This document shows positions 1 through 64,000 of a DNA stretch of 64,000 nt, one piece after another. Below the pieces are notes generated by a model. It saw only the letters and a program-made list of their open reading frames with translations. It was not told where the DNA came from and ran no database searches. The DNA lies in NCBI RefSeq assembly GCF_002201515.1, contig NZ_CP021421.1, forward strand, positions 3,038,001-3,102,000. The letters run 5' to 3'. The translations under genes and the position numbers were made by a program. Source of the stretch: Muribaculum intestinale (GTDB lineage Bacteria > Bacteroidota > Bacteroidia > Bacteroidales > Muribaculaceae). Each line of letters opens with the position of its first letter. Position 1 is the first letter of the stretch.

Positions 1-597
1 CGAAAGTGGCTGTCCGGCCACGGTGGTGGTAGAGGCAAATACTGCCATCTGTTCTCCATGGCCTCCGTAAGTACGGGAGTTGACGATTTCATCGGCCGGG
101 ATGTGGAAGTATTTTGATAATTCGCTACGCAGACGGGTGCTGTCAAGAGCTGCGAGCGTTGATACCTGCGAGGGCTTCAAGCCGGAGTAAATCAATGTGA
201 CCAAACCTGTGATATCGGCGGGATTGAATACTACGACCACATGTTTCACGTCAGGGCAATAGCTTCGGATGTCTTTGCCTAACTGCTCGGCAATCTGGGC
301 ATTGCCTTTAAGCAGGTCTTCTCGGGTCATCCCGGCTTTTCTGGCTGCGCCTCCGGAAGATACAATGTATTTGGCATCCTTGAATGCGGTTGCTATATCA
401 GATGTGAACGTAAAGTTGATGCCCTTGAACCCACAGTGGTACATTTCTTCAACAACCCCCTCGAGTCCTGGTGCGTATGTATCATACAGGCATATGTTAG
501 GTGTAAGCCTCATCATGGCTGCTGTCTGTGCCATGTTAGACCCAATCATGCCGGCTGCGCCGACAATTACCAGTTTTTCATCTGTTAAAAAGTCCAT
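1..597 (-). CDS. mdh: Malate dehydrogenase (NAD-dependent), 3' end cut by window edge
   Basis: Interconverts malate and oxaloacetate with NAD in the cytosol. The 199 visible residues read in frame from an ATG at 597 to the window edge, so the C-terminus is missing. A Rossmann start (VGAAGMIGSN, about residues 12-21) is followed by the mobile-loop arginines of the lactate/malate dehydrogenase family (GGAARKAGMTR, residues 82-92). The substrate Arg/Asp pair lies in LDSTRLR (151-157) and the catalytic histidine in YGGHGE (His180). I read it as malate rather than lactate dehydrogenase from overall resemblance to Bacteroidales Mdh; the missing part prevents a full check. It stands alone, with a terminator-like hairpin about 110 bp upstream that separates it from any earlier minus-strand transcript. 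Confidence 0.9.
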   Translation of the reverse strand, partial: MDFLTDEKLVIVGAAGMIGSNMAQTAAMMRLTPNICLYDTYAPGLEGVVEEMYHCGFKGINFTFTSDIATAFKDAKYIVSSGGAARKAGMTREDLLKGNAQIAEQLGKDIRSYCPDVKHVVVVFNPADITGLVTLIYSGLKPSQVSTLAALDSTRLRSELSKYFHIPADEIVNSRTYGGHGEQMAVFASTTTVAGQPLS

Positions 598-706
598 AGT
601 TAATATATTTAGGTCTGTCCGGAGGGCATGTGCTGTTGAATACACATGGCCTCGGATTAATTTTTAGGTATAACATTGCGGGCGTATAAAAAGTTTTTCA
701 TAGCAT

Positions 707-890
707 AAAAAAAGAAGGCGTGCGGGGAACAATCCTGACACGCCCTCAACTCACACATTTATCGATTCTCCAAAAGTTTTCGTTGCTACACCAAGTATAT
801 GGGGGAGTTTGTCCGATATACTTTGCTTGAAGTCCGCAATACAAATTGTTATGTGTTGTATCGAACTTCGACTATAGAACAATTGGCAGA
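707..890 (-). ncRNA. Candidate small structured RNA ending in an intrinsic terminator
   Basis: No gene fits the 455-bp gap between mdh and the CDF exporter, but the minus strand carries structure. A terminator stem (717-722 with 739-744) is followed on the minus strand by TTCTTTTTTT. Upstream of it in transcript order is a perfect 8-bp inverted repeat AAGTATAT/ATATACTT (793-800 with 816-823) around a 15-nt loop. A terminator here, 110 bp before the mdh start and in the same direction, implies that a short transcript ends before mdh. I could not find a convincing TTTG/TAnnTTTG promoter, so the 5' end is a guess. It could instead be a leader attenuator of mdh, or a 6S-like RNA; I cannot assign a family. 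Confidence 0.4.
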
Positions 891-986
891 GCATGTATAG
901 TTCAGTGTATTAACATAATTAACACGGTTATTTACAACATCTTAAACTCTCTTAACGTATATATGCAATCTTAGATTGCCGAAGTT

Positions 987-1021
987 TGCAACGTTGTTGC
1001 ATTGTCGCTGTTATATCTTTG
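987..1021 (+). promoter_or_regulatory. Promoter with palindromic operator of the CDF/CopA operon
   Basis: A perfect match to the Bacteroidetes -7 box, TATCTTTG, lies at 1014-1021, about 30 bp before the CDF start codon. The palindrome TGCAAC-GTT-GTTGCA (987-1001) covers the region where the -33 element is expected. The same palindrome, with spacer TAT, lies 24 bp before the first gene of the RND metal-efflux operon (28393-28407). I infer a metal-responsive repressor or activator site shared by both operons. Confidence 0.65.
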
Positions 1022-1052
1022 CATTCGCAATAAAGTTATTAATTGATGAATT

Positions 1053-2009
1053 ATGAATACAACGACGCAAAATCATGAGACCCACTCCTGCGAACATGCT
1101 CACCATGCACATCATGGGCATGTCCATAATATTTCGACGGATGGTGACGGACGCTTGAAGCGTGCATTTAAAATCGGCATATGGCTTAATGCCGGATATG
1201 TTGTACTTGAGGCGTTGTTTGGCTTTATGTCTGATTCGATGGGGCTTCTTTCTGATGCCGGACACAATCTGAGTGATATCTTTTCGCTCCTTGTGGCGCT
1301 TGTGGCTTTCAAAGTGTCAAAAAATAAGCCTACCGAGCGTTTTACTTATGGATTTCGTCGTGCTACAGTGAATGCCTCGGTTGTCAACGCTATTATATTA
1401 TATGTTGCAGTAATTTTTATACTCGTTGAGAGCGTACGTAAATTGTTTCACCCATCGGACGTCGAAGGCGATCTTGTCGCGTGGGTGGCGGCGGCCGGTG
1501 TGCTGATTAATGGAATTACGGCATGGTTGTTTATGAAAGACAGCCATGGTGATCTCAATGTGCGTGGCGCTTTCCTTCATATGGCGGCCGATGCTCTTGT
1601 GTCGGTAGGAGTTGTAATCAGCGGGATTGTGATAATGTGCACCGGATGGACGCTTATAGACCCGATAGTCGGCATTGTGATTGCATTGTTCATCGCGTAT
1701 GGTTCATATGGTATGCTTCGTGAAAGCATTTGCCTTGCGTTTGACGGAGTGCCGCAGGGGGTAGACCCCATAAAAGTCATGTCGGCGATTTCCGGGATTG
1801 ATGGAGTTGTTGACGTGCATCATCTTCACATTTGGGGGATAAGTACGACCGAGGTAGCCATGACGGTACATGTAATTGTAGATGATGGAGCATCAGTAGA
1901 CAGGGTAATCTGTGATGTGCGACATCTTGCGTCAGGGATGGGCATATCTCATTCCACCATTGAGGCGGAGACTTCTGAAAATGACTGCAATTCTTGTTCA
2001 TGTGGATGA
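1053..2009 (+). CDS. Cation diffusion facilitator, zinc-type exporter (CzcD/ZitB-like)
   Basis: Inner-membrane exporter that swaps cytosolic Zn2+ (possibly Cd2+ or Co2+) for protons. The 318 residues show the CDF plan: a His-rich N-terminus (10 of the first 25 residues are His), about six membrane segments and a cytoplasmic C-terminal domain ending SCSCG. The transport-site pairs are HNLSD (His71, Asp75) and HMAAD (His174, Asp178); the 2-His/2-Asp arrangement is typical of zinc-selective members, while an all-Asp-type site suits Fe or Mn. The CopA ATPase follows after 19 bp, so the two form an operon, behind the palindromic operator at 987-1001. Exact metal specificity is inferred. Confidence 0.9.
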   Translation: MNTTTQNHETHSCEHAHHAHHGHVHNISTDGDGRLKRAFKIGIWLNAGYVVLEALFGFMSDSMGLLSDAGHNLSDIFSLLVALVAFKVSKNKPTERFTYGFRRATVNASVVNAIILYVAVIFILVESVRKLFHPSDVEGDLVAWVAAAGVLINGITAWLFMKDSHGDLNVRGAFLHMAADALVSVGVVISGIVIMCTGWTLIDPIVGIVIALFIAYGSYGMLRESICLAFDGVPQGVDPIKVMSAISGIDGVVDVHHLHIWGISTTEVAMTVHVIVDDGASVDRVICDVRHLASGMGISHSTIEAETSENDCNSCSCG

Positions 2010-2028
2010 ATATTGTTAATTTTATCGT

Positions 2029-4533
2029 ATGAATATGGATAAATCTCGACATAATTATTCCGGAAACTTTGAACTTAGAGGTATGAGTTGTGCCTCATGT
2101 GCCGCACGTATCGAGCGTACTTTAAAAAAACAACCCGGTGTCAATGAGGTAGCCGTCAACTATGCGGCAGCCACTGCAAAGGTTTATTGGGATTCTGCTC
2201 TGACCGACGCTGAATCTTTATGTAGGGCTGTGCAGGATGCCGGATATGAAATGTTGGTCGCGCGTGATGTGGCTGATTCCAGCGATGACGCTGCGCGATT
2301 GCATTATCTGGCGCTACGGCGTAAGATGGCGTGGGCTATAGCGCTGTCATTGCCGGTTGTGGTTATTGGCATGGGATTCATGCACTGGATTCCGGGACAG
2401 TGGATTTCGTTCGTGCTTTCGTCAATAGTACTGTTCGGTATGGGAGGGCAGTTCTATGTCAGCGCATTCCGACAGTTGCGTCACCGCTCATGCAACATGG
2501 ATACACTTGTAGCTCTTTCAACAGGCATAGCGTGGGCATTTAGTGCGTCTAACCTGTTTTTTCCTCAGTTTTGGCTTGACCACGGGATAGAGCCTCATGT
2601 CTATTTCGAAGCTGCTTCTGTGATAATTGCATTCATATTGATTGGACGCACTCTGGAGGCCCGTGCAAAAGAGGGTACGACATCCGCTATCCGGAAACTG
2701 ATGGGCTTGCGCCCGAAATCTGTTGTCAGAATAAATTCCGATGGAGTGGGTGAAGAAGTTTCTATAGAAGCTATAGTCTCAGGAGATATACTTATGGTTA
2801 GGTCCGGCGAGCGTATCCCTGCCGACGGGAGTGTTATTTCCGGACATTCCTTTGTCGATGAAAGTATGCTGAGCGGCGAACCGGTGCCTGTTGAGAAGGA
2901 TATTGATTCAAAACTGTATGCCGGCACTATTAATGGCAATGGGACTTTGCAATTCAGAGCCGATACCGTCGGAGCCGATACCTTGCTCTCTAAAATTATA
3001 CGAATGGTGCAGGATGCGCAGGGTTCAAAACCTCCAGTCCAAAAACTTGTCGACAAGATTGCCTCATATTTTGTGCCGGTGATTATAATATTGGCTGTAA
3101 TCTCATTTTTAATATGGCTGTTTGCCTGTGGCTCAGGCGCTCTCATTCATGGCGTTCTGGCTTTAGTTACGGTGCTTATTATTGCATGTCCTTGCGCGCT
3201 CGGGCTTGCTACGCCAACTGCAATTATGGTCGGTGTCGGACGTGCAGCCACTAATGGAATACTGATAAAAGATGCCCGCGCTATTGAGGCTGCCCCGACA
3301 ATTGACACGGTAGTCCTTGATAAGACCGGGACGATAACTCAGGGACATCCTGAGATTAAACATATTGAATGGACTGAATCGGCACCATCTGATGCGGCTG
3401 ATATACTTGCTTCAATGGAGCGAATGTCTGATCATCCTATAGCTATTGCTATAGCCAACGGACTGCCGGCGGCCCATCGAGTAGATATCTCCGGTTTTGA
3501 AAATATGCCCGGGCATGGATTAAAAGGATGTATTAAGGGCAATATATGGTTTGTTGGAAATAAGCGGCTGCTTCTGCGACATGATATTGTAATCCCTGCG
3601 GGCCTTATGGCTCATGCTGAGTCGCTTGAAGCAGATGCGTCTACAGTAATCTGGGTGGCATGCGGCCCTTCAGTCATAGGCCTTGTGGCTGTAAGCGATC
3701 CGATTCGTACGACTTCATTCGATGCGATTTCCAATATGAAGCAAATGGGGCTTGACGTATGGCTTCTGACCGGAGACAATGAAGCGACTGCTGCTGCCGT
3801 AGCTAAGATAGCCGGTGTATCAAACTGGCGTGCGTCTATGTTGCCTCAGGATAAAGCTGAATTTGTAGACATGTTGCAGCGTAGATATAACCGCAAAGTT
3901 GCAATGGTGGGCGACGGAATTAACGACAGCGCGGCTTTGGCTACCGCCACTCTTGGCATTGCCATGGGACAGGGGAGTGACATTGCAATGGATGTCGCAG
4001 GAATTACCATCATATCATCAGATTTACGCCGTATACCGATTGCCATCGGGCTTTCAAAACTGACTTTGCGGACAATCCGTCAGAATCTTTTTTGGGCGTT
4101 TATTTACAATGTGATAGCAATTCCTGTAGCAGCCGGTGTGCTTTATCCGCTGTGCGGATTCTTAATGAATCCTATGATAGCAGGTGCTGCGATGGCATTC
4201 AGTAGTGTAAGTGTTGTCGCTAATTCTTTGCTGTTGAACCGCAGGCGTATAACATTGCCTATTGTGCAGCTTCCTTTGCGACCTATAGAAGAATCCGATT
4301 TAACTCCAAAACCCAATATAATAATGAAGAAAGAATACAAAGTATCCGGAATGATGTGCGGACACTGCCGTGCTCATGTAGAGAAAGCGTTGAATTCCAT
4401 TTCAGGTGTTAAGGCAACGGTAACACTTGAGCCTCCCGTCGCAACAGTCCAATTTGCCGATGGCGAATTGCCATTGGATGTTCTTCAGTCGGGTGTAAAC
4501 GATAAGGCCGGAGAATATCAATTGAGCGAATAA
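2029..4533 (+). CDS. copA: Copper-translocating P1B-type ATPase with terminal HMA domains
   Basis: Exports Cu+ across the inner membrane using ATP. The 834 residues contain an N-terminal heavy-metal-associated domain (GMSCASC, cysteines 21 and 24), membrane helices, the CPC metal site (387-389), the phosphorylated aspartate in DKTGT (Asp431) and the hinge motif GDGIND (628-633). Unusually, after the last helices a second HMA domain is fused at the C-terminus (about 766-834, MCGHC with Cys777 and Cys780). It begins with Met-Lys-Lys and looks like an appended CopZ-type chaperone; an internal start at 4324 could also make it as a free protein. It is the second gene of the CDF operon and is followed by a strong terminator. 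Confidence 0.93.
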   Translation: MNMDKSRHNYSGNFELRGMSCASCAARIERTLKKQPGVNEVAVNYAAATAKVYWDSALTDAESLCRAVQDAGYEMLVARDVADSSDDAARLHYLALRRKMAWAIALSLPVVVIGMGFMHWIPGQWISFVLSSIVLFGMGGQFYVSAFRQLRHRSCNMDTLVALSTGIAWAFSASNLFFPQFWLDHGIEPHVYFEAASVIIAFILIGRTLEARAKEGTTSAIRKLMGLRPKSVVRINSDGVGEEVSIEAIVSGDILMVRSGERIPADGSVISGHSFVDESMLSGEPVPVEKDIDSKLYAGTINGNGTLQFRADTVGADTLLSKIIRMVQDAQGSKPPVQKLVDKIASYFVPVIIILAVISFLIWLFACGSGALIHGVLALVTVLIIACPCALGLATPTAIMVGVGRAATNGILIKDARAIEAAPTIDTVVLDKTGTITQGHPEIKHIEWTESAPSDAADILASMERMSDHPIAIAIANGLPAAHRVDISGFENMPGHGLKGCIKGNIWFVGNKRLLLRHDIVIPAGLMAHAESLEADASTVIWVACGPSVIGLVAVSDPIRTTSFDAISNMKQMGLDVWLLTGDNEATAAAVAKIAGVSNWRASMLPQDKAEFVDMLQRRYNRKVAMVGDGINDSAALATATLGIAMGQGSDIAMDVAGITIISSDLRRIPIAIGLSKLTLRTIRQNLFWAFIYNVIAIPVAAGVLYPLCGFLMNPMIAGAAMAFSSVSVVANSLLLNRRRITLPIVQLPLRPIEESDLTPKPNIIMKKEYKVSGMMCGHCRAHVEKALNSISGVKATVTLEPPVATVQFADGELPLDVLQSGVNDKAGEYQLSE

Positions 4534-4546
4534 CGAGCTATATTTC

Positions 4547-4593
4547 AAAGAGTGAATATGATTGTCAGGCAGTCAATATTCACTCTTTTTTTA
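4547..4593 (+). terminator. Intrinsic terminator after copA
   Basis: A perfect 11-bp stem, AGAGTGAATAT (4549-4559) with ATATTCACTCT (4576-4586), is followed by a run of T. It closes the metal-efflux operon. Confidence 0.85.
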
Positions 4594-4679
4594 TTTGGGG
4601 TATTCTTAAAAACGATATTATGCTATCCCCATAGTGATATTTCTTATATGTAGAGAGCTTCAACTCCAAAGTTTTTTCG

Positions 4680-4687
4680 TATCTTTG
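4680..4687 (+). promoter_or_regulatory. -7 promoter box of lysC-lysA
   Basis: TATCTTTG matches the Bacteroidetes TAnnTTTG box exactly. No clear -33 TTTG sits at the right distance. It would start transcription about 85 bp before lysC; the leader shows no riboswitch I can recognise. Confidence 0.5.
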
Positions 4688-4777
4688 CGCAGATATATAC
4701 TGGTTTTATGAATCTCAGGTAGACATATTTGGAACGTAATAAAAACCGTGTTTTAACTATCATTTAAGATTACAAGG

Positions 4778-6094
4778 ATGAACGTAATGAAATTTGGCGG
4801 CACTTCGGTGGGTTCGGCCCATCGCATAAAAGAAGTTGCCGGGCTTGTTACTCAGCGAGGAAAGAACATCGTAGTCCTGTCTGCGATGTCCGGGACCACC
4901 AACACGCTTGTTGAAATATCGGAATATCTTTATAAGCGCAATATAGATGGGGCCAAGGAGACTATCAACAAACTTGAAAGTTCCTATATGCGCACAATCA
5001 GTGAACTTTATAGCTCGGATGCTGCAAAAGAAGATGCTACGCGGGAAATAAAGTCATGCTTTAACTATATACGCACATTCACAAAAGATATTTTCACTCT
5101 TTTTGAAGAGAAGGAGATTCTTGCACAGGGCGAATTGATGTCAACAGCCATGTTCAACGTATATCTGCGCTATGAACTCGGTGTGGACTCTGTGTTGCTT
5201 CCTGCGCTTGACTTTATGCGTACCGACAAGAACGCAGAACCTGACGCGCAGTATATACGGCAGAAACTTACCGCTCTGCTTGAAAAGCATCAGGATGCTG
5301 ACTTATATATTACCCAAGGATATATATGTCGAAATGCCTACGGCGAGATAGATAATCTTCAGCGTGGAGGCAGCGATTATACCGCCTCGCTGATTGGCGC
5401 AGCCATAAATGCGGATGAAATAGAAATTTGGACTGATATCGATGGAATGCATAACAATGACCCCCGTTTTGTCCAGGATACCGCTCCCGTGCATGAACTG
5501 CACTTTGAAGAAGCTGCCGAGTTGGCCTACTTCGGGGCAAAAATACTTCATCCGACCTGTGTGCTTCCAGCCAAGCTCAACAATATCCCTGTGCGTCTCC
5601 TCAACACTATGCAGCCTGATGCTGAAGGAACATTGATACACAACTATCAGACACCAAAGACAATTAAGGCTGTTGCAGCAAAGGATAATATAACGGCAAT
5701 AAAGATAAAATCAGGCCGAATGCTTCTTGCATACGGTTTCCTCCGTAAGGTATTTGAGGTATTTGAGACATATCAGACACCGATTGATATGATTGCGACA
5801 TCTGAAGTCGGGGTTTCGCTGACTATTGACAATGAGCGCAATCTTGATGGGATTCTTGATGATTTACGCAAGTTCGGAACTGTGACCATTGATCGGGATA
5901 TGGTTATCATCTGTGTGGTCGGTGATCTTGAATGGCAAAACTGCGGTTTTGAAGCCGAGGCGCTTGACGCCCTAAAAGATATTCCAGTGCGTATGATTTC
6001 GTACGGCGGTAGCAACTACAATATCTCATTCCTTATCCGCAAGGAAGACAAGGTGAAAGCCTTGAATCTTCTAAGTGAACGATTGTTTAGATAA
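4778..6094 (+). CDS. lysC: Aspartate kinase, monofunctional
   Basis: Phosphorylates L-aspartate, the first step towards lysine, threonine and methionine. The 438-residue protein opens with the kinase signature KFGGTSVGSA (5-14), has the amino-acid-kinase core to about residue 290, and then two ACT-type regulatory segments (about 305-438), where end-product feedback would act. There is no homoserine dehydrogenase domain, and the length is close to that of LysC-type enzymes. Start ATG 4778 places the KFGGTS motif at the usual position. The lysA gene follows after 15 bp, so the pair is a lysine/diaminopimelate operon, consistent with a lysine-sensitive isozyme; feedback specificity is inference. 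Confidence 0.93.
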   Translation: MNVMKFGGTSVGSAHRIKEVAGLVTQRGKNIVVLSAMSGTTNTLVEISEYLYKRNIDGAKETINKLESSYMRTISELYSSDAAKEDATREIKSCFNYIRTFTKDIFTLFEEKEILAQGELMSTAMFNVYLRYELGVDSVLLPALDFMRTDKNAEPDAQYIRQKLTALLEKHQDADLYITQGYICRNAYGEIDNLQRGGSDYTASLIGAAINADEIEIWTDIDGMHNNDPRFVQDTAPVHELHFEEAAELAYFGAKILHPTCVLPAKLNNIPVRLLNTMQPDAEGTLIHNYQTPKTIKAVAAKDNITAIKIKSGRMLLAYGFLRKVFEVFETYQTPIDMIATSEVGVSLTIDNERNLDGILDDLRKFGTVTIDRDMVIICVVGDLEWQNCGFEAEALDALKDIPVRMISYGGSNYNISFLIRKEDKVKALNLLSERLFR

Positions 6095-6109
6095 TGTTAC
6101 AGATAAAAT

Positions 6110-7255
6110 ATGGCACAGTTTCCCTTATCGGAGTTTCAAAAGCGACCGACTCCATTTTATTACTATGACCTCGGGGTCCTTGACGAGACTCTAAAGGCTA
6201 TTAATGAAGGAATAGGCCAATCGCCTTATCATGTACATTACGCCTTGAAAGCAAATGCCAATCCGGCACTCCTTACTCCAATTGTAGCTGCTGGATTAGG
6301 CGCTGACTGTGTGAGCGTCGGTGAAATCAAAGTTGCTTTAAACGCTGGATTTCCTGCTGATAAAATATTCTTTGCAGGGGTAGGCAAAAGCGACTCTGAA
6401 ATTGATTTTGCTCTTGATGCACACATCGGTTGTTTTAACGTAGAATCTCTGCCGGAACTGAAACTGATTGCAGAGATGGCTTCAAATAAGTCAATTATAG
6501 CAAATGTGGCTCTGCGAGTGAATCCGAACATTGACGCACATACACATCATTATATCACTACCGGGCTCGAAGAGAATAAATTCGGAATAGCATTGGAGAT
6601 GCTTGATGATGCAATCTCGGTATGCCTCAGGCAGCCGAATATACGTCTGTGCGGGCTTCATTTTCATATAGGTTCTCAGATTACCTATATGGAGCCATAT
6701 CGAATACTTTGTGAGCGCGTCGCGCAACTCATGAAAAAGTACTCTGCACAAGGCATACGCTTCGACATAATCAATGTCGGAGGCGGTCTTGGTATTGATT
6801 ATGATGATCCCGATTCTCAGTTGATTCCTAAGTTTAAGGAATTCTTTGATATATTCCGCAACAATCTGAATCTTGCGCCCGAGCAACAGTTGCATTTTGA
6901 ACTCGGCAGATCTGTGGCGGCTCAGTGTGGGTCTCTTATTACCCGTGTGTTATATGTCAAGGAAGGTGTAGGAAAAAAATTCATCATCGTTGATGCCGGC
7001 ATGACCGATCTTATACGTCCTGCGCTTTATGGCGCTCACCACAAAATCGAGAATCTTACTTCTGATTCCTCGCTGACTGATGAATATGATGTGGTCGGTC
7101 CGATATGTGAGTCAAGCGACTGTTTTGGCAAAGATGAGATACTCCCTGTTACGCATAGGGGTGATATCCTGGCGTTGCGCTCGGCCGGAGCATATGGTGA
7201 GGTTATGGCAATGGGTTACAATATGCGGCCAATTCCTGCCTCTGTGGTATCTTGA
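6110..7255 (+). CDS. lysA: Diaminopimelate decarboxylase
   Basis: PLP enzyme that decarboxylates meso-diaminopimelate to L-lysine, the last step of the pathway. The 381 residues form an alanine-racemase-type barrel with the PLP lysine in HYALKANAN (Lys47), the phosphate-binding NVGGGLGIDY stretch and a C-terminal beta domain with the active-site CESSDCFGKDE motif, in which the first Cys belongs to the dimer active site in this family. Length is slightly shorter than the roughly 415-420 residues of proteobacterial enzymes but normal for Bacteroidetes. It is co-transcribed with lysC and followed by a terminator. Confidence 0.93.
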   Translation: MAQFPLSEFQKRPTPFYYYDLGVLDETLKAINEGIGQSPYHVHYALKANANPALLTPIVAAGLGADCVSVGEIKVALNAGFPADKIFFAGVGKSDSEIDFALDAHIGCFNVESLPELKLIAEMASNKSIIANVALRVNPNIDAHTHHYITTGLEENKFGIALEMLDDAISVCLRQPNIRLCGLHFHIGSQITYMEPYRILCERVAQLMKKYSAQGIRFDIINVGGGLGIDYDDPDSQLIPKFKEFFDIFRNNLNLAPEQQLHFELGRSVAAQCGSLITRVLYVKEGVGKKFIIVDAGMTDLIRPALYGAHHKIENLTSDSSLTDEYDVVGPICESSDCFGKDEILPVTHRGDILALRSAGAYGEVMAMGYNMRPIPASVVS

Positions 7256-7278
7256 TATTTTAAAGCAAATATAAAACT

Positions 7279-7323
7279 GATGACTATGTCTGTTATTGTG
7301 GCATAGTCATCGGTATTTTTTTC
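7279..7323 (+). terminator. Intrinsic terminator after lysA
   Basis: The stem GATGACTATG (7279-7288) pairs with CATAGTCATC (7302-7311), followed by a T-rich tail. It separates the lys operon from the convergent GH43 gene. Confidence 0.8.
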
Positions 7324-7342
7324 AAAGGTAGAAGTCAAATCC

Positions 7343-8389
7343 TTATTTGATTTCTTTGGGACTGACATATGGACCGGATGGTGCCGGTTTATCTGTGACT
7401 ATGGGACATCTGGGCACGACTTCCAATATTTCGCCATTCGGGCCATAGAAAAGTTCGTCAACACATATGCTGCGCAGGTTTCCTTGGCCTGAAAGTGCCT
7501 GATTATGGTAGAAAGCATAGCTATGTCCTTTGTATTCAACAATAGACCCATGAGATGTGTCACATCCTGTAGGCTGTAGATATATGCCTCCGTATTCCCA
7601 TGGGCCAAGTGGAGACTTGCTTGATGCCCAATGCAGACGGTTGGCTCCACGACCATTTTCCGCATGATTGTCGGCATATGTGATATAATATCTGTCATTG
7701 TATTTGTGTACCCATGTAGCTTCATGAAAGTCGGTAAGCCCATCCATATTACGCAGAGGCTCAGCAAGTTCTATCATATTTTCTTTAAGCCGTGCTCCTA
7801 CGCATCGTCCGCCTCCTCCATAATAAAAATAGGCTTCTCCATTATCATCTACAAATACACATGGATCAATCATAGCGAATACATCATCTTCCATTCCTGT
7901 CATGATCATTGGTCTGTCGAGTACTTTGAAATCTGATGCAGGCTTGTCGCTGACTGCAATGCCTACGCGCCAGGTGTTGTTCCAGTCTGATCCTGAAGGG
8001 TGGGGGAAATAGAAATAGTACTTGCCATTCTTGTAAGCACAGTCAGGAGCCCACATGAATCCACCTTCCGTACGTCCCCATGCGACATCTCCTGAGTTGA
8101 GTATTTCTCCGTGATCGGTCCAGTTGACCATATCATCGGTTGAGAATACATGATAACGATCCATACGATCGCATCCGGCAGGCGGATCTATATCATGAGA
8201 CGCATATACATAAAGCCGTCCGTCTTCCCAAACATGAGCCGATGGATCGGCAGTATACATGTGGGTGATAAATGGATTGTCTGCAAGTTGCAATGGTGTC
8301 TGTGGGCCAAGAGTCTTTGACGGCGAACAGCTCAGCGTCATACCAACTACGGCAAATGCAATCATACTGTGATAAAAAAATCGTTTCAT
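7343..8389 (-). CDS. Glycoside hydrolase family 43 lipoprotein
   Basis: Predicted surface or periplasmic glycosidase acting on arabinose- or xylose-containing plant glycans. A signal sequence ends in a lipobox (TLSC, Cys21). The five-bladed propeller fold of GH43 is indicated by the catalytic triad in order: base Asp48 (ADPSAHVW), modulating Asp175 (MIDPCVF) and general acid Glu223 (FHEATW). The 348 residues hold one catalytic domain with no added carbohydrate-binding module. No SusC/SusD pair or regulator is adjacent, so this is a lone enzyme rather than part of a visible utilisation locus. The exact substrate (arabinofuranoside, xyloside or arabinan) cannot be read from the sequence. Confidence 0.88.
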   Translation of the reverse strand: MKRFFYHSMIAFAVVGMTLSCSPSKTLGPQTPLQLADNPFITHMYTADPSAHVWEDGRLYVYASHDIDPPAGCDRMDRYHVFSTDDMVNWTDHGEILNSGDVAWGRTEGGFMWAPDCAYKNGKYYFYFPHPSGSDWNNTWRVGIAVSDKPASDFKVLDRPMIMTGMEDDVFAMIDPCVFVDDNGEAYFYYGGGGRCVGARLKENMIELAEPLRNMDGLTDFHEATWVHKYNDRYYITYADNHAENGRGANRLHWASSKSPLGPWEYGGIYLQPTGCDTSHGSIVEYKGHSYAFYHNQALSGQGNLRSICVDELFYGPNGEILEVVPRCPIVTDKPAPSGPYVSPKEIK

Positions 8390-8520
8390 AACTTTATTTT
8401 ATTGGTACGTACTAAATTTCGATAACTTCATTGCACTGAATATAAAACCGAATGAATAGATTGTTCGACTGATGTCCCGACCTAATTGGGCTGTCACAGT
8501 TCTATTCGGTTGCTTATTGG

Positions 8521-8528
8521 CAAAAGTA
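8521..8528 (-). promoter_or_regulatory. -7 promoter box upstream of the GH43 gene
   Basis: The minus strand reads TACTTTTG, a full match to TAnnTTTG, about 130 bp before the GH43 start. No good -33 box accompanies it, so confidence is moderate. Confidence 0.4.
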
Positions 8529-8578
8529 CAAAATAAATTCGGATGATAAAAACATTTATTGGGCCTCCTTCCGAATCT

Positions 8579-8619
8579 TAAAAAAAAACGGGGCGATAAA
8601 TCCATGAGATTATCGCCCC
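8579..8619 (-). terminator. Intrinsic terminator of the type IX secretion operon
   Basis: A perfect 10-bp stem, GGGGCGATAA (8590-8599) with TTATCGCCCC (8610-8619), is followed on the minus strand by about nine T. It lies 14 bp beyond the gldN stop. Confidence 0.9.
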
Positions 8620-8632
8620 ATATTGTGAATTG

Positions 8633-9799
8633 TCATTTGCGACGACGCACAGAGCGCTTTGCCGAAGACTTTGCCACTTTTGGTTTTGATGTCTTGACTT
8701 TGGTCGTTTTCGATTTGGGAGCGGACGATGATTTCTGTCCGCGTCGAGAGGTTACCGCTCGTCGTGATGATGATTTCGGAACTGATGATACAGCCTCATC
8801 GCGCGATGCTATAGTATCGCCTGCAGCAATACGCTCACGTTCTTCAGCCATAATGGCGAGTTCTTCCCTGGAAGGTACCCACATCTTCTTCTCATAGTTT
8901 GTCAGATAGTTTTGGATGCTATCCTGGGCATGGCGTAAATCGTCAGGGTCGGGATACATCTGCATCATTGATAGATTTCGCAGATTTCGAGTCTTGTAGA
9001 TATCCCCTTCATATAGCCCTAACGTGAAGAAATCATCGTAAGTATATGATGCGAGATTATTGTCATCATCAATAAATATCGACTGCTGAGCCAGATATGG
9101 GCGAAGTTTATCCATCTTTAGCCAGAACATAGGATATTTCACAGCTTCACCGCCAAAGTCGCCTGCTCGATGGAGAACCGGACATATTGCATCCACAGTT
9201 GTGCGCATGCGATTTGTGCGTTTGTCAAGTTCCCAGCGCTCAAGAAGGTAGTAGGAAAGTACCTCGTTGGTAGGAACATCGCTCTCCTCAATTGCAAATC
9301 TTGGATTTTTTTCGGTAGACCCTTTGGCTTCGGTGTATATTATGTGGAAGCGATCAAGCATATCGCGTACTTTTATGCGATATTGGTCGTTGAAGATTTC
9401 CCGGCCGTCGAGATATTCGTATCCATCAAGTTGTCCGTCGGCCACCAGGCGCATTATAATGCGGAATAAGTTTTCTTGACCGTCGATTATTTCCTCCGGA
9501 TAATAAAGAGGTGCATTCTTTACTTTGTCGAGGTCGACCTGGCGGTATACTATCTTCATCCATTGTGCATCGGCATCACTGCGTGCCGGTTCTTCATAGA
9601 ACTGCTGCATACGCTCTGTAACTCCGGATGCGTTTTTTCGTGCGTCGTTACGTGCATCCTCTCGAGCTCGCCTTATGATAGCCGATGATGTAGACTGTTG
9701 TTGCGCGCTCTGTGGCTGTTGAGCCATTGTGTCAAATGCGACAAGGGCTACAGCCATAGAACCGAGCAGAATATGAATATGACGATTTGATGGTTTCAT
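8633..9799 (-). CDS. gldN: Type IX secretion protein GldN/PorN
   Basis: Periplasmic component that joins the GldK lipoprotein ring of the type IX secretion system. The 388 residues start with a signal peptide ending near TMAQ, and residues of the form DKVKNAPLYYPEE and YEYLDGREIFND identify the family. The C-terminal 45 residues are low complexity and extremely basic (Arg, Lys, Ser, Thr; ending RSVRRRK), beyond the usual conserved core. It is last in the order porT-porP-gldK-gldL-gldM-gldN, separated from gldM by 31 bp and closed by a strong terminator. Confidence 0.93.
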   Translation of the reverse strand: MKPSNRHIHILLGSMAVALVAFDTMAQQPQSAQQQSTSSAIIRRAREDARNDARKNASGVTERMQQFYEEPARSDADAQWMKIVYRQVDLDKVKNAPLYYPEEIIDGQENLFRIIMRLVADGQLDGYEYLDGREIFNDQYRIKVRDMLDRFHIIYTEAKGSTEKNPRFAIEESDVPTNEVLSYYLLERWELDKRTNRMRTTVDAICPVLHRAGDFGGEAVKYPMFWLKMDKLRPYLAQQSIFIDDDNNLASYTYDDFFTLGLYEGDIYKTRNLRNLSMMQMYPDPDDLRHAQDSIQNYLTNYEKKMWVPSREELAIMAEERERIAAGDTIASRDEAVSSVPKSSSRRAVTSRRGQKSSSAPKSKTTKVKTSKPKVAKSSAKRSVRRRK

Positions 9800-9830
9800 A
9801 TCAAGTAATTTGTTGAGTCGGGAAAGTGTA

Positions 9831-11399
9831 TTAATTTACGATGACTTCCATCGGGGCAAGATCGCGCTCGATGCCATCGGGGCCGATGGCTTTTACACGC
9901 GAGATGTAGAATCTTTTCCCTCGTTGCAAGCGGCGGAATGAGTCTTTCTGGCGCTGCGAGAATTGGGAACCTTGTGACACTTCTGGTATTGCGTTGCCCA
10001 TTGAATCGAAAAATACGGTCTCAAAACTAAGAACACGGTAACTCACATTAAGCAGGTTATCATCGATAGCGGCCTCGATGCCGGGAGCTTGCAGCAGAAG
10101 AGTTTTTGGGAATGGCTTGCTCCCTTTGTAACGTTCCTGATGGCCTTTTGAATCAGTATATGAGATAAACGGGGCCGGATCGGGAAGTTTGCGCACACGA
10201 AAGGACGTTGTGGCAACTGTCTGCGGCCGACCGTCGATATTGGCGGTAACAGTCACGACTGCCTCTGTGCCGACTTTACCGGGGCGAGCAACCCACGAAT
10301 CTCCGTGGCGTGATAACGTGCCGTTTGTCATGCTGGCTGATATCGCTGATGGAGCTATGCCCGGTACTGATATACTCATCGGATTGTCAATCCCTGCGTA
10401 GAGGACGTTCATCATCGTTGCCGATATCGTAGCGGTAGGTTCAATCACAGTATAGCTTGAATTGAAATCATGACGTGTCACGGTACCATCGCCGTGTGGC
10501 ACTTCCAGATAGCCGGAGTAATCAAAGTTGCCGGTCGAGGATGCGAGAGTTTCGAATAGTCCACGGTCATTATCAAGTTGTTTGCCATTGATATATATAG
10601 TGGGGCGCTGGGTAGTGTCGACGGCTGCAAGCACTATATTGGCTGAATATCGGCTTCCACGCATTACATTGCGCGACTGGGGTATTACAAAAGCGTTCAG
10701 CTCATTTACTCGAACGTCACCGGCATCAACATTAGCCAATAGAGTGGACAATGCCTCGCCCTCTGCATAGCGTATATCGCTCTGCAATTTGGTAAGCAGT
10801 GTGATTGCAGCGATTACCGGTTTGTTTTCAAACATCGCTTCCTCCCACAACTGTGGTGTTACAGTGCCACGGCGAGTAATTTGTTCGGTCGATAACGAGC
10901 GCATTATGTTGTCGCGCTTAAGCGAGTCGCTCATGAGCGAGCCGATGTAATTTCTGTAGTAGTCAATAGTGCTGCGCAGATGCTTTCCTTTAGCACTTCC
11001 GGGTGATAGCATTACAATTGATGCTGCGTCAAGATTATCTTGATTAAGGATATTGGCAAGATTAGCGTTATTGCCGTCAGCTTCGATTGCGATAGCCATT
11101 TTCAGGGTATCAATGAGACCATAGACACGAGATGTAGTAGAGCGCACTTCTGCGGCTTTGTCAAGCCATGCCGCACCCTTTCCCGGATTCTGCTCGGCAA
11201 ATGCCTCAAGCCGACGAAATACGGCCTCGTTGCGTTGGTCGACAGTAGCGTTGCTTCGTGCAAGTCCCTCCTCAACCTGTCCGAAGCCGTCAAGCACATC
11301 TGACGACACATTGAGAGCCAGCATTGCTGTCAGTACAATGTACATCAGATTTATCATCTTCTGACGTGGTGAAAGAGAACGTGTATTATTGCTTCCCAT
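9831..11399 (-). CDS. gldM: Type IX secretion motor protein GldM/PorM
   Basis: Inner-membrane protein that with GldL forms the proton-driven motor of type IX secretion and spans the periplasm to reach the GldKN ring. The 522 residues show a short cytoplasmic N-terminus, one transmembrane helix (about 16-36, LMYIVLTAMLALNV) directly followed by the conserved start of the periplasmic part, then several beta-rich domains (roughly 220-522). Its length matches the family. It sits 27 bp after gldL and 31 bp before gldN. Confidence 0.95.
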   Translation of the reverse strand: MGSNNTRSLSPRQKMINLMYIVLTAMLALNVSSDVLDGFGQVEEGLARSNATVDQRNEAVFRRLEAFAEQNPGKGAAWLDKAAEVRSTTSRVYGLIDTLKMAIAIEADGNNANLANILNQDNLDAASIVMLSPGSAKGKHLRSTIDYYRNYIGSLMSDSLKRDNIMRSLSTEQITRRGTVTPQLWEEAMFENKPVIAAITLLTKLQSDIRYAEGEALSTLLANVDAGDVRVNELNAFVIPQSRNVMRGSRYSANIVLAAVDTTQRPTIYINGKQLDNDRGLFETLASSTGNFDYSGYLEVPHGDGTVTRHDFNSSYTVIEPTATISATMMNVLYAGIDNPMSISVPGIAPSAISASMTNGTLSRHGDSWVARPGKVGTEAVVTVTANIDGRPQTVATTSFRVRKLPDPAPFISYTDSKGHQERYKGSKPFPKTLLLQAPGIEAAIDDNLLNVSYRVLSFETVFFDSMGNAIPEVSQGSQFSQRQKDSFRRLQRGKRFYISRVKAIGPDGIERDLAPMEVIVN

Positions 11400-11426
11400 G
11401 TTGGGTGTCGTGAAAGGTTAATATCG

Positions 11427-12311
11427 TTAACGGATAGGGGGCATCGACTCCGGCATTGCCTGAGACGAATTTGCCTGTGGCTGATGTGCTCCCATGGGGT
11501 TATACATGTTGATAGTCATGGCATGCAGCATCTTTTCATATACTTGATTGAGTTGCTGCATATAGCGGGCCATTTTTTCAGTTTCTTCGCAATAACGTTC
11601 GCTCATGGCCGACGATTTCTCGTACATATCGCGTATGTCCTTGATGCCGCGGTTGACGCGATCAATTGAATCAAGTTGTGAACTAACGCTCTTCAACTGT
11701 ATTTCATAAATAGTGTTCAGTCCTGCGATATTTCGGTTAAGAGCCTGCATCTCTTCTACGTATCCTGTAGAACTGCGAGTGATGTTTTCGGAATTCTCTG
11801 TGATGGCTTTGTATGATTGCAATAATACTTCGCTTACATTGTTTAGAGATTCCGTTGTCTGGCGCAGTTGGTTCATCTGTTGTGAGAGAGCGGCAATCTG
11901 AGTCATGTATTCGTCAGTAGGAGCACCTGAGGGAAGGTTCGCAAATTGCGCGTTGCCATTCGGAGCGATGCTTCCTGCGACAGGAGTGCCATTAGTGCCG
12001 ATTACGATACTGCCACCGTTCTGAAACTCCGGTCGGTCATCCGGATTTTTTGTGCTCAATACCGGAAATACCTCCTCCCAATGATATTCCCGCGGCGGAC
12101 GGTCAAAGGCTGTAAGTATAAACATAAGCACCTCGGTGCCCATGCCGATGGACAACAGAGTGCTGCCGCCGGGAAGATGCAGAATCTTGAACAGAGCGCC
12201 CCAGATTACGATGGCTGCGCCGATTGAGTATGCGAAGTTGAAGAAGCGTTGTCCTTTTTCACCAGATAGGAAACGCTCTATGCTGTTTTTATATCGTTTT
12301 ATCTTTCCCAT
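11427..12311 (-). CDS. gldL: Type IX secretion motor protein GldL/PorL
   Basis: Inner-membrane partner of GldM in the rotary motor. I chose ATG 12311, giving MGKIKRYKN and 294 residues, because homologues begin with this short basic stretch; an in-frame ATG at 12350 would add 13 unconserved residues. Two close transmembrane helices lie at about residues 20-65 (FAYSIGAAIVIWGALFKI and the following hydrophobic stretch), followed by a FDRPPREYHWEEVFP motif typical of the family and a long coiled-coil-rich cytoplasmic tail. Gln and Pro are frequent near the end. Confidence 0.93.
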   Translation of the reverse strand: MGKIKRYKNSIERFLSGEKGQRFFNFAYSIGAAIVIWGALFKILHLPGGSTLLSIGMGTEVLMFILTAFDRPPREYHWEEVFPVLSTKNPDDRPEFQNGGSIVIGTNGTPVAGSIAPNGNAQFANLPSGAPTDEYMTQIAALSQQMNQLRQTTESLNNVSEVLLQSYKAITENSENITRSSTGYVEEMQALNRNIAGLNTIYEIQLKSVSSQLDSIDRVNRGIKDIRDMYEKSSAMSERYCEETEKMARYMQQLNQVYEKMLHAMTINMYNPMGAHQPQANSSQAMPESMPPIR

Positions 12312-12370
12312 TGTGCTTGGAGATGATATTATTGTTACTGTATGATTCAATAGTCGAGGATACGGAACTC

Positions 12371-13816
12371 TTATTTTTGTTTCTGTCCCTGGCCTTTGGC
12401 AAACCCTATCTGGGTACGGACATTACGGAAACCGATATACGAACGTTGCTCATTCTGATACTCCCACATTCTCAAGTCAGAACGTACATTGTGGGCGACA
12501 TCTTTCCATGAACCGCCTCGTACAATCTTTCGTTTCATCTTGTATGGATCCTCTATGGCAGCATCGTAACGGTATTCGGGATTGAGATCGGATGTGAGTT
12601 TACCCACACTTTCGGTATATGCTGTAGAGGTCCATTCACTTACATTTCCGGCCATGTCATAAAGACCGAAGTCATTTGGTGAATATGTTCCGACACGAGA
12701 GGTTATAATATGCCCGTCGCGAGAATAATTCCCTTCGTCAGGCTTAAAGTTGGCATAGAAACATCCCTTGTCCTCGGTTAGCGGAAGTTCGCCATCCCAG
12801 GGATACATGTTTTCATTGTTCCCGGCACGAGCGGCATATTCCCATTCCGCTTCTGTCGGCAGACGATACGGTTCCACATAAATTCCGTCTTTGCCAAGCG
12901 AACGTCTAAGGAATTCTGTGCGCCAGTGACTGAATGCATTCGCTTGTTCCCAACTTACGCCGACTACCGGATAGTCATTGTAGCCGCCATGGGAGAAATA
13001 AAGGCGTACATAGGGCTCGTTGTAGGCGTTCTCAAAATCATTAATCCATGCTGTGGTGTCAGGATATATATTGACTATATAAGTGTTGACAAAGTCATAG
13101 TCACCTGACAATGCACGGGATATTGTCTGACGCACTATATCGCCTTCATCATTTACGTATGCTGTATCTTTTGATATTACAGGCAATGTAGTGTCTATCG
13201 GACGATCGGTATTATAATCGCGTCGTGCTGGGTTCATGCGGTTCTTGCGTTTGGCCGCCTCAGTGTGATTATATATTTCGTAACGATAGTTGAGTTGCTC
13301 TGGGTCGAGCTCCTTAACTCCTGTAATAGGATTGATGCGATAGACACTCTCTATCGCACGTGCCTCATCTTCCGATGGATTACGCCATGGAATAGCCTTG
13401 TTCCAGTTTAGATAAGGTTTTACGGGATTGCCCTCGCGATCTTCTTCAATCTTGAATTCCTCATTCCCCCCATATGCAGGATCTGCGAGGCGTTCGCGGA
13501 TAATGGAGTCACGAACCCAATGTACAAACTGTTTGTATTTTCCATTGGTGACTTCAGTCTCGTCCATCCAGAAACCGTCGACGCTGATTCCTCGGGCATC
13601 GGCACGGAGATTCCATGCGCTGTCGGCTTTAGCCGGACCGACTTTCATGGAACCACGGTCAATAAGAACCATACCATAAGGTGTAGGCTCGGTCCACGAA
13701 GTGCCGCTTACTCCGGTCACTTCTCCCCCCATGCTGCTATGGCTGCCCAATGCACATGACGCGACTATCGGGGTTATTATTATGGCGGTTAATAGATGAT
13801 TCTGTATTTTATCCAT
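12371..13816 (-). CDS. gldK: Type IX secretion lipoprotein GldK/PorK
   Basis: Outer-membrane lipoprotein that forms the periplasmic ring of the secretion machine with GldN. The signal peptide ends in a lipobox (IVASC, Cys21). The rest carries the formylglycine-generating-enzyme/sulfatase-modifying fold typical of GldK: RLPTEAEWEYAARAG around the middle and GNVSEWTSTAY and RIVRGGSWKD-like motifs near the end. The family uses this fold structurally, not as an enzyme. It is 481 residues long, close to usual, and lies 10 bp after porP. Confidence 0.94.
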   Translation of the reverse strand: MDKIQNHLLTAIIITPIVASCALGSHSSMGGEVTGVSGTSWTEPTPYGMVLIDRGSMKVGPAKADSAWNLRADARGISVDGFWMDETEVTNGKYKQFVHWVRDSIIRERLADPAYGGNEEFKIEEDREGNPVKPYLNWNKAIPWRNPSEDEARAIESVYRINPITGVKELDPEQLNYRYEIYNHTEAAKRKNRMNPARRDYNTDRPIDTTLPVISKDTAYVNDEGDIVRQTISRALSGDYDFVNTYIVNIYPDTTAWINDFENAYNEPYVRLYFSHGGYNDYPVVGVSWEQANAFSHWRTEFLRRSLGKDGIYVEPYRLPTEAEWEYAARAGNNENMYPWDGELPLTEDKGCFYANFKPDEGNYSRDGHIITSRVGTYSPNDFGLYDMAGNVSEWTSTAYTESVGKLTSDLNPEYRYDAAIEDPYKMKRKIVRGGSWKDVAHNVRSDLRMWEYQNEQRSYIGFRNVRTQIGFAKGQGQKQK

Positions 13817-13826
13817 AACTATGACG

Positions 13827-14816
13827 TTACATTATTCGTATGCTTTTATGTCTATGCTTGTTCTTCTCTCCGAGGTCGAGTTTCATGCTATAGCCAAGCC
13901 ATATTTCATGACTGCCAGAGCTTGCTTTGGCTATGTCGCTTATGGGATAATCATAGCTGTAGCCTACAAAAAAGTTTTTGAAGCAGGCTCCGAGCAATAA
14001 TGCCACTGCGTCATTATAGCGATAGGCCAATCCCCCGTAAAAGAAACGGTTATATTGCAGTTTTGCAGTAATCTCCGCTGTAGTAAATATAAAATCGGTC
14101 TTTACCAATACGGAAGGCTGCAATTCAAATAACGTATTTTTAATCGGAATATTGCCACCTCCCATGAAATAGAAGTTACATCCGGCTTGAAATTCGTATT
14201 GTTTTGCATCCGTGCCGTCTGTCGACATTTTTACTGTCGGCTGGTTTATGTGAGTTGCGGAAATTCCTGCCCAGAATAGCCGATGGGTATAATGAATGCC
14301 AAAACTTATGTCAAATGCAGTGCCATGCACATCAGTAGTGGGTATGGCGTCATCCGCACTTTGGTGATAATCATTGTCATCCGGGAGGATGACTTCCGAG
14401 CCACGGAATGATTCGTCAAAAAGACCGATGCGGGCACCGATGGATAGTTCCCCCTTAAATATCTTGAGTTTATATGCTCCCATGGCTCCAAGCGTGAGAT
14501 TATTGTACAGGCCCATGCTCTCTTGTTGCATCACGATGGCTACTCCAATTCTTTTTCCGAATAGTTTCATTGGCATGTCGGCATTGGCGAGGAAAGTTTT
14601 GGGGGCTTTGGGTATTCCCATCCATTGCAGTCGAGAGCCGCCTCTTATCCTAAGATAGTCGGTAAGTCCGATGGCTGCCGGATTGTAATAGGAGGGAACC
14701 TCCATATATTGCGTGAAGCCGGCATCGACCTGGGCCGCAGATTCAACTGATATTGCCGATAGCAATAATACCGCAGCAACAATCCGCTTGATATTGCAAA
14801 TAAGTGGACGAATCAT
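13827..14816 (-). CDS. porP: PorP/SprF-family type IX secretion outer-membrane protein
   Basis: Outer-membrane beta-barrel of the PorP/SprF family, linked to type IX secretion and to attachment of secreted proteins. The 329 residues have a signal peptide (cleaved near SAAQ) followed by QVDAGFTQYMEVPSYYNPAAIG; this QYM..P..YNPA opening is characteristic. Alternating amphipathic strands continue to a C-terminal GYSYDYPISDI stretch seen in the family. It is between porT (5 bp) and gldK (10 bp), the canonical gene order. Confidence 0.92.
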   Translation of the reverse strand: MIRPLICNIKRIVAAVLLLSAISVESAAQVDAGFTQYMEVPSYYNPAAIGLTDYLRIRGGSRLQWMGIPKAPKTFLANADMPMKLFGKRIGVAIVMQQESMGLYNNLTLGAMGAYKLKIFKGELSIGARIGLFDESFRGSEVILPDDNDYHQSADDAIPTTDVHGTAFDISFGIHYTHRLFWAGISATHINQPTVKMSTDGTDAKQYEFQAGCNFYFMGGGNIPIKNTLFELQPSVLVKTDFIFTTAEITAKLQYNRFFYGGLAYRYNDAVALLLGACFKNFFVGYSYDYPISDIAKASSGSHEIWLGYSMKLDLGEKNKHRHKSIRIM

Positions 14817-14821
14817 CTTCT

Positions 14822-15553
14822 TTACTCAAAATAGAATGTAAGTACCACCATTTGCTGGCGAACCTTAGATAGTGACTGTGTAAATTTGAGCCGATCCGGA
14901 TCATCATCGAGGTCAGGACGATTTCGTTGTAGCAGGTCGGTAAGTCCGATGCAGAATTTTATTTCCGGAGCAAATTTGAAATATGGCAGATATAAATCGC
15001 ATCCAAAGCCGATTGAAAGCAATATATCGGAAGATTTTAACTGTAATAAATCACGATTGCGTCGTTTGGCTACATCAAAAACCGGCATTACTCCGGCCAA
15101 CATATATGGGCGGACGTTGTGCAGACGTATCGCATTGTACTTCAAATCCAAAGGCATGACAATATATGTCGACTTTATATCCTGTTGCTCAATAGTGCCC
15201 GATATATTGTCGCGCATCTTTATCGTACGGTTGCCAAAATACATTCCGGGAGTAAATCTCAAACTGAAATATTCATTTAGCCTGAGATCAAACAATCCGT
15301 TTACACAGAACCCCGGAGAGTAAGATGGCTGTTCCATAAACCAGGTCTCGCCATTCTCGGTGACATATCCATTGTGGGTAAACCCAAGGGTAGGAGCAAA
15401 TAAACCCACAGAAAACCCCATATGCCAATGCCGTAGATCAGTATATGGCCTGTTGAGCACCTTATCATTTCGCTGGGCGTTGAGGGTAGCGCTTCCGGAG
15501 AATATCATAAGCGCTATACATATAAAAACTGATATGTTGCGTCGTGTTTGCAT
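14822..15553 (-). CDS. porT: PorT-family outer-membrane protein of type IX secretion
   Basis: Predicted eight-stranded outer-membrane barrel needed for type IX secretion (PorT in Porphyromonas, SprT in Flavobacterium). The 243 residues have a signal peptide ending near LNAQ and a barrel with GFSVGLFAPTLGFTHNG, LRFTPGMYFGNR and the typical late motif YLPYFKFAPEIKF, ending in an aromatic strand (VVLTFYFE). Its position at the head of porP-gldKLMN supports the assignment more strongly than sequence alone. No clear TAnnTTTG promoter lies directly before it; the nearest strong promoter belongs to the short RNA unit upstream. Confidence 0.85.
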   Translation of the reverse strand: MQTRRNISVFICIALMIFSGSATLNAQRNDKVLNRPYTDLRHWHMGFSVGLFAPTLGFTHNGYVTENGETWFMEQPSYSPGFCVNGLFDLRLNEYFSLRFTPGMYFGNRTIKMRDNISGTIEQQDIKSTYIVMPLDLKYNAIRLHNVRPYMLAGVMPVFDVAKRRNRDLLQLKSSDILLSIGFGCDLYLPYFKFAPEIKFCIGLTDLLQRNRPDLDDDPDRLKFTQSLSKVRQQMVVLTFYFE

Positions 15554-15659
15554 CTATGGGTAGTAACGACATAATTTATCTCATTATTGTACGCATTTTA
15601 ATAAATAGATCATTTGGATATTTTTTGTACCGCATAACAAACGTTATCAATAGTGTAAG

Positions 15660-15773
15660 CGTATAAAAAGAAGAGATGTCTCACGACATCTCTTCCCGTT
15701 TAAACCTTTATCTTAATCTAATACTATGAAAAACACACTTGCAAAGGTAGGGAGATTTTGTGATTTGTGCAAA
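15660..15773 (-). ncRNA. Short autonomous transcription unit (about 75-nt RNA) with perfect promoter and terminator
   Basis: On the minus strand a textbook Bacteroidetes promoter, TTTG (15773-15770), a 20-nt spacer and TACCTTTG (15749-15742), would start RNA near 15735. About 40 nt further a perfect 11-bp stem GAAGAGATGTC/GACATCTCTTC (15670-15680 with 15685-15695, 4-nt loop) is followed by CTTTTT. The product is a roughly 75-nt RNA ending 100 bp before porT. It has no coding potential on that strand. It could be a stand-alone small RNA or an attenuated leader of the type IX operon. Confidence 0.65.
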
Positions 15774-15954
15774 TACCTGAGGCCTTGTTTAACAATAATT
15801 AATGTAAATTTTGGAAGCGCGAGATGTCGAGGCGACCCCAATCGGCCTCTACTTAACATAAATGTATAACATTAAATGTCAATGATTAACCTCGATGCAA
15901 ATCATCTCGCCAATTTTGTGGCTATTTCTAAATGGATTATTGTTAGTATTTATG

Positions 15955-15962
15955 TAATTTTG
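15955..15962 (+). promoter_or_regulatory. -7 promoter box of the DEYD-box helicase gene
   Basis: TAATTTTG lies 18 bp before ATG 15981. Transcription would begin close to 15969, so the longer in-frame start at 15876 would not be on the mRNA. This decides the start codon. Confidence 0.5.
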
Positions 15963-15980
15963 TCCCGTAACCAGAAAAAT

Positions 15981-17297
15981 ATGAAATATCAAGAAATAAT
16001 AGCGAATATCCGTACCCGCATGGGTATAGATACCCTAAATCCGATGCAAGAGGCAGCAATGGCTTCCAGTGCATCGGATATAATGATTTTGTCTCCGACA
16101 GGAAGCGGCAAGACAATCGCTTTTGCATCAGCCATGATGCTGTCACTGCAGCCGCCTGCGGCAAAGTTGCAGGGCGTCGTGATTGCCCCATCGCGCGAAC
16201 TGGTAATGCAGATATATCGTGTAGTGCGCGAGCTGGCTGTCGGATATAAGGTCGTAGCACTTTATGGAGGACACTCTATGCTTGACGAGAAGAATTCTCT
16301 GACTCCGGTGCCTGATATCATTGTGGCTACGCCCGGCCGGTTGCTTGATCATATCGAGCGGAAGCAGATTGATTTATATACAACAAGGATATTGGTGCTC
16401 GACGAGTACGACAAATCCCTTGAACTTGGATTTCATGACGAGATGAAGAAGGTAATACGCACGATGCCCAATCGCGCCAGAACAATTCTTACCTCTGCTA
16501 CTCGCCTGGATGAACTGCCGGGATTTATGAAATTAGACAAGATGGAAATTATCAACTATCTGAATAATGCCGACGCACCGCGCTCACGTATGCAGATAGT
16601 TGATGTAGAGAGTCCGTCGCGAGACAAACTTGAGACCCTTACTGACCTGTTGCATTCTCTGCCGGACGGACGCGTAATAGTGTTTGTGAACCATCGGGAA
16701 AGCGCCGACAGAGTATACCGACATCTGCATGATGCCGGACTTCCGGTGGGCATATATCATGGAGCACTTGACCAGAATGACAGGGAAAAGGCTGTTGATT
16801 TGCTTAATAATGGCTCGACACCAATACTTGTCAGTACCGATCTTGGCGCCCGCGGACTTGATATCGATTCAGTAAGTGGCATTGTGCATTATCACATGCC
16901 ATTATCGCAGGAAGTATGGACACATAGAAATGGCCGTACGGCACGAGTCGACTCGACCGGTACGATATATGTGATATCTTCTGAAGCTGACACTATACCC
17001 GACTATATAGTGTTTGACAGGTCGTATTCGCCTACCGGACACTCCGACAACCCGATTCATGCCTCATCCGCGACCCTTTATTTCAATGCAGGCAAGAAAG
17101 AGAAAATTTCTCGCGGAGATATAGCCGGCTATATAATAAAACAAGGTGGTGTAGATGCCAGTATGGTAGGGCGTATTGTTGTGCGCGACCACAGCGCCAT
17201 TGCAGCTGTCCCTGTAGATGATGCCGATGGGTTGGTAAGACGTCTGTCTTCCCAGAAACTTAAGGGCAAGAAGGTGAGGGTATCCATAATCAGTTGA
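15981..17297 (+). CDS. DEAD-box-type RNA helicase with DEYD motif
   Basis: ATP-dependent RNA helicase, probably in ribosome assembly or RNA turnover. Start ATG 15981 (438 residues) fits the promoter position and the family N-terminus. Motifs run in order: a Q-like NPMQ, SPTGSGKT (38-45), SRELV in place of PTREL, TPGRL, DEYD (141-144) in place of DEAD, SAT (171-173), then in the second RecA domain VFVNHRESADRV, STDLGARGLDI and HRNGRTAR. A C-terminal 70-residue module resembles the DbpA-type RNA-binding domain. The DEYD variant keeps both acidic residues, so activity is expected. The gene is monocistronic, followed by a hairpin. Confidence 0.88.
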   Translation: MKYQEIIANIRTRMGIDTLNPMQEAAMASSASDIMILSPTGSGKTIAFASAMMLSLQPPAAKLQGVVIAPSRELVMQIYRVVRELAVGYKVVALYGGHSMLDEKNSLTPVPDIIVATPGRLLDHIERKQIDLYTTRILVLDEYDKSLELGFHDEMKKVIRTMPNRARTILTSATRLDELPGFMKLDKMEIINYLNNADAPRSRMQIVDVESPSRDKLETLTDLLHSLPDGRVIVFVNHRESADRVYRHLHDAGLPVGIYHGALDQNDREKAVDLLNNGSTPILVSTDLGARGLDIDSVSGIVHYHMPLSQEVWTHRNGRTARVDSTGTIYVISSEADTIPDYIVFDRSYSPTGHSDNPIHASSATLYFNAGKKEKISRGDIAGYIIKQGGVDASMVGRIVVRDHSAIAAVPVDDADGLVRRLSSQKLKGKKVRVSIIS

Positions 17298-17363
17298 TAT
17301 GAATATGTCGGTTGCCAACAGGTTGTAATTCAAAAGAGATGTTGCCTGTCTCCATTTATATGC

Positions 17364-17407
17364 ATGCAGATATTCCTATAATTGAGTAATATGTGGAATA
17401 TCTGCAT
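17364..17407. terminator. 13-bp hairpin between the helicase and SPOR genes
   Basis: A perfect inverted repeat, ATGCAGATATTCC (17364-17376) with GGAATATCTGCAT (17395-17407), lies downstream of the helicase. The tail is AT-rich rather than a clean U-run, so it may terminate weakly or only protect the 3' end. Confidence 0.5.
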
Positions 17408-17426
17408 CAAAGTAATTTATTTTTAC

Positions 17427-17434
17427 TAACTTTG
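17427..17434 (+). promoter_or_regulatory. -7 promoter box of the SPOR-folE operon
   Basis: TAACTTTG, an exact TAnnTTTG match, lies 19 bp before the SPOR gene start. No clear -33 box. Confidence 0.5.
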
Positions 17435-17453
17435 CGGTTGTTAATGCAATATT

Positions 17454-17984
17454 ATGAAGAAAAGCAAGAGCTCGTTCCTACATATACGCATTCTGCCGGC
17501 ATGCTCTTTGGCGATTGCTGCAATAGCAATGACAATTGGTATGCATGCGCAGACTACAGATAGTGTCACCGAGACTGAACCGGTGCGCCCGGTGATTGAA
17601 GAGCATATCGCCGCTGAGGGTGTTGTAATCATCCGGATGCCTGATGCACTTAAAAATCGCCTGAGAGTTGATGCGTCAAAAGAGCAGGAGGTATCTTCAG
17701 CGATAGTTCATGGCCGGACCGGAGGATACAGAATACAGATATTCGCTGACAATAATCCGCGTACAGCTAAGAATGAAGCACGCACACGTGCGCGCAATGT
17801 CGTATCGCGTTTTGAAGCATACCCTTCTTATGTTGAATACAAAGCTCCGTATTGGCGGACACGCATAGGAAATTTCCGTACTTATGACGAGGCAGAGAAG
17901 GCCGCCGCTGAAATCAAGGAGGCATTTCCGGGTTATAGCCGAGAGATACGTGTGGTGCGCGACCGAATTGTTGTAGGAGAATAG
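17454..17984 (+). CDS. SPOR-domain cell-envelope protein
   Basis: Predicted secreted or membrane-anchored peptidoglycan-binding protein. The 176 residues comprise a signal peptide (hydrophobic stretch about 14-29, ending near MHAQ), a 60-residue linker, and a SPOR domain (about 84-172: GGYRIQIFADN opening, YRTRIGNFRTYDEAE-like middle). SPOR domains bind denuded glycan strands at division sites. It starts an apparent five-gene run: folE follows after 12 bp. From memory, Bacteroides keep a SPOR gene next to folE and tpiA; here tpiA is 37 kb away. Confidence 0.82.
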   Translation: MKKSKSSFLHIRILPACSLAIAAIAMTIGMHAQTTDSVTETEPVRPVIEEHIAAEGVVIIRMPDALKNRLRVDASKEQEVSSAIVHGRTGGYRIQIFADNNPRTAKNEARTRARNVVSRFEAYPSYVEYKAPYWRTRIGNFRTYDEAEKAAAEIKEAFPGYSREIRVVRDRIVVGE

Positions 17985-17996
17985 TCGCTTTTGTAA

Positions 17997-18590
17997 ATGA
18001 ATACGACACAAAAAGCTATGCAGAATCAGGACATAGTTATAGAAGAACTGGCCCGTCATTACCGGGCTATTATAGAACTGATAGGGGAGAACCCCGACCG
18101 TGAAGGACTTAGGAAAACTCCGCTCAGGGCAGCGAAAGCACTATATTATGCTACTCAGGGATACCGACAGGATGCCTCTGCCGTAATGAAGCAGGCTGTA
18201 TTTGAGTATGCCGGCTCGCGTATGATTATTGTACGTGACATAGAGTTCTACTCCTTCTGCGAACATCATATACTCCCGTTCTTCGGAAAAATATCAGTAG
18301 GCTATATCCCCGACGGCAATATGATTGGGCTGTCTAAACTTGCAAGAGTAGTCAATGTATATGCTCGTCGCCTTCAAGTGCAGGAACGTCTTACGGCAGA
18401 AGTCACCAAGGTGATCAGCAATACCCTCGGAGCTAAAGGGGTGATTGTAGTGTGTCGTGCCGAACACCTCTGCATGAAAATGCGTGGAGTTGAAAAACAG
18501 GACAGCTCTACTACAACTATTGACTACGACGGCGTGTTTGCGGAAGATACAACACTTCGACAGGAATTCCTCTCCCTTATACAAAATTGA
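17997..18590 (+). CDS. folE: GTP cyclohydrolase I
   Basis: Converts GTP to 7,8-dihydroneopterin triphosphate, the entry step to tetrahydrofolate. The 197 residues include the zinc ligands Cys88 and His91 (FCEHHILPF) and Cys159 (CRAEHLCM), and the conserved GYIPDGNMIGLSKLARVV stretch. This is the zinc type I enzyme, not the FolE2 type. The sugar transporter gene begins 2 bp after the stop, so these are probably co-transcribed despite unrelated functions. Confidence 0.95.
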   Translation: MNTTQKAMQNQDIVIEELARHYRAIIELIGENPDREGLRKTPLRAAKALYYATQGYRQDASAVMKQAVFEYAGSRMIIVRDIEFYSFCEHHILPFFGKISVGYIPDGNMIGLSKLARVVNVYARRLQVQERLTAEVTKVISNTLGAKGVIVVCRAEHLCMKMRGVEKQDSSTTTIDYDGVFAEDTTLRQEFLSLIQN

Positions 18591-18592
18591 AA

Positions 18593-19870
18593 ATGGCAAA
18601 ATCCAATGACGTAATACGCATAGGCGTACCTTTCCTCCTTGTCTCCACTATTTTTCTCGCATGGGGCCTGGCCAACAATATGAATGACACGCTGCTTGCA
18701 GCATTTCGGCGTATTATGTCGATGAGCGATTTGCAGACCTCTATGGTGCAGTTCGCTTTCTTCGGGGCATATGCCTGTGTGGCTTTCCCGGCGGCTATGT
18801 TTATCCGCAAATACTCCTTTAAATCAGGAATTATACTGGGCCTGCTCCTATACGCCTGCGGTACTATGCTCTTTTATCCCGCAGGTGTCGCTGCGAGTTA
18901 TCCGGCATTTCTTTTTGCCATTTATGTTATGGCATGCGGATGTGCTGTTCTTGAGACTACTGCCAATCCCTACATACTGTCCATGGGCAGTCGCGACAAC
19001 GCTACCCGACGTCTTAATATCGCACAGACGTTCAATCCGGTAGGTGCTGTATGCGGTATACTTGTAAGCCGCCATTTCATATTGTCGGAGTTAAACGCCG
19101 CCGATGCTGCAGAACGGGGCGACATGTCGGCCGCTCAGTTGATGGAGATTCAAAGTCATGAACTGTCGGCCATATCAGGCACGTATATGCTCATCGGATG
19201 TGCATTGCTTGTATTGCTGGCTATAATCATTCTTGTAAGAATGCCGAAATTTAAAGACGAGTCAGAGGCTGCGCCGGTAGGAGATACATTGCGCCGCCTT
19301 TGGAGCAACCGTCCATATCGCTTTGGTGTTGTAGCTCAGTTCTTTTATGTAGGCGTGCAGACATGTGTATGGTCGTTCACAATCCGTTATGTCATGTCGG
19401 AACTTGATTGTCTTGAAAAAGATGCGTCAATGTTTTTTCTCTACTCCATACTCTCGTTTACACTATTCCGGTTTGTGTTCACATGGCTTATGAAATACGT
19501 GGCGCCCGTAATGTTGCTGATGTATGCCTCAGTTATGGCTATAATTCTTACGGGAGGGGTAATAATTCTTTCCGGAATGCCTTCGGTCATTGCTCTTGTA
19601 GGTATTTCGGCAACAATGTCGCTGATGTTCCCGACCATATATGGCATAGCTCTTGAGGGTATGCCTCCGGCTGATAACAAAATTGCAGCCTCCGGGCTTA
19701 TAATGGCAATACTTGGAGGAGCCTTGCTTACGCCGCTTCAGGCATGGATATCGGATATTGCCGGTATTTCCGCATCTTTTGCTGTATCGCTTCTATGTTT
19801 TGTAGTGATACTTGGTTACGCTTCAGCTATAGTATATTCACGCAAGAAATCTCTTATTTATGCAGACTGA
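18593..19870 (+). CDS. MFS sugar:proton symporter (FucP-like)
   Basis: Twelve-helix inner-membrane sugar importer of the FucP branch of the major facilitator superfamily. I chose ATG 18593 (425 residues) over TTG 18587. Family signs are the opening LLVSTIFLAWGLANNMND, the ETTANPYI motif (helix 4) and a second-half IYGIALEGM. The gene overlaps the next one by 11 bp. In Bacteroidales, FucP-like carriers import fucose or other hexoses; downstream genes for a nucleotidylyltransferase/GHMP protein and GDP-L-fucose synthase make fucose an attractive substrate, but this is inference. It might also import glucose or galactose. Confidence 0.85.
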   Translation: MAKSNDVIRIGVPFLLVSTIFLAWGLANNMNDTLLAAFRRIMSMSDLQTSMVQFAFFGAYACVAFPAAMFIRKYSFKSGIILGLLLYACGTMLFYPAGVAASYPAFLFAIYVMACGCAVLETTANPYILSMGSRDNATRRLNIAQTFNPVGAVCGILVSRHFILSELNAADAAERGDMSAAQLMEIQSHELSAISGTYMLIGCALLVLLAIIILVRMPKFKDESEAAPVGDTLRRLWSNRPYRFGVVAQFFYVGVQTCVWSFTIRYVMSELDCLEKDASMFFLYSILSFTLFRFVFTWLMKYVAPVMLLMYASVMAIILTGGVIILSGMPSVIALVGISATMSLMFPTIYGIALEGMPPADNKIAASGLIMAILGGALLTPLQAWISDIAGISASFAVSLLCFVVILGYASAIVYSRKKSLIYAD

Positions 19871-21026
19871 CAATAAAAAGAAAGTGTTTGTGTCGGGGTG
19901 CTACGATATGCTTCACTCCGGTCATGTGGCTTTCTTCAAAGAGGCCTCACGCTACGGTGATCTTTATGTAGGCATTGGTTCCGACAGTACAATCGAGGGC
20001 CTCAAAAACCGCAAGACAGTGTACTCTGAAAAGGAGCGCCTGTATATGGTGAAGTCAATCCGGTATGTTACTGATGCATATATAAATTCAGGTAGTGGCA
20101 TGCTTGATTTTCTTGACACGCTTGATCGAGTAAAGCCTGATATTTTCGTTGTCAACTCTGATGGCGGCTCTGAGCTCAAACGAAATCTCTGTCGGGAAAA
20201 AGGCATCGAATATGTAGAACTTGAACGAGTGCCGGATGCCGGATTGGAGGCCAGGTCGACAACATCTTTGCGGAAAGGTGTAAAATCTCACCTTCCATAC
20301 CGCGTAGATATCGCCGGTACATGGATAGACCAGCCATATGTATCGGAATATGGGGCAGGATGGGCACTTACTATCTCGATAGAACCGACTGTCGAATTTA
20401 TGGAACGTGGCGGCATGTCGACATCGACACGTAATGCTGCAAAGAAAATCTGGCCTTATGAGCTTCCGAATTACAATGAAGAGATGCTCGCGCGACTTCT
20501 GTTCTGCTTCGAGAATGATCCGGAGAACAAAGGACATATTTCCGGGGCTCAGGATGCGATAGGCATTTGTATGTCCGGTCTTAACCGTCATTATTATGAT
20601 GGACATTACTGGCCGGCAAAAATTGAATCATGCCACGATGAGAATGTCCTGTCATGGCTTGAGAATCATATTGTGCTTATTCCGATGTTTCCACGGCGTC
20701 CGGGCTGTTCTGTTGTGGAAGGCAAGGATATCACGCCGGCGAAGGTGAGACGTCTTACAGAAGCTGCCGACCGTTGCTGGGACGCTGTGATGCGTTGCAA
20801 CCTTCATGAGTTTGCCGCAGCATTCCGCGATTCTTTTGAAGCACAGATTTCAATGTTCCCCGCAATGATGCAGCCCGGAGTGGAGGAATATATCAATCGT
20901 TGGCGTAATCATGCCCTGGCATGGAAGATGCTTGGAGCCGGAGGTGGCGGTCATCTTGCTCTTGTAGTAGACCGGATACCCGAGGATGAAAATATCATAC
21001 GAATAAAAATCAGAAGAAAAGAATAA
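19860..21026 (+). CDS. Fused nucleotidylyltransferase and GHMP-kinase-like protein
   Basis: Two domains are visible in 388 residues. Residues 8-135 are a cytidylyltransferase-type Rossmann domain with the HxGH motif (SGCYDMLHSGH) and a later RSTTSLR substrate/nucleotide loop resembling ISSTxIR. Residues 143-388 resemble a GHMP sugar kinase: PYRVDIAGTWID, a degenerate P-loop GGMSTSTRNAA, and LGAGGGGHLALVV near the end. This is a compact analogue of bifunctional sugar-activating enzymes such as HldE or Fkp, but with a different domain pairing. It overlaps the transporter by 11 bp and precedes GDP-L-fucose synthase by 36 bp. The substrate is unknown; a salvaged sugar phosphorylated and then activated to an NDP-sugar fits the context. 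Confidence 0.72.
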   Translation: MQTDNKKKVFVSGCYDMLHSGHVAFFKEASRYGDLYVGIGSDSTIEGLKNRKTVYSEKERLYMVKSIRYVTDAYINSGSGMLDFLDTLDRVKPDIFVVNSDGGSELKRNLCREKGIEYVELERVPDAGLEARSTTSLRKGVKSHLPYRVDIAGTWIDQPYVSEYGAGWALTISIEPTVEFMERGGMSTSTRNAAKKIWPYELPNYNEEMLARLLFCFENDPENKGHISGAQDAIGICMSGLNRHYYDGHYWPAKIESCHDENVLSWLENHIVLIPMFPRRPGCSVVEGKDITPAKVRRLTEAADRCWDAVMRCNLHEFAAAFRDSFEAQISMFPAMMQPGVEEYINRWRNHALAWKMLGAGGGGHLALVVDRIPEDENIIRIKIRRKE

Positions 21027-21062
21027 CCAATATCGCTAAAATAGGAAAGAATAGTTAGCACT

Positions 21063-22004
21063 ATGGAAAAAGACTCGAAAATTTACGTTGCCGGTCACAG
21101 AGGCATGGTAGGCTCAGCTATCGTGCGCGAACTTCGCCGACAGGGGTATACTAATATTATAACCCGTACTCACAAGGAACTCGACCTCATCAATCAGCAG
21201 GCTGTAAATGATTTCTTTGCAGCCGAGAAGCCGGATTATGTCTTTCTTGCCGCAGCAAAAGTTGGCGGAATAGAAGCCAACCAGTCGGCTCTTGCCGATT
21301 TTATGTATGACAACATGATGCTTGAAATGAATGTTATCAATGCAGCCTGGAAAAACGGTGTCAAGAAATTGGAGTTCTTGGGGTCGTCATGTATATACCC
21401 GCGCATGGCACCACAGCCTATGCCTGAATCGTGTCTGTTGACTTCCGAACTTGAAAAAACCAACGAGGCATACGCTCTTGCCAAAATCTCGGGACTGAAG
21501 TACTGCGAGTTTCTCAATCGTCAGTATGGCACGGACTATATATCGGTTATGCCGACTAACCTTTATGGACCGAATGATAATTATCATCCGACGCATTCGC
21601 ATGTGCTACCTGCGCTTATCCGCCGATTCCATGAAGCTAAGGAAGCCGGACTTGAGGAGGTGACATGCTGGGGTGACGGTACACCGCTTCGCGAATTTCT
21701 CTATGTCGACGACCTTGCCAATCTGTGTGTTTTCCTTATGAATAATTATTCCGGCAATGAGACTGTAAACGCCGGTACCGGCAAAGAGCTGACAATCCTG
21801 GAACTCACTGAGCTCGTTGCAAAAACGGTAGGGTATAAGGGCCGTATACTATGGAATACCGACATGCCTAATGGAACTCCACGTAAACTCCTTGATGTAA
21901 GCAAGGCTAAGGCTCTTGGCTGGACATATACAACAGAACTCCCCGAAGGCATACGTCTTGCCTATGAGGATTTCCTCTCCAATCCTATGCGTGCTGAGCG
22001 TTGA
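21063..22004 (+). CDS. fcl: GDP-L-fucose synthase
   Basis: Epimerises and reduces GDP-4-keto-6-deoxy-mannose to GDP-L-fucose using NADPH. The 313 residues form an extended SDR with the N-terminal [10 protein letters not shown] (11-20), the FLGSSCIYP substrate loop and the catalytic Tyr137-x3-Lys141 ([10 protein letters not shown]). Later [19 protein letters not shown] and [12 protein letters not shown] motifs are characteristic of Fcl/WcaG. The partner GDP-mannose 4,6-dehydratase (gmd) is not in this window. The product is the expected donor for the GT11 fucosyltransferase at 63.2-64 kb. A terminator follows. Confidence 0.94.
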
Positions 22005-22031
22005 TTGAGACGTACTATACATCAATATAGG

Positions 22032-22066
22032 AGGGGGCTGTCATTTTTTTGATATGCCCCCTTTTC
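22032..22066 (+). terminator. Intrinsic terminator after fcl
   Basis: AGGGGGC (22032-22038) pairs with GCCCCCT (22056-22062) followed by TTTT. It ends the SPOR-folE-transporter-fcl run. Confidence 0.75.
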
Positions 22067-22100
22067 ATAATAACCTCTATCCCGGCAGACAATTTCCCAA

Positions 22101-22137
22101 AATAAAAAGGGGCGTCACTCTCACGAGTTCCACCCCC
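22101..22137 (-). terminator. Intrinsic terminator after sodB
   Basis: On the minus strand a GGGGTG...CGCCCC stem with an inner ACTC/GAGT pairing is followed by TTTTTATTTT. It lies about 50 bp beyond the sodB stop and faces the fcl terminator. Confidence 0.7.
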
Positions 22138-22187
22138 GGCATTCATCACATTATGCTAAAAGTGCGATTTATGTCTTTGTCAGGCTT

Positions 22188-22781
22188 TTATTTTACGGAA
22201 TATCGCGACGATACTACATCCCAGTCGATGATGTCCCATAATCTATGTAGAGCATCGGCACGACGGTTCTGATAGTCGAGATAATAGGCGTGCTCCCATA
22301 CATCAAAGCAGAGCAGAGGAGTCAGACCCTGGGTAAGAGGGTTGGCGGCATTAGGGCCTTGTGTTATGAACAGACGTCCATCCTTATCCTGAGACAACCA
22401 TACCCACCCCGAGCCGAACAAATCGACACCGGCTTTTTCAAAAAGTTTTTTGAACTCATCGAATGATTCGAAATCACGTTTGATAGCTTCCGCAAGAGGC
22501 CCCTGCGGTTCACCTCCGCCATCAGGCGAGAATGAGAAGAAATAAAATATATGGTTCCATGCCTGCGACGCATTATTGAACAGAGGGCCATTGGCAGTCT
22601 TGATAATCTCTTCAAGAGGTGTGTCCTCCCATTCTGTATCACGAATCAGTCGATTAAGATTGTCGATATAAGTCTTTTCATGCTTTCCCCAGTGGTAGCT
22701 GATAGTTTCAGCGCTGATGGCAGGCTCAAGAGCATCGGACGCATAGGGGAGTTTTGGCTGGCTATATACGTTTGTTTCCAT
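22188..22781 (-). CDS. sodB: Superoxide dismutase, Fe/Mn family
   Basis: Detoxifies superoxide in the cytosol. The 197 residues keep all metal ligands: His30 (ISYHWGKH), His77 (WNHIFYF), Asp160 and His164 (FDVWEHAYY). Gln in LFNNASQ and Gly-rich FSFSPDGGGEPQG resemble iron or cambialistic enzymes of Bacteroides, which accept Fe or Mn depending on oxygen exposure. It lies downstream of the RND efflux operon in the same direction but is separated by a terminator-like hairpin that abuts its start codon. Confidence 0.95.
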   Translation of the reverse strand: METNVYSQPKLPYASDALEPAISAETISYHWGKHEKTYIDNLNRLIRDTEWEDTPLEEIIKTANGPLFNNASQAWNHIFYFFSFSPDGGGEPQGPLAEAIKRDFESFDEFKKLFEKAGVDLFGSGWVWLSQDKDGRLFITQGPNAANPLTQGLTPLLCFDVWEHAYYLDYQNRRADALHRLWDIIDWDVVSSRYSVK

Positions 22782-22828
22782 AAAAAGGCGTTATTTGGTT
22801 AATAGATATTTTCTTCCCAAATAACGCC
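22782..22828 (-). terminator. Terminator-like hairpin directly before the sodB start codon
   Basis: A perfect 12-bp repeat, GGCGTTATTTGG (22787-22798) with CCAAATAACGCC (22817-22828), reads on the minus strand as stem then TTTTT then ATG of sodB. It should end the RND efflux transcript. Because the U-run touches the sodB start codon, it may also act as an attenuator or a stabilising 5' structure of sodB. Confidence 0.7.
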
Positions 22829-22857
22829 ATAAACAGCCAAAAGGTTCTCGCCGGAGA

Positions 22858-24048
22858 TTAATTTCCCGGATTATAACGAGCCAACTGTGCCATTGCCTGT
22901 TGGTAACGATACTGTATTTCCAGCATCCGTAATATTGCGTCGGTATGCGAGGCTGATTCAATAAGGTACACCATCATGCTTATCTGGCCACCCTCCAGCG
23001 CCCGAAGCAATAGTCGGGGAGTCGGGGAATCTGTCAAAACTTTGTGGTATGATTCATACTGCGTCTTGAACTGCATCGCTGACGCATGTATGGACTCTAA
23101 CGATAATCGCTGCTCTATAGCCTGCTGTTCGGCGCGAGCCTCTGCTGCCATGCTTTCAAGGCGTGCGGCCTCCGACTTGCCTCTGGTGGAGAACACAGGT
23201 ATTGATAATCCCGCTACAAACCCATGAAACGGGGTACCCTCCTCTCTGGCAAAATGATATCCCGCAGTAAGGGAAGGAAGCGACCGGCGGCGCTCAGCTT
23301 CACTCCGTGCCCGAGATGCCTCGGCAAGTATTCTTGACTGCTCCACCTCGGGCGTTTCATCAAGTTTGTCGCTGTATATAGCAAGAGGATGAAGCATTTC
23401 GGCCGGGTAGTCTTCAATCGCATTATATATGTCTTTTGCATTTTCAATCGACCCGATAAATGCTCCGATTGCCGATATACATTGTGTCGCTTGAGTGTTG
23501 AGCTCAGTCTGTCTTGCAAGTACTTCAAGCCTTTCAAGTTTCAGTTTCTCGACATCAAGCAATGTGATTTCATTGCGCAGAGCGCCTTTCGTGGCGATAT
23601 CAAGCAGAGAATCGATGCATTCCATGCGATTTACCATTACTTGATGGCATTTATTAAGGTATACACCTTCTGCCAGTAGAATCCGAGCGTTTTCTCGTGC
23701 GCTGATTATTGTGGCTTGTTCCGACAGGTTGGTTGCCTTTGACTGAAGTCGGGCCTCACGTCGCATCGCGCTGTATACTCCCGGCCATTCCATCGATTGG
23801 CTTACTGTAATATCGGTCTTGTTTCCAGGCTCCCCGCTACTCCACATATATCCTCCTTCGATTTCCGGATCCGGGAGCATGGCTGCAGATCGCAGACTTT
23901 CCCTTTGGGCGGCATAGGCATATGCTTCACTGCGTAGGCCCGGATTGAGAGCAATCATACGGTCGACAAGGGAGTCAAAACTCTCTCCGCTTGCATGGAG
24001 CACGACTGTGGATGCAACTATGAGGGCGATTGTTCTTATAGATTTCAT
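22858..24048 (-). CDS. Outer-membrane factor of heavy-metal RND efflux (CusC/TolC family)
   Basis: Outer-membrane channel that forms a tripartite pump with the two genes before it. The 396 residues have a cleavable signal peptide (about 1-22, HASG) and the TolC-family repeat organisation: MLPDPEIEGGYMWSSG in the first half, long helical segments rich in Glu, Arg and Ala, and the matching LPSLTAGYHFAREEGT in the second half. There is no lipobox, unlike many CusC proteins. It lies 4 bp after the RND gene and is the last gene before the hairpin. Confidence 0.87.
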   Translation of the reverse strand: MKSIRTIALIVASTVVLHASGESFDSLVDRMIALNPGLRSEAYAYAAQRESLRSAAMLPDPEIEGGYMWSSGEPGNKTDITVSQSMEWPGVYSAMRREARLQSKATNLSEQATIISARENARILLAEGVYLNKCHQVMVNRMECIDSLLDIATKGALRNEITLLDVEKLKLERLEVLARQTELNTQATQCISAIGAFIGSIENAKDIYNAIEDYPAEMLHPLAIYSDKLDETPEVEQSRILAEASRARSEAERRRSLPSLTAGYHFAREEGTPFHGFVAGLSIPVFSTRGKSEAARLESMAAEARAEQQAIEQRLSLESIHASAMQFKTQYESYHKVLTDSPTPRLLLRALEGGQISMMVYLIESASHTDAILRMLEIQYRYQQAMAQLARYNPGN

Positions 24049-24052
24049 GAGT

Positions 24053-27000
24053 CTATTTCTTACGGTGTTGTACGTAATAATAAAGTATCGGTATTACAAA
24101 GATATTCAGAAGAGTCGATGTAAGTAATCCTCCGAGAATCACAATGGCCATAGGCGACTGCAGTTCATTGCCGGGATCTCCTCCACGCAAGGCAAGAGGA
24201 GCAAGCGCCAATGCCGAAGTAAGTGCTGTCATTATAATCGGAAGCAGGCGGTCGGAACTGCCTTTTAATATTCGTTCAGACAGAGCGAGGCCATCATTGT
24301 GCAATGAGTTGTAGCGGGATATTAGCAACATGCCATTGCGTGTTGTGATACCAAGCAGTGATATAAATCCAATTATTGCAGGAATGTTCAATTCGCCTGA
24401 GGTCAGTCGCAGCATTAATACACCCCCAATCATTGCCAGTGGCATGTTGACAAGTATTATCAGAGACTCCTTGATATCATGGAATTCCATATACAGAAGT
24501 ATCAGAATGATTATAAGAGCTCCGATTGATGCTAAAACAAGAGTTCTGGTGGCAGCGGCTTCACTTTCAAATTGACCGCTGTAGACAACGTTGTATCCCT
24601 CGGGAATCTTAATCTTTTCTTCAATAACGTTACGTGCTTCATTGACAGCTCCTCGAAGGTCACGTTCCTCAACATTGGCCGATACTACAATCCTACGGTT
24701 GAGATTCTCTCGATTAATAGTATTTGGGCCGGAGGTCGATACGACATCTGCGACATAGGTTATTGGCACTACTCCTCGTTGAGTGTCTATTGTCAACGAA
24801 GATATTCCGTCAATACTGCCTCTCCATCGTTCGCTGCTCATTAGCCTTATAGAGCGGGGGATACCGTCATCATAAATCTTTCCCACTTCAGTACCTCCGA
24901 TATTCACGCTGACCCAGCGGGCAAGCTGTCCTGGGGTTATGCCATAGTAGGCCATTGCATGACGTCGGGGACGTATCTCAAGATGCGGACGTTCTACCTG
25001 CTGTTCAACGGCAATGTCCGTAATCCCATTGACGTCGCCGATAGCATTGGATATCTCTGTTGCGGTGCGATGGAGAGTAGGAAGATCCGGTCCAAAAATT
25101 TTTATGGCAATCTGGGCCTCTGTTCCCGAAAGCATGGCATCAATACGATGAGATACCGGCTGGCCGATTTCAATGTTGACTCCGGGGATATCTGCGAGTT
25201 TATGACGCAGTTCGTCGGCCACTTCAGAGCGCGTGCGTCCGTCAAGTATGTAAGGTGCTTCGATTTCACTTACATTGACTCCAAGAGAGTGTTCGTCAAG
25301 TTCGGCACGTCCTGTTTTTCTTGCAACCGTTGTTATCTCGGGCACCTCCATTATTATTTTTTCAGCAATGCGTCCGATACGGTCGCTCTCTTCAAGCGAT
25401 ATGCCCGGCATGGCACTTATGTTTATCGTAAATGAGCCTTCATTGAACGGCGGCAGGAAGCTGCGTCCAAGTGTGGCCATAATGCACATCGAGGCCACAA
25501 ACAATATTCCGGTCCACCAAAGTATGGCGCGTTTATGCCGCATGCCTGTGGTGAGCGCATTATTATACACGCGTCGGAGCCATGCCGCAGGTGCCGGCTC
25601 TTTATCTTTTGTGCCGGACGCGGAATCTCCGAGAAGATAGCTGCACAATACCGGAGTAAGGGTGAGGGCTACAATTGTAGATGCTATCAGCGATACGATA
25701 AAAGCTATTCCAAGCGAGCCGAGCAGACGGCCTTCGATGCCATGTAGGAAGAAGAGCGGCAGGAAACTCGCCATGATGATAAGAGAGGAGTTGAATATCG
25801 GCATTCTTACCTCTCGGGATGCTTCATAGACTACGCTGACTACATTCTTCTGCTGCTCCTTCGGCAATGCGCGGTTTGCCCGAAGACGTTTGTAAACATT
25901 TTCTACGTCGACAATGGCATCGTCCACCAGGGATCCGATGGCAATTGCAATGCCTCCAAGTGTCATGGTATTAATGGTAAGTCCCATGGCATGTAGAACA
26001 AAAATGGTCACTATAATCGACATGGGGATAGCAATGACCGATATCAGCGTAGTGCGTATGTCCATAAGGAAAAAGAAGAGCACTACGATTACAAATATTG
26101 CACCCTCGAAGAGCGATTGCTGCAGATTATTTACAGAACTGTCGATAAAGTCAGCCTGTCGGAATATGTCTGTCGATACATTAATGTCCTTTGGTAGTGA
26201 AGGAACAAGTTGTGCGAGTTTTGCTTCTATTGCTTTTGTGAGACGGGTTGTCGATGCGCCGGTCTGTTTGCTTACGGTGAGTAGTATAGCTTCTTTACCT
26301 CTCTCTCCTGCAGCTCCGATACGTGGAGTGGCACCACCACGTTCGATTACGGCAATATCGCTCAATGTTACCGGAGCACCGGTGTTCGCATTGTCATTGC
26401 CGATGATTTTTACTACTGTCAGGCCAAGTTCATCGGCACGGCTTGTGGATATACTCCCTTTTACAAGATATTCATTCCCAAAGTCGCTAAGATTGCCTCC
26501 GGAAGAGTTTGTATTCAATCCATCGCAGGCCGCCAATACTTCCTCAAGGGATATTCCGTAGTGGGCCATTTGAGGTGTATTGAGTTTTATCTGTATCTCC
26601 TCTTCCTGGCCACCGAGTACCGATACTTGTGACACCCCTTCAATGGCAAGTAGCGCCGGACGTAGTGTACGGTCGGCAATGGTACGAAGCTGTAGCATTG
26701 ACAGGGAGTCTGTTGATAAAGAATCGGTCTTGTTGGTAAGCCCTATTATAAGCACTTCGCCAAGTACCGAAGTGGGAGGTCCCATCACTGGAATCCCTGC
26801 CTCGGGAGCAAGTGTGGATCCTATTCCGGATAGACGCTCGGATATTCCCTGGCGGGCCTTGTATGGGTCAACGCCCCATTCATGCTCAACCCATACTACT
26901 GAGAATCCTGCGGAACTTGAAGAGCGTACACGTCTTACTCCTGGAGCACCGCCCATTGCTGTCTCTATGGGGTAGGTGACAAGTTTCTCTACTTCTTCAG

Positions 27001-27178
27001 GAGCAAGGCCGCCGGCCTCGGTCATTATTGCCACCGTAGGAGCATTTAGGTCTGGGAAAATATCGACATCAAATGTGTCGCGAAGCATAGCCACGCATCC
27101 GACAATCAATAATAGCGCCGCCGCAACAAGAACCAGTTTGCGTCGGTCAAGTGAGCCTTTTATTATTCTGTCAAGCAT
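24053..27178 (-). CDS. Heavy-metal efflux RND transporter (CusA/CzcA family)
   Basis: Proton-driven inner-membrane pump of the heavy-metal efflux RND class. The 1041 residues show the RND plan: N-terminal helix, large periplasmic loop, helices 2-6, a second loop and helices 8-12. Family motifs include DLNAPTVAIMTEAGGLAPEEVEKLVTYP-like opening and the helix-4 stretch IGSLVDDAIVDVENV with its proton-relay acids. Compared with E. coli CusA, I do not see the full methionine triad that binds copper, so Zn/Co/Cd or another metal is possible. It is between the adaptor (14 bp) and the outer-membrane factor (4 bp). Confidence 0.92.
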   Translation of the reverse strand: MLDRIIKGSLDRRKLVLVAAALLLIVGCVAMLRDTFDVDIFPDLNAPTVAIMTEAGGLAPEEVEKLVTYPIETAMGGAPGVRRVRSSSSAGFSVVWVEHEWGVDPYKARQGISERLSGIGSTLAPEAGIPVMGPPTSVLGEVLIIGLTNKTDSLSTDSLSMLQLRTIADRTLRPALLAIEGVSQVSVLGGQEEEIQIKLNTPQMAHYGISLEEVLAACDGLNTNSSGGNLSDFGNEYLVKGSISTSRADELGLTVVKIIGNDNANTGAPVTLSDIAVIERGGATPRIGAAGERGKEAILLTVSKQTGASTTRLTKAIEAKLAQLVPSLPKDINVSTDIFRQADFIDSSVNNLQQSLFEGAIFVIVVLFFFLMDIRTTLISVIAIPMSIIVTIFVLHAMGLTINTMTLGGIAIAIGSLVDDAIVDVENVYKRLRANRALPKEQQKNVVSVVYEASREVRMPIFNSSLIIMASFLPLFFLHGIEGRLLGSLGIAFIVSLIASTIVALTLTPVLCSYLLGDSASGTKDKEPAPAAWLRRVYNNALTTGMRHKRAILWWTGILFVASMCIMATLGRSFLPPFNEGSFTINISAMPGISLEESDRIGRIAEKIIMEVPEITTVARKTGRAELDEHSLGVNVSEIEAPYILDGRTRSEVADELRHKLADIPGVNIEIGQPVSHRIDAMLSGTEAQIAIKIFGPDLPTLHRTATEISNAIGDVNGITDIAVEQQVERPHLEIRPRRHAMAYYGITPGQLARWVSVNIGGTEVGKIYDDGIPRSIRLMSSERWRGSIDGISSLTIDTQRGVVPITYVADVVSTSGPNTINRENLNRRIVVSANVEERDLRGAVNEARNVIEEKIKIPEGYNVVYSGQFESEAAATRTLVLASIGALIIILILLYMEFHDIKESLIILVNMPLAMIGGVLMLRLTSGELNIPAIIGFISLLGITTRNGMLLISRYNSLHNDGLALSERILKGSSDRLLPIIMTALTSALALAPLALRGGDPGNELQSPMAIVILGGLLTSTLLNIFVIPILYYYVQHRKK

Positions 27179-27192
27179 ATTCTGTCCGGATA

Positions 27193-28368
27193 TTAATGAT
27201 TATGTGAATGCCCTTCCGGAATCTTGCCGCTGTTCTCAGCCATCTTCAGAATCATGGCACCGTTGGTGACAACACTGTCCGACGGAACAAGTCCGGCCTT
27301 GACTTCTACAATTTTTCCGTCGGTCACCCCAAGTGAAAGACGCCGTTTTTCATATCCATGGTCATCCACTTTGACATAGGCGAAATATTCGCCCTCACTT
27401 TCCACCACAGCTTCTACTGGAATTGTAGATCCTGTCACGTCATTGTCATCTTCGAGAATAACCCATATATCGGTGTATACACCCTGTGACAATGACCCGT
27501 CGTTAGGGATGGAAAAGTATATCGGCATATAATTACCGTTTGTTGCAGCTGTACCTTTTGTATCCTCGATAATTGAGCCTCCAAGCATACTTACGGATTT
27601 GACATTATCGGGAGAATCTGCTGTGGCGAAGTTGGCATCAACAATCATGCCGGCCACATTGCGCATTGACAATGGAAGGTCAACACGAAGCAAAAGTCGG
27701 CTGTCAGTCGATGTTTCTACTACAGGTGTTCCGGCCTCCACCCATTCACCATCGGCTACATTCACTTTTATTATCGTTGCTTTCTGTGAAGCCGTGACTG
27801 CACTTCCTGAACCATTTCCGCTGTATGCAGCGCTTAGTCGTTTTACTGTCGACAGTGCCGATTGATAATCTCGCTCACTCACTATGCCTTCATTGCGTAG
27901 CGGCTCTATGCGCTCGAGTTCTTTCTGTGCGGCGGCCAATTCTTCAGATGCAACGGCGTTGGCGTCACCTCCTGCAATTCCTTTGCCGCTGACGGTAGCT
28001 ACGCGTTCTCCGGGACGTAGCGATGCGCCGGCGACTGCACGTGGCGACAGCCGAACTATGCCCGCCGAACGGGATGACAGTATTTGTCGCCCAGTGCCGG
28101 GTACTGCTTCGAGCGCGCCCCACGCCCGGACTATGCGAGGCAGCTTGCAGTCTGCAACCTGTTCGACTTTGACGCCAAATCGATGTGCCGAATGTGGCGA
28201 TAATATGATTTCTTCTGAAGAATGTTCGTGTTCCTCGCTTTCGGACTCGGCATGATTGTCATGTCCTGTACATGAGATAAGTCCGGAGAATACAAAAGTT
28301 GCCGCAAGTGTTAATACACTACGGCAATAATGAATATTAGTCGGTATCATTGCTTGATTGGTTTTCAT
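27193..28368 (-). CDS. Periplasmic adaptor of heavy-metal RND efflux (CusB/CzcB family lipoprotein)
   Basis: Membrane-fusion protein that links the RND pump to the outer-membrane channel. The 391 residues begin with an extended N-terminus and a lipobox (GLISC) followed by a His/Glu-rich metal-binding stretch (HAESESEEHEHSSEE), then barrel-sandwich and helical-hairpin segments (AQKELERIEPLRNEGIVSERDY), and end in a His-rich tail (EGHSHNH). His-rich ends suit a Zn- or Cu-type substrate. It is the first gene of the operon; the palindrome TGCAAC-TAT-GTTGCA lies 24 bp upstream. Confidence 0.9.
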   Translation of the reverse strand: MKTNQAMIPTNIHYCRSVLTLAATFVFSGLISCTGHDNHAESESEEHEHSSEEIILSPHSAHRFGVKVEQVADCKLPRIVRAWGALEAVPGTGRQILSSRSAGIVRLSPRAVAGASLRPGERVATVSGKGIAGGDANAVASEELAAAQKELERIEPLRNEGIVSERDYQSALSTVKRLSAAYSGNGSGSAVTASQKATIIKVNVADGEWVEAGTPVVETSTDSRLLLRVDLPLSMRNVAGMIVDANFATADSPDNVKSVSMLGGSIIEDTKGTAATNGNYMPIYFSIPNDGSLSQGVYTDIWVILEDDNDVTGSTIPVEAVVESEGEYFAYVKVDDHGYEKRRLSLGVTDGKIVEVKAGLVPSDSVVTNGAMILKMAENSGKIPEGHSHNH

Positions 28369-28392
28369 GGCGCTAATTTAAGCAATAAATAG

Positions 28393-28407
28393 TGCAACTA
28401 TGTTGCA
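28393..28407 (-). promoter_or_regulatory. Palindromic operator of the RND efflux operon
   Basis: TGCAAC (28393-28398), spacer TAT, GTTGCA (28402-28407). The half-sites and the 3-nt spacing are identical to those at 987-1001 upstream of the CDF/CopA operon; both are preceded by TT on the reading strand, giving TTTGCAACnnnGTTGCA. No other such pair with this spacing was noticed in the window. Confidence 0.65.
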
Positions 28408-28470
28408 AAGCACCATGCAGCGTAAATCAAGGCTTGTGATATGACCTGATGTCGGATAAATCAACCGAAA

Positions 28471-29112
28471 TTATTCAAAGACAACTTCTCCAAAAAAATG
28501 GGGAAGATGGAAGTCGGGTGCCGGAACATTTATCGGTTTCCAAGATAAGAAATGCGGCACAGGCAATTTATCTCCGCATTTATAGAAATTTGCCCTTGCT
28601 TTCATTCCGTGTAGATTTTTTATGTTGTCGGCAAAAAAGATGACGACGGGAATGGCAAGCCGTACGCACCATTTGTCCGGAGCTTTACAGCTGTCAAACT
28701 GTGTATCGGTAATCGATGTGGCTCGTGATATGGCTCCTACACATTCCGGCGTGGAATATGTGCGATTGTTCCGGTCCGGACCACAGGCAAGCAATACCTT
28801 ACCGCAACAGTTGCATTCGATATTGTAATAGTTGAGATTATCGAATGTGATAAACATTTCCACGCATGAGTCCTCCCATACAGGGCCATTGTCTTCCTTA
28901 GCCATTGCTCGAATGTAGTCTTCGGCAACTGTGTACTCCAAAAGAATCATTGAGCCATTATGTGCTATGCGGAATCGGACATCAGGAGTGTAGGGGAACT
29001 CAGCGGGCCAGTTGGCTGTGCTTATATACTGCGGAGCGATTTCATTCCGATCAAGTAAGTCTGAAATCTCTGTTACTGCAATTTTCTTTTTATTGATATA
29101 CGGTATTATCAT
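28471..29112 (-). CDS. CBM9-like carbohydrate-binding fold protein
   Basis: A 213-residue protein of the CBM9-like group common in Bacteroidales (features: WPAEFPYTPDVRFRIAHNG opening, VWEDSCVEMFITFDN, YYNIECNCCGKVLLACG, then PVPHFLSWKPI). I chose ATG 29112 (MIIPYINKKK), which removes 25 residues without resemblance to the family; there is no signal peptide, so it is probably cytoplasmic, unlike xylanase-attached CBM9 domains. It follows the XRE regulator by 43 bp with a possible own -7 box (TATCTTCG at 29141-29134). The function is unknown; a sugar or glycoside ligand is inferred from the fold. Confidence 0.7.
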   Translation of the reverse strand: MIIPYINKKKIAVTEISDLLDRNEIAPQYISTANWPAEFPYTPDVRFRIAHNGSMILLEYTVAEDYIRAMAKEDNGPVWEDSCVEMFITFDNLNYYNIECNCCGKVLLACGPDRNNRTYSTPECVGAISRATSITDTQFDSCKAPDKWCVRLAIPVVIFFADNIKNLHGMKARANFYKCGDKLPVPHFLSWKPINVPAPDFHLPHFFGEVVFE

Positions 29113-29155
29113 GGCTTTAATAATTGATTTTGCGAAGATACATATTTCTGATAGA

Positions 29156-29764
29156 TTATTTTGTCTTTTCAGGCACAAAGGTCTCAAAGCTGTTGTCGTT
29201 GTAAAACACCATTATGCTTACTACGCGACGCTGACCGGCATCATTGGAATTGATGCCGATTATCGGCATTGAATCATGTTGAACATTGTTCAACGCCGCT
29301 GTATTGCAGCTCTGGGATGTGTTGTTTTTTACTGCTGAGGAACTGGATATGGCAAATGGTGCGTTGTCCGGTACCGAATCCGGGACATTTATACCTGGGA
29401 GCGGAGGTATATTTGTAGATTGCGATAATTCTCGATGATTGCAAGGATTGTCTGTCTCTGGATTATTAGGCTTATTGTCAGCGTATTGATTGGTATGGAG
29501 TAGGGGGTTGGCTGCATTTTCAGGCTCTGAGATTTCTATATTTGAAGATGTCACCATATTTCCCTCGCCAAACATCAGCCACAGTATGGAAAGTTGAGGA
29601 AATGACTCATGAATCTTTGTAATTACTTCGTCGCTGACTTTTTTATTACGGCCGCGAAGTAACTGGGAAAAAGATGGTCGAGGTATACCACATGAGTCTG
29701 CAAACTGAGTGCTCTGCATACCGGTATAATCAAGAAATTCCTTGAGACGTGATGATATATCCAT
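29156..29764 (-). CDS. XRE-family helix-turn-helix regulator
   Basis: Predicted DNA-binding regulator of 202 residues. Start ATG 29764 (MDISSRLKEF) fits the promoter at 29797-29828 and the domain. Residues 1-70 form a Cro/CI-type helix-turn-helix (TQFADSCGIPRPSFSQLLRGRNKKVSDEVITKI, described here in parts), with LSILWLMFGEGNM closing the domain. Residues 75-160 are Asn/Ser/Pro-rich and probably disordered; the C-terminus (HDSMPIIGINSND, VVSIMVFYNDNSFETFVPEK) forms a short beta-rich end. Its upstream region is filled with TTTGCAAA boxes, two of which overlap its own promoter, so autoregulation is likely. Confidence 0.75.
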   Translation of the reverse strand: MDISSRLKEFLDYTGMQSTQFADSCGIPRPSFSQLLRGRNKKVSDEVITKIHESFPQLSILWLMFGEGNMVTSSNIEISEPENAANPLLHTNQYADNKPNNPETDNPCNHRELSQSTNIPPLPGINVPDSVPDNAPFAISSSSAVKNNTSQSCNTAALNNVQHDSMPIIGINSNDAGQRRVVSIMVFYNDNSFETFVPEKTK

Positions 29765-29777
29765 TTTGAGTGTTTGA

Positions 29778-30447
29778 TTTTGCAATTTTGAGAATGCAAA
29801 TGTAAAATATATTTTTGGGAAATGCAAATTTGTATTTTGCAACAATGTATTTCTGTTTGCAAATTGGGATTGTAAACAATTTGCAAATAAGCACGCTTTA
29901 GTTGGTTTTGTCGTAATGTATCACTTTACTTGTTGTATATTATATTACTGATAATTAGTTTATTATACGCTATGTGGATTGCGTTGGAAGTCACCTATGT
30001 TAATTTCTCGATACAAACCTAAAGCAATACTAAATATTTTAAAACTATTTAGTATGAGTTATAGTACATTATGCCCATATATCAATCTGTGTTAAGTAGG
30101 GTATTTTTGCGTTTGCGAACCGTGTAGAAGCATTCATTCCGTGTTTTTCAAATTAGAGCTATGGTGGTTTGCGAACCACACATATATGAAATTCGTGTTT
30201 AATAATGTAAATTTATGGGCTTTGATATTTCAATATGCATTTGCAAATTGGATTTCAGATTGTGCTGTTTGCAAATCTATTTGGTGGCTGTTCCTTTCAA
30301 AGTAAATAAGTTGACATTTGCAAATATAACACAGAAATATGTTGTTAAGATTTCTTAATAAGAATTCATTAACTATTCAAGTGCTTAATATTCTGTAATT
30401 TAACACCAATTTGCGTTTGTGGTATAATAAATGCGAATTTTGCAAAT
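29778..30447. repeat. Non-coding stretch with an array of TTTGCAAA-type boxes
   Basis: Between the XRE gene and uvrA lie about 845 bp (29765-30609) of AT-rich DNA without a credible gene. The exact palindromic octamer TTTGCAAA occurs six times (starting at 29856, 29880, 30240, 30268, 30317 and 30439). Near copies lie at 29778 (TTTTGCAAT), 29794 and 29822 (ATGCAAAT), 29834 (ATTTTGCAA), 30112 and 30168 (TTTGCGAA) and 30410 (TTTGCG). A 10-bp inverted repeat ATACTAAATA/TATTTAGTAT lies at 30028-30056. GTTTGCGAACC occurs at 30111 and 30167, 56 bp apart, each followed about 28 bp later by a CGTGTTT. Probable regulator-binding array. Confidence 0.6.
29797..29828 (-). promoter_or_regulatory. Promoter of the XRE regulator gene
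   Basis: The minus strand reads TTTG (29828-29825), a 20-nt spacer, then TACATTTG (29804-29797), with transcription expected near 29790, 26 bp before ATG 29764. Both elements lie inside ATGCAAAT boxes, so a protein binding these boxes would block the promoter. Confidence 0.7.
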
Positions 30448-30529
30448 TTTTTCACATGTTTTATAGCAGAAATTCAATCGAATATACAGAGGCTGGTAGT
30501 ATTATTCCTTGAAAAACCGGTATATAGAT

Positions 30530-30574
30530 AAAGCAATGCCGTGCCCCTATAATTGTAGGACACGGCATTGCTTT
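30530..30574. terminator. Long hairpin downstream of uvrA
   Basis: A perfect 14-bp stem, AAAGCAATGCCGTG (30530-30543) with CACGGCATTGCTTT (30561-30574), and an inner CCTA/TAGG pairing. U-runs are short on both strands. It lies about 35 bp after the uvrA stop on the minus strand and probably ends that operon. Confidence 0.6.
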
Positions 30575-30590
30575 AATTCCTTCGGGAAAG

Positions 30591-30615
30591 ATTTATTATT
30601 AAACAAGCTCTAAAT
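30591..30615. repeat. Solitary MITE-type terminal repeat at the uvrA 3' end
   Basis: These 25 bp (ATTTATTATTAAACAAGCT, then CTAAAT) are identical to the right-hand ends of the two MITE-like elements at 56.6 and 57.9 kb, including five flanking bases. No matching left end lies nearby. The uvrA stop codon (30610-30612) falls inside it, so the last codons of uvrA are shaped by the repeat. Confidence 0.65.
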
Positions 30616-33489
30616 ATGCTCTTGTCGTTTCTTCAGGCGTTCTGATTCATCAAGTTCCTCGGCTATATATGCCGCCGTCGGCGACTTGGTTTGAGCAATC
30701 TCTTCAGGAGTTCCTGCCGCTATTATCATGCCGCCGTTTTTGCCTCCCTCCGGCCCCATATCGATTACATAGTCTGCACATTTTATCACATCAAGATTAT
30801 GCTCGATAACGACTACGGTGTTCCCTTTTTCGACCAGACGGTTCAATACTCCAAGCAGCACTTTTATATCTTCGAAATGCAGCCCTGTTGTTGGTTCATC
30901 AAGTATGAACATAGTACGTCCGGTGTCGCGTTTTGAAAGCTCTGTAGCGAGTTTTACGCGCTGGTTCTCGCCTCCGGAAAGTGTGCTCGAAGGTTGTCCG
31001 AGCTTGATATATCCGAGTCCGATATCCTGAAGCACCTGAAGTTTCTTTAATATGCCTGGGATACCGGCAAAGAACTCGACAGCCTGGTTTATGGTCATGT
31101 CGAGAACATCGGCGATAGATTTCCCCTTGTAACGCACCTCAAGCGTCTCGCGGTTATAGCGCTTCCCGCCACATACCTCACAAGGCACAAGCACATCAGG
31201 CAGGAAATTCATCTCAATTGTTTTATAGCCATTGCCATTACATGCTTCACATCGGCCTCCGGCCACATTGAATGAGAATCTGCCGGGTCTGTAACCGCGG
31301 ATTTTGGCCTCCGGTAGATTTACGAACAGAGAGCGTATATCGGAGAATACTCCGGTATACGTTGCAGGATTGGATCGTGGAGAACGCCCGAGTGGCGATT
31401 GGTCGACCGTAACAATCTTGTCGATATGCTCAATCCCTTCGATGCTTTTATATGGCAGGGGCTCTTGCAGAGAATGGTAGAAATGATGGCTCAGTATAGG
31501 CTGCAATGTGCCGTTGATAAGACTGGATTTCCCACTGCCTGACACTCCGGCCACACACACCAGGCATCCGAGTGGAATCTCTAATGTGACATTCTTGAGA
31601 TTATGGCCCGTGCATCCTTCAAGACGCAGATATTTGCCATTACCGGGCCGTGGAGCACTGCCACGCTCTATTGTGCATGTGCCGTTGAGATATCGTGCTG
31701 TCAGAGTATCCTGCGCAAGCATTTCATTGGGGGTGCCGGCGAATACTACGTTGCCACCCTTGCGGCCCGCCTTAGGGCCGATATCTACGATATAATCAGC
31801 TTCGAGCATGATTTCTTTATCATGCTCGACAACAATGATGGTATTAAATGCATCGCGCAATCTCTTTAATGAATCAATCAGCCTTTTGTTGTCACGCTGA
31901 TGCAGACCTATGCTCGGCTCGTCAAGTATGTACATTACATTGACCAGTTCCGACCCGAGCTGTGTAGCCAGTCGTATACGCTGGCTTTCGCCTCCGGAAA
32001 GTGTAGCCGAGGCTCTGTCCAAAGATAGGTAATGGAGTCCGACATCCACAAGAAAGCGCAGTCGGGAACGTATCTCCTTCAGAATCTCTCCGCCGACCAT
32101 CAGACTCCGTGAATCGAGGCGCTTCTCTACCTGCGAAGCCCATTCATACAGTTCGCCGATATCCATGCGCGCCAGATCGGAAATATTATATCCGTCAACA
32201 AAAAAATGCAATGCTTCACGGTTAAGTCGTCGACCTCCACATTCAGGACATGTTGCTCGGGAATAAAACTGTCCGCTCCATTTCTGGGCCTTGCTTCCTG
32301 CATCATCCGATTGTTGCAGCTCGATATACTTGACGAGACCTTCATATGTGCGGAAATAGTTGTAGGTGCTCTGCATGTCGGTCTTTAGCTGAAGACGCTC
32401 GTCAGTCCCGTTTAGAATATCGTTCAGAGCCTCTTCTGGCAAGTCGGATATCGGTGTTTTCAATGAGCACCCATATTTCTCACAGATGGCTGAAATCTGC
32501 CAGAATATCATTGTATTCTTGTATGGACCGAGTGCGGCGATACCACCTTTATAGATTGACTGCGACGAATCCGGAATCAGTTTCTGCCTGTCAATAATGT
32601 TGACATAGCCCAGTCCCTTGCAACAGGGACATGCCCCTTGGGGAGAATTAAATGAAAAGTTGTGTGGAGCAGGCTCACGGTATGACAACCCACTTTCAGC
32701 ATCCATCAGCATCTGGCTATAGTGGGCTACAGTATCTTCATCAAGATCATAGACCATCATCTGTTTGTCTCCCTGGCGCAATGCGTTTTCTACAGAATCA
32801 TTCAGACGAATGGCATCCTTACGGCCTACTTTCAGCTTATCGACCACAAGTTCTATGGAATGGTTCTTGTAGCGGTCGAGTTTCATACCGAATGTAATTT
32901 CGCGAAGTTCGCCGTCGACTCTTACTGTAAGGTATCCTTTCTTACGCAGTTGTTCGAAGAGTTCCTTGTAATGGCCTTTACGATTCTTCACAAGTGGAGC
33001 AAGAACATAAATTTTATGCCCGTCATATCGTGACAATATAAGTGCCACGATTTTCTCGGCAGTATATTTCTCCATCTTCTCTCCGCTGATATAGCTTCGC
33101 GCTACACCGATGCGAGCGAATAGCAGGCGCATATAGTCATACACCTCGGTTGTTGTGCCGATAGTGCTTCGCGGATTACGGTTTATGGTCTTTTGCTCAA
33201 TAGCAATAACCGGACTCAGGCCAGTGATGCGGTCTACATCCGGCCGCTCAAGAGTACCGAGCATGTTGCGTGCATATGCCGAGAATGTCTCGATATACCG
33301 ACGTTGTCCCTCTGCGAAAATTGTGTCGAATGCAAGACTCGACTTTCCGCTTCCGCTAAGTCCGGTAATTACAGAAAGGGAATTATGAGGTATGTCCACA
33401 TCGATATTCTTAAGATTATGGACGCGTGCGCCAAGCACCGATAATTTATCGGCATCTGCCGGAATATTTTCGGTTATATCTTTTTTCAT
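30610..33489 (-). CDS. uvrA: Excinuclease ABC subunit A
   Basis: Damage-recognition ATPase of nucleotide excision repair, acting with UvrB and UvrC. The 959 residues carry two ABC ATPase modules: Walker A GLSGSGKS at 43-50 and GVSGSGKSS in the second half, with signatures TLSGGESQRI and TLSGGENQRVK. Zinc-finger cysteine pairs are visible (CPCC, CPEC, CEAC, CEVC). The length is standard. It is the last gene of an operon with the lytic transglycosylase (17 bp) and the CHU_C protein. Its stop codon is inside a solitary MITE-type repeat; the C-terminus otherwise looks complete (SERLKKRQEHI). Confidence 0.96.
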   Translation of the reverse strand: MKKDITENIPADADKLSVLGARVHNLKNIDVDIPHNSLSVITGLSGSGKSSLAFDTIFAEGQRRYIETFSAYARNMLGTLERPDVDRITGLSPVIAIEQKTINRNPRSTIGTTTEVYDYMRLLFARIGVARSYISGEKMEKYTAEKIVALILSRYDGHKIYVLAPLVKNRKGHYKELFEQLRKKGYLTVRVDGELREITFGMKLDRYKNHSIELVVDKLKVGRKDAIRLNDSVENALRQGDKQMMVYDLDEDTVAHYSQMLMDAESGLSYREPAPHNFSFNSPQGACPCCKGLGYVNIIDRQKLIPDSSQSIYKGGIAALGPYKNTMIFWQISAICEKYGCSLKTPISDLPEEALNDILNGTDERLQLKTDMQSTYNYFRTYEGLVKYIELQQSDDAGSKAQKWSGQFYSRATCPECGGRRLNREALHFFVDGYNISDLARMDIGELYEWASQVEKRLDSRSLMVGGEILKEIRSRLRFLVDVGLHYLSLDRASATLSGGESQRIRLATQLGSELVNVMYILDEPSIGLHQRDNKRLIDSLKRLRDAFNTIIVVEHDKEIMLEADYIVDIGPKAGRKGGNVVFAGTPNEMLAQDTLTARYLNGTCTIERGSAPRPGNGKYLRLEGCTGHNLKNVTLEIPLGCLVCVAGVSGSGKSSLINGTLQPILSHHFYHSLQEPLPYKSIEGIEHIDKIVTVDQSPLGRSPRSNPATYTGVFSDIRSLFVNLPEAKIRGYRPGRFSFNVAGGRCEACNGNGYKTIEMNFLPDVLVPCEVCGGKRYNRETLEVRYKGKSIADVLDMTINQAVEFFAGIPGILKKLQVLQDIGLGYIKLGQPSSTLSGGENQRVKLATELSKRDTGRTMFILDEPTTGLHFEDIKVLLGVLNRLVEKGNTVVVIEHNLDVIKCADYVIDMGPEGGKNGGMIIAAGTPEEIAQTKSPTAAYIAEELDESERLKKRQEHI

Positions 33490-33506
33490 AAATCAATATT
33501 CATCCA

Positions 33507-34472
33507 TCAGTCTACTACCCACGCGGGATTGTAGACGTGTGTCTTACTTGTAGAACGAAGCATATCGTCAGCAAGAGGTATTTCAACCCGGTAGGTTTTT
33601 CCTGTTTTGTTAGGGAGCGATTTTGCCCTTATCCATGGGTTGAAATCGCGCAAGGTAAGATAGCTTATGCCATGAGATTTTGCCCAAGCAGTCCAATCTT
33701 CTACTGGACCATTGACTTCGACAGTCGTTGTGCGTACTGGAGTATGCAATTGATCAGAGCTTATGCGATATCCGTATGCCTTCGGATTCTCCATTATGAG
33801 CTTCATGGCGATGAGACGGAATATATAGCGCGATGTCTCGTCGTTGAGATACAGGTCGTAGGCTGATTTGCTTTTTTGGGCGTCGAGTTCTTTGGATATA
33901 CGAGCCATGCCGGCATTGTAGCTTGCGGCGACAGACTCCCAGTTGCCATATTTGGCAAGTGCGTTTTTTAGATATCTGCATGCAGCCTGTGTCGCTTTCT
34001 CCGGATGATAGCGCTCGTCGACAAATTCATTTACCTCAAGGCCATATTCTTTTCCTGTGGACGGTATAAACTGCCACAGACCCGCGGCCTTTGCCGGGGA
34101 GTATGCACGAGGATTTAGCGTGCTCTCGATGCATGCAAGATATATTAAATCCTCAGGGACTCCGTTTTTCTTCAAAATGGGGATGAGTTTAGGGAAGTAT
34201 CGGTTGGCCCTTTTTATTGTGAGCAGAGTATTGCCATGCGTATAAGCCATGGATGTGAGTTCACGGTCAAGACGCTCGAATAAATCCACTCGGTCAAGAT
34301 CTACCGTTTGTCCGGCAAATGTAACCTTTGACGGAATTCTCGGATTGACAACGGTGCTGAACAGTGTCGACGAATCGCCGTTTTTTATGTCAGTTGCCTC
34401 GGCATTTATTGTGCCGGAAAAAAGTCCGCAAAACAGTGCGGTGGCTATTATTTTATGATAATAAATTTGCAT
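33507..34472 (-). CDS. Lytic murein transglycosylase (SLT family, MltD-like)
   Basis: Cleaves the glycan backbone of peptidoglycan with formation of 1,6-anhydro ends. The 321 residues have a signal peptide (about 1-24, TINA), then an SLT domain with catalytic Glu116 in the IESTLNPRAYSP motif, GLWQFIPSTGKEYGL, and ASYNAGMARI. A C-terminal segment of about 80 residues (TLRDFNPW, LPNKTGKTYRVEIPL) looks like a degenerate LysM-type wall-binding end. It is 12 bp after the CHU_C gene and 17 bp before uvrA. Confidence 0.87.
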   Translation of the reverse strand: MQIYYHKIIATALFCGLFSGTINAEATDIKNGDSSTLFSTVVNPRIPSKVTFAGQTVDLDRVDLFERLDRELTSMAYTHGNTLLTIKRANRYFPKLIPILKKNGVPEDLIYLACIESTLNPRAYSPAKAAGLWQFIPSTGKEYGLEVNEFVDERYHPEKATQAACRYLKNALAKYGNWESVAASYNAGMARISKELDAQKSKSAYDLYLNDETSRYIFRLIAMKLIMENPKAYGYRISSDQLHTPVRTTTVEVNGPVEDWTAWAKSHGISYLTLRDFNPWIRAKSLPNKTGKTYRVEIPLADDMLRSTSKTHVYNPAWVVD

Positions 34473-34484
34473 GTTAGTTAAGTT

Positions 34485-35894
34485 TTATGGCTGAGGAGAG
34501 GCTATGCCTTGATTTTCGTTATTATATTTTATAATGTTGATGTCTCCTTTTAGGTTGTAAACGCGGCCGTCGGCTCCACGAGCCTTTATTACATAATAAT
34601 AAACACCTGAGCCGACATATTTCCCTTTATACTTGCCATCCCAACCCTGTGATGGGTGATCAAGAGTCGCAACACAGATACCCCATCGGTTGAATATACT
34701 GCACTTGAATTCAGTTATTGAGCGGTAGCTTACTTTCCATTCATCATTAATTCCCGGAGAGCCTTCCGGCGAAAACGCATTTGGACAATGCAGGTCGGAT
34801 TCTCCGATATTTATCTGATATGTCTCGGAATAATGCTCACATTCACCATCGGCGTCAGCCGCCATGAAGCGTACATATGTTGTACCTGCATCGCGGAATG
34901 TACGGGTAAATGAAAGATTCTTGTCGCGCAATAAGATATCCTCGAATTCAGGATGGGTTGATACTTGCCATTCGGTAAATATCGCAGCAGGGGTGACATC
35001 TGCGATGAAAGAAATCTCAACCGGCGCCGAGCCGCCAAGAGATGCCGAGCCTTCTCCTGATGATGTTCTCTGCTGGTTGTCGAATGTCTCTGTCTCCTGT
35101 TCTGCGGAGGTATGGGCCTCAACACGACGGGCCGCAATCACGTCGGTGCTAACCGACAACTCCGGCAGACCCCATTCTCGCAGAAATCTGTCTCCGACAA
35201 GAGTGTATTCAGTGTCGCATAGCGCTGCGGTACAATGAATTGCACCATCCGCATTTGGCAGGGATACTGTAGCTTCAATCTCTCTATATCCTTGATAATC
35301 TGCTGAATATTCCATCGTGGTATATTTCAGCGACATCTCTCGCGACAACTCGCCGCGACGACCGGTTATTGTATAATAATATATGGGATATGCATCTCCT
35401 CCTAAATTTAAGATTGTAGTGTAGCAATCACTGTCTCCGTCAACCGACAGGGAACTGAGAAGAAGTTCGTATTCCGAATAATCGATTATCCAGAAATATG
35501 TGCGTGAATTGCCATCTTCAATCACATACCCGCAATCAGACCGTACCTCATTTAATATCGATTCCGCCCCTGAGTAGTCTATCTTATTCTCTGGTATCGG
35601 CTCGGCATATGCAGCTCCAAGCTGCCCGAATGTATACCATATAGGGTGGGTGGTGTTTTTTGCTTGATAGGTAAGCGAGGTGCTGCCTTGACATGAATGT
35701 AGCACGTATATAGCCGAAAGCCCGGTAGACGCTTCCGGTGTTATAGAAATAGGAGGATATATATCGCCGGTGATTGATACCTGTGCCGACATATATTGAG
35801 GAATGCCTGTTGGGGAAACACAGATTCCGATACCAAGAATTATGTGTCGAGGTATTGCCTTCAATCTTTTGAATCGTTTGTCAAGATATGCCAT
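34485..35894 (-). CDS. Secreted protein with gliding-type C-terminal domain (type IX cargo)
   Basis: Predicted exported protein of 469 residues. I chose ATG 35894 because a -7 box sits directly before it; the longer frame (to 35987) would begin upstream of the promoter. A basic N-terminus and hydrophobic segment form a signal sequence ending near YMSA. The middle is beta-rich with Ig/PKD-like segments. The C-terminal 90 residues carry the gliding-motility-associated domain (CPNAFSPEGSPGINDEW, FNRWG, WDGKYKGKYVGSGVYYYVI), a sorting signal for type IX secretion. The cargo function itself is unknown. It heads the operon with the transglycosylase and uvrA. Confidence 0.8.
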   Translation of the reverse strand: MAYLDKRFKRLKAIPRHIILGIGICVSPTGIPQYMSAQVSITGDIYPPISITPEASTGLSAIYVLHSCQGSTSLTYQAKNTTHPIWYTFGQLGAAYAEPIPENKIDYSGAESILNEVRSDCGYVIEDGNSRTYFWIIDYSEYELLLSSLSVDGDSDCYTTILNLGGDAYPIYYYTITGRRGELSREMSLKYTTMEYSADYQGYREIEATVSLPNADGAIHCTAALCDTEYTLVGDRFLREWGLPELSVSTDVIAARRVEAHTSAEQETETFDNQQRTSSGEGSASLGGSAPVEISFIADVTPAAIFTEWQVSTHPEFEDILLRDKNLSFTRTFRDAGTTYVRFMAADADGECEHYSETYQINIGESDLHCPNAFSPEGSPGINDEWKVSYRSITEFKCSIFNRWGICVATLDHPSQGWDGKYKGKYVGSGVYYYVIKARGADGRVYNLKGDINIIKYNNENQGIASPQP

Positions 35895-35900
35895 AACATA

Positions 35901-35908
35901 CAAAGATA
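35901..35908 (-). promoter_or_regulatory. -7 promoter box giving an almost leaderless transcript
   Basis: The minus strand reads TATCTTTG, an exact -7 box, ending 6 bp before ATG 35894. Transcription should begin at or next to the start codon. It decides the start of the secreted protein. Confidence 0.55.
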
Positions 35909-36131
35909 GTGTTTTTTTCAAAACGGCGTATCTGTCGTTAATATTGCGCTTTGATTTTTCGTGATTTTCGGCCTGTATGCCTTTCATTTTGTTCGATAGA
36001 CAGTAAAAGAGAGAGTCCGATATCGCCGAGGGGGATTGGGAGATACCATGAGTGAGTAATGGGAATGAAGCACTATGGCAAGAGGGAAGTTGAGAAACTC
36101 TCGCTCACGCAATTTAACATAATACAGATTA

Positions 36132-36359
36132 TGGGACGTAAGCCGCAAATCATTCAGCTCACAAATTCTATCTGTTTTCTATAGTTTATGTCCTAATAAG
36201 CTATATGGAATTGAAGAAGACTATTTCAATAGATTGTTTGCACCAAGGGCTTTGAAAAAGCCTGCGGCATCTGCTGGTAGAGATTTTCATCTGAAAGAAA
36301 AAATATTATGTCTTTGGGAAATGGGCAATAAATCAATTATTGATGCCAAAGTGTTTTGA
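36132..36359 (+). pseudogene. Possible decayed ORF in the gap between two operons
   Basis: The gap 35909-36336 holds no intact gene. From ATG 36132 a frame reads MGRKPQIIQLTNSICFL then stops at 36183; a second frame continues as LYGIEEDYFNRLF, APRALKKPAASAGRDF and HLKEKILCLWEMGN to a stop at 36357-36359, slightly overlapping the patatin 3' end. This looks like one short coding sequence broken by a frameshift, perhaps a DNA-binding protein or transposase remnant. I cannot name a family, and chance translation is possible. Confidence 0.25.
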
Positions 36360-37188
36360 TTTCCTGAATCTTTTTCTGCGCGGCAACACGTCCTAAATCG
36401 TAGACGCGCTGCATGTCATCCGGACTGTGTGACACATGTCCGATTTGCAACGGAGATTCCGGCCGGATTACTACACAGCGGCCTTCAGATTCTGCATGAC
36501 GGACATATTCGAGCTGGGCATTATACATTACATGACGGCGGCTCATCGCGTCTCTTGCTCCCGGATGCTTGCGCAGACCCCACTCTATCATCGGCATGAA
36601 TCGGGAACATTTCTTTACATATCCTTCCGGTTGAGTCAGCACCACTACATTGGCATCATAACCACAGCGTTCAAAAAATTCGAGAGGTATAGAGTCGGAC
36701 ATGCCTCCGTCAAGGAGCCGTCGGCCATCTATTTCAACAATATTTGATACTAAAGGCATTGATGCCGAGGCTCTTACCCATTCATAAAATAAATCTCCGC
36801 CATGTGTGCATTTGTGATAGACGGCCTCTCCCGTATCTACGTCGGTACATACTACATAGTATTCCATTGGGTTCAGTTCAAAGGCCTCGGAATCAAACAC
36901 GTCATAATGGTTCGGGACAATATGATACGCGAATTCCGCATTGAATAAATCCCCGCTTTTGATTAGTGAGCGAATTCCGCAATATCTGGAATCTCGGGCA
37001 AAACGTTGGTTATATCGTAAAGCACGCCCATGCTGTCCTGATTTGTAATTACATCCGAAAGCAGCTCCGGCTGATACGCCGACAATGCCATCAGGACGGA
37101 GATTGTGCTCCATCATTATGTCAATTACTCCGGCTGAGAATAATCCACGCATTGCTCCGCCTTCTAGTACAAGTCCACATTTCATCAC
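36337..37188 (-). CDS. Patatin-like phospholipase
   Basis: Predicted cytoplasmic lipid acyl hydrolase of the RssA/YjjU type. The 283 residues show the oxyanion-hole sequence EGGAMRG (9-15), the nucleophile elbow GVSAG (Ser39) and the second dyad residue in LLDGGMSDS (Asp160), so the Ser-Asp dyad is intact. There is no signal peptide. Either Met1 or Met2 could be the start. It is transcribed alone, divergently from the outer-membrane protein, with a large palindrome between them. Confidence 0.88.
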   Translation of the reverse strand: MMKCGLVLEGGAMRGLFSAGVIDIMMEHNLRPDGIVGVSAGAAFGCNYKSGQHGRALRYNQRFARDSRYCGIRSLIKSGDLFNAEFAYHIVPNHYDVFDSEAFELNPMEYYVVCTDVDTGEAVYHKCTHGGDLFYEWVRASASMPLVSNIVEIDGRRLLDGGMSDSIPLEFFERCGYDANVVVLTQPEGYVKKCSRFMPMIEWGLRKHPGARDAMSRRHVMYNAQLEYVRHAESEGRCVVIRPESPLQIGHVSHSPDDMQRVYDLGRVAAQKKIQEIKTLWHQ

Positions 37189-37248
37189 TGTAATGTTATT
37201 GTTTATTGCAAATATACGAAAATTCTGTCATGAACCGGAATATTTTGA

Positions 37249-37283
37249 CGCATAATTAAGTTAACATACGTGTTAATTATGCG
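37249..37283. promoter_or_regulatory. Large palindrome in a divergent promoter region
   Basis: CGCATAATTAA (37249-37259) pairs perfectly with TTAATTATGCG (37273-37283). An alternative inner pairing TTAACA-TACG-TGTTAA also exists. It lies between the patatin gene and the promoter of the OMP, 7 bp before the -33 box, where a regulator could act on both genes. Confidence 0.5.
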
Positions 37284-37289
37284 AATGTT

Positions 37290-37322
37290 TTTGATTTTGT
37301 TTAGAAATATTGCTTACCTTTG
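37290..37322 (+). promoter_or_regulatory. Promoter of the outer-membrane protein gene
   Basis: TTTG (37290-37293), a 21-nt spacer and TACCTTTG (37315-37322). Transcription would begin near 37329, which supports the start codon at 37372. Confidence 0.75.
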
Positions 37323-37371
37323 TCAAAATAATATTGATTCTCAATCACACGCATTTATTCAAGACAATCAA

Positions 37372-38412
37372 ATGAAATTGCCATCTATAGCGGCATTGGC
37401 CGTTCTTTTCTCCCCTACTATCCTTTACTCTCAGTCTGTTGCTCCATCTGCTACTGCCGGTGACGGTGTTCGCATTGACCGCAATATATTCAATCATCTG
37501 GATGTCGGCCTTTCTCTGGGCTCGGCAGGAATTGGGCTTGACTTATCAACCAATGTTACTGATTGGGTACGCTTACGCGCGGGTGTTGATTATATGCCTG
37601 AATTTGCAGTGCCGATGTCATTCAACATAACAAGTTATAAAGAGGGAGCCACACCGGATGATGGCTATACAGTGAATGAAAGTAATTTTGACAAGCTGCA
37701 GGAGCTGATGTACGGAATCACCAATATACATGTCGACGAACATGTCGACATGCAGGGTCGGCCCTCTTTCTGGAATTTTAAATTTATGGTCGACGTCATG
37801 CCATGGGCCGACAAACGCTGGCATATTACCGCCGGTTTTTATCTTGGGTCAAATAAGATTGCCAACGCCAGAAACACAATCGAAGAGATGCCATCTCTGC
37901 TCGCGGTGAATATCTATAATCATTTTTATGATTTTGCCAAAAGCGGGGCATATTGGGATGAGCCTATGATTCCGGGATATGATGACTATTATATGTCGCC
38001 GGAAATGGCTGAGAAACTCATTGAACGTGGCGCGGTTGGTATAAATGTCGGCACATTCAGCCGTGATATACACGATAACGAAGGCAATATCATCTATAGA
38101 AAGGGACAGCCATACATGATGCGCCCGGGAACCGACGGACTTGTTAGAGCAAAGGCTTTGGTCAACCGTTTCCGCCCCTATATCGGCTTTGGATATAATA
38201 ATGAGGTGGGAAAATCCGGACGTTTGTCAATCGGATTTGATGCCGGAGTGATGTTCTGGGGTGGAAGCCCTAAGATAGTTACTCATGAAGGTATCGACTT
38301 GATTAATGACGTTGAAAATGTGAACGGTAAGGTCGGTGATTATGTCGATATTGTAAATTCGTTCAAGGTATTCCCATCAGTCAATTTTCGCATATCCTAT
38401 AAATTGTTTTGA
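37372..38412 (+). CDS. Predicted outer-membrane beta-barrel protein
   Basis: Start ATG 37372 gives a 346-residue protein with a clear signal peptide (MKLPSIAALAVLFSPTILYS, cleaved near YSQS); the in-frame ATG at 37270 lies upstream of the promoter. The mature part has repeated amphipathic beta segments (VGLSLGSAGIGLDLSTNV, FRPYIGFGYNNE, RLSIGFDAGVMFWGG) and ends in FRISYKLF, a typical outer-membrane C-terminal strand. A central insertion (about 85-215) is acidic and aromatic. I do not recognise a functional family. The yraN gene follows after 15 bp. Confidence 0.78.
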   Translation: MKLPSIAALAVLFSPTILYSQSVAPSATAGDGVRIDRNIFNHLDVGLSLGSAGIGLDLSTNVTDWVRLRAGVDYMPEFAVPMSFNITSYKEGATPDDGYTVNESNFDKLQELMYGITNIHVDEHVDMQGRPSFWNFKFMVDVMPWADKRWHITAGFYLGSNKIANARNTIEEMPSLLAVNIYNHFYDFAKSGAYWDEPMIPGYDDYYMSPEMAEKLIERGAVGINVGTFSRDIHDNEGNIIYRKGQPYMMRPGTDGLVRAKALVNRFRPYIGFGYNNEVGKSGRLSIGFDAGVMFWGGSPKIVTHEGIDLINDVENVNGKVGDYVDIVNSFKVFPSVNFRISYKLF

Positions 38413-38427
38413 TTCTTAGATTATCAG

Positions 38428-38796
38428 ATGGCACGACATAACACCCTTGGTAAAATTGGAGAAGATGCAGCATGCTCTTATCTTGCAGCCAAGGGGTATG
38501 CCATCATGGAACGGAATGCGCGTGTAGGGCATCTGGAGATTGATATTGTCGCAATGGTCGGTCCGAGACTTGTCTGCGCTGAAGTAAAAACGCGCACTGC
38601 CGGGACCGGCTTTTCAGGCATAGAAGGCATAACCAAAGCAAAAATCAAATCTCTTGTGCGAGCGGCTGACGCATACGTAAAATCACGAAATCTGCCATTT
38701 GAGGTTCAGTTCGACATATTGCTTGTCTCGGCCAATGATGATGGGGAAATTATTGAAATTGAACACATTCCAGATGCATTCTATCCGCCGTTCTGA
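38428..38796 (+). CDS. YraN family (UPF0102) endonuclease-fold protein
   Basis: Small cytoplasmic protein of 122 residues with a Holliday-junction-resolvase/PD-(D/E)xK-like fold. The family opening GKIGEDAACSYLAAKGY and the active-site pattern Glu-x-Asp (HLEIDIVAMV) followed by CAEVKTR (Glu-x-Lys) are present. Its cellular role is not established. It is the second gene after the OMP. Confidence 0.9.
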   Translation: MARHNTLGKIGEDAACSYLAAKGYAIMERNARVGHLEIDIVAMVGPRLVCAEVKTRTAGTGFSGIEGITKAKIKSLVRAADAYVKSRNLPFEVQFDILLVSANDDGEIIEIEHIPDAFYPPF

Positions 38797-38963
38797 AAGA
38801 TTGTCTAAAATTCATATTACTTTGCTTTTGAGAGTCTTGTCCGCGTCTTTTTGTTTATTCTTCAATCATGTAGCTACAGCTACACTCCCTCATAACAGGC
38901 AAAAATCCATCGGAGAATCCTTCTTATATAAATTTTGACAATCTTTGAATTTTCAGGCCGTTT

Positions 38964-39896
38964 TTATGACAATGCATCAGCCACAGCCGATTCATATTTT
39001 CTGAGAGTAGTGGCCTTATGGATTGCTTTCCAGGCTTTATGACCAATCTCGTCTTCAAGCCAATCCCACATAGGTTTGATTTTTTGTAATATCTGCTGGT
39101 CTCCGCAAAGAACAGTCATATAGGTGGAATATATTTCTTCGTGGAATCTTCTTAAAACTGAAACACGCTTGTCGTGACACCACTCCTCATTACTGCGATA
39201 TTCCAGAGCAAGCGACGGGCGTGACAATAATCCTCTTCCAACCATTACATCCACAGAGATATTGTGCACACTGCCGATGCGGGCGATATCTGAAACTGAC
39301 CGTATATCACCGTTATATACTACACGGTGACTTGTAGATGCTAAAAACTCATCAAATATCTCACTATTACATTCTCCTACATATTGCTGAGCCGCGATTC
39401 TTGGATGAAGAGTAATATGATCGAGAGGAATTGTATTTAATATGTTCAATATCGGGCGCCATTCATCAGAACTATTGATGCCAAGACGTAATTTTGCCGA
39501 GAATACAGCAAATGAATAACGCGTGATTATAATGCTTGCGATTTCCTCAATCAAAGCAGCCCGTAATGCACCCGCTCCCCGCCCATGTTTTACTTGTGGT
39601 GGAAACGGACATCCGAGGTTCAGATTGATATGTGTTGCTCCGGCGTCAATCAAAGTGTCGGCAAGTATGATAAATTCGTCACGGCTCCCAAAAATAATCT
39701 GTGGGATTACCGGTATGCCAGACGGCATATTCTGAATCGCATTATTAAGGTCACGTTGCCTGACGCTGCCCTTTTCAACTCTGATAAATGGTGTGAAATA
39801 TGCATCGACACCGCCATAAATACCGGCATGGGCCAAGCGCCATGCCACATCTGTATAGCCTTGCAGGGGTGCGGCATAAATCAGTTTATCATCCAT
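38964..39896 (-). CDS. tRNA-dihydrouridine synthase
   Basis: FMN enzyme that reduces uridine to dihydrouridine in the tRNA D-loop. The 310 residues form a TIM barrel with APLQGYTDVAWR near the start, the catalytic cysteine in NLGCPFPP, a KLRLG loop, ITLHPR and NGDIRS, and VGRGLLSRPSL, all diagnostic. The exact Dus subtype is not clear. It is the last gene of a five-gene operon, 10 bp after trkH. Confidence 0.92.
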   Translation of the reverse strand: MDDKLIYAAPLQGYTDVAWRLAHAGIYGGVDAYFTPFIRVEKGSVRQRDLNNAIQNMPSGIPVIPQIIFGSRDEFIILADTLIDAGATHINLNLGCPFPPQVKHGRGAGALRAALIEEIASIIITRYSFAVFSAKLRLGINSSDEWRPILNILNTIPLDHITLHPRIAAQQYVGECNSEIFDEFLASTSHRVVYNGDIRSVSDIARIGSVHNISVDVMVGRGLLSRPSLALEYRSNEEWCHDKRVSVLRRFHEEIYSTYMTVLCGDQQILQKIKPMWDWLEDEIGHKAWKAIHKATTLRKYESAVADALS

Positions 39897-39906
39897 ATAC
39901 TTTTGA

Positions 39907-41430
39907 TTATTTCTTCCAGAAAGCCTGTGTAAACAGTATTAGTACGGTGAAAATCTCAAGACGCCCGATGAGCATCAATATTGACAGTACCCATTTGCCG
40001 AAGTCAGGTATGATTTCATAACCGCCTCCTCCATAACCGGTCACACCGGCTCCAAGCCCGGTGTTGCTTACGCAGCTGAATGAACTGAAGAATGCGTCCA
40101 TAAACGGCAGCCCCATGGCAGTAAGCATAATTCCGCCTACCGCGATGACCATAACATATATGCACAAAAATGCAATCACCTTATCGACAACCTCCGGTGC
40201 CATTACATTACCGTTGATTCGCACCGAACGTATTGAATTGGGGTGTACCGAGCGATACAGTTCGTTGTTGGTGTTCTTAAGCAGATAGAGCAGACGGTCT
40301 ATTTTGGCTCCGCCGCTCGTAGAGCCTGCGCAGGCGCCAAAGAACATCAGGCAGAATGACAGGGAGAGTACCAACGGACCCCAGTTTTCGAAGTTATCGG
40401 CAGTAAGGCCGGTCGATGTAATTGTCGTTATTATCTGGAAAATAGGGTCGATTGTGACAGCCTCTATGGATGTTGCATGTCCGGTAACGGCAATACTGAT
40501 GACAAAAATCACATACATTACAACAAGTATGCCGATATATGCCATAAAGGTATCATTGCGCAGCAATGAACGCCAATCACCATGATATGCCTTATAAATC
40601 AGACTGAAATTGACTCCGCCAAGAAACATAAACAGAGTAACCACACACTTGATGTAGTTGGAATCCCAAAAACCGATACTGCTGTTTTTGGTGGAAAAGC
40701 CGCCGGTAGATACTGTGGACAGAGAATGGCATATGCTGTCGAAAATATCCATGGGACCGGCCCATAAAAGCAAAATCAGAAGTGTGGTGAGCACAAAATA
40801 AATAGTCCAGAGGCTTTTGGCAGTCTGGCTTATTCGAGGGCGCAGTTTTTCGTGGGTGATGCCTGTTACTTCGGCATTGAACATCTGCATTCCTCCTGAA
40901 TAGTTGAGCATCGGTATGACTGCGAGGGTGAAGAGGATGATACCCATGCCGCCAAGCCATTGTGTCAGACATCTCCAGATATTAATGCCATGGCTAAGCA
41001 CATCGACTGACTCATAAATTGAACATCCTGTTGTAGTAAAGCCCGACATGGTTTCAAAAAAAGCATCTGTGACACTAAGAGGATGCTCGCATATGATATA
41101 TGGAATCATACCGAAGAAACTAAACACCACCCATACAAGAGCCGTGAGTAGAAATCCCTCGCGCTTTGCCATCTGAGTATGTGACGGACGGATGCAGAAT
41201 GTCATCACCGCACCTGTGACAAGTGTGATTCCGGCAGCAATAATGAATGCCATTACATCGCTCTCGGAGTATATAAGCGATGTAAGTATAGGCACAAACA
41301 TGAATATGCCCTCAATCATGAGAAGCCAGCCCAATACTCTCACAAGCATCGGGAAATTTATTTTGCGAACATTGCCGAACAGAGTCGTACTCTGGACTTT
41401 GTCGCGGCTTTTGCTGCCAAAAAAGTTCAT
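39907..41430 (-). CDS. trkH: Potassium uptake channel subunit TrkH/KtrB
   Basis: Inner-membrane K+ translocating subunit. The 507 residues contain the four-fold repeated M1-P-M2 units of the SKT superfamily with filter-like glycines (TTTGCSIYES, STVSTGGFSTKN, TSTGLTADN, SNTGLGAGV, one per repeat). A hydrophobic N-terminus adds two helices, which is typical of TrkH. It works with the regulator encoded 12 bp upstream (trkA) and probably gates in response to NAD(H) or ATP bound there. Confidence 0.94.
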   Translation of the reverse strand: MNFFGSKSRDKVQSTTLFGNVRKINFPMLVRVLGWLLMIEGIFMFVPILTSLIYSESDVMAFIIAAGITLVTGAVMTFCIRPSHTQMAKREGFLLTALVWVVFSFFGMIPYIICEHPLSVTDAFFETMSGFTTTGCSIYESVDVLSHGINIWRCLTQWLGGMGIILFTLAVIPMLNYSGGMQMFNAEVTGITHEKLRPRISQTAKSLWTIYFVLTTLLILLLWAGPMDIFDSICHSLSTVSTGGFSTKNSSIGFWDSNYIKCVVTLFMFLGGVNFSLIYKAYHGDWRSLLRNDTFMAYIGILVVMYVIFVISIAVTGHATSIEAVTIDPIFQIITTITSTGLTADNFENWGPLVLSLSFCLMFFGACAGSTSGGAKIDRLLYLLKNTNNELYRSVHPNSIRSVRINGNVMAPEVVDKVIAFLCIYVMVIAVGGIMLTAMGLPFMDAFFSSFSCVSNTGLGAGVTGYGGGGYEIIPDFGKWVLSILMLIGRLEIFTVLILFTQAFWKK

Positions 41431-41442
41431 ATATGAATTTTG

Positions 41443-42777
41443 TTAGCTAAACAGTCTCTCTATCTTATGCAATGCTCCTGACAAGCAGAATACTACGACA
41501 TGGTCACCGGCCTCTATTGTAGTATTACCGGTAACGAGCATGCCTGTTTCGCCGCGTATGAGTCCCGCAATGGTCATACCATATGGCAAAGATAATGATT
41601 TGACCGGACCGCGGGTAACCTTGCTGTTGGGCTTTACTTCGATTTCAGCAACCTCTGCGTCGGCAAGCGCCAGACATTTTGAGGAGGTTACGTCCGTATC
41701 AAGAAGAATCTGGAATATTTTACTTGAAGCCAGGAGCTTCTTGTTTATAATAGTGCCGATATTAAGACCCTCTGCCTCGGAGATAAACTGAAGGTTTTCG
41801 ACCTCAGCTACTGTTTTTCGTATTCCGAGTTCTTTGGCGGTAAGACATGTGAGGATATTTGTCTCCGAACTGTCGCTCAAAGCAATAAAGGCATCTGCCT
41901 CGTCGACACCTTCGTCACGCAACACGTCAATATCGCGTGCGTCACCATATACTATGTCGCAATTTGGGCATTTTTCCGGTAGCCGGCGGCACTGTGCCAT
42001 GTCATTGTCGATAATTTTAATGCGGAATTCATCCGCAGCCATATGGGCAAGTCTGATAGCAATACGGCTTCCTCCCATGATAACGACTTTCCGTATGCGA
42101 AATTCCTCTTTCCCACATAGGTCAAGCAAATCACTTACGTGATCGCGCATGGTGGCAAAGTATAGGATATCGCCGGGCTTCAGTACGTCATCACCGCGCG
42201 GTATAATTGTCTCATGACGGCGCTTTATTGCTGCAACGTGGAAATTATGCTCTGTCCGGGCGAAGTCTTTAAGATGCATGCCTACAATGCGGGCATTTTC
42301 GCGTAGCTTCACGCCTACAATTACGAGCTTGCCATCATGGAGTTCAAACCAATGACGCACCCAATTGCGTCTCAGTGCGGTTATAATCTCCTGTGCCGCG
42401 AGGTACTCCGGATAAATCAATGCGTTGACTCCCTGCCGGGTGAAGAAATCGCGATTATTCTTATCAAGAAATTCGTAATTGTCAATGCGGGCTACTGTCT
42501 TTCTTGCACCTATGCTTTTGGCAATAGTACAGGAAGTGACATTGCGTGTCTCGTCAGGTGTCACCGCGATAAACAAGTCACATTTTTCCACTCCAGCCTG
42601 ACGGAGAGTGTTAAACGAAATCGCGCTGCCGCGTAGCGTCATCAGGTTGTAGTTGGCGTCGATACTGGCAAGGCGTTCGGCGTCATCATCCACAAGCATT
42701 ACATCCTGCTCTTCTCTTGACAGAAGTTTTGCCAGATGCGAGCCGACTTCTCCCGCTCCTACGATTACAATCTTCAT
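41443..42777 (-). CDS. trkA: Trk potassium uptake regulator TrkA
   Basis: Cytoplasmic ring protein that binds NAD(H) and controls TrkH. The 444 residues comprise two RCK units: Rossmann fingers VGAGEVGSHLAKLL (6-19) and MGGSRIAIRLAHM (about 232), each followed by a TrkA-C subdomain. Acidic residues ending the second beta strand suit NADH binding. Overlap with the TrkH gene is absent (12-bp gap), and dxs precedes it by 11 bp. Confidence 0.94.
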   Translation of the reverse strand: MKIVIVGAGEVGSHLAKLLSREEQDVMLVDDDAERLASIDANYNLMTLRGSAISFNTLRQAGVEKCDLFIAVTPDETRNVTSCTIAKSIGARKTVARIDNYEFLDKNNRDFFTRQGVNALIYPEYLAAQEIITALRRNWVRHWFELHDGKLVIVGVKLRENARIVGMHLKDFARTEHNFHVAAIKRRHETIIPRGDDVLKPGDILYFATMRDHVSDLLDLCGKEEFRIRKVVIMGGSRIAIRLAHMAADEFRIKIIDNDMAQCRRLPEKCPNCDIVYGDARDIDVLRDEGVDEADAFIALSDSSETNILTCLTAKELGIRKTVAEVENLQFISEAEGLNIGTIINKKLLASSKIFQILLDTDVTSSKCLALADAEVAEIEVKPNSKVTRGPVKSLSLPYGMTIAGLIRGETGMLVTGNTTIEAGDHVVVFCLSGALHKIERLFS

Positions 42778-42788
42778 ACCTATTTAAT

Positions 42789-44738
42789 TTAAACGGCCGA
42801 TTTGCTTGCGGCTTCTTTTATGGCTGAGAAAATAGCATCCTCGTCCATCCCACACTCTCTCATCAGTTCAGGCACCTTTCCATGAGCGACAAATCGATCA
42901 GGAACGCCGATTCTGATAATCTCGGGATGATAGTCATGATCCGCCATCCACTCGGCCACAGCAGAGCCAAGACCTCCGTCGCGCATGCCGTCCTCTATGG
43001 TAATCACCGGGACGCCGCGTTCTCCCACTTCGCGAAGAATCTCTTCATCGATGGGTTTCAGGAATATCATATCGTAATGTGCTACGCTGATGCCTTCGGC
43101 TGCTGCTCTGTCGGCCGCCGCAACGGCCCATCGTCCAGTAGGACCAATGGAAAGCACAGCCACATCTTTACCATCACGCAACTTGTGTCCCTTCCCTACG
43201 GGAATTACTTCGGGTGTCTTTTCACGCCACATGGCGTCGTTTCCTTTGCCTCGTGGATAGCGTATTACAAAAGGACCGTAATTTCCGCTCACAGATGTAA
43301 GCATCAGAGAGCGTAATGTCGACTCATCCATTGGCGATGATATTATTATACCGGGAATCGGCCGTAGATAACACATATCGAAGACGCCGTGGTGAGTCAC
43401 ACCGTCCTCCCCTACTATGCCGGCACGATCAAGACATAAGGTGACCGGAAGATGCTGGATGGCGACATCGTGGATTATCTGGTCATAAGCACGTTGGGTA
43501 AAAGACGAATATATTGCTGCAAATGGACGCATGCCCTCTTTTGCAAGGCCTCCGGCAAATGTTATAGCATGTCCCTCGGATATGCCGACATCAAATACTC
43601 TTTCCGGCATGGCTTCTTGCATTATATTCATTGATGTGCCTGATGACATGGCGGCTGTAATGCCGACGATACGTTTGTCATCCCGGGCCAGTTCAAGGAG
43701 TGTCTCACCGAATACGTCCTGCCATTTGGAAGGGCCGGACGCGGAGCCATCCCCTATTCTTTTCCCGGAAACAGCGTCAAACAGGCCCGGAGCATGCCAT
43801 TTCGCCGGATCTTTCTCGGCTGGGCGATATCCTTTGCCCTTTACAGTGCGAAGATGCAGAATACGCGGACCGTCCATCTCTTTTATGTCATTGAGAACTC
43901 TGACCACTCGGTCTATATCGTGTCCGTCAAATGGTCCGAAATATCTGATATTCAAGCCCTCGAATATATTCTGCTGCTTGCCGAGGAGCGATTTTATGCT
44001 ATTGTTGAAACGCAGTATGGAACCTTTGCTGCGTTCGCCTACCAGATGCATATTCTTAAGCAGTTTATATATCCGGTATCTGAACGTGTTATAGGCCTTT
44101 GTCGTATTTATGTGTGTCAGATATGAATTCAATGCCCCCACATTGCGGTCAATCGACATGTCGTTATCATTAAGTATAATCAGCAGGTTGTTGGGGGTGA
44201 TTGCGGCATTGTTCAGGCCTTCAAATGCAAGTCCGCCTGAGATAGATGCATCTCCGATTACCGCCACGACATTACGGCGCGGAGATTCGCCCTGCAATTT
44301 GGACGCGACAGTCATTCCAAGAGCTGCGGATATCGAGTTGGATGCATGTCCAGCTGTAAAAGTGTCATATTCGCTCTCTTCGGGGTTCGGGAAGCCGCTC
44401 AGACCTCCGAATTTCCGATTGGTAGCGAATAATTCACGGCGTCCGGTAAGCAGTTTATGTCCATAAGCCTGATGCCCTACGTCCCATACGATTCGATCGT
44501 ATGGAGTATTAAACACATAGTGCAGAGCGACAGTGAGCTCTACCGCACCCATGCTTGAGGCAAAATGACCCGGATTTTTAGATAGAGAGTTTATTAGGAA
44601 TTCACGTATTTCCGAACATACTTCTGGGAGTGCCGACTGCGGAAGCCTGCGCAGATCGGCCGGCGAATCGATGGATTGCAGGAGGGGATATTTATTATCG
44701 GCTTCCTGGATTGTGGTATCAGGCCTTTCCATTTCCAT
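42789..44738 (-). CDS. dxs: 1-Deoxy-D-xylulose-5-phosphate synthase
   Basis: Thiamine-diphosphate enzyme joining pyruvate and glyceraldehyde 3-phosphate, the first step of the MEP isoprenoid pathway. I chose ATG 44738 (649 residues); ATG 44732 is equally possible, while the frame back to 44777 lies within the preceding gene. Motifs: [16 protein letters not shown], the ThDP-binding [15 protein letters not shown], and [18 protein letters not shown] in the pyrimidine domain. It overlaps the small membrane-protein gene by 20 bp and is followed by trkA. Confidence 0.95.
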
Positions 44739-44901
44739 TGCGCATATATTTTTTGTAAAGAGGCACGAATACCACAATTCCGGAAGCTACAATAACAAAA
44801 ATTGTCCACAGATTGATGCCGCGTCCCTGAATGAGCAGGTAACACAATATAATCCATAGAGCCGTGAGGCATAGTAGGCGGAAGAGTGTAGCGGTATTCA
44901 T
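44719..44901 (-). CDS. Small two-helix membrane protein at the head of the dxs operon
   Basis: A 60-residue protein starting at ATG 44901 ([10 protein letters not shown]), chosen because the promoter and operator lie just upstream. Two hydrophobic segments (about 5-22 and 29-47) are followed by a basic tail ([12 protein letters not shown]), so the C-terminus faces the cytoplasm. The family is unknown to me. Translational overlap with dxs suggests coupling. Confidence 0.6.
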
Positions 44902-44950
44902 GCATTCTAAATTAGAATGCAAATTTACCAAAGTTTCTTCACAAAAACAA
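44901..44950 (-). promoter_or_regulatory. Promoter and start-site palindrome of the dxs-trk-dus operon
   Basis: On the minus strand TTG (44950-44948), a 20-nt spacer and TAAATTTG (44927-44920). Immediately downstream, and overlapping the -7 box end, is a perfect palindrome of two 10-bp arms around one base, TGCATTCTAA-A-TTAGAATGCA (44901-44921), which covers the predicted transcription start (about 44913) and touches the start codon. Such a position suits a repressor site. Confidence 0.65.
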
Positions 44951-45008
44951 CATAAATGCTCAATACGAGCCGGCTGAGGAGGCAATCGAATGGTTATCGG
45001 GCAAAAAT

Positions 45009-45311
45009 CTATTTGCGTTTTTTAAAGAAATGATACAGACGTGTAGCCTGTCTTACTCCTTGAAACGCCAGTATGCCATAGTCAAGCATAGAGAATCCTG
45101 ACAATATCTTTCCAAGCAGTTTGTTGCCGCCTAACGAATCGAGCATTTTAAAGTTTGTGACTTTCGAGGCTTTTGACATCAGCTGTTCGCGTACCATTTC
45201 CATTTTCACATGGTTTACGGCGCGGCAATATCGCAAGTCGTCGATTGTATATCCGCTCCAGCGCTTGGCGGAAGATGCCGGATCATGAGGTGGAAGTGAA
45301 TCGGTGGCCAT
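45009..45311 (-). CDS. Hypothetical protein of the YtxH/holin cluster
   Basis: A 100-residue, mostly helical, basic protein with no signal peptide. A YTIDDLRYCRAVNHVKMEM segment and a Gly/Leu-rich patch (SLGGNKLLGKILSGFSMLDYG) precede a Lys-rich C-terminus (FFKKRK). No family recognised. It lies 3 bp after the holin-like gene, in the same operon as two YtxH-domain genes, so an envelope role is likely. Confidence 0.65.
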   Translation of the reverse strand: MATDSLPPHDPASSAKRWSGYTIDDLRYCRAVNHVKMEMVREQLMSKASKVTNFKMLDSLGGNKLLGKILSGFSMLDYGILAFQGVRQATRLYHFFKKRK

Positions 45312-45314
45312 ACG

Positions 45315-45686
45315 TCAAAGGGATTTTTGTTGTTTATCAGCATCGGGTTCATCAAGCAGCAGGCGCGACAGAAACCGTGCAATCGGATCTGTGATAAGCG
45401 TGGTGCGCATGAGATATAGCGTTACCCCAAGTAATATATATATACCGCCCATAATCATAAAACACCAAAATATAGGCAGTGCGGTGGCCAATAGCAACAC
45501 CAGCCCAATGGATATGAAAAACAATGCGAATGCAAGCATTATGCCGAGGATTGCAGCAACAACACCTGTTGACAGCAATATGGCGGATTTTTCAGTAGAT
45601 ACAAGGCGTATATTCTCAATCTGGAGTTTCAGATATGTGAGTACGGCTTTCCATACTGAACGCATTTCGTCAGATTTTTCACTCAT
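45315..45686 (-). CDS. Phage-holin-III-like membrane protein
   Basis: A 123-residue membrane protein of the group often labelled phage holin (superfamily 3_6) in bacterial chromosomes. I chose ATG 45686 (MSEKSDEMRS), giving a soluble N-terminal helix (about 1-35) followed by two long hydrophobic helices (about 40-90, VVAAILGIMLAFALFFISIG and the next). No phage genes are nearby; the same family is often found with YtxH and DUF genes in envelope-stress clusters. It probably affects membrane organisation rather than lysis. Confidence 0.72.
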   Translation of the reverse strand: MSEKSDEMRSVWKAVLTYLKLQIENIRLVSTEKSAILLSTGVVAAILGIMLAFALFFISIGLVLLLATALPIFWCFMIMGGIYILLGVTLYLMRTTLITDPIARFLSRLLLDEPDADKQQKSL

Positions 45687-45735
45687 GACAATTAAGGCTA
45701 ATATATTTAGGGGTAACTTTTGAGACAATCGATAT

Positions 45736-45777
45736 AATATTTCCGGCCGGAAATATTGAGTTTGCCCGGCCGGAAAT
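45736..45777. repeat. Palindrome and strong hairpin between the holin-like and ytxH genes
   Basis: A perfect 22-bp palindrome (two 11-bp arms AATATTTCCGG, 45736-45757) is followed by CCGGCCGGAAAT (45766-45777), which pairs with ATTTCCGGCCGG (45739-45750) as a 12-bp stem with a 15-nt loop. The two foldings are mutually exclusive. No U-run follows on either strand. Confidence 0.6.
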
Positions 45778-45794
45778 AACAAGATGTATTGCGA

Positions 45795-46007
45795 TTAATC
45801 GCACACTTCTGCCTGAAGATCTTTAGTAAGTTTGTCGACGAGGGCATCAACGTCGCTGTCAGAGCAAATGATGCCTTTCTTGCGAAGTATGTCGGCAATG
45901 CGGGTTCTAAGTTCCGAGCCTTTCTCCGGGGCAAAAAGCAGGGCCGCACCGGCTCCGACAATTGCGCCTCCGAGGAAAGCGCTTATGAGTCCGAGGGTAT
46001 TGTTCAT
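45795..46007 (-). CDS. YtxH-domain small membrane protein
   Basis: A 70-residue protein with one Gly-rich N-terminal membrane helix (LISAFLGGAIVGAGAALLFAP), the hallmark APEKGSELR segment right after it, and a charged helical tail. YtxH proteins are general-stress-associated membrane proteins of unknown mechanism. A paralogue lies 29 bp upstream. Confidence 0.82.
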   Translation of the reverse strand: MNNTLGLISAFLGGAIVGAGAALLFAPEKGSELRTRIADILRKKGIICSDSDVDALVDKLTKDLQAEVCD

Positions 46008-46036
46008 CGTTTAAATTGATTTATCGGGATTTAGAG

Positions 46037-46234
46037 TTATTTCTCGATTTCATCAGCAATCTCATCGACAAGTTCTTCCAATTTATCCTTGCGAAGATTA
46101 ATGCCTTTCTCTTTCAGGAAATGACGGATATTGTCGCGTGTTGTCTCCCCTTTTTCGGGGGCAAGAAGAAGGCCGACCGCTGCACCAGCGACAGCGCCGC
46201 CGATTACAGATAGAATGATGTGTAAGGGTTTCAT
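46037..46234 (-). CDS. YtxH-domain small membrane protein (paralogue)
   Basis: A 65-residue protein with the same plan as its neighbour: a glycine-rich helix (ILSVIGGAVAGAAVGLLLAPEKG), then a charged helix with DNIRHFLKEKGINL. It is the first gene of the envelope cluster. Together with the neighbour it looks like a local duplication. Confidence 0.8.
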   Translation of the reverse strand: MKPLHIILSVIGGAVAGAAVGLLLAPEKGETTRDNIRHFLKEKGINLRKDKLEELVDEIADEIEK

Positions 46235-46386
46235 AAAGTGTTAACGTTTTTATAGGTCTTTTTTATATAAGACTTTAGTGATTTCTATGTTAAATAATTC
46301 TGACACTATTAACACATGCACGCCCGAAAAGTTCAATTATTACTCCTTGGAATCAGAAATAACGCCATTGGATATATTCGGCAGTG

Positions 46387-47055
46387 TTATTTACGTGCTT
46401 CAGCCACATAGCCCAGGGTCTCGCGACATTTTTCAGTCACATATGCCCAGTCAGAGGCGGCGACGCGGTCGGACGGGAACAGCTTTGAGCCCATGCCTAC
46501 ACAGAATACTCCGGCTTTTATCCATCCCTCGATATTCTCTTTTGTCGGCTCGACACCTCCGGTGACCATCAGTTTAGACCAGGGCATTGGAGCTTTCAGG
46601 CCTTTCACAAACTTAGTGCCGAGAACGTCGCCGGGGAATACCTTGCACAAATCGCATCCTGTCTCCTGAGCGGCCCCGACTTCAGATATAGTGCCGCAAC
46701 CTGGAGTGTAAGGAATGAGCCTGCGGTTGCATATGCGCGAAATCTCGGGATTAAAAAGCGGGCCGACAACAAAGCAGGCACCAAGTTGCATATAGAGTGC
46801 AGCAGTCGCCGGGTCAACGACAGAGCCAACTCCGACTGCCATTTCCGGGCATTCTTTTGCAGCGAACTTAACTACTTTTTCAAACACCTCATGAGCGAAG
46901 TCGCCACGATTGGTAAACTCAAAGGCGCGCACTCCGCCGTCATAACATGCCTTCACTACCGCGCATGCTATATCGGCATCTTTATGATAGAACACCGGTA
47001 CCATTCCGGTCTCGCCCATCTTCTGAAGGACCTGGATTTTATCGAATTTTGCCAT
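46387..47055 (-). CDS. eda: 2-Dehydro-3-deoxyphosphogluconate aldolase
   Basis: Cleaves KDPG to pyruvate and glyceraldehyde 3-phosphate. The 222 residues form a class I TIM-barrel aldolase with the Schiff-base lysine in CKVFPGD (Lys138), the catalytic acid Glu46 in FEFTNRG, the GVGSVVDP turn and PYTPGCGT loop. It is slightly longer than E. coli Eda. It lies 79 bp after the KDG kinase gene; the pair degrades hexuronates (from pectin or alginate-like polymers) through KDG and KDPG. Confidence 0.92.
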   Translation of the reverse strand: MAKFDKIQVLQKMGETGMVPVFYHKDADIACAVVKACYDGGVRAFEFTNRGDFAHEVFEKVVKFAAKECPEMAVGVGSVVDPATAALYMQLGACFVVGPLFNPEISRICNRRLIPYTPGCGTISEVGAAQETGCDLCKVFPGDVLGTKFVKGLKAPMPWSKLMVTGGVEPTKENIEGWIKAGVFCVGMGSKLFPSDRVAASDWAYVTEKCRETLGYVAEARK

Positions 47056-47134
47056 TTTTATTCATTGGATTATTTCGGGACACTGCCTGTCGTGCAGATA
47101 GCAGACAGTGCCCCGGACTTCATTTATAAATGTA

Positions 47135-48157
47135 TCAACGCTGTACGCGACCATTGGCACTGCCGCCTGCCAGAGCTTTGACTTCATCAACTGTGACCAT
47201 ATTGAAGTCACCGGGAATTGTGTGCTTGAGTGCTGATGCAGCAACCGCAAACTCAAGAGCCTCTCCCTGATTATCCATTGTCATAAGGCCGTGTATAAGG
47301 CCGCCGGAGAAACTGTCGCCTCCGCCTACGCGATCGATAATCGGATTGATATCGTAGCGTTTGCTCTGATAGAATTCCTGACCGTTGTATATCATAGCCT
47401 TCCAGCCATTGTGAGTAGCCGAGAATGATTCGCGCAGAGTGGAAACGACATATTTAAAGCCGAATTCCTTCATCATGGCCGCGAATATTCCCTTATAGCC
47501 TTCAGCATCGGTATTACCACCCTCGACATCGGCATCGGGCTTGAATCCGAGGCAAAGTTCGGCATCCTCTTCATTGCCGATACATACATCGACATACTTC
47601 ATAAGCGGACGCATGATTGACTGGGCTTTTTCAGAAGTCCAAAGTTTCTTGCGGAAATTAAGGTCGACCGAAACGGTGACACCGTGGCGCTTGGCGGCTT
47701 CGCATGCAAGGCGAGTGAGCTCCGCGGCCTTGTCGGAAATGGCCGGGGTGATTCCGCTCCAGTGGAACCAGTCGGCACCTTCCATAATCTTGTCGAAGTC
47801 AAAATCTTCAGGGTCAGCTTCCGATATAGAAGAGTTCGCGCGGTCATATATTACCTTTGACGGACGCATTGACGCGCCTGTCTCACAATAATAAATACCT
47901 ACGCGGTTTCCTCCACGGGCAATATGGTCAGTGACGACGCCGTAACGACGCAATGCGTTTACAGCAGCCTGCCCAATCTCATGTGTCGGCAGTTTGCTTA
48001 CGAAAACCGACTCGTGTCCGTAGTTAGCGCAACTGACAGCGACATTGGCCTCGCCGCCGCCCCATATTACATCAAAATTGTCGACCTGCACAAAGCGGTT
48101 GCAGCCTGCAGGCGAGAGGCGAAGCATAATTTCGCCGAGTGTGATTACTTTTCCCAT
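47135..48157 (-). CDS. kdgK: 2-Dehydro-3-deoxygluconokinase (PfkB family)
   Basis: Phosphorylates KDG to KDPG. ATG 48157 (MGKVITLGEIML, 340 residues) is the start, since the promoter lies immediately upstream and the longer frame would read through it. PfkB motifs are present: GGGEANVAVSCANYG near the N-terminus and GGGDSFSGGLIHG with the catalytic base Asp281. The following eda gene confirms the pathway; transport or upstream uronate enzymes are not in the window. Confidence 0.9.
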   Translation of the reverse strand: MGKVITLGEIMLRLSPAGCNRFVQVDNFDVIWGGGEANVAVSCANYGHESVFVSKLPTHEIGQAAVNALRRYGVVTDHIARGGNRVGIYYCETGASMRPSKVIYDRANSSISEADPEDFDFDKIMEGADWFHWSGITPAISDKAAELTRLACEAAKRHGVTVSVDLNFRKKLWTSEKAQSIMRPLMKYVDVCIGNEEDAELCLGFKPDADVEGGNTDAEGYKGIFAAMMKEFGFKYVVSTLRESFSATHNGWKAMIYNGQEFYQSKRYDINPIIDRVGGGDSFSGGLIHGLMTMDNQGEALEFAVAASALKHTIPGDFNMVTVDEVKALAGGSANGRVQR

Positions 48158-48193
48158 ATCTGTTATCTGTTTATTAAGATTAATTTGGTGGTG

Positions 48194-48223
48194 CAAATTT
48201 AATATTTTGGCAGGAAATATCAA
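48194..48223 (-). promoter_or_regulatory. Promoter of kdgK-eda
   Basis: The minus strand reads TTG (48223-48221), a 19-nt spacer and TAAATTTG (48201-48194), with transcription expected near 48187, 30 bp before ATG 48157. Confidence 0.6.
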
Positions 48224-48366
48224 TTTCCAAAGAGACACTTTGATTATTTTTCGCAACAGTCGCGAATCATCGGACGACTCATAACGAATAACACTGCAAA
48301 GATACCACAAACAATTGCAATACGCAAATTTTTTGTCGAGAATTCTATCATTCGGCGGATTTTGAG

Positions 48367-48374
48367 TAAATTTG
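48367..48374 (+). promoter_or_regulatory. -7 promoter box of the uup gene
   Basis: TAAATTTG matches the consensus and lies 25 bp before ATG 48399. No good -33 box. Confidence 0.45.
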
Positions 48375-48398
48375 TAGCCTGCAACTCAAAAAATCAGC

Positions 48399-50282
48399 AT
48401 GGCCACAAGCTATCTACAAATAGAAAATCTGACAAAAAGCTACGGAGACCGTATGCTTTTCAGTGATGTAACCTTCGGTGTGTATGAAGGGGACAAAATC
48501 GGCATTATCGCAAAAAACGGTACCGGAAAGTCTACCCTATTAAATATAATTGCAGGGAATGAAAGTCCCGACTCCGGCAATGTGATTTTTCGCAACGGAC
48601 TGAGAGTGGGCATTCTTGAGCAGAGCCCTCGATTTGCCCCCGGTGCAAGCATCATCGAGGCATGCCTTCAGGAGGACAGCCCCATATGCCGGGCCATATC
48701 CCGCTACGAGAAAGCTCTCGTTTCCGGCAATGAGAACGAGCTGAATGAGTCAATCCATATAATGGACAGTCTGGGTGGATGGGAATATGAGGACCGGGTA
48801 AAGCAGCTTCTGACCCAGCTTGGAATAACAGACTTGACAGCCTCGACAGAACATCTGTCGGGCGGACAGGCAAAGCGTATCGCGATTGCCAATGTCATAC
48901 TGCGGGAGCCGGAGCTTATCATACTTGATGAGCCTACCAACCATCTTGACATACAGATAATAGAGTGGCTTGAGGATTATCTGCGCAAAAGCCGTGTGAC
49001 ACTTCTGATGGTGACACACGATCGTTATTTCCTTGACCGTGTGACCAATAAGATTATTGAGATTGACAATCAGCAGATATTCACCTACAACGGCAATTAT
49101 GACTACTATCTGCGTCGCAGGCAAGAGCGCATCGAAGCTCTCACCGCAGAAATGTCAAAGATAAAGAATACATTACGCCGCGAGACCGAATGGATGAGAC
49201 GGCAGCCGCAGGCACGAGCCGGGAAAGCACAGTTCAGGATAGATGCCTACCATGCACTCAGCAACCGCAAAAACGAACTGAATTCGTCCCGGGCATCTGA
49301 AGGGAATGTAGACCTGAATGTCAAGTCGAGTTACATCGGTTCAAAAATCTTTGAAGCGGAGCATATAAACAAGGCTTTTGGCGACAAAGTGATACTCCGT
49401 GATTTCAATTATGTATTCGCTCGTTATGAACGCGTGGGCATAATCGGTCACAACGGCGTCGGCAAATCGACATTTATAAAGATGCTTCAAGGAATTGTGC
49501 CATGCGACAGCGGAAACTGGAACGTAGGAGAAACTGTAAAATTCGGATATTACAGTCAGGACGGCATACAGCTTGATGACAATAAGCGTGTGATTGATGC
49601 CATTACCGATATTGCTGAGGAAGTCATAGTCAACGACGGAGTCCACTACTCTCCCATGCAGTTTCTGAATCATTTCCTGTTTTCACCTGCGGACCAGCAG
49701 AAATATATCGGAACACTTAGCGGAGGAGAGAAAGCACGCCTTCACTTGGCTTCGGTGCTTATGCGTTCTCCGAACTTCCTTATACTTGACGAACCGACCA
49801 ATGACCTTGACATTGTCACGCTCGGACTGCTGGAGGAGTATCTCGCCGGCTTTAAAGGATGCCTGATTGTGGTAAGTCACGACCGATTCTTTCTTGACAG
49901 TATTGTCGACCACCTTTTTGTGCTTGAAGGCGATGGTGTTGTACGCGATTTCCCGGGGTCATATAGTGATTTTCGTGAATGGACGCGTGAGCGAGAGGCC
50001 TTCGATAACACACCGACGAAAGGGTCGACCGAGAAAAAGACTGCGAATCGTCCGAAACGAGAACGCGATGCCAACAAAATGACTTTCAAGGAGCAGCGCG
50101 AATTTGAGCAGCTAACGAAAGATATCGACGTGCTTACAACAGAAAAAAAGGAACTTGACACACTATTCAGCAGCGGTGTTGATGTTGAGGATATAGCAGG
50201 AAAGTCGGCTCGCTATCAGGAAATCCAGACACTGCTTGACGAAAAAGAGATGCGATGGCTTGAACTCTCGGAGAAATCATAA
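48399..50282 (+). CDS. uup: ABC-F family ATPase, Uup type
   Basis: Soluble ATPase of the ABC-F group, acting on ribosomes or on DNA repair intermediates. The 627 residues contain two ABC domains (Walker A NGTGKST and NGVGKST; signatures LSGGQAKR and LSGGEKAR; Walker B with DEPTNHLD and DEPTNDLD), the inter-domain PtIM linker, and a C-terminal basic/coiled-coil region (about 540-627) typical of Uup rather than EttA. No membrane domain is present. It is transcribed divergently from kdgK. Confidence 0.9.
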   Translation: MATSYLQIENLTKSYGDRMLFSDVTFGVYEGDKIGIIAKNGTGKSTLLNIIAGNESPDSGNVIFRNGLRVGILEQSPRFAPGASIIEACLQEDSPICRAISRYEKALVSGNENELNESIHIMDSLGGWEYEDRVKQLLTQLGITDLTASTEHLSGGQAKRIAIANVILREPELIILDEPTNHLDIQIIEWLEDYLRKSRVTLLMVTHDRYFLDRVTNKIIEIDNQQIFTYNGNYDYYLRRRQERIEALTAEMSKIKNTLRRETEWMRRQPQARAGKAQFRIDAYHALSNRKNELNSSRASEGNVDLNVKSSYIGSKIFEAEHINKAFGDKVILRDFNYVFARYERVGIIGHNGVGKSTFIKMLQGIVPCDSGNWNVGETVKFGYYSQDGIQLDDNKRVIDAITDIAEEVIVNDGVHYSPMQFLNHFLFSPADQQKYIGTLSGGEKARLHLASVLMRSPNFLILDEPTNDLDIVTLGLLEEYLAGFKGCLIVVSHDRFFLDSIVDHLFVLEGDGVVRDFPGSYSDFREWTREREAFDNTPTKGSTEKKTANRPKRERDANKMTFKEQREFEQLTKDIDVLTTEKKELDTLFSSGVDVEDIAGKSARYQEIQTLLDEKEMRWLELSEKS

Positions 50283-50357
50283 CGACAATACTGCCGCGAA
50301 CCACATAGCTCGATTTATTGTTTGTGAGGTATCACTAACATATAAAAGCAATATATT

Positions 50358-50609
50358 ATGAGTTTCATCTGGTACATATTAATAGGTATTGCCTCCGGAT
50401 TTGTAGCCGGCAAACTTATGCGTGGCGGTGGTTTCGGACTGGTGGTGAATCTTATTGTAGGCATTATAGGCGGCGTGCTCGGAGGATGGCTTTTCGGGCT
50501 GGTCGGAATTACTGCCGGTGGAATAATCGGGAGTCTGATTACCTCCGTTGTGGGTGCGGTAGTGCTGTTGTGGATTGTAGGAATCCTGAGCCGATCGACG
50601 GGACATTGA
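50358..50609 (+). CDS. GlsB/YeaQ/YmgE-family membrane protein
   Basis: An 83-residue, very hydrophobic, Gly-rich protein (WYILIGIASGFVAGKLMRGGG, then three short helices) of the transglycosylase-associated/GlsB family, usually induced by envelope or general stress. It lies 75 bp after uup and before a hairpin, probably as its own unit. Confidence 0.9.
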   Translation: MSFIWYILIGIASGFVAGKLMRGGGFGLVVNLIVGIIGGVLGGWLFGLVGITAGGIIGSLITSVVGAVVLLWIVGILSRSTGH

Positions 50610-50673
50610 AGTCCCTTATACCGGCGCCGTCTGTTAATCAATGTATATATCACACATAACCATCACATTAATA

Positions 50674-50698
50674 CGCTCATCGATATAGTCGATGAGCG
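50674..50698 (+). terminator. Hairpin after the GlsB-family gene
   Basis: A perfect 10-bp stem, CGCTCATCGA (50674-50683) with TCGATGAGCG (50689-50698), followed by AAATTTT. A weak intrinsic terminator is likely. Confidence 0.55.
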
Positions 50699-50737
50699 AA
50701 ATTTTACATTGGAGTGCCGATTTATTGGGAATATTAT

Positions 50738-50745
50738 TAACTTTG
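50738..50745 (+). promoter_or_regulatory. -7 promoter box of the PorT-like gene at 50.8 kb
   Basis: TAACTTTG lies 19 bp before ATG 50765. No clear -33 box. Confidence 0.5.
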
Positions 50746-50764
50746 CCAATAAATTAGATCTATA

Positions 50765-51385
50765 ATGAAGAGATTTTTCGTTGCACTCACAGTACTCATC
50801 GCAATATTAAGCGCCCCTAATAAGGCTGATGCCGAGCTGCGATATGGTCCGATGCTCGGTGTGAACATGAGCACTCTGAAGTTTAAGCAGTCGCTTATTG
50901 AAGTAAATAAAGTATGCGGCATGTCGGCCGGTGTAACTACCGAGGTTATATTCCCCGGCCTCGGATTTGGCATAAATTCCGGTATATATTATGAGATGAG
51001 AGGCGCCAAGCTGCATTTAGGCGGCAAACTCATATGGTCATCACAAGGCTTCGGCACCGAGCGCAGTTATCTGCACTATCTGGAAATACCGATTCATCTC
51101 CGCTTTAAGTGGACCCGAATGTCGGGAATTGAGGATTATGTAGCGCCATTTGTGTTTGGAGGCCCGTCATTCAGCCTTCTCATCGGTCATAGCCATATCA
51201 AGGCTCTTGAATATGCTAACGGTGAAATGGGACTGACAGTCGGTGGCGGACTGGAAATCATGCGTAACTGGCAGGTGTCGTATTCGTTTACCTGGGGAAT
51301 GGTATATGCCGAACAGACAAAACTGCTCGACCACTTCAGCGCGAAGAACCGCACAATGGATTTACGTGTCACCTATCTGTTCTGA
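50765..51385 (+). CDS. PorT-like outer-membrane beta-barrel protein
   Basis: Predicted eight-stranded barrel of 206 residues with a signal peptide (MKRFFVALTVLIAILSAP, cleaved near ADA). Strand-like segments include RYGPMLGVNMSTLKF, GLGFGINSGIYYEMRG, YLEIPIHLRFKW and a terminal RVTYLF strand. It resembles the PorT-family fold but lies far from the type IX locus, so its function is unknown. Its 3' end overlaps the convergent nuclease-fold gene by 13 bp. Confidence 0.78.
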   Translation: MKRFFVALTVLIAILSAPNKADAELRYGPMLGVNMSTLKFKQSLIEVNKVCGMSAGVTTEVIFPGLGFGINSGIYYEMRGAKLHLGGKLIWSSQGFGTERSYLHYLEIPIHLRFKWTRMSGIEDYVAPFVFGGPSFSLLIGHSHIKALEYANGEMGLTVGGGLEIMRNWQVSYSFTWGMVYAEQTKLLDHFSAKNRTMDLRVTYLF

Positions 51386-51870
51386 CCGTAGGCACAACAC
51401 AAGGTATAGTCCGGTATCTCCCTCAGAAACGTGTATGTATGCGTGTCGTAATCTATACGACAACAATAATGTGTCATGCCATTGGATATGGTAAGATAGC
51501 GGGCATGCAGCACCATGTTGTATCTGACAATCTGGTCGAATACTTTCTGACTGATTACTATGCCCGGAGCCTTGTATTCTACAATCATCATGGGATTGCC
51601 GGTTCGGTCGAATACCACAGTATCGCAACGGCGGCGCGTATTGTTGAGTTCAAGCCCTATCTCATTTGCCATAAGAGAAGCAGGAAACTGCTTCTCTTTT
51701 ATCATGTAGTCAACAAAGTGCTGCCGTACCCATTCTTCCGGCGTAAGGACTACGTGCTTGTGGCGTAACCGGTCGAAAATCTCGATATATGATTCACCTT
51801 GTCTAAGGCGCGACGAATCGATTGGAGGCAGATTCAGCGGCACAATGCAACTTTGCGGGGTATGGTTCAT
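51373..51870 (-). CDS. Type I restriction HsdR N-terminal-like nuclease-fold protein
   Basis: A 165-residue protein matching the HsdR_N_2 family: a PD-(D/E)xK nuclease fold found alone, without helicase domains. ATG 51870 (MNHTPQSC) is favoured; the longer frame reaches into the divergent holA gene. The motif Asp83 (RRCDTVVFD) with Glu98-x-Lys100 (IVEYKAPG) matches the nuclease core. No hsdM or hsdS gene is near, so it is not a restriction system. Such orphan genes next to holA are common in Bacteroidales, from memory; the role is unknown. Confidence 0.75.
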   Translation of the reverse strand: MNHTPQSCIVPLNLPPIDSSRLRQGESYIEIFDRLRHKHVVLTPEEWVRQHFVDYMIKEKQFPASLMANEIGLELNNTRRRCDTVVFDRTGNPMMIVEYKAPGIVISQKVFDQIVRYNMVLHARYLTISNGMTHYCCRIDYDTHTYTFLREIPDYTLCCAYGQNR

Positions 51871-51946
51871 GTCAGAGATAATGCTTTTAGGGGATACTGA
51901 GTGAAAAACTTTTTGTAAATTTACGGAAATTTCCGATTCTACCAGC

Positions 51947-52984
51947 ATGGCAACAGCCAAAACAGTTACATACGCCGAGCTCCGCGCATCGCTTAGCAGA
52001 AAAAACTATGCTCCGGCCTACCTCATACATGGCGAGGAGGGATTCTTTATCGACCGTCTTGTCGAAGAGTTTGAGGCAATTGTCCCTGAAGCGGATCATG
52101 ATTTCAATCTATATACTCTATATGGGCCGGAGACTGACATAGACACTGTAATCGACGCATGTCGCAGATATCCGATGATGTCGGATTATCAGGTCGTGAT
52201 ATTAAAAGAGGCTCAATCTGTGCCTGCCGCACAACTTGACAAACTCATCGGCTATCTTTCCAATCCGACATCGACAACAGTGCTCGTAATCTGTGGACGA
52301 GGAGCAAAGGTGAAGTCAAAAGAGCTTCCATCTAAAATTGTGGCAGCCGGAGGGTGTGTGTTTGAAGCGGTGAAACTTCGTGACAGGGCTCTTACTGATG
52401 CCATACGACATGTGATTACTGAAAAAGGGCTCCATGTGGAGGAAAAAGGACTGTCGATGCTCAGTGACTATGTAGGAGCGGATCTTTCGCGTTTATATAA
52501 TGAAATCGAGAAACTCACTGTAGCATTGCCTCCGGGCTCGATGGTTACTCCGGAGGTAATCGAGTCGCACATCGGCATGAGTAAGGATTTTAATAATTTT
52601 GAGCTCATCAACGCTGTAGCAGTAAGGGACAGCGTAGCCGCATTCCGCATAATCGACCATTTCCGCCGAAACCCTAAGGATAATCCGTTCCCGCCGACAT
52701 TGGGCATGCTATGGACATTCTTTTCCAATCTGCTCATAATCCATTACACCCGGGATAAGAGCGAGCCTGCCTTGTGTGCTGCTTTGGGACGTAAAGGCAA
52801 CTGGCTTTCAAAAGACTACAAGAACGGCATGAAGCAATATAATGCTCGTCAGACTGTAGAAATATTGCGGGAACTCCGACGTACGGATGCAGCGACAAAA
52901 GGCGTAGGTTCCAGGCAGGATCCATATGACCTGATGCATGATATGGTATTCAGGATACTGACCGCGCGCGGAGTGATTAGTTGA
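51947..52984 (+). CDS. holA: DNA polymerase III subunit delta
   Basis: Clamp-loader subunit that opens the beta clamp. The 345 residues form the delta family AAA+ fold: a N-terminal PAYLIHGEEGFFIDRLVEE segment (degenerate P-loop), SDYQVVILKEAQ, LVICGRGAK, and the helical collar. It begins 77 bp from the divergent nuclease-fold gene. A palindromic GTAAATTTAC lies between them and could serve as a bidirectional -7 region. Confidence 0.92.
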   Translation: MATAKTVTYAELRASLSRKNYAPAYLIHGEEGFFIDRLVEEFEAIVPEADHDFNLYTLYGPETDIDTVIDACRRYPMMSDYQVVILKEAQSVPAAQLDKLIGYLSNPTSTTVLVICGRGAKVKSKELPSKIVAAGGCVFEAVKLRDRALTDAIRHVITEKGLHVEEKGLSMLSDYVGADLSRLYNEIEKLTVALPPGSMVTPEVIESHIGMSKDFNNFELINAVAVRDSVAAFRIIDHFRRNPKDNPFPPTLGMLWTFFSNLLIIHYTRDKSEPALCAALGRKGNWLSKDYKNGMKQYNARQTVEILRELRRTDAATKGVGSRQDPYDLMHDMVFRILTARGVIS

Positions 52985-53044
52985 TTCTACACAAGGTTTA
53001 TATATCACTGTACTATCTCTCCGATATCTTTAATGTTAATAAAT

Positions 53045-53587
53045 ATGGCAGATACCGCACAACAATTCAGTAAGGTAGGCACTATGTGCCGCGACATATT
53101 CGAAAAAAAACTCAAGGATTATGGTTCCTCATGGCGTCTGATGCGTCCGGAGTCGCTGACCGACCAGATTTACATAAAGGCAGCACGCATACGCTCGCTT
53201 GAGACAAAATCTGAGCATCGTGTGGAGGAAGGGGTCATACCTGAGTGGGTTGGCATAGTCAATTATGGAGTAATAGCACTCATCCAGCTCGAAAAAGGAT
53301 GGGCCGATACCGCTGATTTGTCAATCGAGGATGCTCTTGCTCTTTATGACAGACATCTGGAATGCGCTTTCGCTCTAATGCTTGACAAGAATCATGATTA
53401 TGATGAAGCCTGGCGTAAGATGAGAGTGTCTTCATTTACGGATATAATACTCCAAAAACTATGGCGTACGAAGCAGATTGAAGACAATCAAGGCACAACG
53501 CTTATAAGTGAAGGACTTGACGCCAACTATAAGGATATGATAAACTATGCAGCTTTCGCCCTTATCAAACTCACCGGCATCGAGTAA
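53045..53587 (+). CDS. DUF1599-domain protein
   Basis: A 180-residue protein of the DUF1599 family, seen in Bacteroidetes and some phages, made of two similar halves of about 80 residues (each containing an MR...S..D.I..K pattern: WRLMRPESLTDQIYIKAARI and WRKMRVSSFTDIILQKLWRT). ATG 53045 (MADTAQQF) is preferred to ATG 53033. Function is not established; a nucleotide-related role has been suggested for related families. Its 3' end overlaps the DoxX-type gene by 41 bp, implying coupling. Confidence 0.82.
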   Translation: MADTAQQFSKVGTMCRDIFEKKLKDYGSSWRLMRPESLTDQIYIKAARIRSLETKSEHRVEEGVIPEWVGIVNYGVIALIQLEKGWADTADLSIEDALALYDRHLECAFALMLDKNHDYDEAWRKMRVSSFTDIILQKLWRTKQIEDNQGTTLISEGLDANYKDMINYAAFALIKLTGIE

Positions 53588-54929
53588 TCCCGCTCCGGTG
53601 ACAGCCAATGCCCCAGGTCCGACTGAAGGGAATAGCAGCGATACACAGACTCGACTTGTGTCTCCCCGCACTACAATACTGGTATGGATATGCCGTATAA
53701 TAGTAGGCTCTACTTTTGTCGTATCCGGTATATCCAAGACCATAGATTTATGGGGGTTTGTATACAAAATCGACCAGTATCTGGCCGTGTGGCAGATGCC
53801 TATGCCGCATGGTGTGGTGTTTACCGGCGCTACAGCTCTTGCAGCGGTGGAATTTCTGTTGGGCTTTCTGCTTATTACCGGCAGCTACAAGCGCACATGT
53901 GCATGGCTGATAGGCCTTATCATGGCCGGCATGCTTCCGCTCACATTATATATAATGATAGCTGATCCGGTGGCCGACTGCGGATGTTTCGGCGACATGT
54001 GGGTGATATCAAATACGGCAACTTTTCTCAAGAATGTAGTTCTGACGGCACTTGTCATATACCTTATTTTAAGGAATTCAAGCGTACCCGGGTTGTTTAC
54101 CACGTATAGTCAATGGCTTGTTGCCGTTATAGCCATCATATATGTTCTCTTAATAGCAATATTCGGCTATAATATCCAGCCGCTTATCGACTTCCGACCA
54201 TATCCAGTAGGCACACCAATAGGAGAACTTGCGCGCAATAGCGGTGACGGTTACATACCCGAGTATATATTTGTATATGAAAAAGATGGTGTAAGGCGTG
54301 ATTTCACCGAGGATTCCATACCGGATGATTCATGGGTATTTGTTGAACGCAAGGAGAAGCCGGCAGAGGGCAACATAAGTCATGACAGTATCGGCTATGA
54401 TGGTATGATTACTGTATATGACGAAAATGGAGATGACGCCACTGCTGATGCTATCTCAGCCGAAGGTGAGGAGATACTGCTTCTTATCCCGGACTTACAC
54501 GGCATAGATGTGTCTTCTACATATCTTATAAACGAGATTGACAGACATATCAATTCGCGAGGCGGCACAATGGCCGCAATAATCGCGGCCGACAGCGACG
54601 GAGTGGATATGTGGCGCGACCTGTCGATGGCGTCATACTCTATTTATACCAGTGAAGACACATCGATAAAGGAAATCGCCCGTGGCAGTATTGCTGTAGT
54701 CTATCTTAGCGATGGCATTATCCGATGGAAGCGTACTCTCAGTTCGATTGATTCCGAAATTTTCGAGCATCCCGGTCCGGATACTTTGGCATCACTCGGA
54801 TTTTCCGGAAAGACCATAATGCTGACTCTGACGATGTTTTTTTGCGGTCTTGAACTTTTCTTATGGATTCTTGACAGAAGTGGTAGGGCTGTTAAATTGC
54901 ATTTTACTCGCAGGAATCAAAAAAAATAA
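53547..54929 (+). CDS. DoxX/MauE-family membrane protein with long periplasmic domain
   Basis: A 460-residue inner-membrane protein. After a Pro/Ser-rich start (1-40), four helices form a DoxX/MauE-like module (about 42-190: TTFVVSGISK-like entry, MADP..DCGCFGD motif with a Cys-x-Cys that is usual in MauE-type proteins), then a fifth helix and a large C-terminal region of about 220 residues, acidic, with a thioredoxin-like ordering (EILLLIPDLHG), and a final helix near the end. It may act in disulfide or electron-transfer chemistry; this is inference. It lies 72 bp before tpiA. Confidence 0.75.
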   Translation: MQLSPLSNSPASSNPAPVTANAPGPTEGNSSDTQTRLVSPRTTILVWICRIIVGSTFVVSGISKTIDLWGFVYKIDQYLAVWQMPMPHGVVFTGATALAAVEFLLGFLLITGSYKRTCAWLIGLIMAGMLPLTLYIMIADPVADCGCFGDMWVISNTATFLKNVVLTALVIYLILRNSSVPGLFTTYSQWLVAVIAIIYVLLIAIFGYNIQPLIDFRPYPVGTPIGELARNSGDGYIPEYIFVYEKDGVRRDFTEDSIPDDSWVFVERKEKPAEGNISHDSIGYDGMITVYDENGDDATADAISAEGEEILLLIPDLHGIDVSSTYLINEIDRHINSRGGTMAAIIAADSDGVDMWRDLSMASYSIYTSEDTSIKEIARGSIAVVYLSDGIIRWKRTLSSIDSEIFEHPGPDTLASLGFSGKTIMLTLTMFFCGLELFLWILDRSGRAVKLHFTRRNQKK

Positions 54930-54930
54930 G

Positions 54931-54938
54931 TAAATTTG
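54931..54938 (+). promoter_or_regulatory. -7 promoter box of tpiA
   Basis: TAAATTTG directly follows the DoxX-type stop codon and lies about 64 bp before tpiA. A separate promoter for tpiA would explain its biased codon use. Confidence 0.5.
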
Positions 54939-55001
54939 CACATCATCAGGCAGCTCCTCTCTTCATGCAACTGACATAACCCAATAAAATTCAATACAAC
55001 T

Positions 55002-55757
55002 ATGAGAAAAAATGTAGTAGCCGGCAACTGGAAGATGAACACAACTCTCCAGGAAGGCGTGGCTCTTGCCAAAGAAGTCAACGAGGCCCTCTGTGGCGTA
55101 ACACCCAAATGCGACGTGGTTATCTGCACCCCGTTCACTCACCTTGCATCTGTAAACGCTGTAATCGACACAAATAAGTTGGGTCTGGGCGCTGAAAACT
55201 GTGCCGACCACAAGTCGGGCGCTTACACCGGCGAGGTTTCCGCACCTATGGTGGCTTCAACCGGCGCGACATACGTGATTCTCGGTCACTCGGAGCGTCG
55301 TCAGTACTACGGTGAAACTTCTGAAATACTGAAAGAGAAGGTAGCTCTTGCCCTTGAGAACAACCTTACCCCTATTTTCTGCATCGGCGAGGTGCTTGCC
55401 GAGCGTGAGGACGGTTCTTACAACGAGGTAGTAAAGAAGCAGATTGAAGAGGCTCTCTTCCATCTGTCGGCCGAGGAATTCGGCAAGATTATTCTTGCTT
55501 ACGAACCCGTATGGGCTATCGGCACCGGCAAGACTGCTACTCCCGAGCAGGCTGAGGACATGCACGCTCATATCCGCAACCTCATTGCAGAGCGTTACGG
55601 CAAGGAAGTAGCCGACAATACCTCTATCCTCTATGGCGGCAGCTGCAAGCCCTCAAATGCAAAAGAACTCTTTGCCAAGCCCGACATCGATGGCGGTCTT
55701 ATCGGTGGCGCAGCTCTTGATGCAGCCTCTTTCATGGGTATCGTTACCGCGTTCTAA
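55002..55757 (+). CDS. tpiA: Triosephosphate isomerase
   Basis: Interconverts dihydroxyacetone phosphate and glyceraldehyde 3-phosphate in glycolysis. The 251 residues form a standard TIM barrel with Lys11 (GNWKMN), His96 (LGHSERR) and Glu168 ([11 protein letters not shown]). Its codon use is more biased (many C-ending codons and GGC, GCT, CGT) than neighbours, as expected of a highly expressed gene. A strong terminator follows. Confidence 0.97.
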
Positions 55758-55787
55758 TCATAGACCGATATATAATCCCTCATATAT

Positions 55788-55828
55788 TGCTCCTTCGGTG
55801 TCATGCATGCGCCGGAGGAGCATTTTTT
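55788..55828 (+). terminator. Intrinsic terminator after tpiA
   Basis: GCTCCTTCGG (55789-55798) pairs with CCGGAGGAGC (55812-55821) followed by A and six T. Confidence 0.85.
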
Positions 55829-55951
55829 ATGCTTTATTGATATAATCCGCTACATCACAGGAGGCTCAATAATTTCAATATCAGTTGCAACTATTTCACA
55901 AATAGCATTGTTATTAAATTAAAATAATAGTTCAACTAAATTTATTAAATT

Positions 55952-56512
55952 ATGAGTCTCTCAAAATTAAACTTCCTGGGCTACTCCAAGAGCTGGTGGC
56001 TCGTGTTGATAGCCGGTATCGTAATGGTGTTGTGCGGTTTCGCATACTGGTTTTGGCCGGTAGCAGGGTATGCTGTTGCGTCCCAGATATTCGGCTGGCT
56101 TCTGATTCTTGCCGGTATTGTACAGCTTATAGTAGCTGCTGGGCCCCATTTTCCGAAAGGATGGGGATGGTGGATTGCCGGAGGTATGATTGACATGTTT
56201 ATCGGATTCCTTATGGTGAGAAGCATCATTCTGTCGGAAGAGGTATTCCCCTACTTCCTTGCTCTTATTTTCATTTATTGGGGCATCACGATGATTATAA
56301 GTTCGGTCAACGGGCATAAGGGAAAATACTGGTGGCTGTATCTGATAAACGGCATACTGCTTATGCTTATCGGATTTTTCTTCGTAGAGGCCGGATGGAT
56401 TCAGAATATGGAGATGGTCAGCTTCCTTACTTCTCTGGCATTTATCTACTGGGGCTTCTCGATATGCATGTTTGCCTATGATATCAAGCCACAGGTTGGC
56501 CAAGGCAATTAA
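55952..56512 (+). CDS. HdeD/DUF308-family membrane protein
   Basis: A 186-residue protein with six hydrophobic helices in repeating pairs (WWLVLIAGIVMVLCGFAYWFWP and similar), the acid-resistance HdeD/DUF308 fold. Family members are often stress-related; molecular function is unknown. It is preceded by the tpiA terminator and an AT-rich promoter region and followed by MITE copy 1. Confidence 0.88.
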   Translation: MSLSKLNFLGYSKSWWLVLIAGIVMVLCGFAYWFWPVAGYAVASQIFGWLLILAGIVQLIVAAGPHFPKGWGWWIAGGMIDMFIGFLMVRSIILSEEVFPYFLALIFIYWGITMIISSVNGHKGKYWWLYLINGILLMLIGFFFVEAGWIQNMEMVSFLTSLAFIYWGFSICMFAYDIKPQVGQGN

Positions 56513-56595
56513 CAGTCTGAAATAAACCTTATTGTATGTGCGGCATCACCTTCCGGGCGGTGCCGCTCGTCTTATCCGTATATTTGTGCCATGTA

Positions 56596-56947
56596 AGAGC
56601 TTGTTTAATAATAAATGTTGTCGCCAGGGTCGTATAGCTTGAGTCGATTTTCGACATGTGACGAAGGAGTGTACTTTATGTACATGACCGCAGGAACAGG
56701 GCGAAAAGCGGCCAGGATATACGAGACAAAAGGTAACTTTATAACCTCTACAATCTCTTGTCTGCTTGTAAGGTAAATGCAAAAATATATCAACTACATG
56801 AAACAAATTACCTCCCGTCGGCCATTCGGAGGCATATTTCCGCCCGCTCTTCGGTCGTTATGGAGCCCCATAACTCCCTCATCACAAGCGAAAATCTGTC
56901 CGACGACTGACCGCCCTGACGGTAACATTTATTATTAAACAAGCTCT
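56596..56947. mobile_element. MITE-like element, copy 1 (352 bp)
   Basis: The ends are inverted repeats of at least 24 bp: AGAGCTTGTTTAATAATAA, ATGTT (56596-56619) and its complement (56924-56947). The interior contains no plausible gene but has hairpins, such as GTCGATTTTCGAC and TGTAC-TTTAT-GTACA, and a shared distal block ending CTGACCGCCCTGACGGTAA. Copy 2 at 57902-58251 is in the same orientation and close to 88 percent identical by eye. The two copies flank the SDR gene. No transposase of matching ends is present in the window. A target duplication is not clear. Confidence 0.8.
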
Positions 56948-57025
56948 AAATCCAACAATACATGCATGGCATGCGTTACATTTAAGTAATATTTCTCTGT
57001 AACATAAAATCAAGACAACTCTGAC

Positions 57026-57811
57026 ATGAAGAAAATCGTGATAATGGGCGCCACTTCGGGAATCGGAGAGCATGTAGCTGAATCGTTGGCTGCAACCGGA
57101 TGGCGTGTCGGCGTGGCCGGGCGCAAGGTAGATCGAATGAAAGCCCTCAAAGAGATGTTTCCCGATTCTATCGAATGGGAAGCGATAGACATTACCAAGT
57201 CGGAAGCGCCACGCAAGCTATTGTCGCTTATCCGGAAAATCGGCGGTATGGACATCTATTTCCATGTGGCCGGAATCGGATTCTTTGACCCGAAGCTCGA
57301 TATACAGCGGGAAGTGGACACGGCAGAGACCAATGTGGTAGGATTTACCCGAATGATAGACACCGCGTTCCATTATTTCCGTAATGTCGGCAAGGGGCAC
57401 ATTGCCATAATATCGTCGGTGGCGGGGACCAAAGGCATAGGCGAGATTGCGGCATATTCTGCGTCGAAGCGTTATCAGCAGAATTACATCGAGGCTCTGG
57501 AGCAGTTGTCGCGCATGCACGGACTTAAGATTGCGTTTACCGATATCCGACCGGGATGGGTGCGCACCCCGTTGCTCGACCCTGACCGCAAATATCCTAT
57601 GACGATGAAGGAGGGCGAAGTTGTGCCGATGATTGTAAAGGCACTGAAGAAACGCACCCGAATCGCCGTCATTGACCGTCGGTGGGCTGCGGCAGTATTC
57701 TTCTGGCGTCTTATCCCCGGACGGCTGTGGGTAAAGATTCCCGTCACATTGTCGAAACCGGCTGAGAAACCCTCCGAAGTTGCCATGGCAGTGGAGCAGG
57801 CTGCAGATTAA
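57026..57811 (+). CDS. Short-chain dehydrogenase/reductase
   Basis: A 261-residue NAD(P)-dependent oxidoreductase with GATSGIGE (8-15), the active-site Ser131, Tyr144 and Lys148 (ISSVAG, AAYSASKRY), and Arg33 near the second strand (VAGRKVDRM), which points to NADPH. The C-terminal 60 residues (RWAAAVFFWRLIPGRLWVKI) are hydrophobic and amphipathic, as in membrane-associated SDRs. The substrate is unknown. The gene lies alone between two MITE copies. Confidence 0.87.
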   Translation: MKKIVIMGATSGIGEHVAESLAATGWRVGVAGRKVDRMKALKEMFPDSIEWEAIDITKSEAPRKLLSLIRKIGGMDIYFHVAGIGFFDPKLDIQREVDTAETNVVGFTRMIDTAFHYFRNVGKGHIAIISSVAGTKGIGEIAAYSASKRYQQNYIEALEQLSRMHGLKIAFTDIRPGWVRTPLLDPDRKYPMTMKEGEVVPMIVKALKKRTRIAVIDRRWAAAVFFWRLIPGRLWVKIPVTLSKPAEKPSEVAMAVEQAAD

Positions 57812-57901
57812 GGGATTGATGTCCGACCATTGATGCCGGGCACGACATGCCACATAAGTAGAGTTACGCCTCTACAGCCTTCGAGAGCCGGTGTGATTAT
57901 A

Positions 57902-58251
57902 AGAGCTTGTTTAATAATAAATGTTGCCGCCAGGGTCGTATAGCTTGAGTCGATTTTCGACATGTGCCGAAGGAGTGTACTTTATGTACATGACTGAGGG
58001 TCATGGCGAAAAGCGGCCAAGATATACGAGACAAAAGGTAGCTTTATAACCATTCAATCTCTTGCCTGCTTTAAAGCAAATGTAAAAAATATATTAACAA
58101 TATGGGAAAAATTACCTCCAGTCGGTCATTCGCCGGCATCTTTCCACCCGCTCTTCGGTCGTTATGGAGCCCCATAACTCCCTCATCACACGCGAAAATC
58201 TGCTCGCCGACTGACCGCCCTGACGGTAACATTTATTATTAAACAAGCTCT
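57902..58251. mobile_element. MITE-like element, copy 2 (350 bp)
   Basis: Terminal inverted repeats as in copy 1 (AGAGC at 57902, AGCTCT ending 58251). Its right end is only 19 bp before the -33 box of meaB, so the insertion lies directly upstream of that promoter. Divergence from copy 1 includes a GGTCATGGCGA versus GAACAGGGCGA block and small indels, consistent with an older shared origin rather than a recent duplication. Confidence 0.8.
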
Positions 58252-58270
58252 AAATCTTGCCGGCTCTTAT

Positions 58271-58302
58271 TTTGCTTATTGGTTCATGAATTATTAAATT
58301 TG
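58271..58302 (+). promoter_or_regulatory. Promoter of meaB
   Basis: TTTG (58271-58274), a 20-nt spacer and TAAATTTG (58295-58302), consensus in both boxes and spacing. Transcription would begin near 58309, 18 bp before the chosen ATG at 58327. Confidence 0.75.
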
Positions 58303-58326
58303 CATTATTGTAAAACTGAAATCACC

Positions 58327-59436
58327 ATGGACGCCCATCACGACAACCATCATCATATCGAAAATGACTCGCAGTTTGCGGGTCTTACAGTCAACAACGG
58401 AGTGGCCCAGCCGCCATCAGTCAATCCCTACCTGAAGGCCCGGCGCCGGCGACCGTTGCCGTCGGCCGGCGAACTCGTCGAAGGGATACTCCGAGGCGAT
58501 GTCACTATGCTAAGCCGCGCTGTGACCATGGTCGAAAGCCTTTCTCCGGAACATCAGACAATCGCCCAGGAGGTGATTGAGAAATGTCTCCCCCACTCCG
58601 GCAACTCTCGGCGCATCGGCATAACGGGAGTGCCCGGTGCCGGAAAGTCGACCTCGATTGATGAGTTCGGGCTACATGTACTGAAAGATGGCGGCAGACT
58701 TGCAGTTCTCGCCATCGATCCCTCGAGCGAGCGCACAAAAGGCTCGATACTCGGCGACAAGACCCGAATGGAGCGTCTGTCGGTCAATCCCCATGCATTC
58801 ATACGCCCCAGCCCGTCGGCCGGAAGTCTGGGGGGAGTGGCAAGAAAGACCCGCGAGACTATCGTGCTATGCGAGGCCGCCGGCTACAACAATATCTTCG
58901 TCGAAACCGTAGGCGTAGGCCAGAGCGAGACCGCAGTGCACTCTATGGTCGACTTTTTCCTGCTGATTCAACTTGCCGGCACAGGCGACGAACTGCAGGG
59001 AATAAAACGCGGCATCATGGAGATGGCCGACGGCATTGTAATCAATAAGGCCGACGGCGACAATGTAGACCGTGCGCGCCTGGCGCAGGCACAGTTTCGC
59101 AGCGCGTTGCAGCTTTTTCCTCCGTCGCCATCCGGATGGTCGCCCGATGTGCTCTGCTACTCCGGCTACTATGCTATAGGCATAGCAGAAGTGTGGGACA
59201 TGATTGACCGATATTTCGACTATGTAAAGGCCAACGGCTACTTCGAGCGCAAGCGTAACGAGCAGGCGCGCTACTGGATGTATGAGACCATCGACGAGCA
59301 GTTGCGCCGCAACTTCTACACACGTCCCGACATCGAGGCCATGCTTTCCGACAAGGAGGCACGCGTGCTGGCCAACCGACAGTCGTCGTTCACCGCCGCT
59401 CGTGATATCCTCGACCACTACTATTCCGCCCTATAG
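58327..59436 (+). CDS. meaB: Methylmalonyl-CoA mutase-associated GTPase MeaB
   Basis: G-protein chaperone that loads and protects the B12 cofactor of methylmalonyl-CoA mutase (ArgK/MeaB family). ATG 58327 gives 369 residues with a His-rich N-terminus (DAHHDNHHH), Walker A GVPGAGKS (101-108), the IDPSSERTKGSILGDKTRM switch segment, VETVGVGQSE, and NKADGDN. The mutase genes (mutA, mutB) are not in the window. The gene is monocistronic between the promoter and a strong terminator. Confidence 0.9.
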   Translation: MDAHHDNHHHIENDSQFAGLTVNNGVAQPPSVNPYLKARRRRPLPSAGELVEGILRGDVTMLSRAVTMVESLSPEHQTIAQEVIEKCLPHSGNSRRIGITGVPGAGKSTSIDEFGLHVLKDGGRLAVLAIDPSSERTKGSILGDKTRMERLSVNPHAFIRPSPSAGSLGGVARKTRETIVLCEAAGYNNIFVETVGVGQSETAVHSMVDFFLLIQLAGTGDELQGIKRGIMEMADGIVINKADGDNVDRARLAQAQFRSALQLFPPSPSGWSPDVLCYSGYYAIGIAEVWDMIDRYFDYVKANGYFERKRNEQARYWMYETIDEQLRRNFYTRPDIEAMLSDKEARVLANRQSSFTAARDILDHYYSAL

Positions 59437-59467
59437 CTATACCATTCGACACACAATAAAATGATTT

Positions 59468-59510
59468 AACGCCTATATGGAGCCAGTGTATGCTCCATAT
59501 AGGCGTTTTT
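59468..59510 (+). terminator. Strong intrinsic terminator after meaB
   Basis: A perfect 16-bp stem (59468-59483 with 59492-59507, starting AACGCCTATATGGAGC) around 8 nt, followed by a T-run. It could act in both directions. Confidence 0.9.
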
Positions 59511-59789
59511 AGAAGTAATGGCGGGGACGCCGTTGTTGCTAGGCCGGTCTTGTCTTGAAAAACCGACACAACACCCTGCGCTGCACATCATCACGCATCG
59601 CCGCCATTGTCTCTACTATCTCGTCGGTAGTATCTCTTTCGCCATATCCATTAATGCTTTATCGGTTACCTTTGCCCCTAAAAAACGGAAGCCTTACCCA
59701 CACCATTGGGGACACGCTCCAAATTTACGAAAATTCAGTATAGCAGTTACAGACTATTATTAATTGGAAATAAGATTAACAATCTACAA
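59511..59789. other. Gap between meaB and the glycan locus
   Basis: About 280 bp with no gene I can support; short open frames here look like chance. An isolated -7-like TACCTTTG occurs at 59667-59674 without a -33 partner. I see nothing else. Confidence 0.4.
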
Positions 59790-59846
59790 TTAGCCAATTA
59801 AATATATTCCCCATTTCGTTTTACGCAATAAGTACGTAAATAATAT
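59790..59846 (-). pseudogene. Displaced 3' end of the acyltransferase gene
   Basis: Read in the acyltransferase frame, these bases give TYLLRKTKWGIYLIG and a stop, directly continuing SILF at the other side of the insertion sequence across the duplicated target. Removing the IS and one target copy restores a single frame. This is the original C-terminus of the gene at 61076-62059. Confidence 0.8.
59838..59846. repeat. Target-site duplication, left copy
   Basis: AAATAATAT, identical to 61076-61084 on the other side of the insertion sequence; 9 bp fits the ISAs1 family. Confidence 0.85.
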
Positions 59847-61075
59847 CAGGGCTGGCGCATGAGATTTAACTATCCTTAAAGACTTTGTACAGATATTCAG
59901 TGCTCCACATACATTTTTTGCGTCTTCGTTTAAGGCTGAGTTTATCGTTCTGCTTTTTAAGCATTTCCAATGCATACTTGCGCATCGCTGAAAAATTGAC
60001 AGCGCCATTCTTGGCGCGTACGCGGCACATATCTTCCCGAAACGTCACGTCGAGATGCCAGTGCAGTTTGTTCTCGATACCCCAGTGCGCACGAATACGC
60101 ATCGCATAGTAAGAAGCCTCATCTTTCTCCACGCTGCTGAGATAGTAGATTGTTTCACGCGAGCGGGCACCGTTCTCAGTACGCTCACGCTCCATCTTTA
60201 TGATACGTTTAAGACCGGGCCACTTCTCGTACATTCCCTCCTGTTCCAAAAGTGTCGTATCCATAATTGAACAGGTTCTCTTCTCAACTCTTCCGTGCCC
60301 CTTTTCCTCGGTTGTGTATACCGATATTGGAGTAGTGCGACTAAAGATACTTTCCGTCAAGCCCTTGAGTATCGGCTGATTGTCTTTAAGCGCCATCAGA
60401 TAGTCGCCGCCCTGGAGTATGATCTGTTCTGCGATATTACGGTGGGTCCCCATTGCGTCGACTGAAACCAATGCCCCTGTAAGCCATAAAGAGGACAATA
60501 CGGACGGCAGAACCGTAAGTTCGTTGGTCTTGCCATCCACCGGCTTTTCGGCAACGCAGATTTCTGTTTCAGATACCCACGCATTGAGGATATACAGTCC
60601 GTGGCATCCGGGACTCCTGGGATTTTCACCCCGCAGTTTCTTACCGTCAATGATGACCTGATTGCCGCACAGGGATTCGATTATGTGGCCTCGGCAGCAA
60701 TCAAGACTTGCCCGGAGCTGAGCGGGATTGACAGACTCTACAACACGAAGTATCGTGTCACCACACGGGACGCCGTTGCTAAGCTTCAGCAATCCGGCGG
60801 CCTTGAATTCTTCCTCTCGGTCTGTAACCATATCCGATATGTCGTCACAGTCCTCACAATCACACAACACGCCGATGAGTGCCATTCGGAGCACATCCTC
60901 GAGCTCATGTTTAACCTTGCCCAAGTCACGCGGGTCTTTTACTTTGCTGAAAATTTCTATTTGCATACCTCTAATATATCCATTTTCAGCAATATATGCA
61001 ATATCTGAAAGTTTATTTCACATAATCAGGTGAATTTTTGACTGAATTTGAGTTAAATCTCATGCGCCAGCCCTG
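59847..61075. mobile_element. Complete ISAs1-family insertion sequence (1229 bp)
   Basis: Near-perfect terminal inverted repeats CAGGGCTGGCGCATGAGATT at 59847 and their complement ending at 61075, continuing a few bases inward. One transposase gene fills the element on the minus strand. The 9-bp target duplication AAATAATAT flanks it. Intact ends, intact gene and an unmutated duplication indicate a recent insertion. Confidence 0.9.
59866..60966 (-). CDS. ISAs1-family transposase
   Basis: A 366-residue DDE transposase of the ISAs1 (H-repeat-like) family. The first catalytic Asp lies in VIIDGKKLRG (Asp107), the second in VSVDAMGTH (Asp170) and the Glu in HWGIENKLHW (Glu298); typical following residues HLDVTFRED are present. 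No frameshift or internal stop. Probably active. Confidence 0.93.
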   Translation of the reverse strand: MQIEIFSKVKDPRDLGKVKHELEDVLRMALIGVLCDCEDCDDISDMVTDREEEFKAAGLLKLSNGVPCGDTILRVVESVNPAQLRASLDCCRGHIIESLCGNQVIIDGKKLRGENPRSPGCHGLYILNAWVSETEICVAEKPVDGKTNELTVLPSVLSSLWLTGALVSVDAMGTHRNIAEQIILQGGDYLMALKDNQPILKGLTESIFSRTTPISVYTTEEKGHGRVEKRTCSIMDTTLLEQEGMYEKWPGLKRIIKMERERTENGARSRETIYYLSSVEKDEASYYAMRIRAHWGIENKLHWHLDVTFREDMCRVRAKNGAVNFSAMRKYALEMLKKQNDKLSLKRRRKKCMWSTEYLYKVFKDS

Positions 61076-62059
61076 AAATAATATACTTAATGATAAGATT
61101 ATGATGAAGAATATAATTGGTGATATTATATAATGAATTTCACATACACTTTGTGTGTAAGAAAAATAATATTTGTGGATAATTTGGAGGAAAAGCATAT
61201 GAAACAGATATATTCCATAGCTTAGTTTATTCATATGATCGAATGTATTAACTAATGTGGTATTATGTTTAAGATAAAAATCAACAATAATAAAGGCAAT
61301 TAAAATAGTCAATGGTCTTAAAAGCATTCTGCATATCATAACGACTTTATCAAGATGTATGATATCGCCATTAGCAAGCTGAGGTTGAGCTAGATATCGC
61401 CATGCGCATATAATACAAATTAAGGTGAAAAAAGTCATTAATAATGTTGCGAAATATTTATTATATAAAAATTTCAGTTGGTAACGATATTTATATAGCA
61501 TATACCCTCCTAAGAAGAAAAAGTAATACTTAAAGTATTGTCCTATTCCAAGAAATTTAGGCATTGATATGAACATCATTATGATGCTTATACATATTGC
61601 TATAATATCAAGTTTGATCTGATGTATATATTTTGCACATAACCAAGTTGTCATGAAGCAAAAAAACAGCATTTTCAAAAACCATAAATGGAATCCATAA
61701 CCAACGATGTTTTCAACATAGTTAAGTTGGAGAATCAAACACATCAGACCGGTAAAAAGCATGCATGGAACAAGAAGTCGTTTTATCTTATTTTGCAAGA
61801 AATTGCCAAACTCATGATATTTTCCTCTGTCAAGATATAAATGAGAGAAAAGATATCCTGATACACAGACAAATAATGGCATTCGTCCGACTAAGACAGT
61901 TTCGAAAATAAAAGAATAAAGAGAACGATACTCACATTTATACCAATTCCAGGCTTCTAACCAAGGACAATAACAATGATATAGGACTACTGCAATAATT
62001 GCAAAAGTCCTTAATACTATAATATTTTGAAGTTTTGGTAATTTATTTTCAATTAACAT
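61013..62059 (-). CDS. Membrane acyltransferase (acyltransferase 3 family), C-terminus replaced by IS
   Basis: Integral-membrane O-acyltransferase of the OafA/WecH type that would O-acetylate a surface glycan. It has a typical N-terminal FAIIAVVLYHC (catalytic His), a conserved R..R-like loop (GRMPLFVCVSGYLF) and about ten membrane helices in 348 residues. The last 17 or so residues (QGWRMRFNSNSVKNS...) are encoded by IS DNA; the native end (TYLLRKTKWGIYLIG) lies beyond the IS at 59790-59846. The core is complete, so residual activity is possible. The gene is AT-rich compared with the rest of the window. Confidence 0.82.
   Translation of the reverse strand: MLIENKLPKLQNIIVLRTFAIIAVVLYHCYCPWLEAWNWYKCEYRSLYSFIFETVLVGRMPLFVCVSGYLFSHLYLDRGKYHEFGNFLQNKIKRLLVPCMLFTGLMCLILQLNYVENIVGYGFHLWFLKMLFFCFMTTWLCAKYIHQIKLDIIAICISIIMMFISMPKFLGIGQYFKYYFFFLGGYMLYKYRYQLKFLYNKYFATLLMTFFTLICIICAWRYLAQPQLANGDIIHLDKVVMICRMLLRPLTILIAFIIVDFYLKHNTTLVNTFDHMNKLSYGIYLFHMLFLQIIHKYYFSYTQSVCEIHYIISPIIFFIIILSLSILFQGWRMRFNSNSVKNSPDYVK
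61076..61084. repeat. Target-site duplication, right copy
   Basis: AAATAATAT, matching 59838-59846. Confidence 0.85.
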
Positions 62060-62134
62060 AATGAAATGACATTATATTGATTTCGTCCCGACTTGAAAGT
62101 AATGTCGTCGGGACGAGGATGCACGAATTCAAAC

Positions 62135-62347
62135 TCAAGCGTATAAAGTCAGCTTTTTGCCGGTCACTTTAGCAAACAGGTCAAAGCAGTATCCGCTCAT
62201 AAACATGAACAATGGCATATGGAACGAATAAATAATCCGGAAAATCCACGAGTCCATCAGATTATAATTTTGGACAACATGCCCTAAGACAACGAGAAAG
62301 ATTGCAAATCCTTTCAGGCAATCAATATAACCAAGCCTTTTTATCAT
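62135..62347 (-). pseudogene. Truncated acyltransferase fragment
   Basis: 70 residues from ATG 62347 (MIKRLGYIDCLKGFAIFLVVLGHVVQ) match the N-terminal catalytic helix of acyltransferase 3 proteins, then a second GYCFDLF segment, before a stop at 62135. The remaining eight or nine helices are absent, so this is a truncated remnant. A hairpin with 8-bp arms (CGTCCCGA/TCGGGACG, 62084-62115) lies beyond it. It sits 19 bp after the GT2 gene and may still be translated. Confidence 0.7.
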
Positions 62348-62366
62348 AGAATTTGTTAACTGGTGA

Positions 62367-63176
62367 TTAGCGGAGTAGCTTTTTATATATAAATCCACGC
62401 AATGAATTAGGAACTATTCGTGTGGTAAATCGAATCGTAATGTTTACAACCATTTGTAACATATTTATATATCCGATTGCCCGTATGTGATTTTGGAATT
62501 TTACTTCTTCCAATGCATGCTTTAGTCCACCTCGACGTTTAAACACATCTGAAGATGAGCGAAAAAGCAATAATGACTCTTGAATATTGTAAAATTTAGC
62601 ACCATTTAATAGTAAACGTACCCAAAGATAATAATCTTCAAATAAAGGAAAATGCCGATATCCACCAGCAAATAAAATTGCACTTTTACGAAATACAGAT
62701 GCAGGATGATTAATTGGACACCGTTTTTTCCCATATTTATAAATTTCAAATGGGAATTCAGGTATTTTCCTGGTAGAAACAATGTTCATAGGGTTACCCT
62801 CAAATTCGTCAATCCAACAACTTACAACCTGCACATCAGGGTATGTGTTAAATATGTCTATCTGACTTTCAAAACGATTGGGAAGTGCAATATCATCAGT
62901 ATCCATTCGTGCCACTATCTCATGTGAACAGTATTTCAACCCTTCATTAAGTGCATTACCTAACCCTCCATTTTCTTTAAGTGCTACACGTTTGATTTCA
63001 GCATGATTTAACTCAAATTCATCAAGTACAGAGTATAAATCTGTAGTAAGTGGACCGTCTTCTACAATAACAACTTCAGTAGGTGCTATTGTCTGGCTAA
63101 ATATGCTGTCGAGACTTTGACGCAGAAAGTCGGGCCGTTCTTTGGCGTAGAGCGACATCAAAACAGAAAATAACAT
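62367..63176 (-). CDS. Glycosyltransferase family 2
   Basis: GT-A type sugar transferase of 269 residues for surface polysaccharide assembly. Features: MLFSVLMSLYAKERPDFLRQ opening (nucleotide-binding), VVIVEDGPLT, the metal-binding DTDD motif (92-95, ARMDTDDIALP), and a later YRHFPLFEDYYLWVRLLLNG acceptor/catalytic block with conserved Glu-Asp. It resembles the AmsE-type branch. Sugar specificity cannot be told. It lies 26 bp after the GT11 gene in an apparent glycan operon. Confidence 0.88.
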   Translation of the reverse strand: MLFSVLMSLYAKERPDFLRQSLDSIFSQTIAPTEVVIVEDGPLTTDLYSVLDEFELNHAEIKRVALKENGGLGNALNEGLKYCSHEIVARMDTDDIALPNRFESQIDIFNTYPDVQVVSCWIDEFEGNPMNIVSTRKIPEFPFEIYKYGKKRCPINHPASVFRKSAILFAGGYRHFPLFEDYYLWVRLLLNGAKFYNIQESLLLFRSSSDVFKRRGGLKHALEEVKFQNHIRAIGYINMLQMVVNITIRFTTRIVPNSLRGFIYKKLLR

Positions 63177-63202
63177 GAGATATAGAATCTATTATCAGTA
63201 AT

Positions 63203-64000
63203 TTAATTTATTTTGACTCTATTCCAAGAGTCGCATATTGGATTCTCCCCAATAGTATTATTTGTCCATTTATTAGGAGTAACCACTATTTTATTAGGAT
63301 TCTGATTTAGCCAAGCCCCCCACCATGAGAATGAAGAATTTGCAATAATATTATGGTTGCATTTAGACATTAAATGTATGTCTTGGAAACTATTGATGCC
63401 TGTATTCCAATCCACATATCTAATATCTACACCGCTTGGCAATAATACTGGAATATTTTTTTTACACCATTCCATGTCATTGGAAAATATACAGGCTATG
63501 TCTACAGCTTGTAATTGACTTGTGACGAATTCTATCGCATTTCTATAGTATTCTGAAGTACAAATATTTTGATATAATTTATTGCCGATATAATCACCCC
63601 GTCTGATATGAATAGATATACTTGACGTATTCGTTAAATCATTTAAAAGTTTATTGTTGTGTATATTATCATCTAATGGGAAAGAGAATACATCTAATAG
63701 AGACGGGCGAATCGATTTGAAAAATTTTTCATTCTGCCAATAACCTTCGTAGTATTTATATTTCGGATTATCCCAATCAGCATTTTTCAAATCAATGCAC
63801 ATTGAACGCCTTTGCGGTAAGATGCGGCTACCAATTTGCCATGTACGATAGTTGGGAAAAGGCCAAGCGACACTCGCTACATTTTTAAGGGTGGCAAATT
63901 CAACTGATAAATTAAATATATCTGCTACCTCAAAACCATTATGTAATCCATATCCATTGTAAGAAAAAATGTCGGCAAGTATACGTTCCTCAGGATATAG
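63203..64000 (-). CDS. Alpha-1,2-fucosyltransferase, GT11 family (5' end cut by window edge)
   Basis: Transfers L-fucose from GDP-fucose in alpha-1,2 linkage. The open frame runs to the window edge without a stop; 66 residues before Met63802 (LYPEERILADIFSYNGYGL, then HNGFEVADIF) read as a normal GT11 N-terminal half, so the internal Met is not the start. The diagnostic HIRRGDY motif and the late SSFSWWGAWL block are present. The N-terminal donor-site start lies outside. GDP-fucose comes from the Fcl pathway elsewhere in the genome. Confidence 0.87.
   Translation of the reverse strand, partial: LYPEERILADIFSYNGYGLHNGFEVADIFNLSVEFATLKNVASVAWPFPNYRTWQIGSRILPQRRSMCIDLKNADWDNPKYKYYEGYWQNEKFFKSIRPSLLDVFSFPLDDNIHNNKLLNDLTNTSSISIHIRRGDYIGNKLYQNICTSEYYRNAIEFVTSQLQAVDIACIFSNDMEWCKKNIPVLLPSGVDIRYVDWNTGINSFQDIHLMSKCNHNIIANSSFSWWGAWLNQNPNKIVVTPNKWTNNTIGENPICDSWNRVKIN

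Follow-up and report, generated by a model that had tools for sequence, protein, structure and literature searches.

A palindromic operator shared by two metal-efflux operons of Muribaculum intestinale, and a divergent Fur-family protein as its probable regulator

Two metal-efflux operons of Muribaculum intestinale, lying about 27 kb apart, are each preceded by the palindrome TGCAAC-N3-GTTGCA, which raises the question of whether they answer to one regulator, and to which. Both lie in a stretch of 64,000 nucleotides (contig NZ_CP021421.1, positions 3,038,001 to 3,102,000), here called the window. A first-pass annotation of this DNA had suggested a single metal-sensing regulator, perhaps of the Fur or ArsR type. 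It is argued here that both sites are probably operators of one metal-sensing regulator of the Fur family, a divergent protein given the working name FurX, which would switch efflux on when metal is in excess.

Both palindromes were recovered exactly where they had first been placed (Table 1), with the same half-sites, the same 3-nt spacing and, each read along its own operon, a TT immediately upstream. The CDF gene has its ATG (1053) 51 bp beyond the end of operator 1, and the RND adaptor gene (ATG at 28368, in minus-strand reading) 24 bp beyond the end of operator 2. The label of zinc/copper-type efflux given to these units is a fair one, given a CDF protein, a P1B ATPase fitting the copper model and a heavy-metal RND pump of the CusA/CzcA type. 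The closest named model of the CDF protein is ZitB, which scores under its cut-off, and the ATPase reaches 575 bits with the copper model TIGR01511 (cut-off 397) but passes the cadmium model too (399 bits vs a cut-off of 313.5). As had been noted, no regulator gene adjoins either operon: when neighbouring ORFs were scanned, 269-667 had no Pfam match and 28471-29187 had a carbohydrate-binding match.

Table 1. Coordinates of the operators, predicted promoter boxes and efflux genes in the window, and of the FurX gene (G000, this genome)
Feature	Position	Strand	Remarks
Operator 1, TGCAACGTTGTTGCA	987..1001	+	directional TT at 985-986
Predicted -7 promoter box TATCTTTG	1014..1021	+	12 bp downstream of operator 1
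CDF cation-efflux gene	1053..2009	+	PF01545; TIGR01297 over cut-off
P1B-type heavy-metal ATPase, best fit copper type, two HMA stretches	2029..4533	+	
Outer-membrane efflux protein	22858..24048	-	PF02321; no NCBIfam match
CusA/CzcA-type heavy-metal RND pump	24053..27178	-	TIGR00914, 734 bits (cut-off 701)
RND periplasmic adaptor (HlyD_3)	27193..28368	-	TIGR01730 under cut-off
Predicted -7 box TAAATTAG, one mismatch	28373..28380	-	12 bp downstream of operator 2
Operator 2, TGCAACATAGTTGCA in the reading direction of the RND operon	28393..28407	-	directional TT at 28408-28409
FurX	G000:C1:3284623-3285063	-	outside the window, 218 kb from the RND operon

The exact palindrome has two copies in the 3,306,969-base (3.31-Mb) genome, both before efflux operons, and its reversed control has no exact match there. 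The earlier remark that no other such pair was noticed in the window thus extends to the whole genome, in which the motif is not common elsewhere. At a tolerance of three mismatches the window yields 32 matches where shuffled sequence yields 30.6 on average, so that the exact copies alone stand out. A 6-N-6 palindrome arm occurring twice in the window was found at four of the eight spacer lengths tested (0-7), one arm each; a repeated palindrome is therefore not rare when viewed post hoc, and the case is built on position and conservation. When site and -7 box were searched for together across the genome with up to three mismatches, the two sites of the window came out best (0 and 1 mismatch), followed by three further matches at three mismatches, and the control gave one. 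A relaxed motif, TTGCAAYN3RTTGCA with two mismatches, was also tried for extra targets, but its 136 forward genome matches against 64 for the control, a two-fold excess, make it too loose for reliable additions.

The position of the sites relative to the promoter was examined across the family, in which 106 sites were found in 74 genomes; 75 of these, from 55 of the 74 genomes, were examined. Of these sites, 43 are followed after exactly 12 or 13 bp by a Bacteroidota-type -7 box (TAnnTTnG). One of them is boxed on both sides, so that the promoters number 44, with a distance of 12 bp in 37 and of 13 bp in 7, and the box is a perfect TAnnTTTG in 42. Every other distance from 0 to 30 bp occurs at most once, and the binomial probability that two of 31 distances collect 44 of 52 boxes is ~2e-44. 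The remaining 32 sites have no such box, and because they often lie inside ORFs they resemble chance matches. In Flavobacterium psychrophilum the consensus TAnnTTTG is reported to span -12 to -5 (PMC9723704), from which the operator would occupy -39 to -25, at the place of the -33 box.

A proper -33 element was looked for in the same promoters, and also in a larger set from named genomes, comprising 119 stretches and 121 sites among the matches listed, with flanks averaging ~3.5 and 4.1 kb; this set was chosen by a pattern that includes the -7 box, so its spacing is not independent evidence. A TTG with a 19-20-bp spacer occurs in none of the 44 family operator promoters and, among the matches listed, in 1 of 121 promoters of the named set, since the fixed letters of the operator fill that place. 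The element is present in 18 of 52 promoters of this genome carrying an intergenic TAnnTTTG box (from 359 genes considered in 400 kb plus the window). The -33 element is described as weak in the phylum and was not identified in F. johnsoniae (PMC7366714), so that its absence by itself proves little. The TT follows the direction of the promoter: in 37 family promoters the two upstream positions carry T at frequencies of 0.89 and 0.92, vs 0.22 and 0.19 for the mirror A, and the named set agrees among the matches listed (0.80 and 0.87 vs 0.31 and 0.32; n=111). A symmetric dimer gives no reason for preferring one side, and a partner bound to the direction of the promoter, most simply RNA polymerase, therefore seems to be involved. 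In one locus (L033), a single palindrome between divergent FurX and HMA genes has boxes on both sides, at 13 and 12 bp. The adaptor ATG follows the predicted -7 box of operator 2 by 4 nt; leaderless mRNA was considered as a general trait and rejected, this distance being seen in 5 of 44 family promoters and, among the matches listed, in 1 of 118 named promoters.

FurX was traced through the gene beside the L033 site and then its ortholog in this genome. Three Fur-family genes are present here, of which FurX is the third and lowest-scoring, with 26.8 bits against the FUR profile PF01475 (cut-off 23.1; the L033 homolog has 33 bits). The other two, PerR/Fur paralogs (L160 and L161), were discarded as regulators of the site, homologs of these types lying near 0 of 121 named sites among the matches listed. 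For 34 of these 121 sites, FurX is no more than 2.5 kb away. Among the 35 listed sites with FurX in the stretch, the FurX gene ends just upstream on the same strand in 14 and lies further down the same strand in 13; for the other 86 sites listed, the surrounding stretch holds no FurX. Several Bacteroidales show the adjoining arrangement, as does one Ignavibacteriaceae bin (L216). Autoregulation was dismissed for this genome, as no site occurs within 1.5 kb on either side of its own FurX gene, nor in 1.5 kb around those of G106 and G144.

Co-occurrence points the same way. Within the family, FurX orthologs (at least 68 bits; the next, paralogous group scores ~41 bits and lower) occur in 102 of 198 genomes and the exact motif in 74 of 198, compared with 12 for its reversed control. 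The motif is present in 56 of the 102 genomes with FurX vs 18 of the 96 without it (Fisher 1.8e-7), which leaves 46 FurX-bearing genomes without an exact motif and 18 motif-bearing ones without FurX. The association is tighter where the site is promoter-linked: FurX occurs in 31 of 34 such genomes vs 7 of 21 with other sites only, and was not found in G120, G068 and G002 (88, 85 and 99% complete). Among 295 genomes drawn from across the class, site and box with at most one mismatch were found in 18 (one match, in G457, for the reversed control), and 16 of the 18 have a FurX homolog with an E value of 1.5e-10 or lower, vs 92 of the other 277 (Fisher 3.6e-6). This cut-off was chosen after the list was known, so a second count was made at 60 bits or more, giving 13 of 18 vs 61 of 277 (Fisher 1.8e-5). 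The class-level homologs reach down to 42 bits, where orthology is less certain. Eleven of the 18 have their homolog no more than 3 kb from the site, two of these homologs being weak (42 and 55 bits), and no FurX was found in G229 and G200, both 99% complete and each with one mismatch in its site. Taken together, co-localisation and co-occurrence back the Fur-type option of the original proposal and make FurX very probably the cognate regulator of the site.

Conservation at the orthologous operons was assessed within the genus. At the CDF operon the exact site is kept in all three members that combine FurX with a close CDF ortholog (this genome, G106 and G144), and G057, which has no FurX, has no site at its CDF ortholog. 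At the RND operon a site was found in all eight assessable FurX-bearing members, this genome included, with the box at 12 bp in every case; it is exact in four (G000, G144, G132 and G076), with one mismatch in G037 and two in G013, G163 and G092. Left out of this count were G119, G155 and G172, which have FurX and no close RND ortholog, and G106, in which the gene is cut off by the contig end. A longer unit, whose first gene we take to be HerA-like, follows the site in G163 and G076, and in G037 some 570 bp separate the site from the adaptor. Neither genus member lacking FurX has the RND site (0/2 vs 8/8; Fisher 0.02). The genus contrast involves just these two genomes, G057 and G179. The former is 99% complete and carries TGCAAC, with TTGC 5 nt on, 98 bp ahead of the gene that opens its RND unit, possibly the decayed remnant of a lost site. 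G179 has 7 N in the upstream stretch and is 82% complete, so its absence of FurX is less sure. The motif is thus rare in the genome and kept at orthologous operons, which supports the idea of a shared regulon.

The sequence of FurX is compatible with metal sensing. Two CxxC pairs, C102/C105 and C138/C141, which match the structural zinc site of the family, are invariant in 54 aligned FurX sequences, as are T23, R26, R59, H71, G76, C85, H97, H99, C110 and G136. The sensor ligands of Escherichia coli Zur are H77, C88, H96 and E111. FurX C110 aligns with E or D in the five solved Fur-family proteins shown, and with a gap in an approximate E. coli Zur sequence. From this pattern of residues, it is plausible that H71, C85, H97/H99 and C110 constitute a putative Cys/His metal site. 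Among solved Fur-family proteins, Zur is not the closest to FurX in sequence: the Fur entries 9ire, 6d57 and 4ets (49-50 bits) outscore the Zur entries 2o03 and 4mtd (42 bits), a small difference.

The genes behind the sites indicate what is controlled. In the named set the target was taken as the first gene recognised no further than 700 bp from the site, labelled by its best-scoring seed and spot-checked. Among the matches listed, the 121 sites precede a ZntA-like ATPase in 56 cases, an ArsP_1 permease in 10, an RND pump in 7, DUF6660 in 6, a TonB receptor, a CDF gene and an adaptor in 5 each, FeoAB in 3, DUF6769, FurX and HMA in 2 each, and an outer-membrane protein and ZIP in 1 each; nine have other genes, and seven lie too close to an end. 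The first gene is thus of efflux type (ATPases, ArsP_1, RND pump, CDF, adaptor or outer-membrane protein) in 84 of the 121 listed, and FeoAB (3), ZIP (1) and TonB receptors (5) are among the targets that are not exporters. A CPC motif is present in 50 of 51 ATPases among the matches listed, and the L283 ATPase is over the cut-off of the cadmium model and under that of the copper model.

Metal excess demands more efflux, and it is quite likely that FurX raises efflux under this condition. A FurX dimer is predicted to sit on TTTGCAAC-N3-GTTGCA from -39 to -25, at the place of the -33 box, the transcription start being placed from the predicted -7 boxes, and excess toxic metal would turn the efflux operon on. 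The metal would most likely be zinc or cadmium because of the commonest target genes, and copper is possible for the ATPase of the window. If efflux goes up in excess metal, a protein that binds DNA when metal-loaded must activate, and one that binds when metal-free would repress. In the version preferred here, metal-loaded FurX would be an activator that, placed at a constant position, supplies the -33 contact which the promoter lacks, and whether FurX acts on efflux as an activator is an evenly balanced call. The wider proposal, a phylum-wide Fur-family activator in which metal-bound FurX replaces the sigma -33 contact and senses metal through a Cys/His site with Cys in place of an acidic ligand, falls a little short of even. 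Such substitution for the sigma contact, in the manner of MerR or of a sigma adaptor, is not typical of Fur proteins.

That metal-free FurX instead covers the -33 region, blocks RNA polymerase and leaves on binding metal is a serious possibility, though it stops short of being probable. Repression is the commoner mode in the Fur family, and this habit, together with an operator that overlaps the promoter core, favours it. At 13 of 121 named sites among the matches listed, moreover, FurX lies downstream of the pump unit on the same strand, the usual layout of autoregulated efflux repressors. A blocking site needs no single fixed distance, however, and blocking leaves unexplained both the absence of the -33 TTG from 44 of 44 promoters and the confinement of the TT to the upstream side, which favours activation. 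There is also a precedent for blocking in Corynebacterium glutamicum, where Zur represses zrf/zra at low zinc from a site overlapping -35 (PMC6103462).

A classical Zur-type co-repressor, metal-loaded and acting on transporters that serve uptake or metal balance rather than detoxification, is improbable. The same palindrome has been predicted for Desulfovibrio Zur at znuABC (PMC545781), and some targets are FeoAB, ZIP or TonB receptors, but the 84 efflux-type first genes among the 121 listed, 56 of them ZntA-like ATPases, and the CDF, P1B ATPase and CusA/CzcA RND units of the window speak against it. It is very improbable that another, unlinked regulator owns the site and that FurX just travels with metal genes: no regulator stands beside either operon of the window and 86 of 121 listed sites have no FurX in their stretch, but site and FurX are jointly absent in the genus (0/2 vs 8/8), and they adjoin in several Bacteroidales and in the Ignavibacteriaceae bin. 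Chance palindromes can be given hardly any weight. Repeated 6-N-6 palindromes do occur in the window at 4/8 spacer lengths, and 32 of 75 family sites are boxless, many of them within ORFs; fixed spacing and conservation nevertheless make chance very unlikely for the two sites of the window.

Partial counterparts of the proposed FurX system exist elsewhere. The closest DNA match is the consensus ATGCAACNNNGTTGCAT predicted before znuABC in two genomes for Desulfovibrio Zur_D, with an identical 6-3-6 palindrome core and an operon that includes a Fur/Zur/PerR-family gene (Rodionov et al. 2004; PMC545781). Its outer A...T is not conserved in the operators described here, and it belongs to zinc uptake, whereas the present sites belong to efflux genes in Bacteroidota and keep a constant spacing to the -7 box. 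Fur-family control over CDF and P-type ATPase exporters is documented for Zur at Streptomyces coelicolor zitB, Xanthomonas campestris xc2976 and C. glutamicum zrf/zra, with the S. coelicolor and C. glutamicum Zur regulons also holding uptake genes, but the DNA differs (a Zur box upstream of -35, a GC-rich 59-bp stretch, a 10-1-10 direct repeat; PMC6103462). Within Bacteroidota, PgFur/Har of Porphyromonas gingivalis is likewise a Fur-family protein with two CXXC motifs, and binds the hmu promoter (as PgFur) and the dnaA promoter (as Har); it is described as having no histidine-rich regulatory motifs, in contrast to the invariant H71, C85, H97, H99 and C110 of FurX (PMC6613475; PMC4222909). A zinc homeostasis regulator of the same phylum, in Riemerella anatipestifer, is presented as a ZntR homolog (PMC11960050), and ZntR belongs to the MerR family, not to Fur (PMC6103462). 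The MerR-family activators ZntR and CueR share with the present proposal a palindrome at a fixed promoter place of efflux genes. They are unrelated proteins, and their sites lie between -35 and -10, whereas the operator here stands at the place of the -33 box.

Little seems to have been described of how Bacteroidota, a dominant phylum of the gut, control metal efflux. The accessible text of PMC12119571, which covers a P. gingivalis CDF for zinc along with an RNA-binding protein, and that of PMC12574912 contain nothing on a Fur regulator of efflux in Bacteroidota. Among the literature matches listed, from a coverage that leaves out most subscription journals, no paper pairs this operator with a Bacteroidota Fur protein, and the regulon may already be in print elsewhere. 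With an exact operator sequence, a gene for the probable regulator and target operons by the dozen, the proposal is directly testable. One palindrome serving uptake in Desulfovibrio, as predicted there, and efflux here would represent opposite wiring of a single DNA word, and the rigid promoter geometry poses the question of whether a Fur protein can activate transcription by replacing the -33 contact.

The palindromic operator TGCAAC-N3-GTTGCA is, in some genomes, also found ahead of FeoAB-like genes, a ZIP transporter and TonB receptors (loci listed in the table), and these targets are not explained by a regulon devoted to efflux only.

Small His-rich proteins of about 100-145 aa, resembling DUF6769 and DUF6660, are often encoded ahead of the adaptor or the RND pump, and the RND operon of the window is without such a gene. 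In the genus member G057, which lacks the proposed Fur-family regulator FurX, TGCAAC and TTGC separated by 5 bases occur at the RND unit (L152), 98 bp upstream of a DUF6769-like gene; this pair is perhaps a decayed operator. In some units, including that of the window (28366-28380) and those at L036, L110, L113, L139 and L215, the ATG lies 4 nt past the predicted -7 promoter box, which predicts either a leaderless mRNA or a start codon further on.

Features and loci associated with the operator and efflux units
Feature	Position or loci	Strand	Context
Aspartate-kinase and decarboxylase gene pair	4778-7255		After CDF-ATPase operon
Fe/Mn superoxide dismutase gene	22188-22781	-	77 bp past RND operon
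Small His-rich proteins	L155, L157, L158, L135, L152; named loci, for example L288		
FeoAB-like genes	L199, L210, L241, L244		Behind operator
ZIP transporter	L310		Behind operator
TonB receptors	L198, L243, L268		Behind operator

Downstream, the superoxide dismutase gene may be a member of the RND unit, because a 197-aa ORF occupies the equivalent position after the RND operon in G057 (L152) and in G179 (L158), likewise a FurX-less genus member. ORFs resembling the aspartate-kinase/decarboxylase pair, or its second gene, were observed ahead of the operator and RND unit in two further genus members, G037 and G076 (L136, L156, L135). Efflux operons may be exchanged at the spot marked by this pair.
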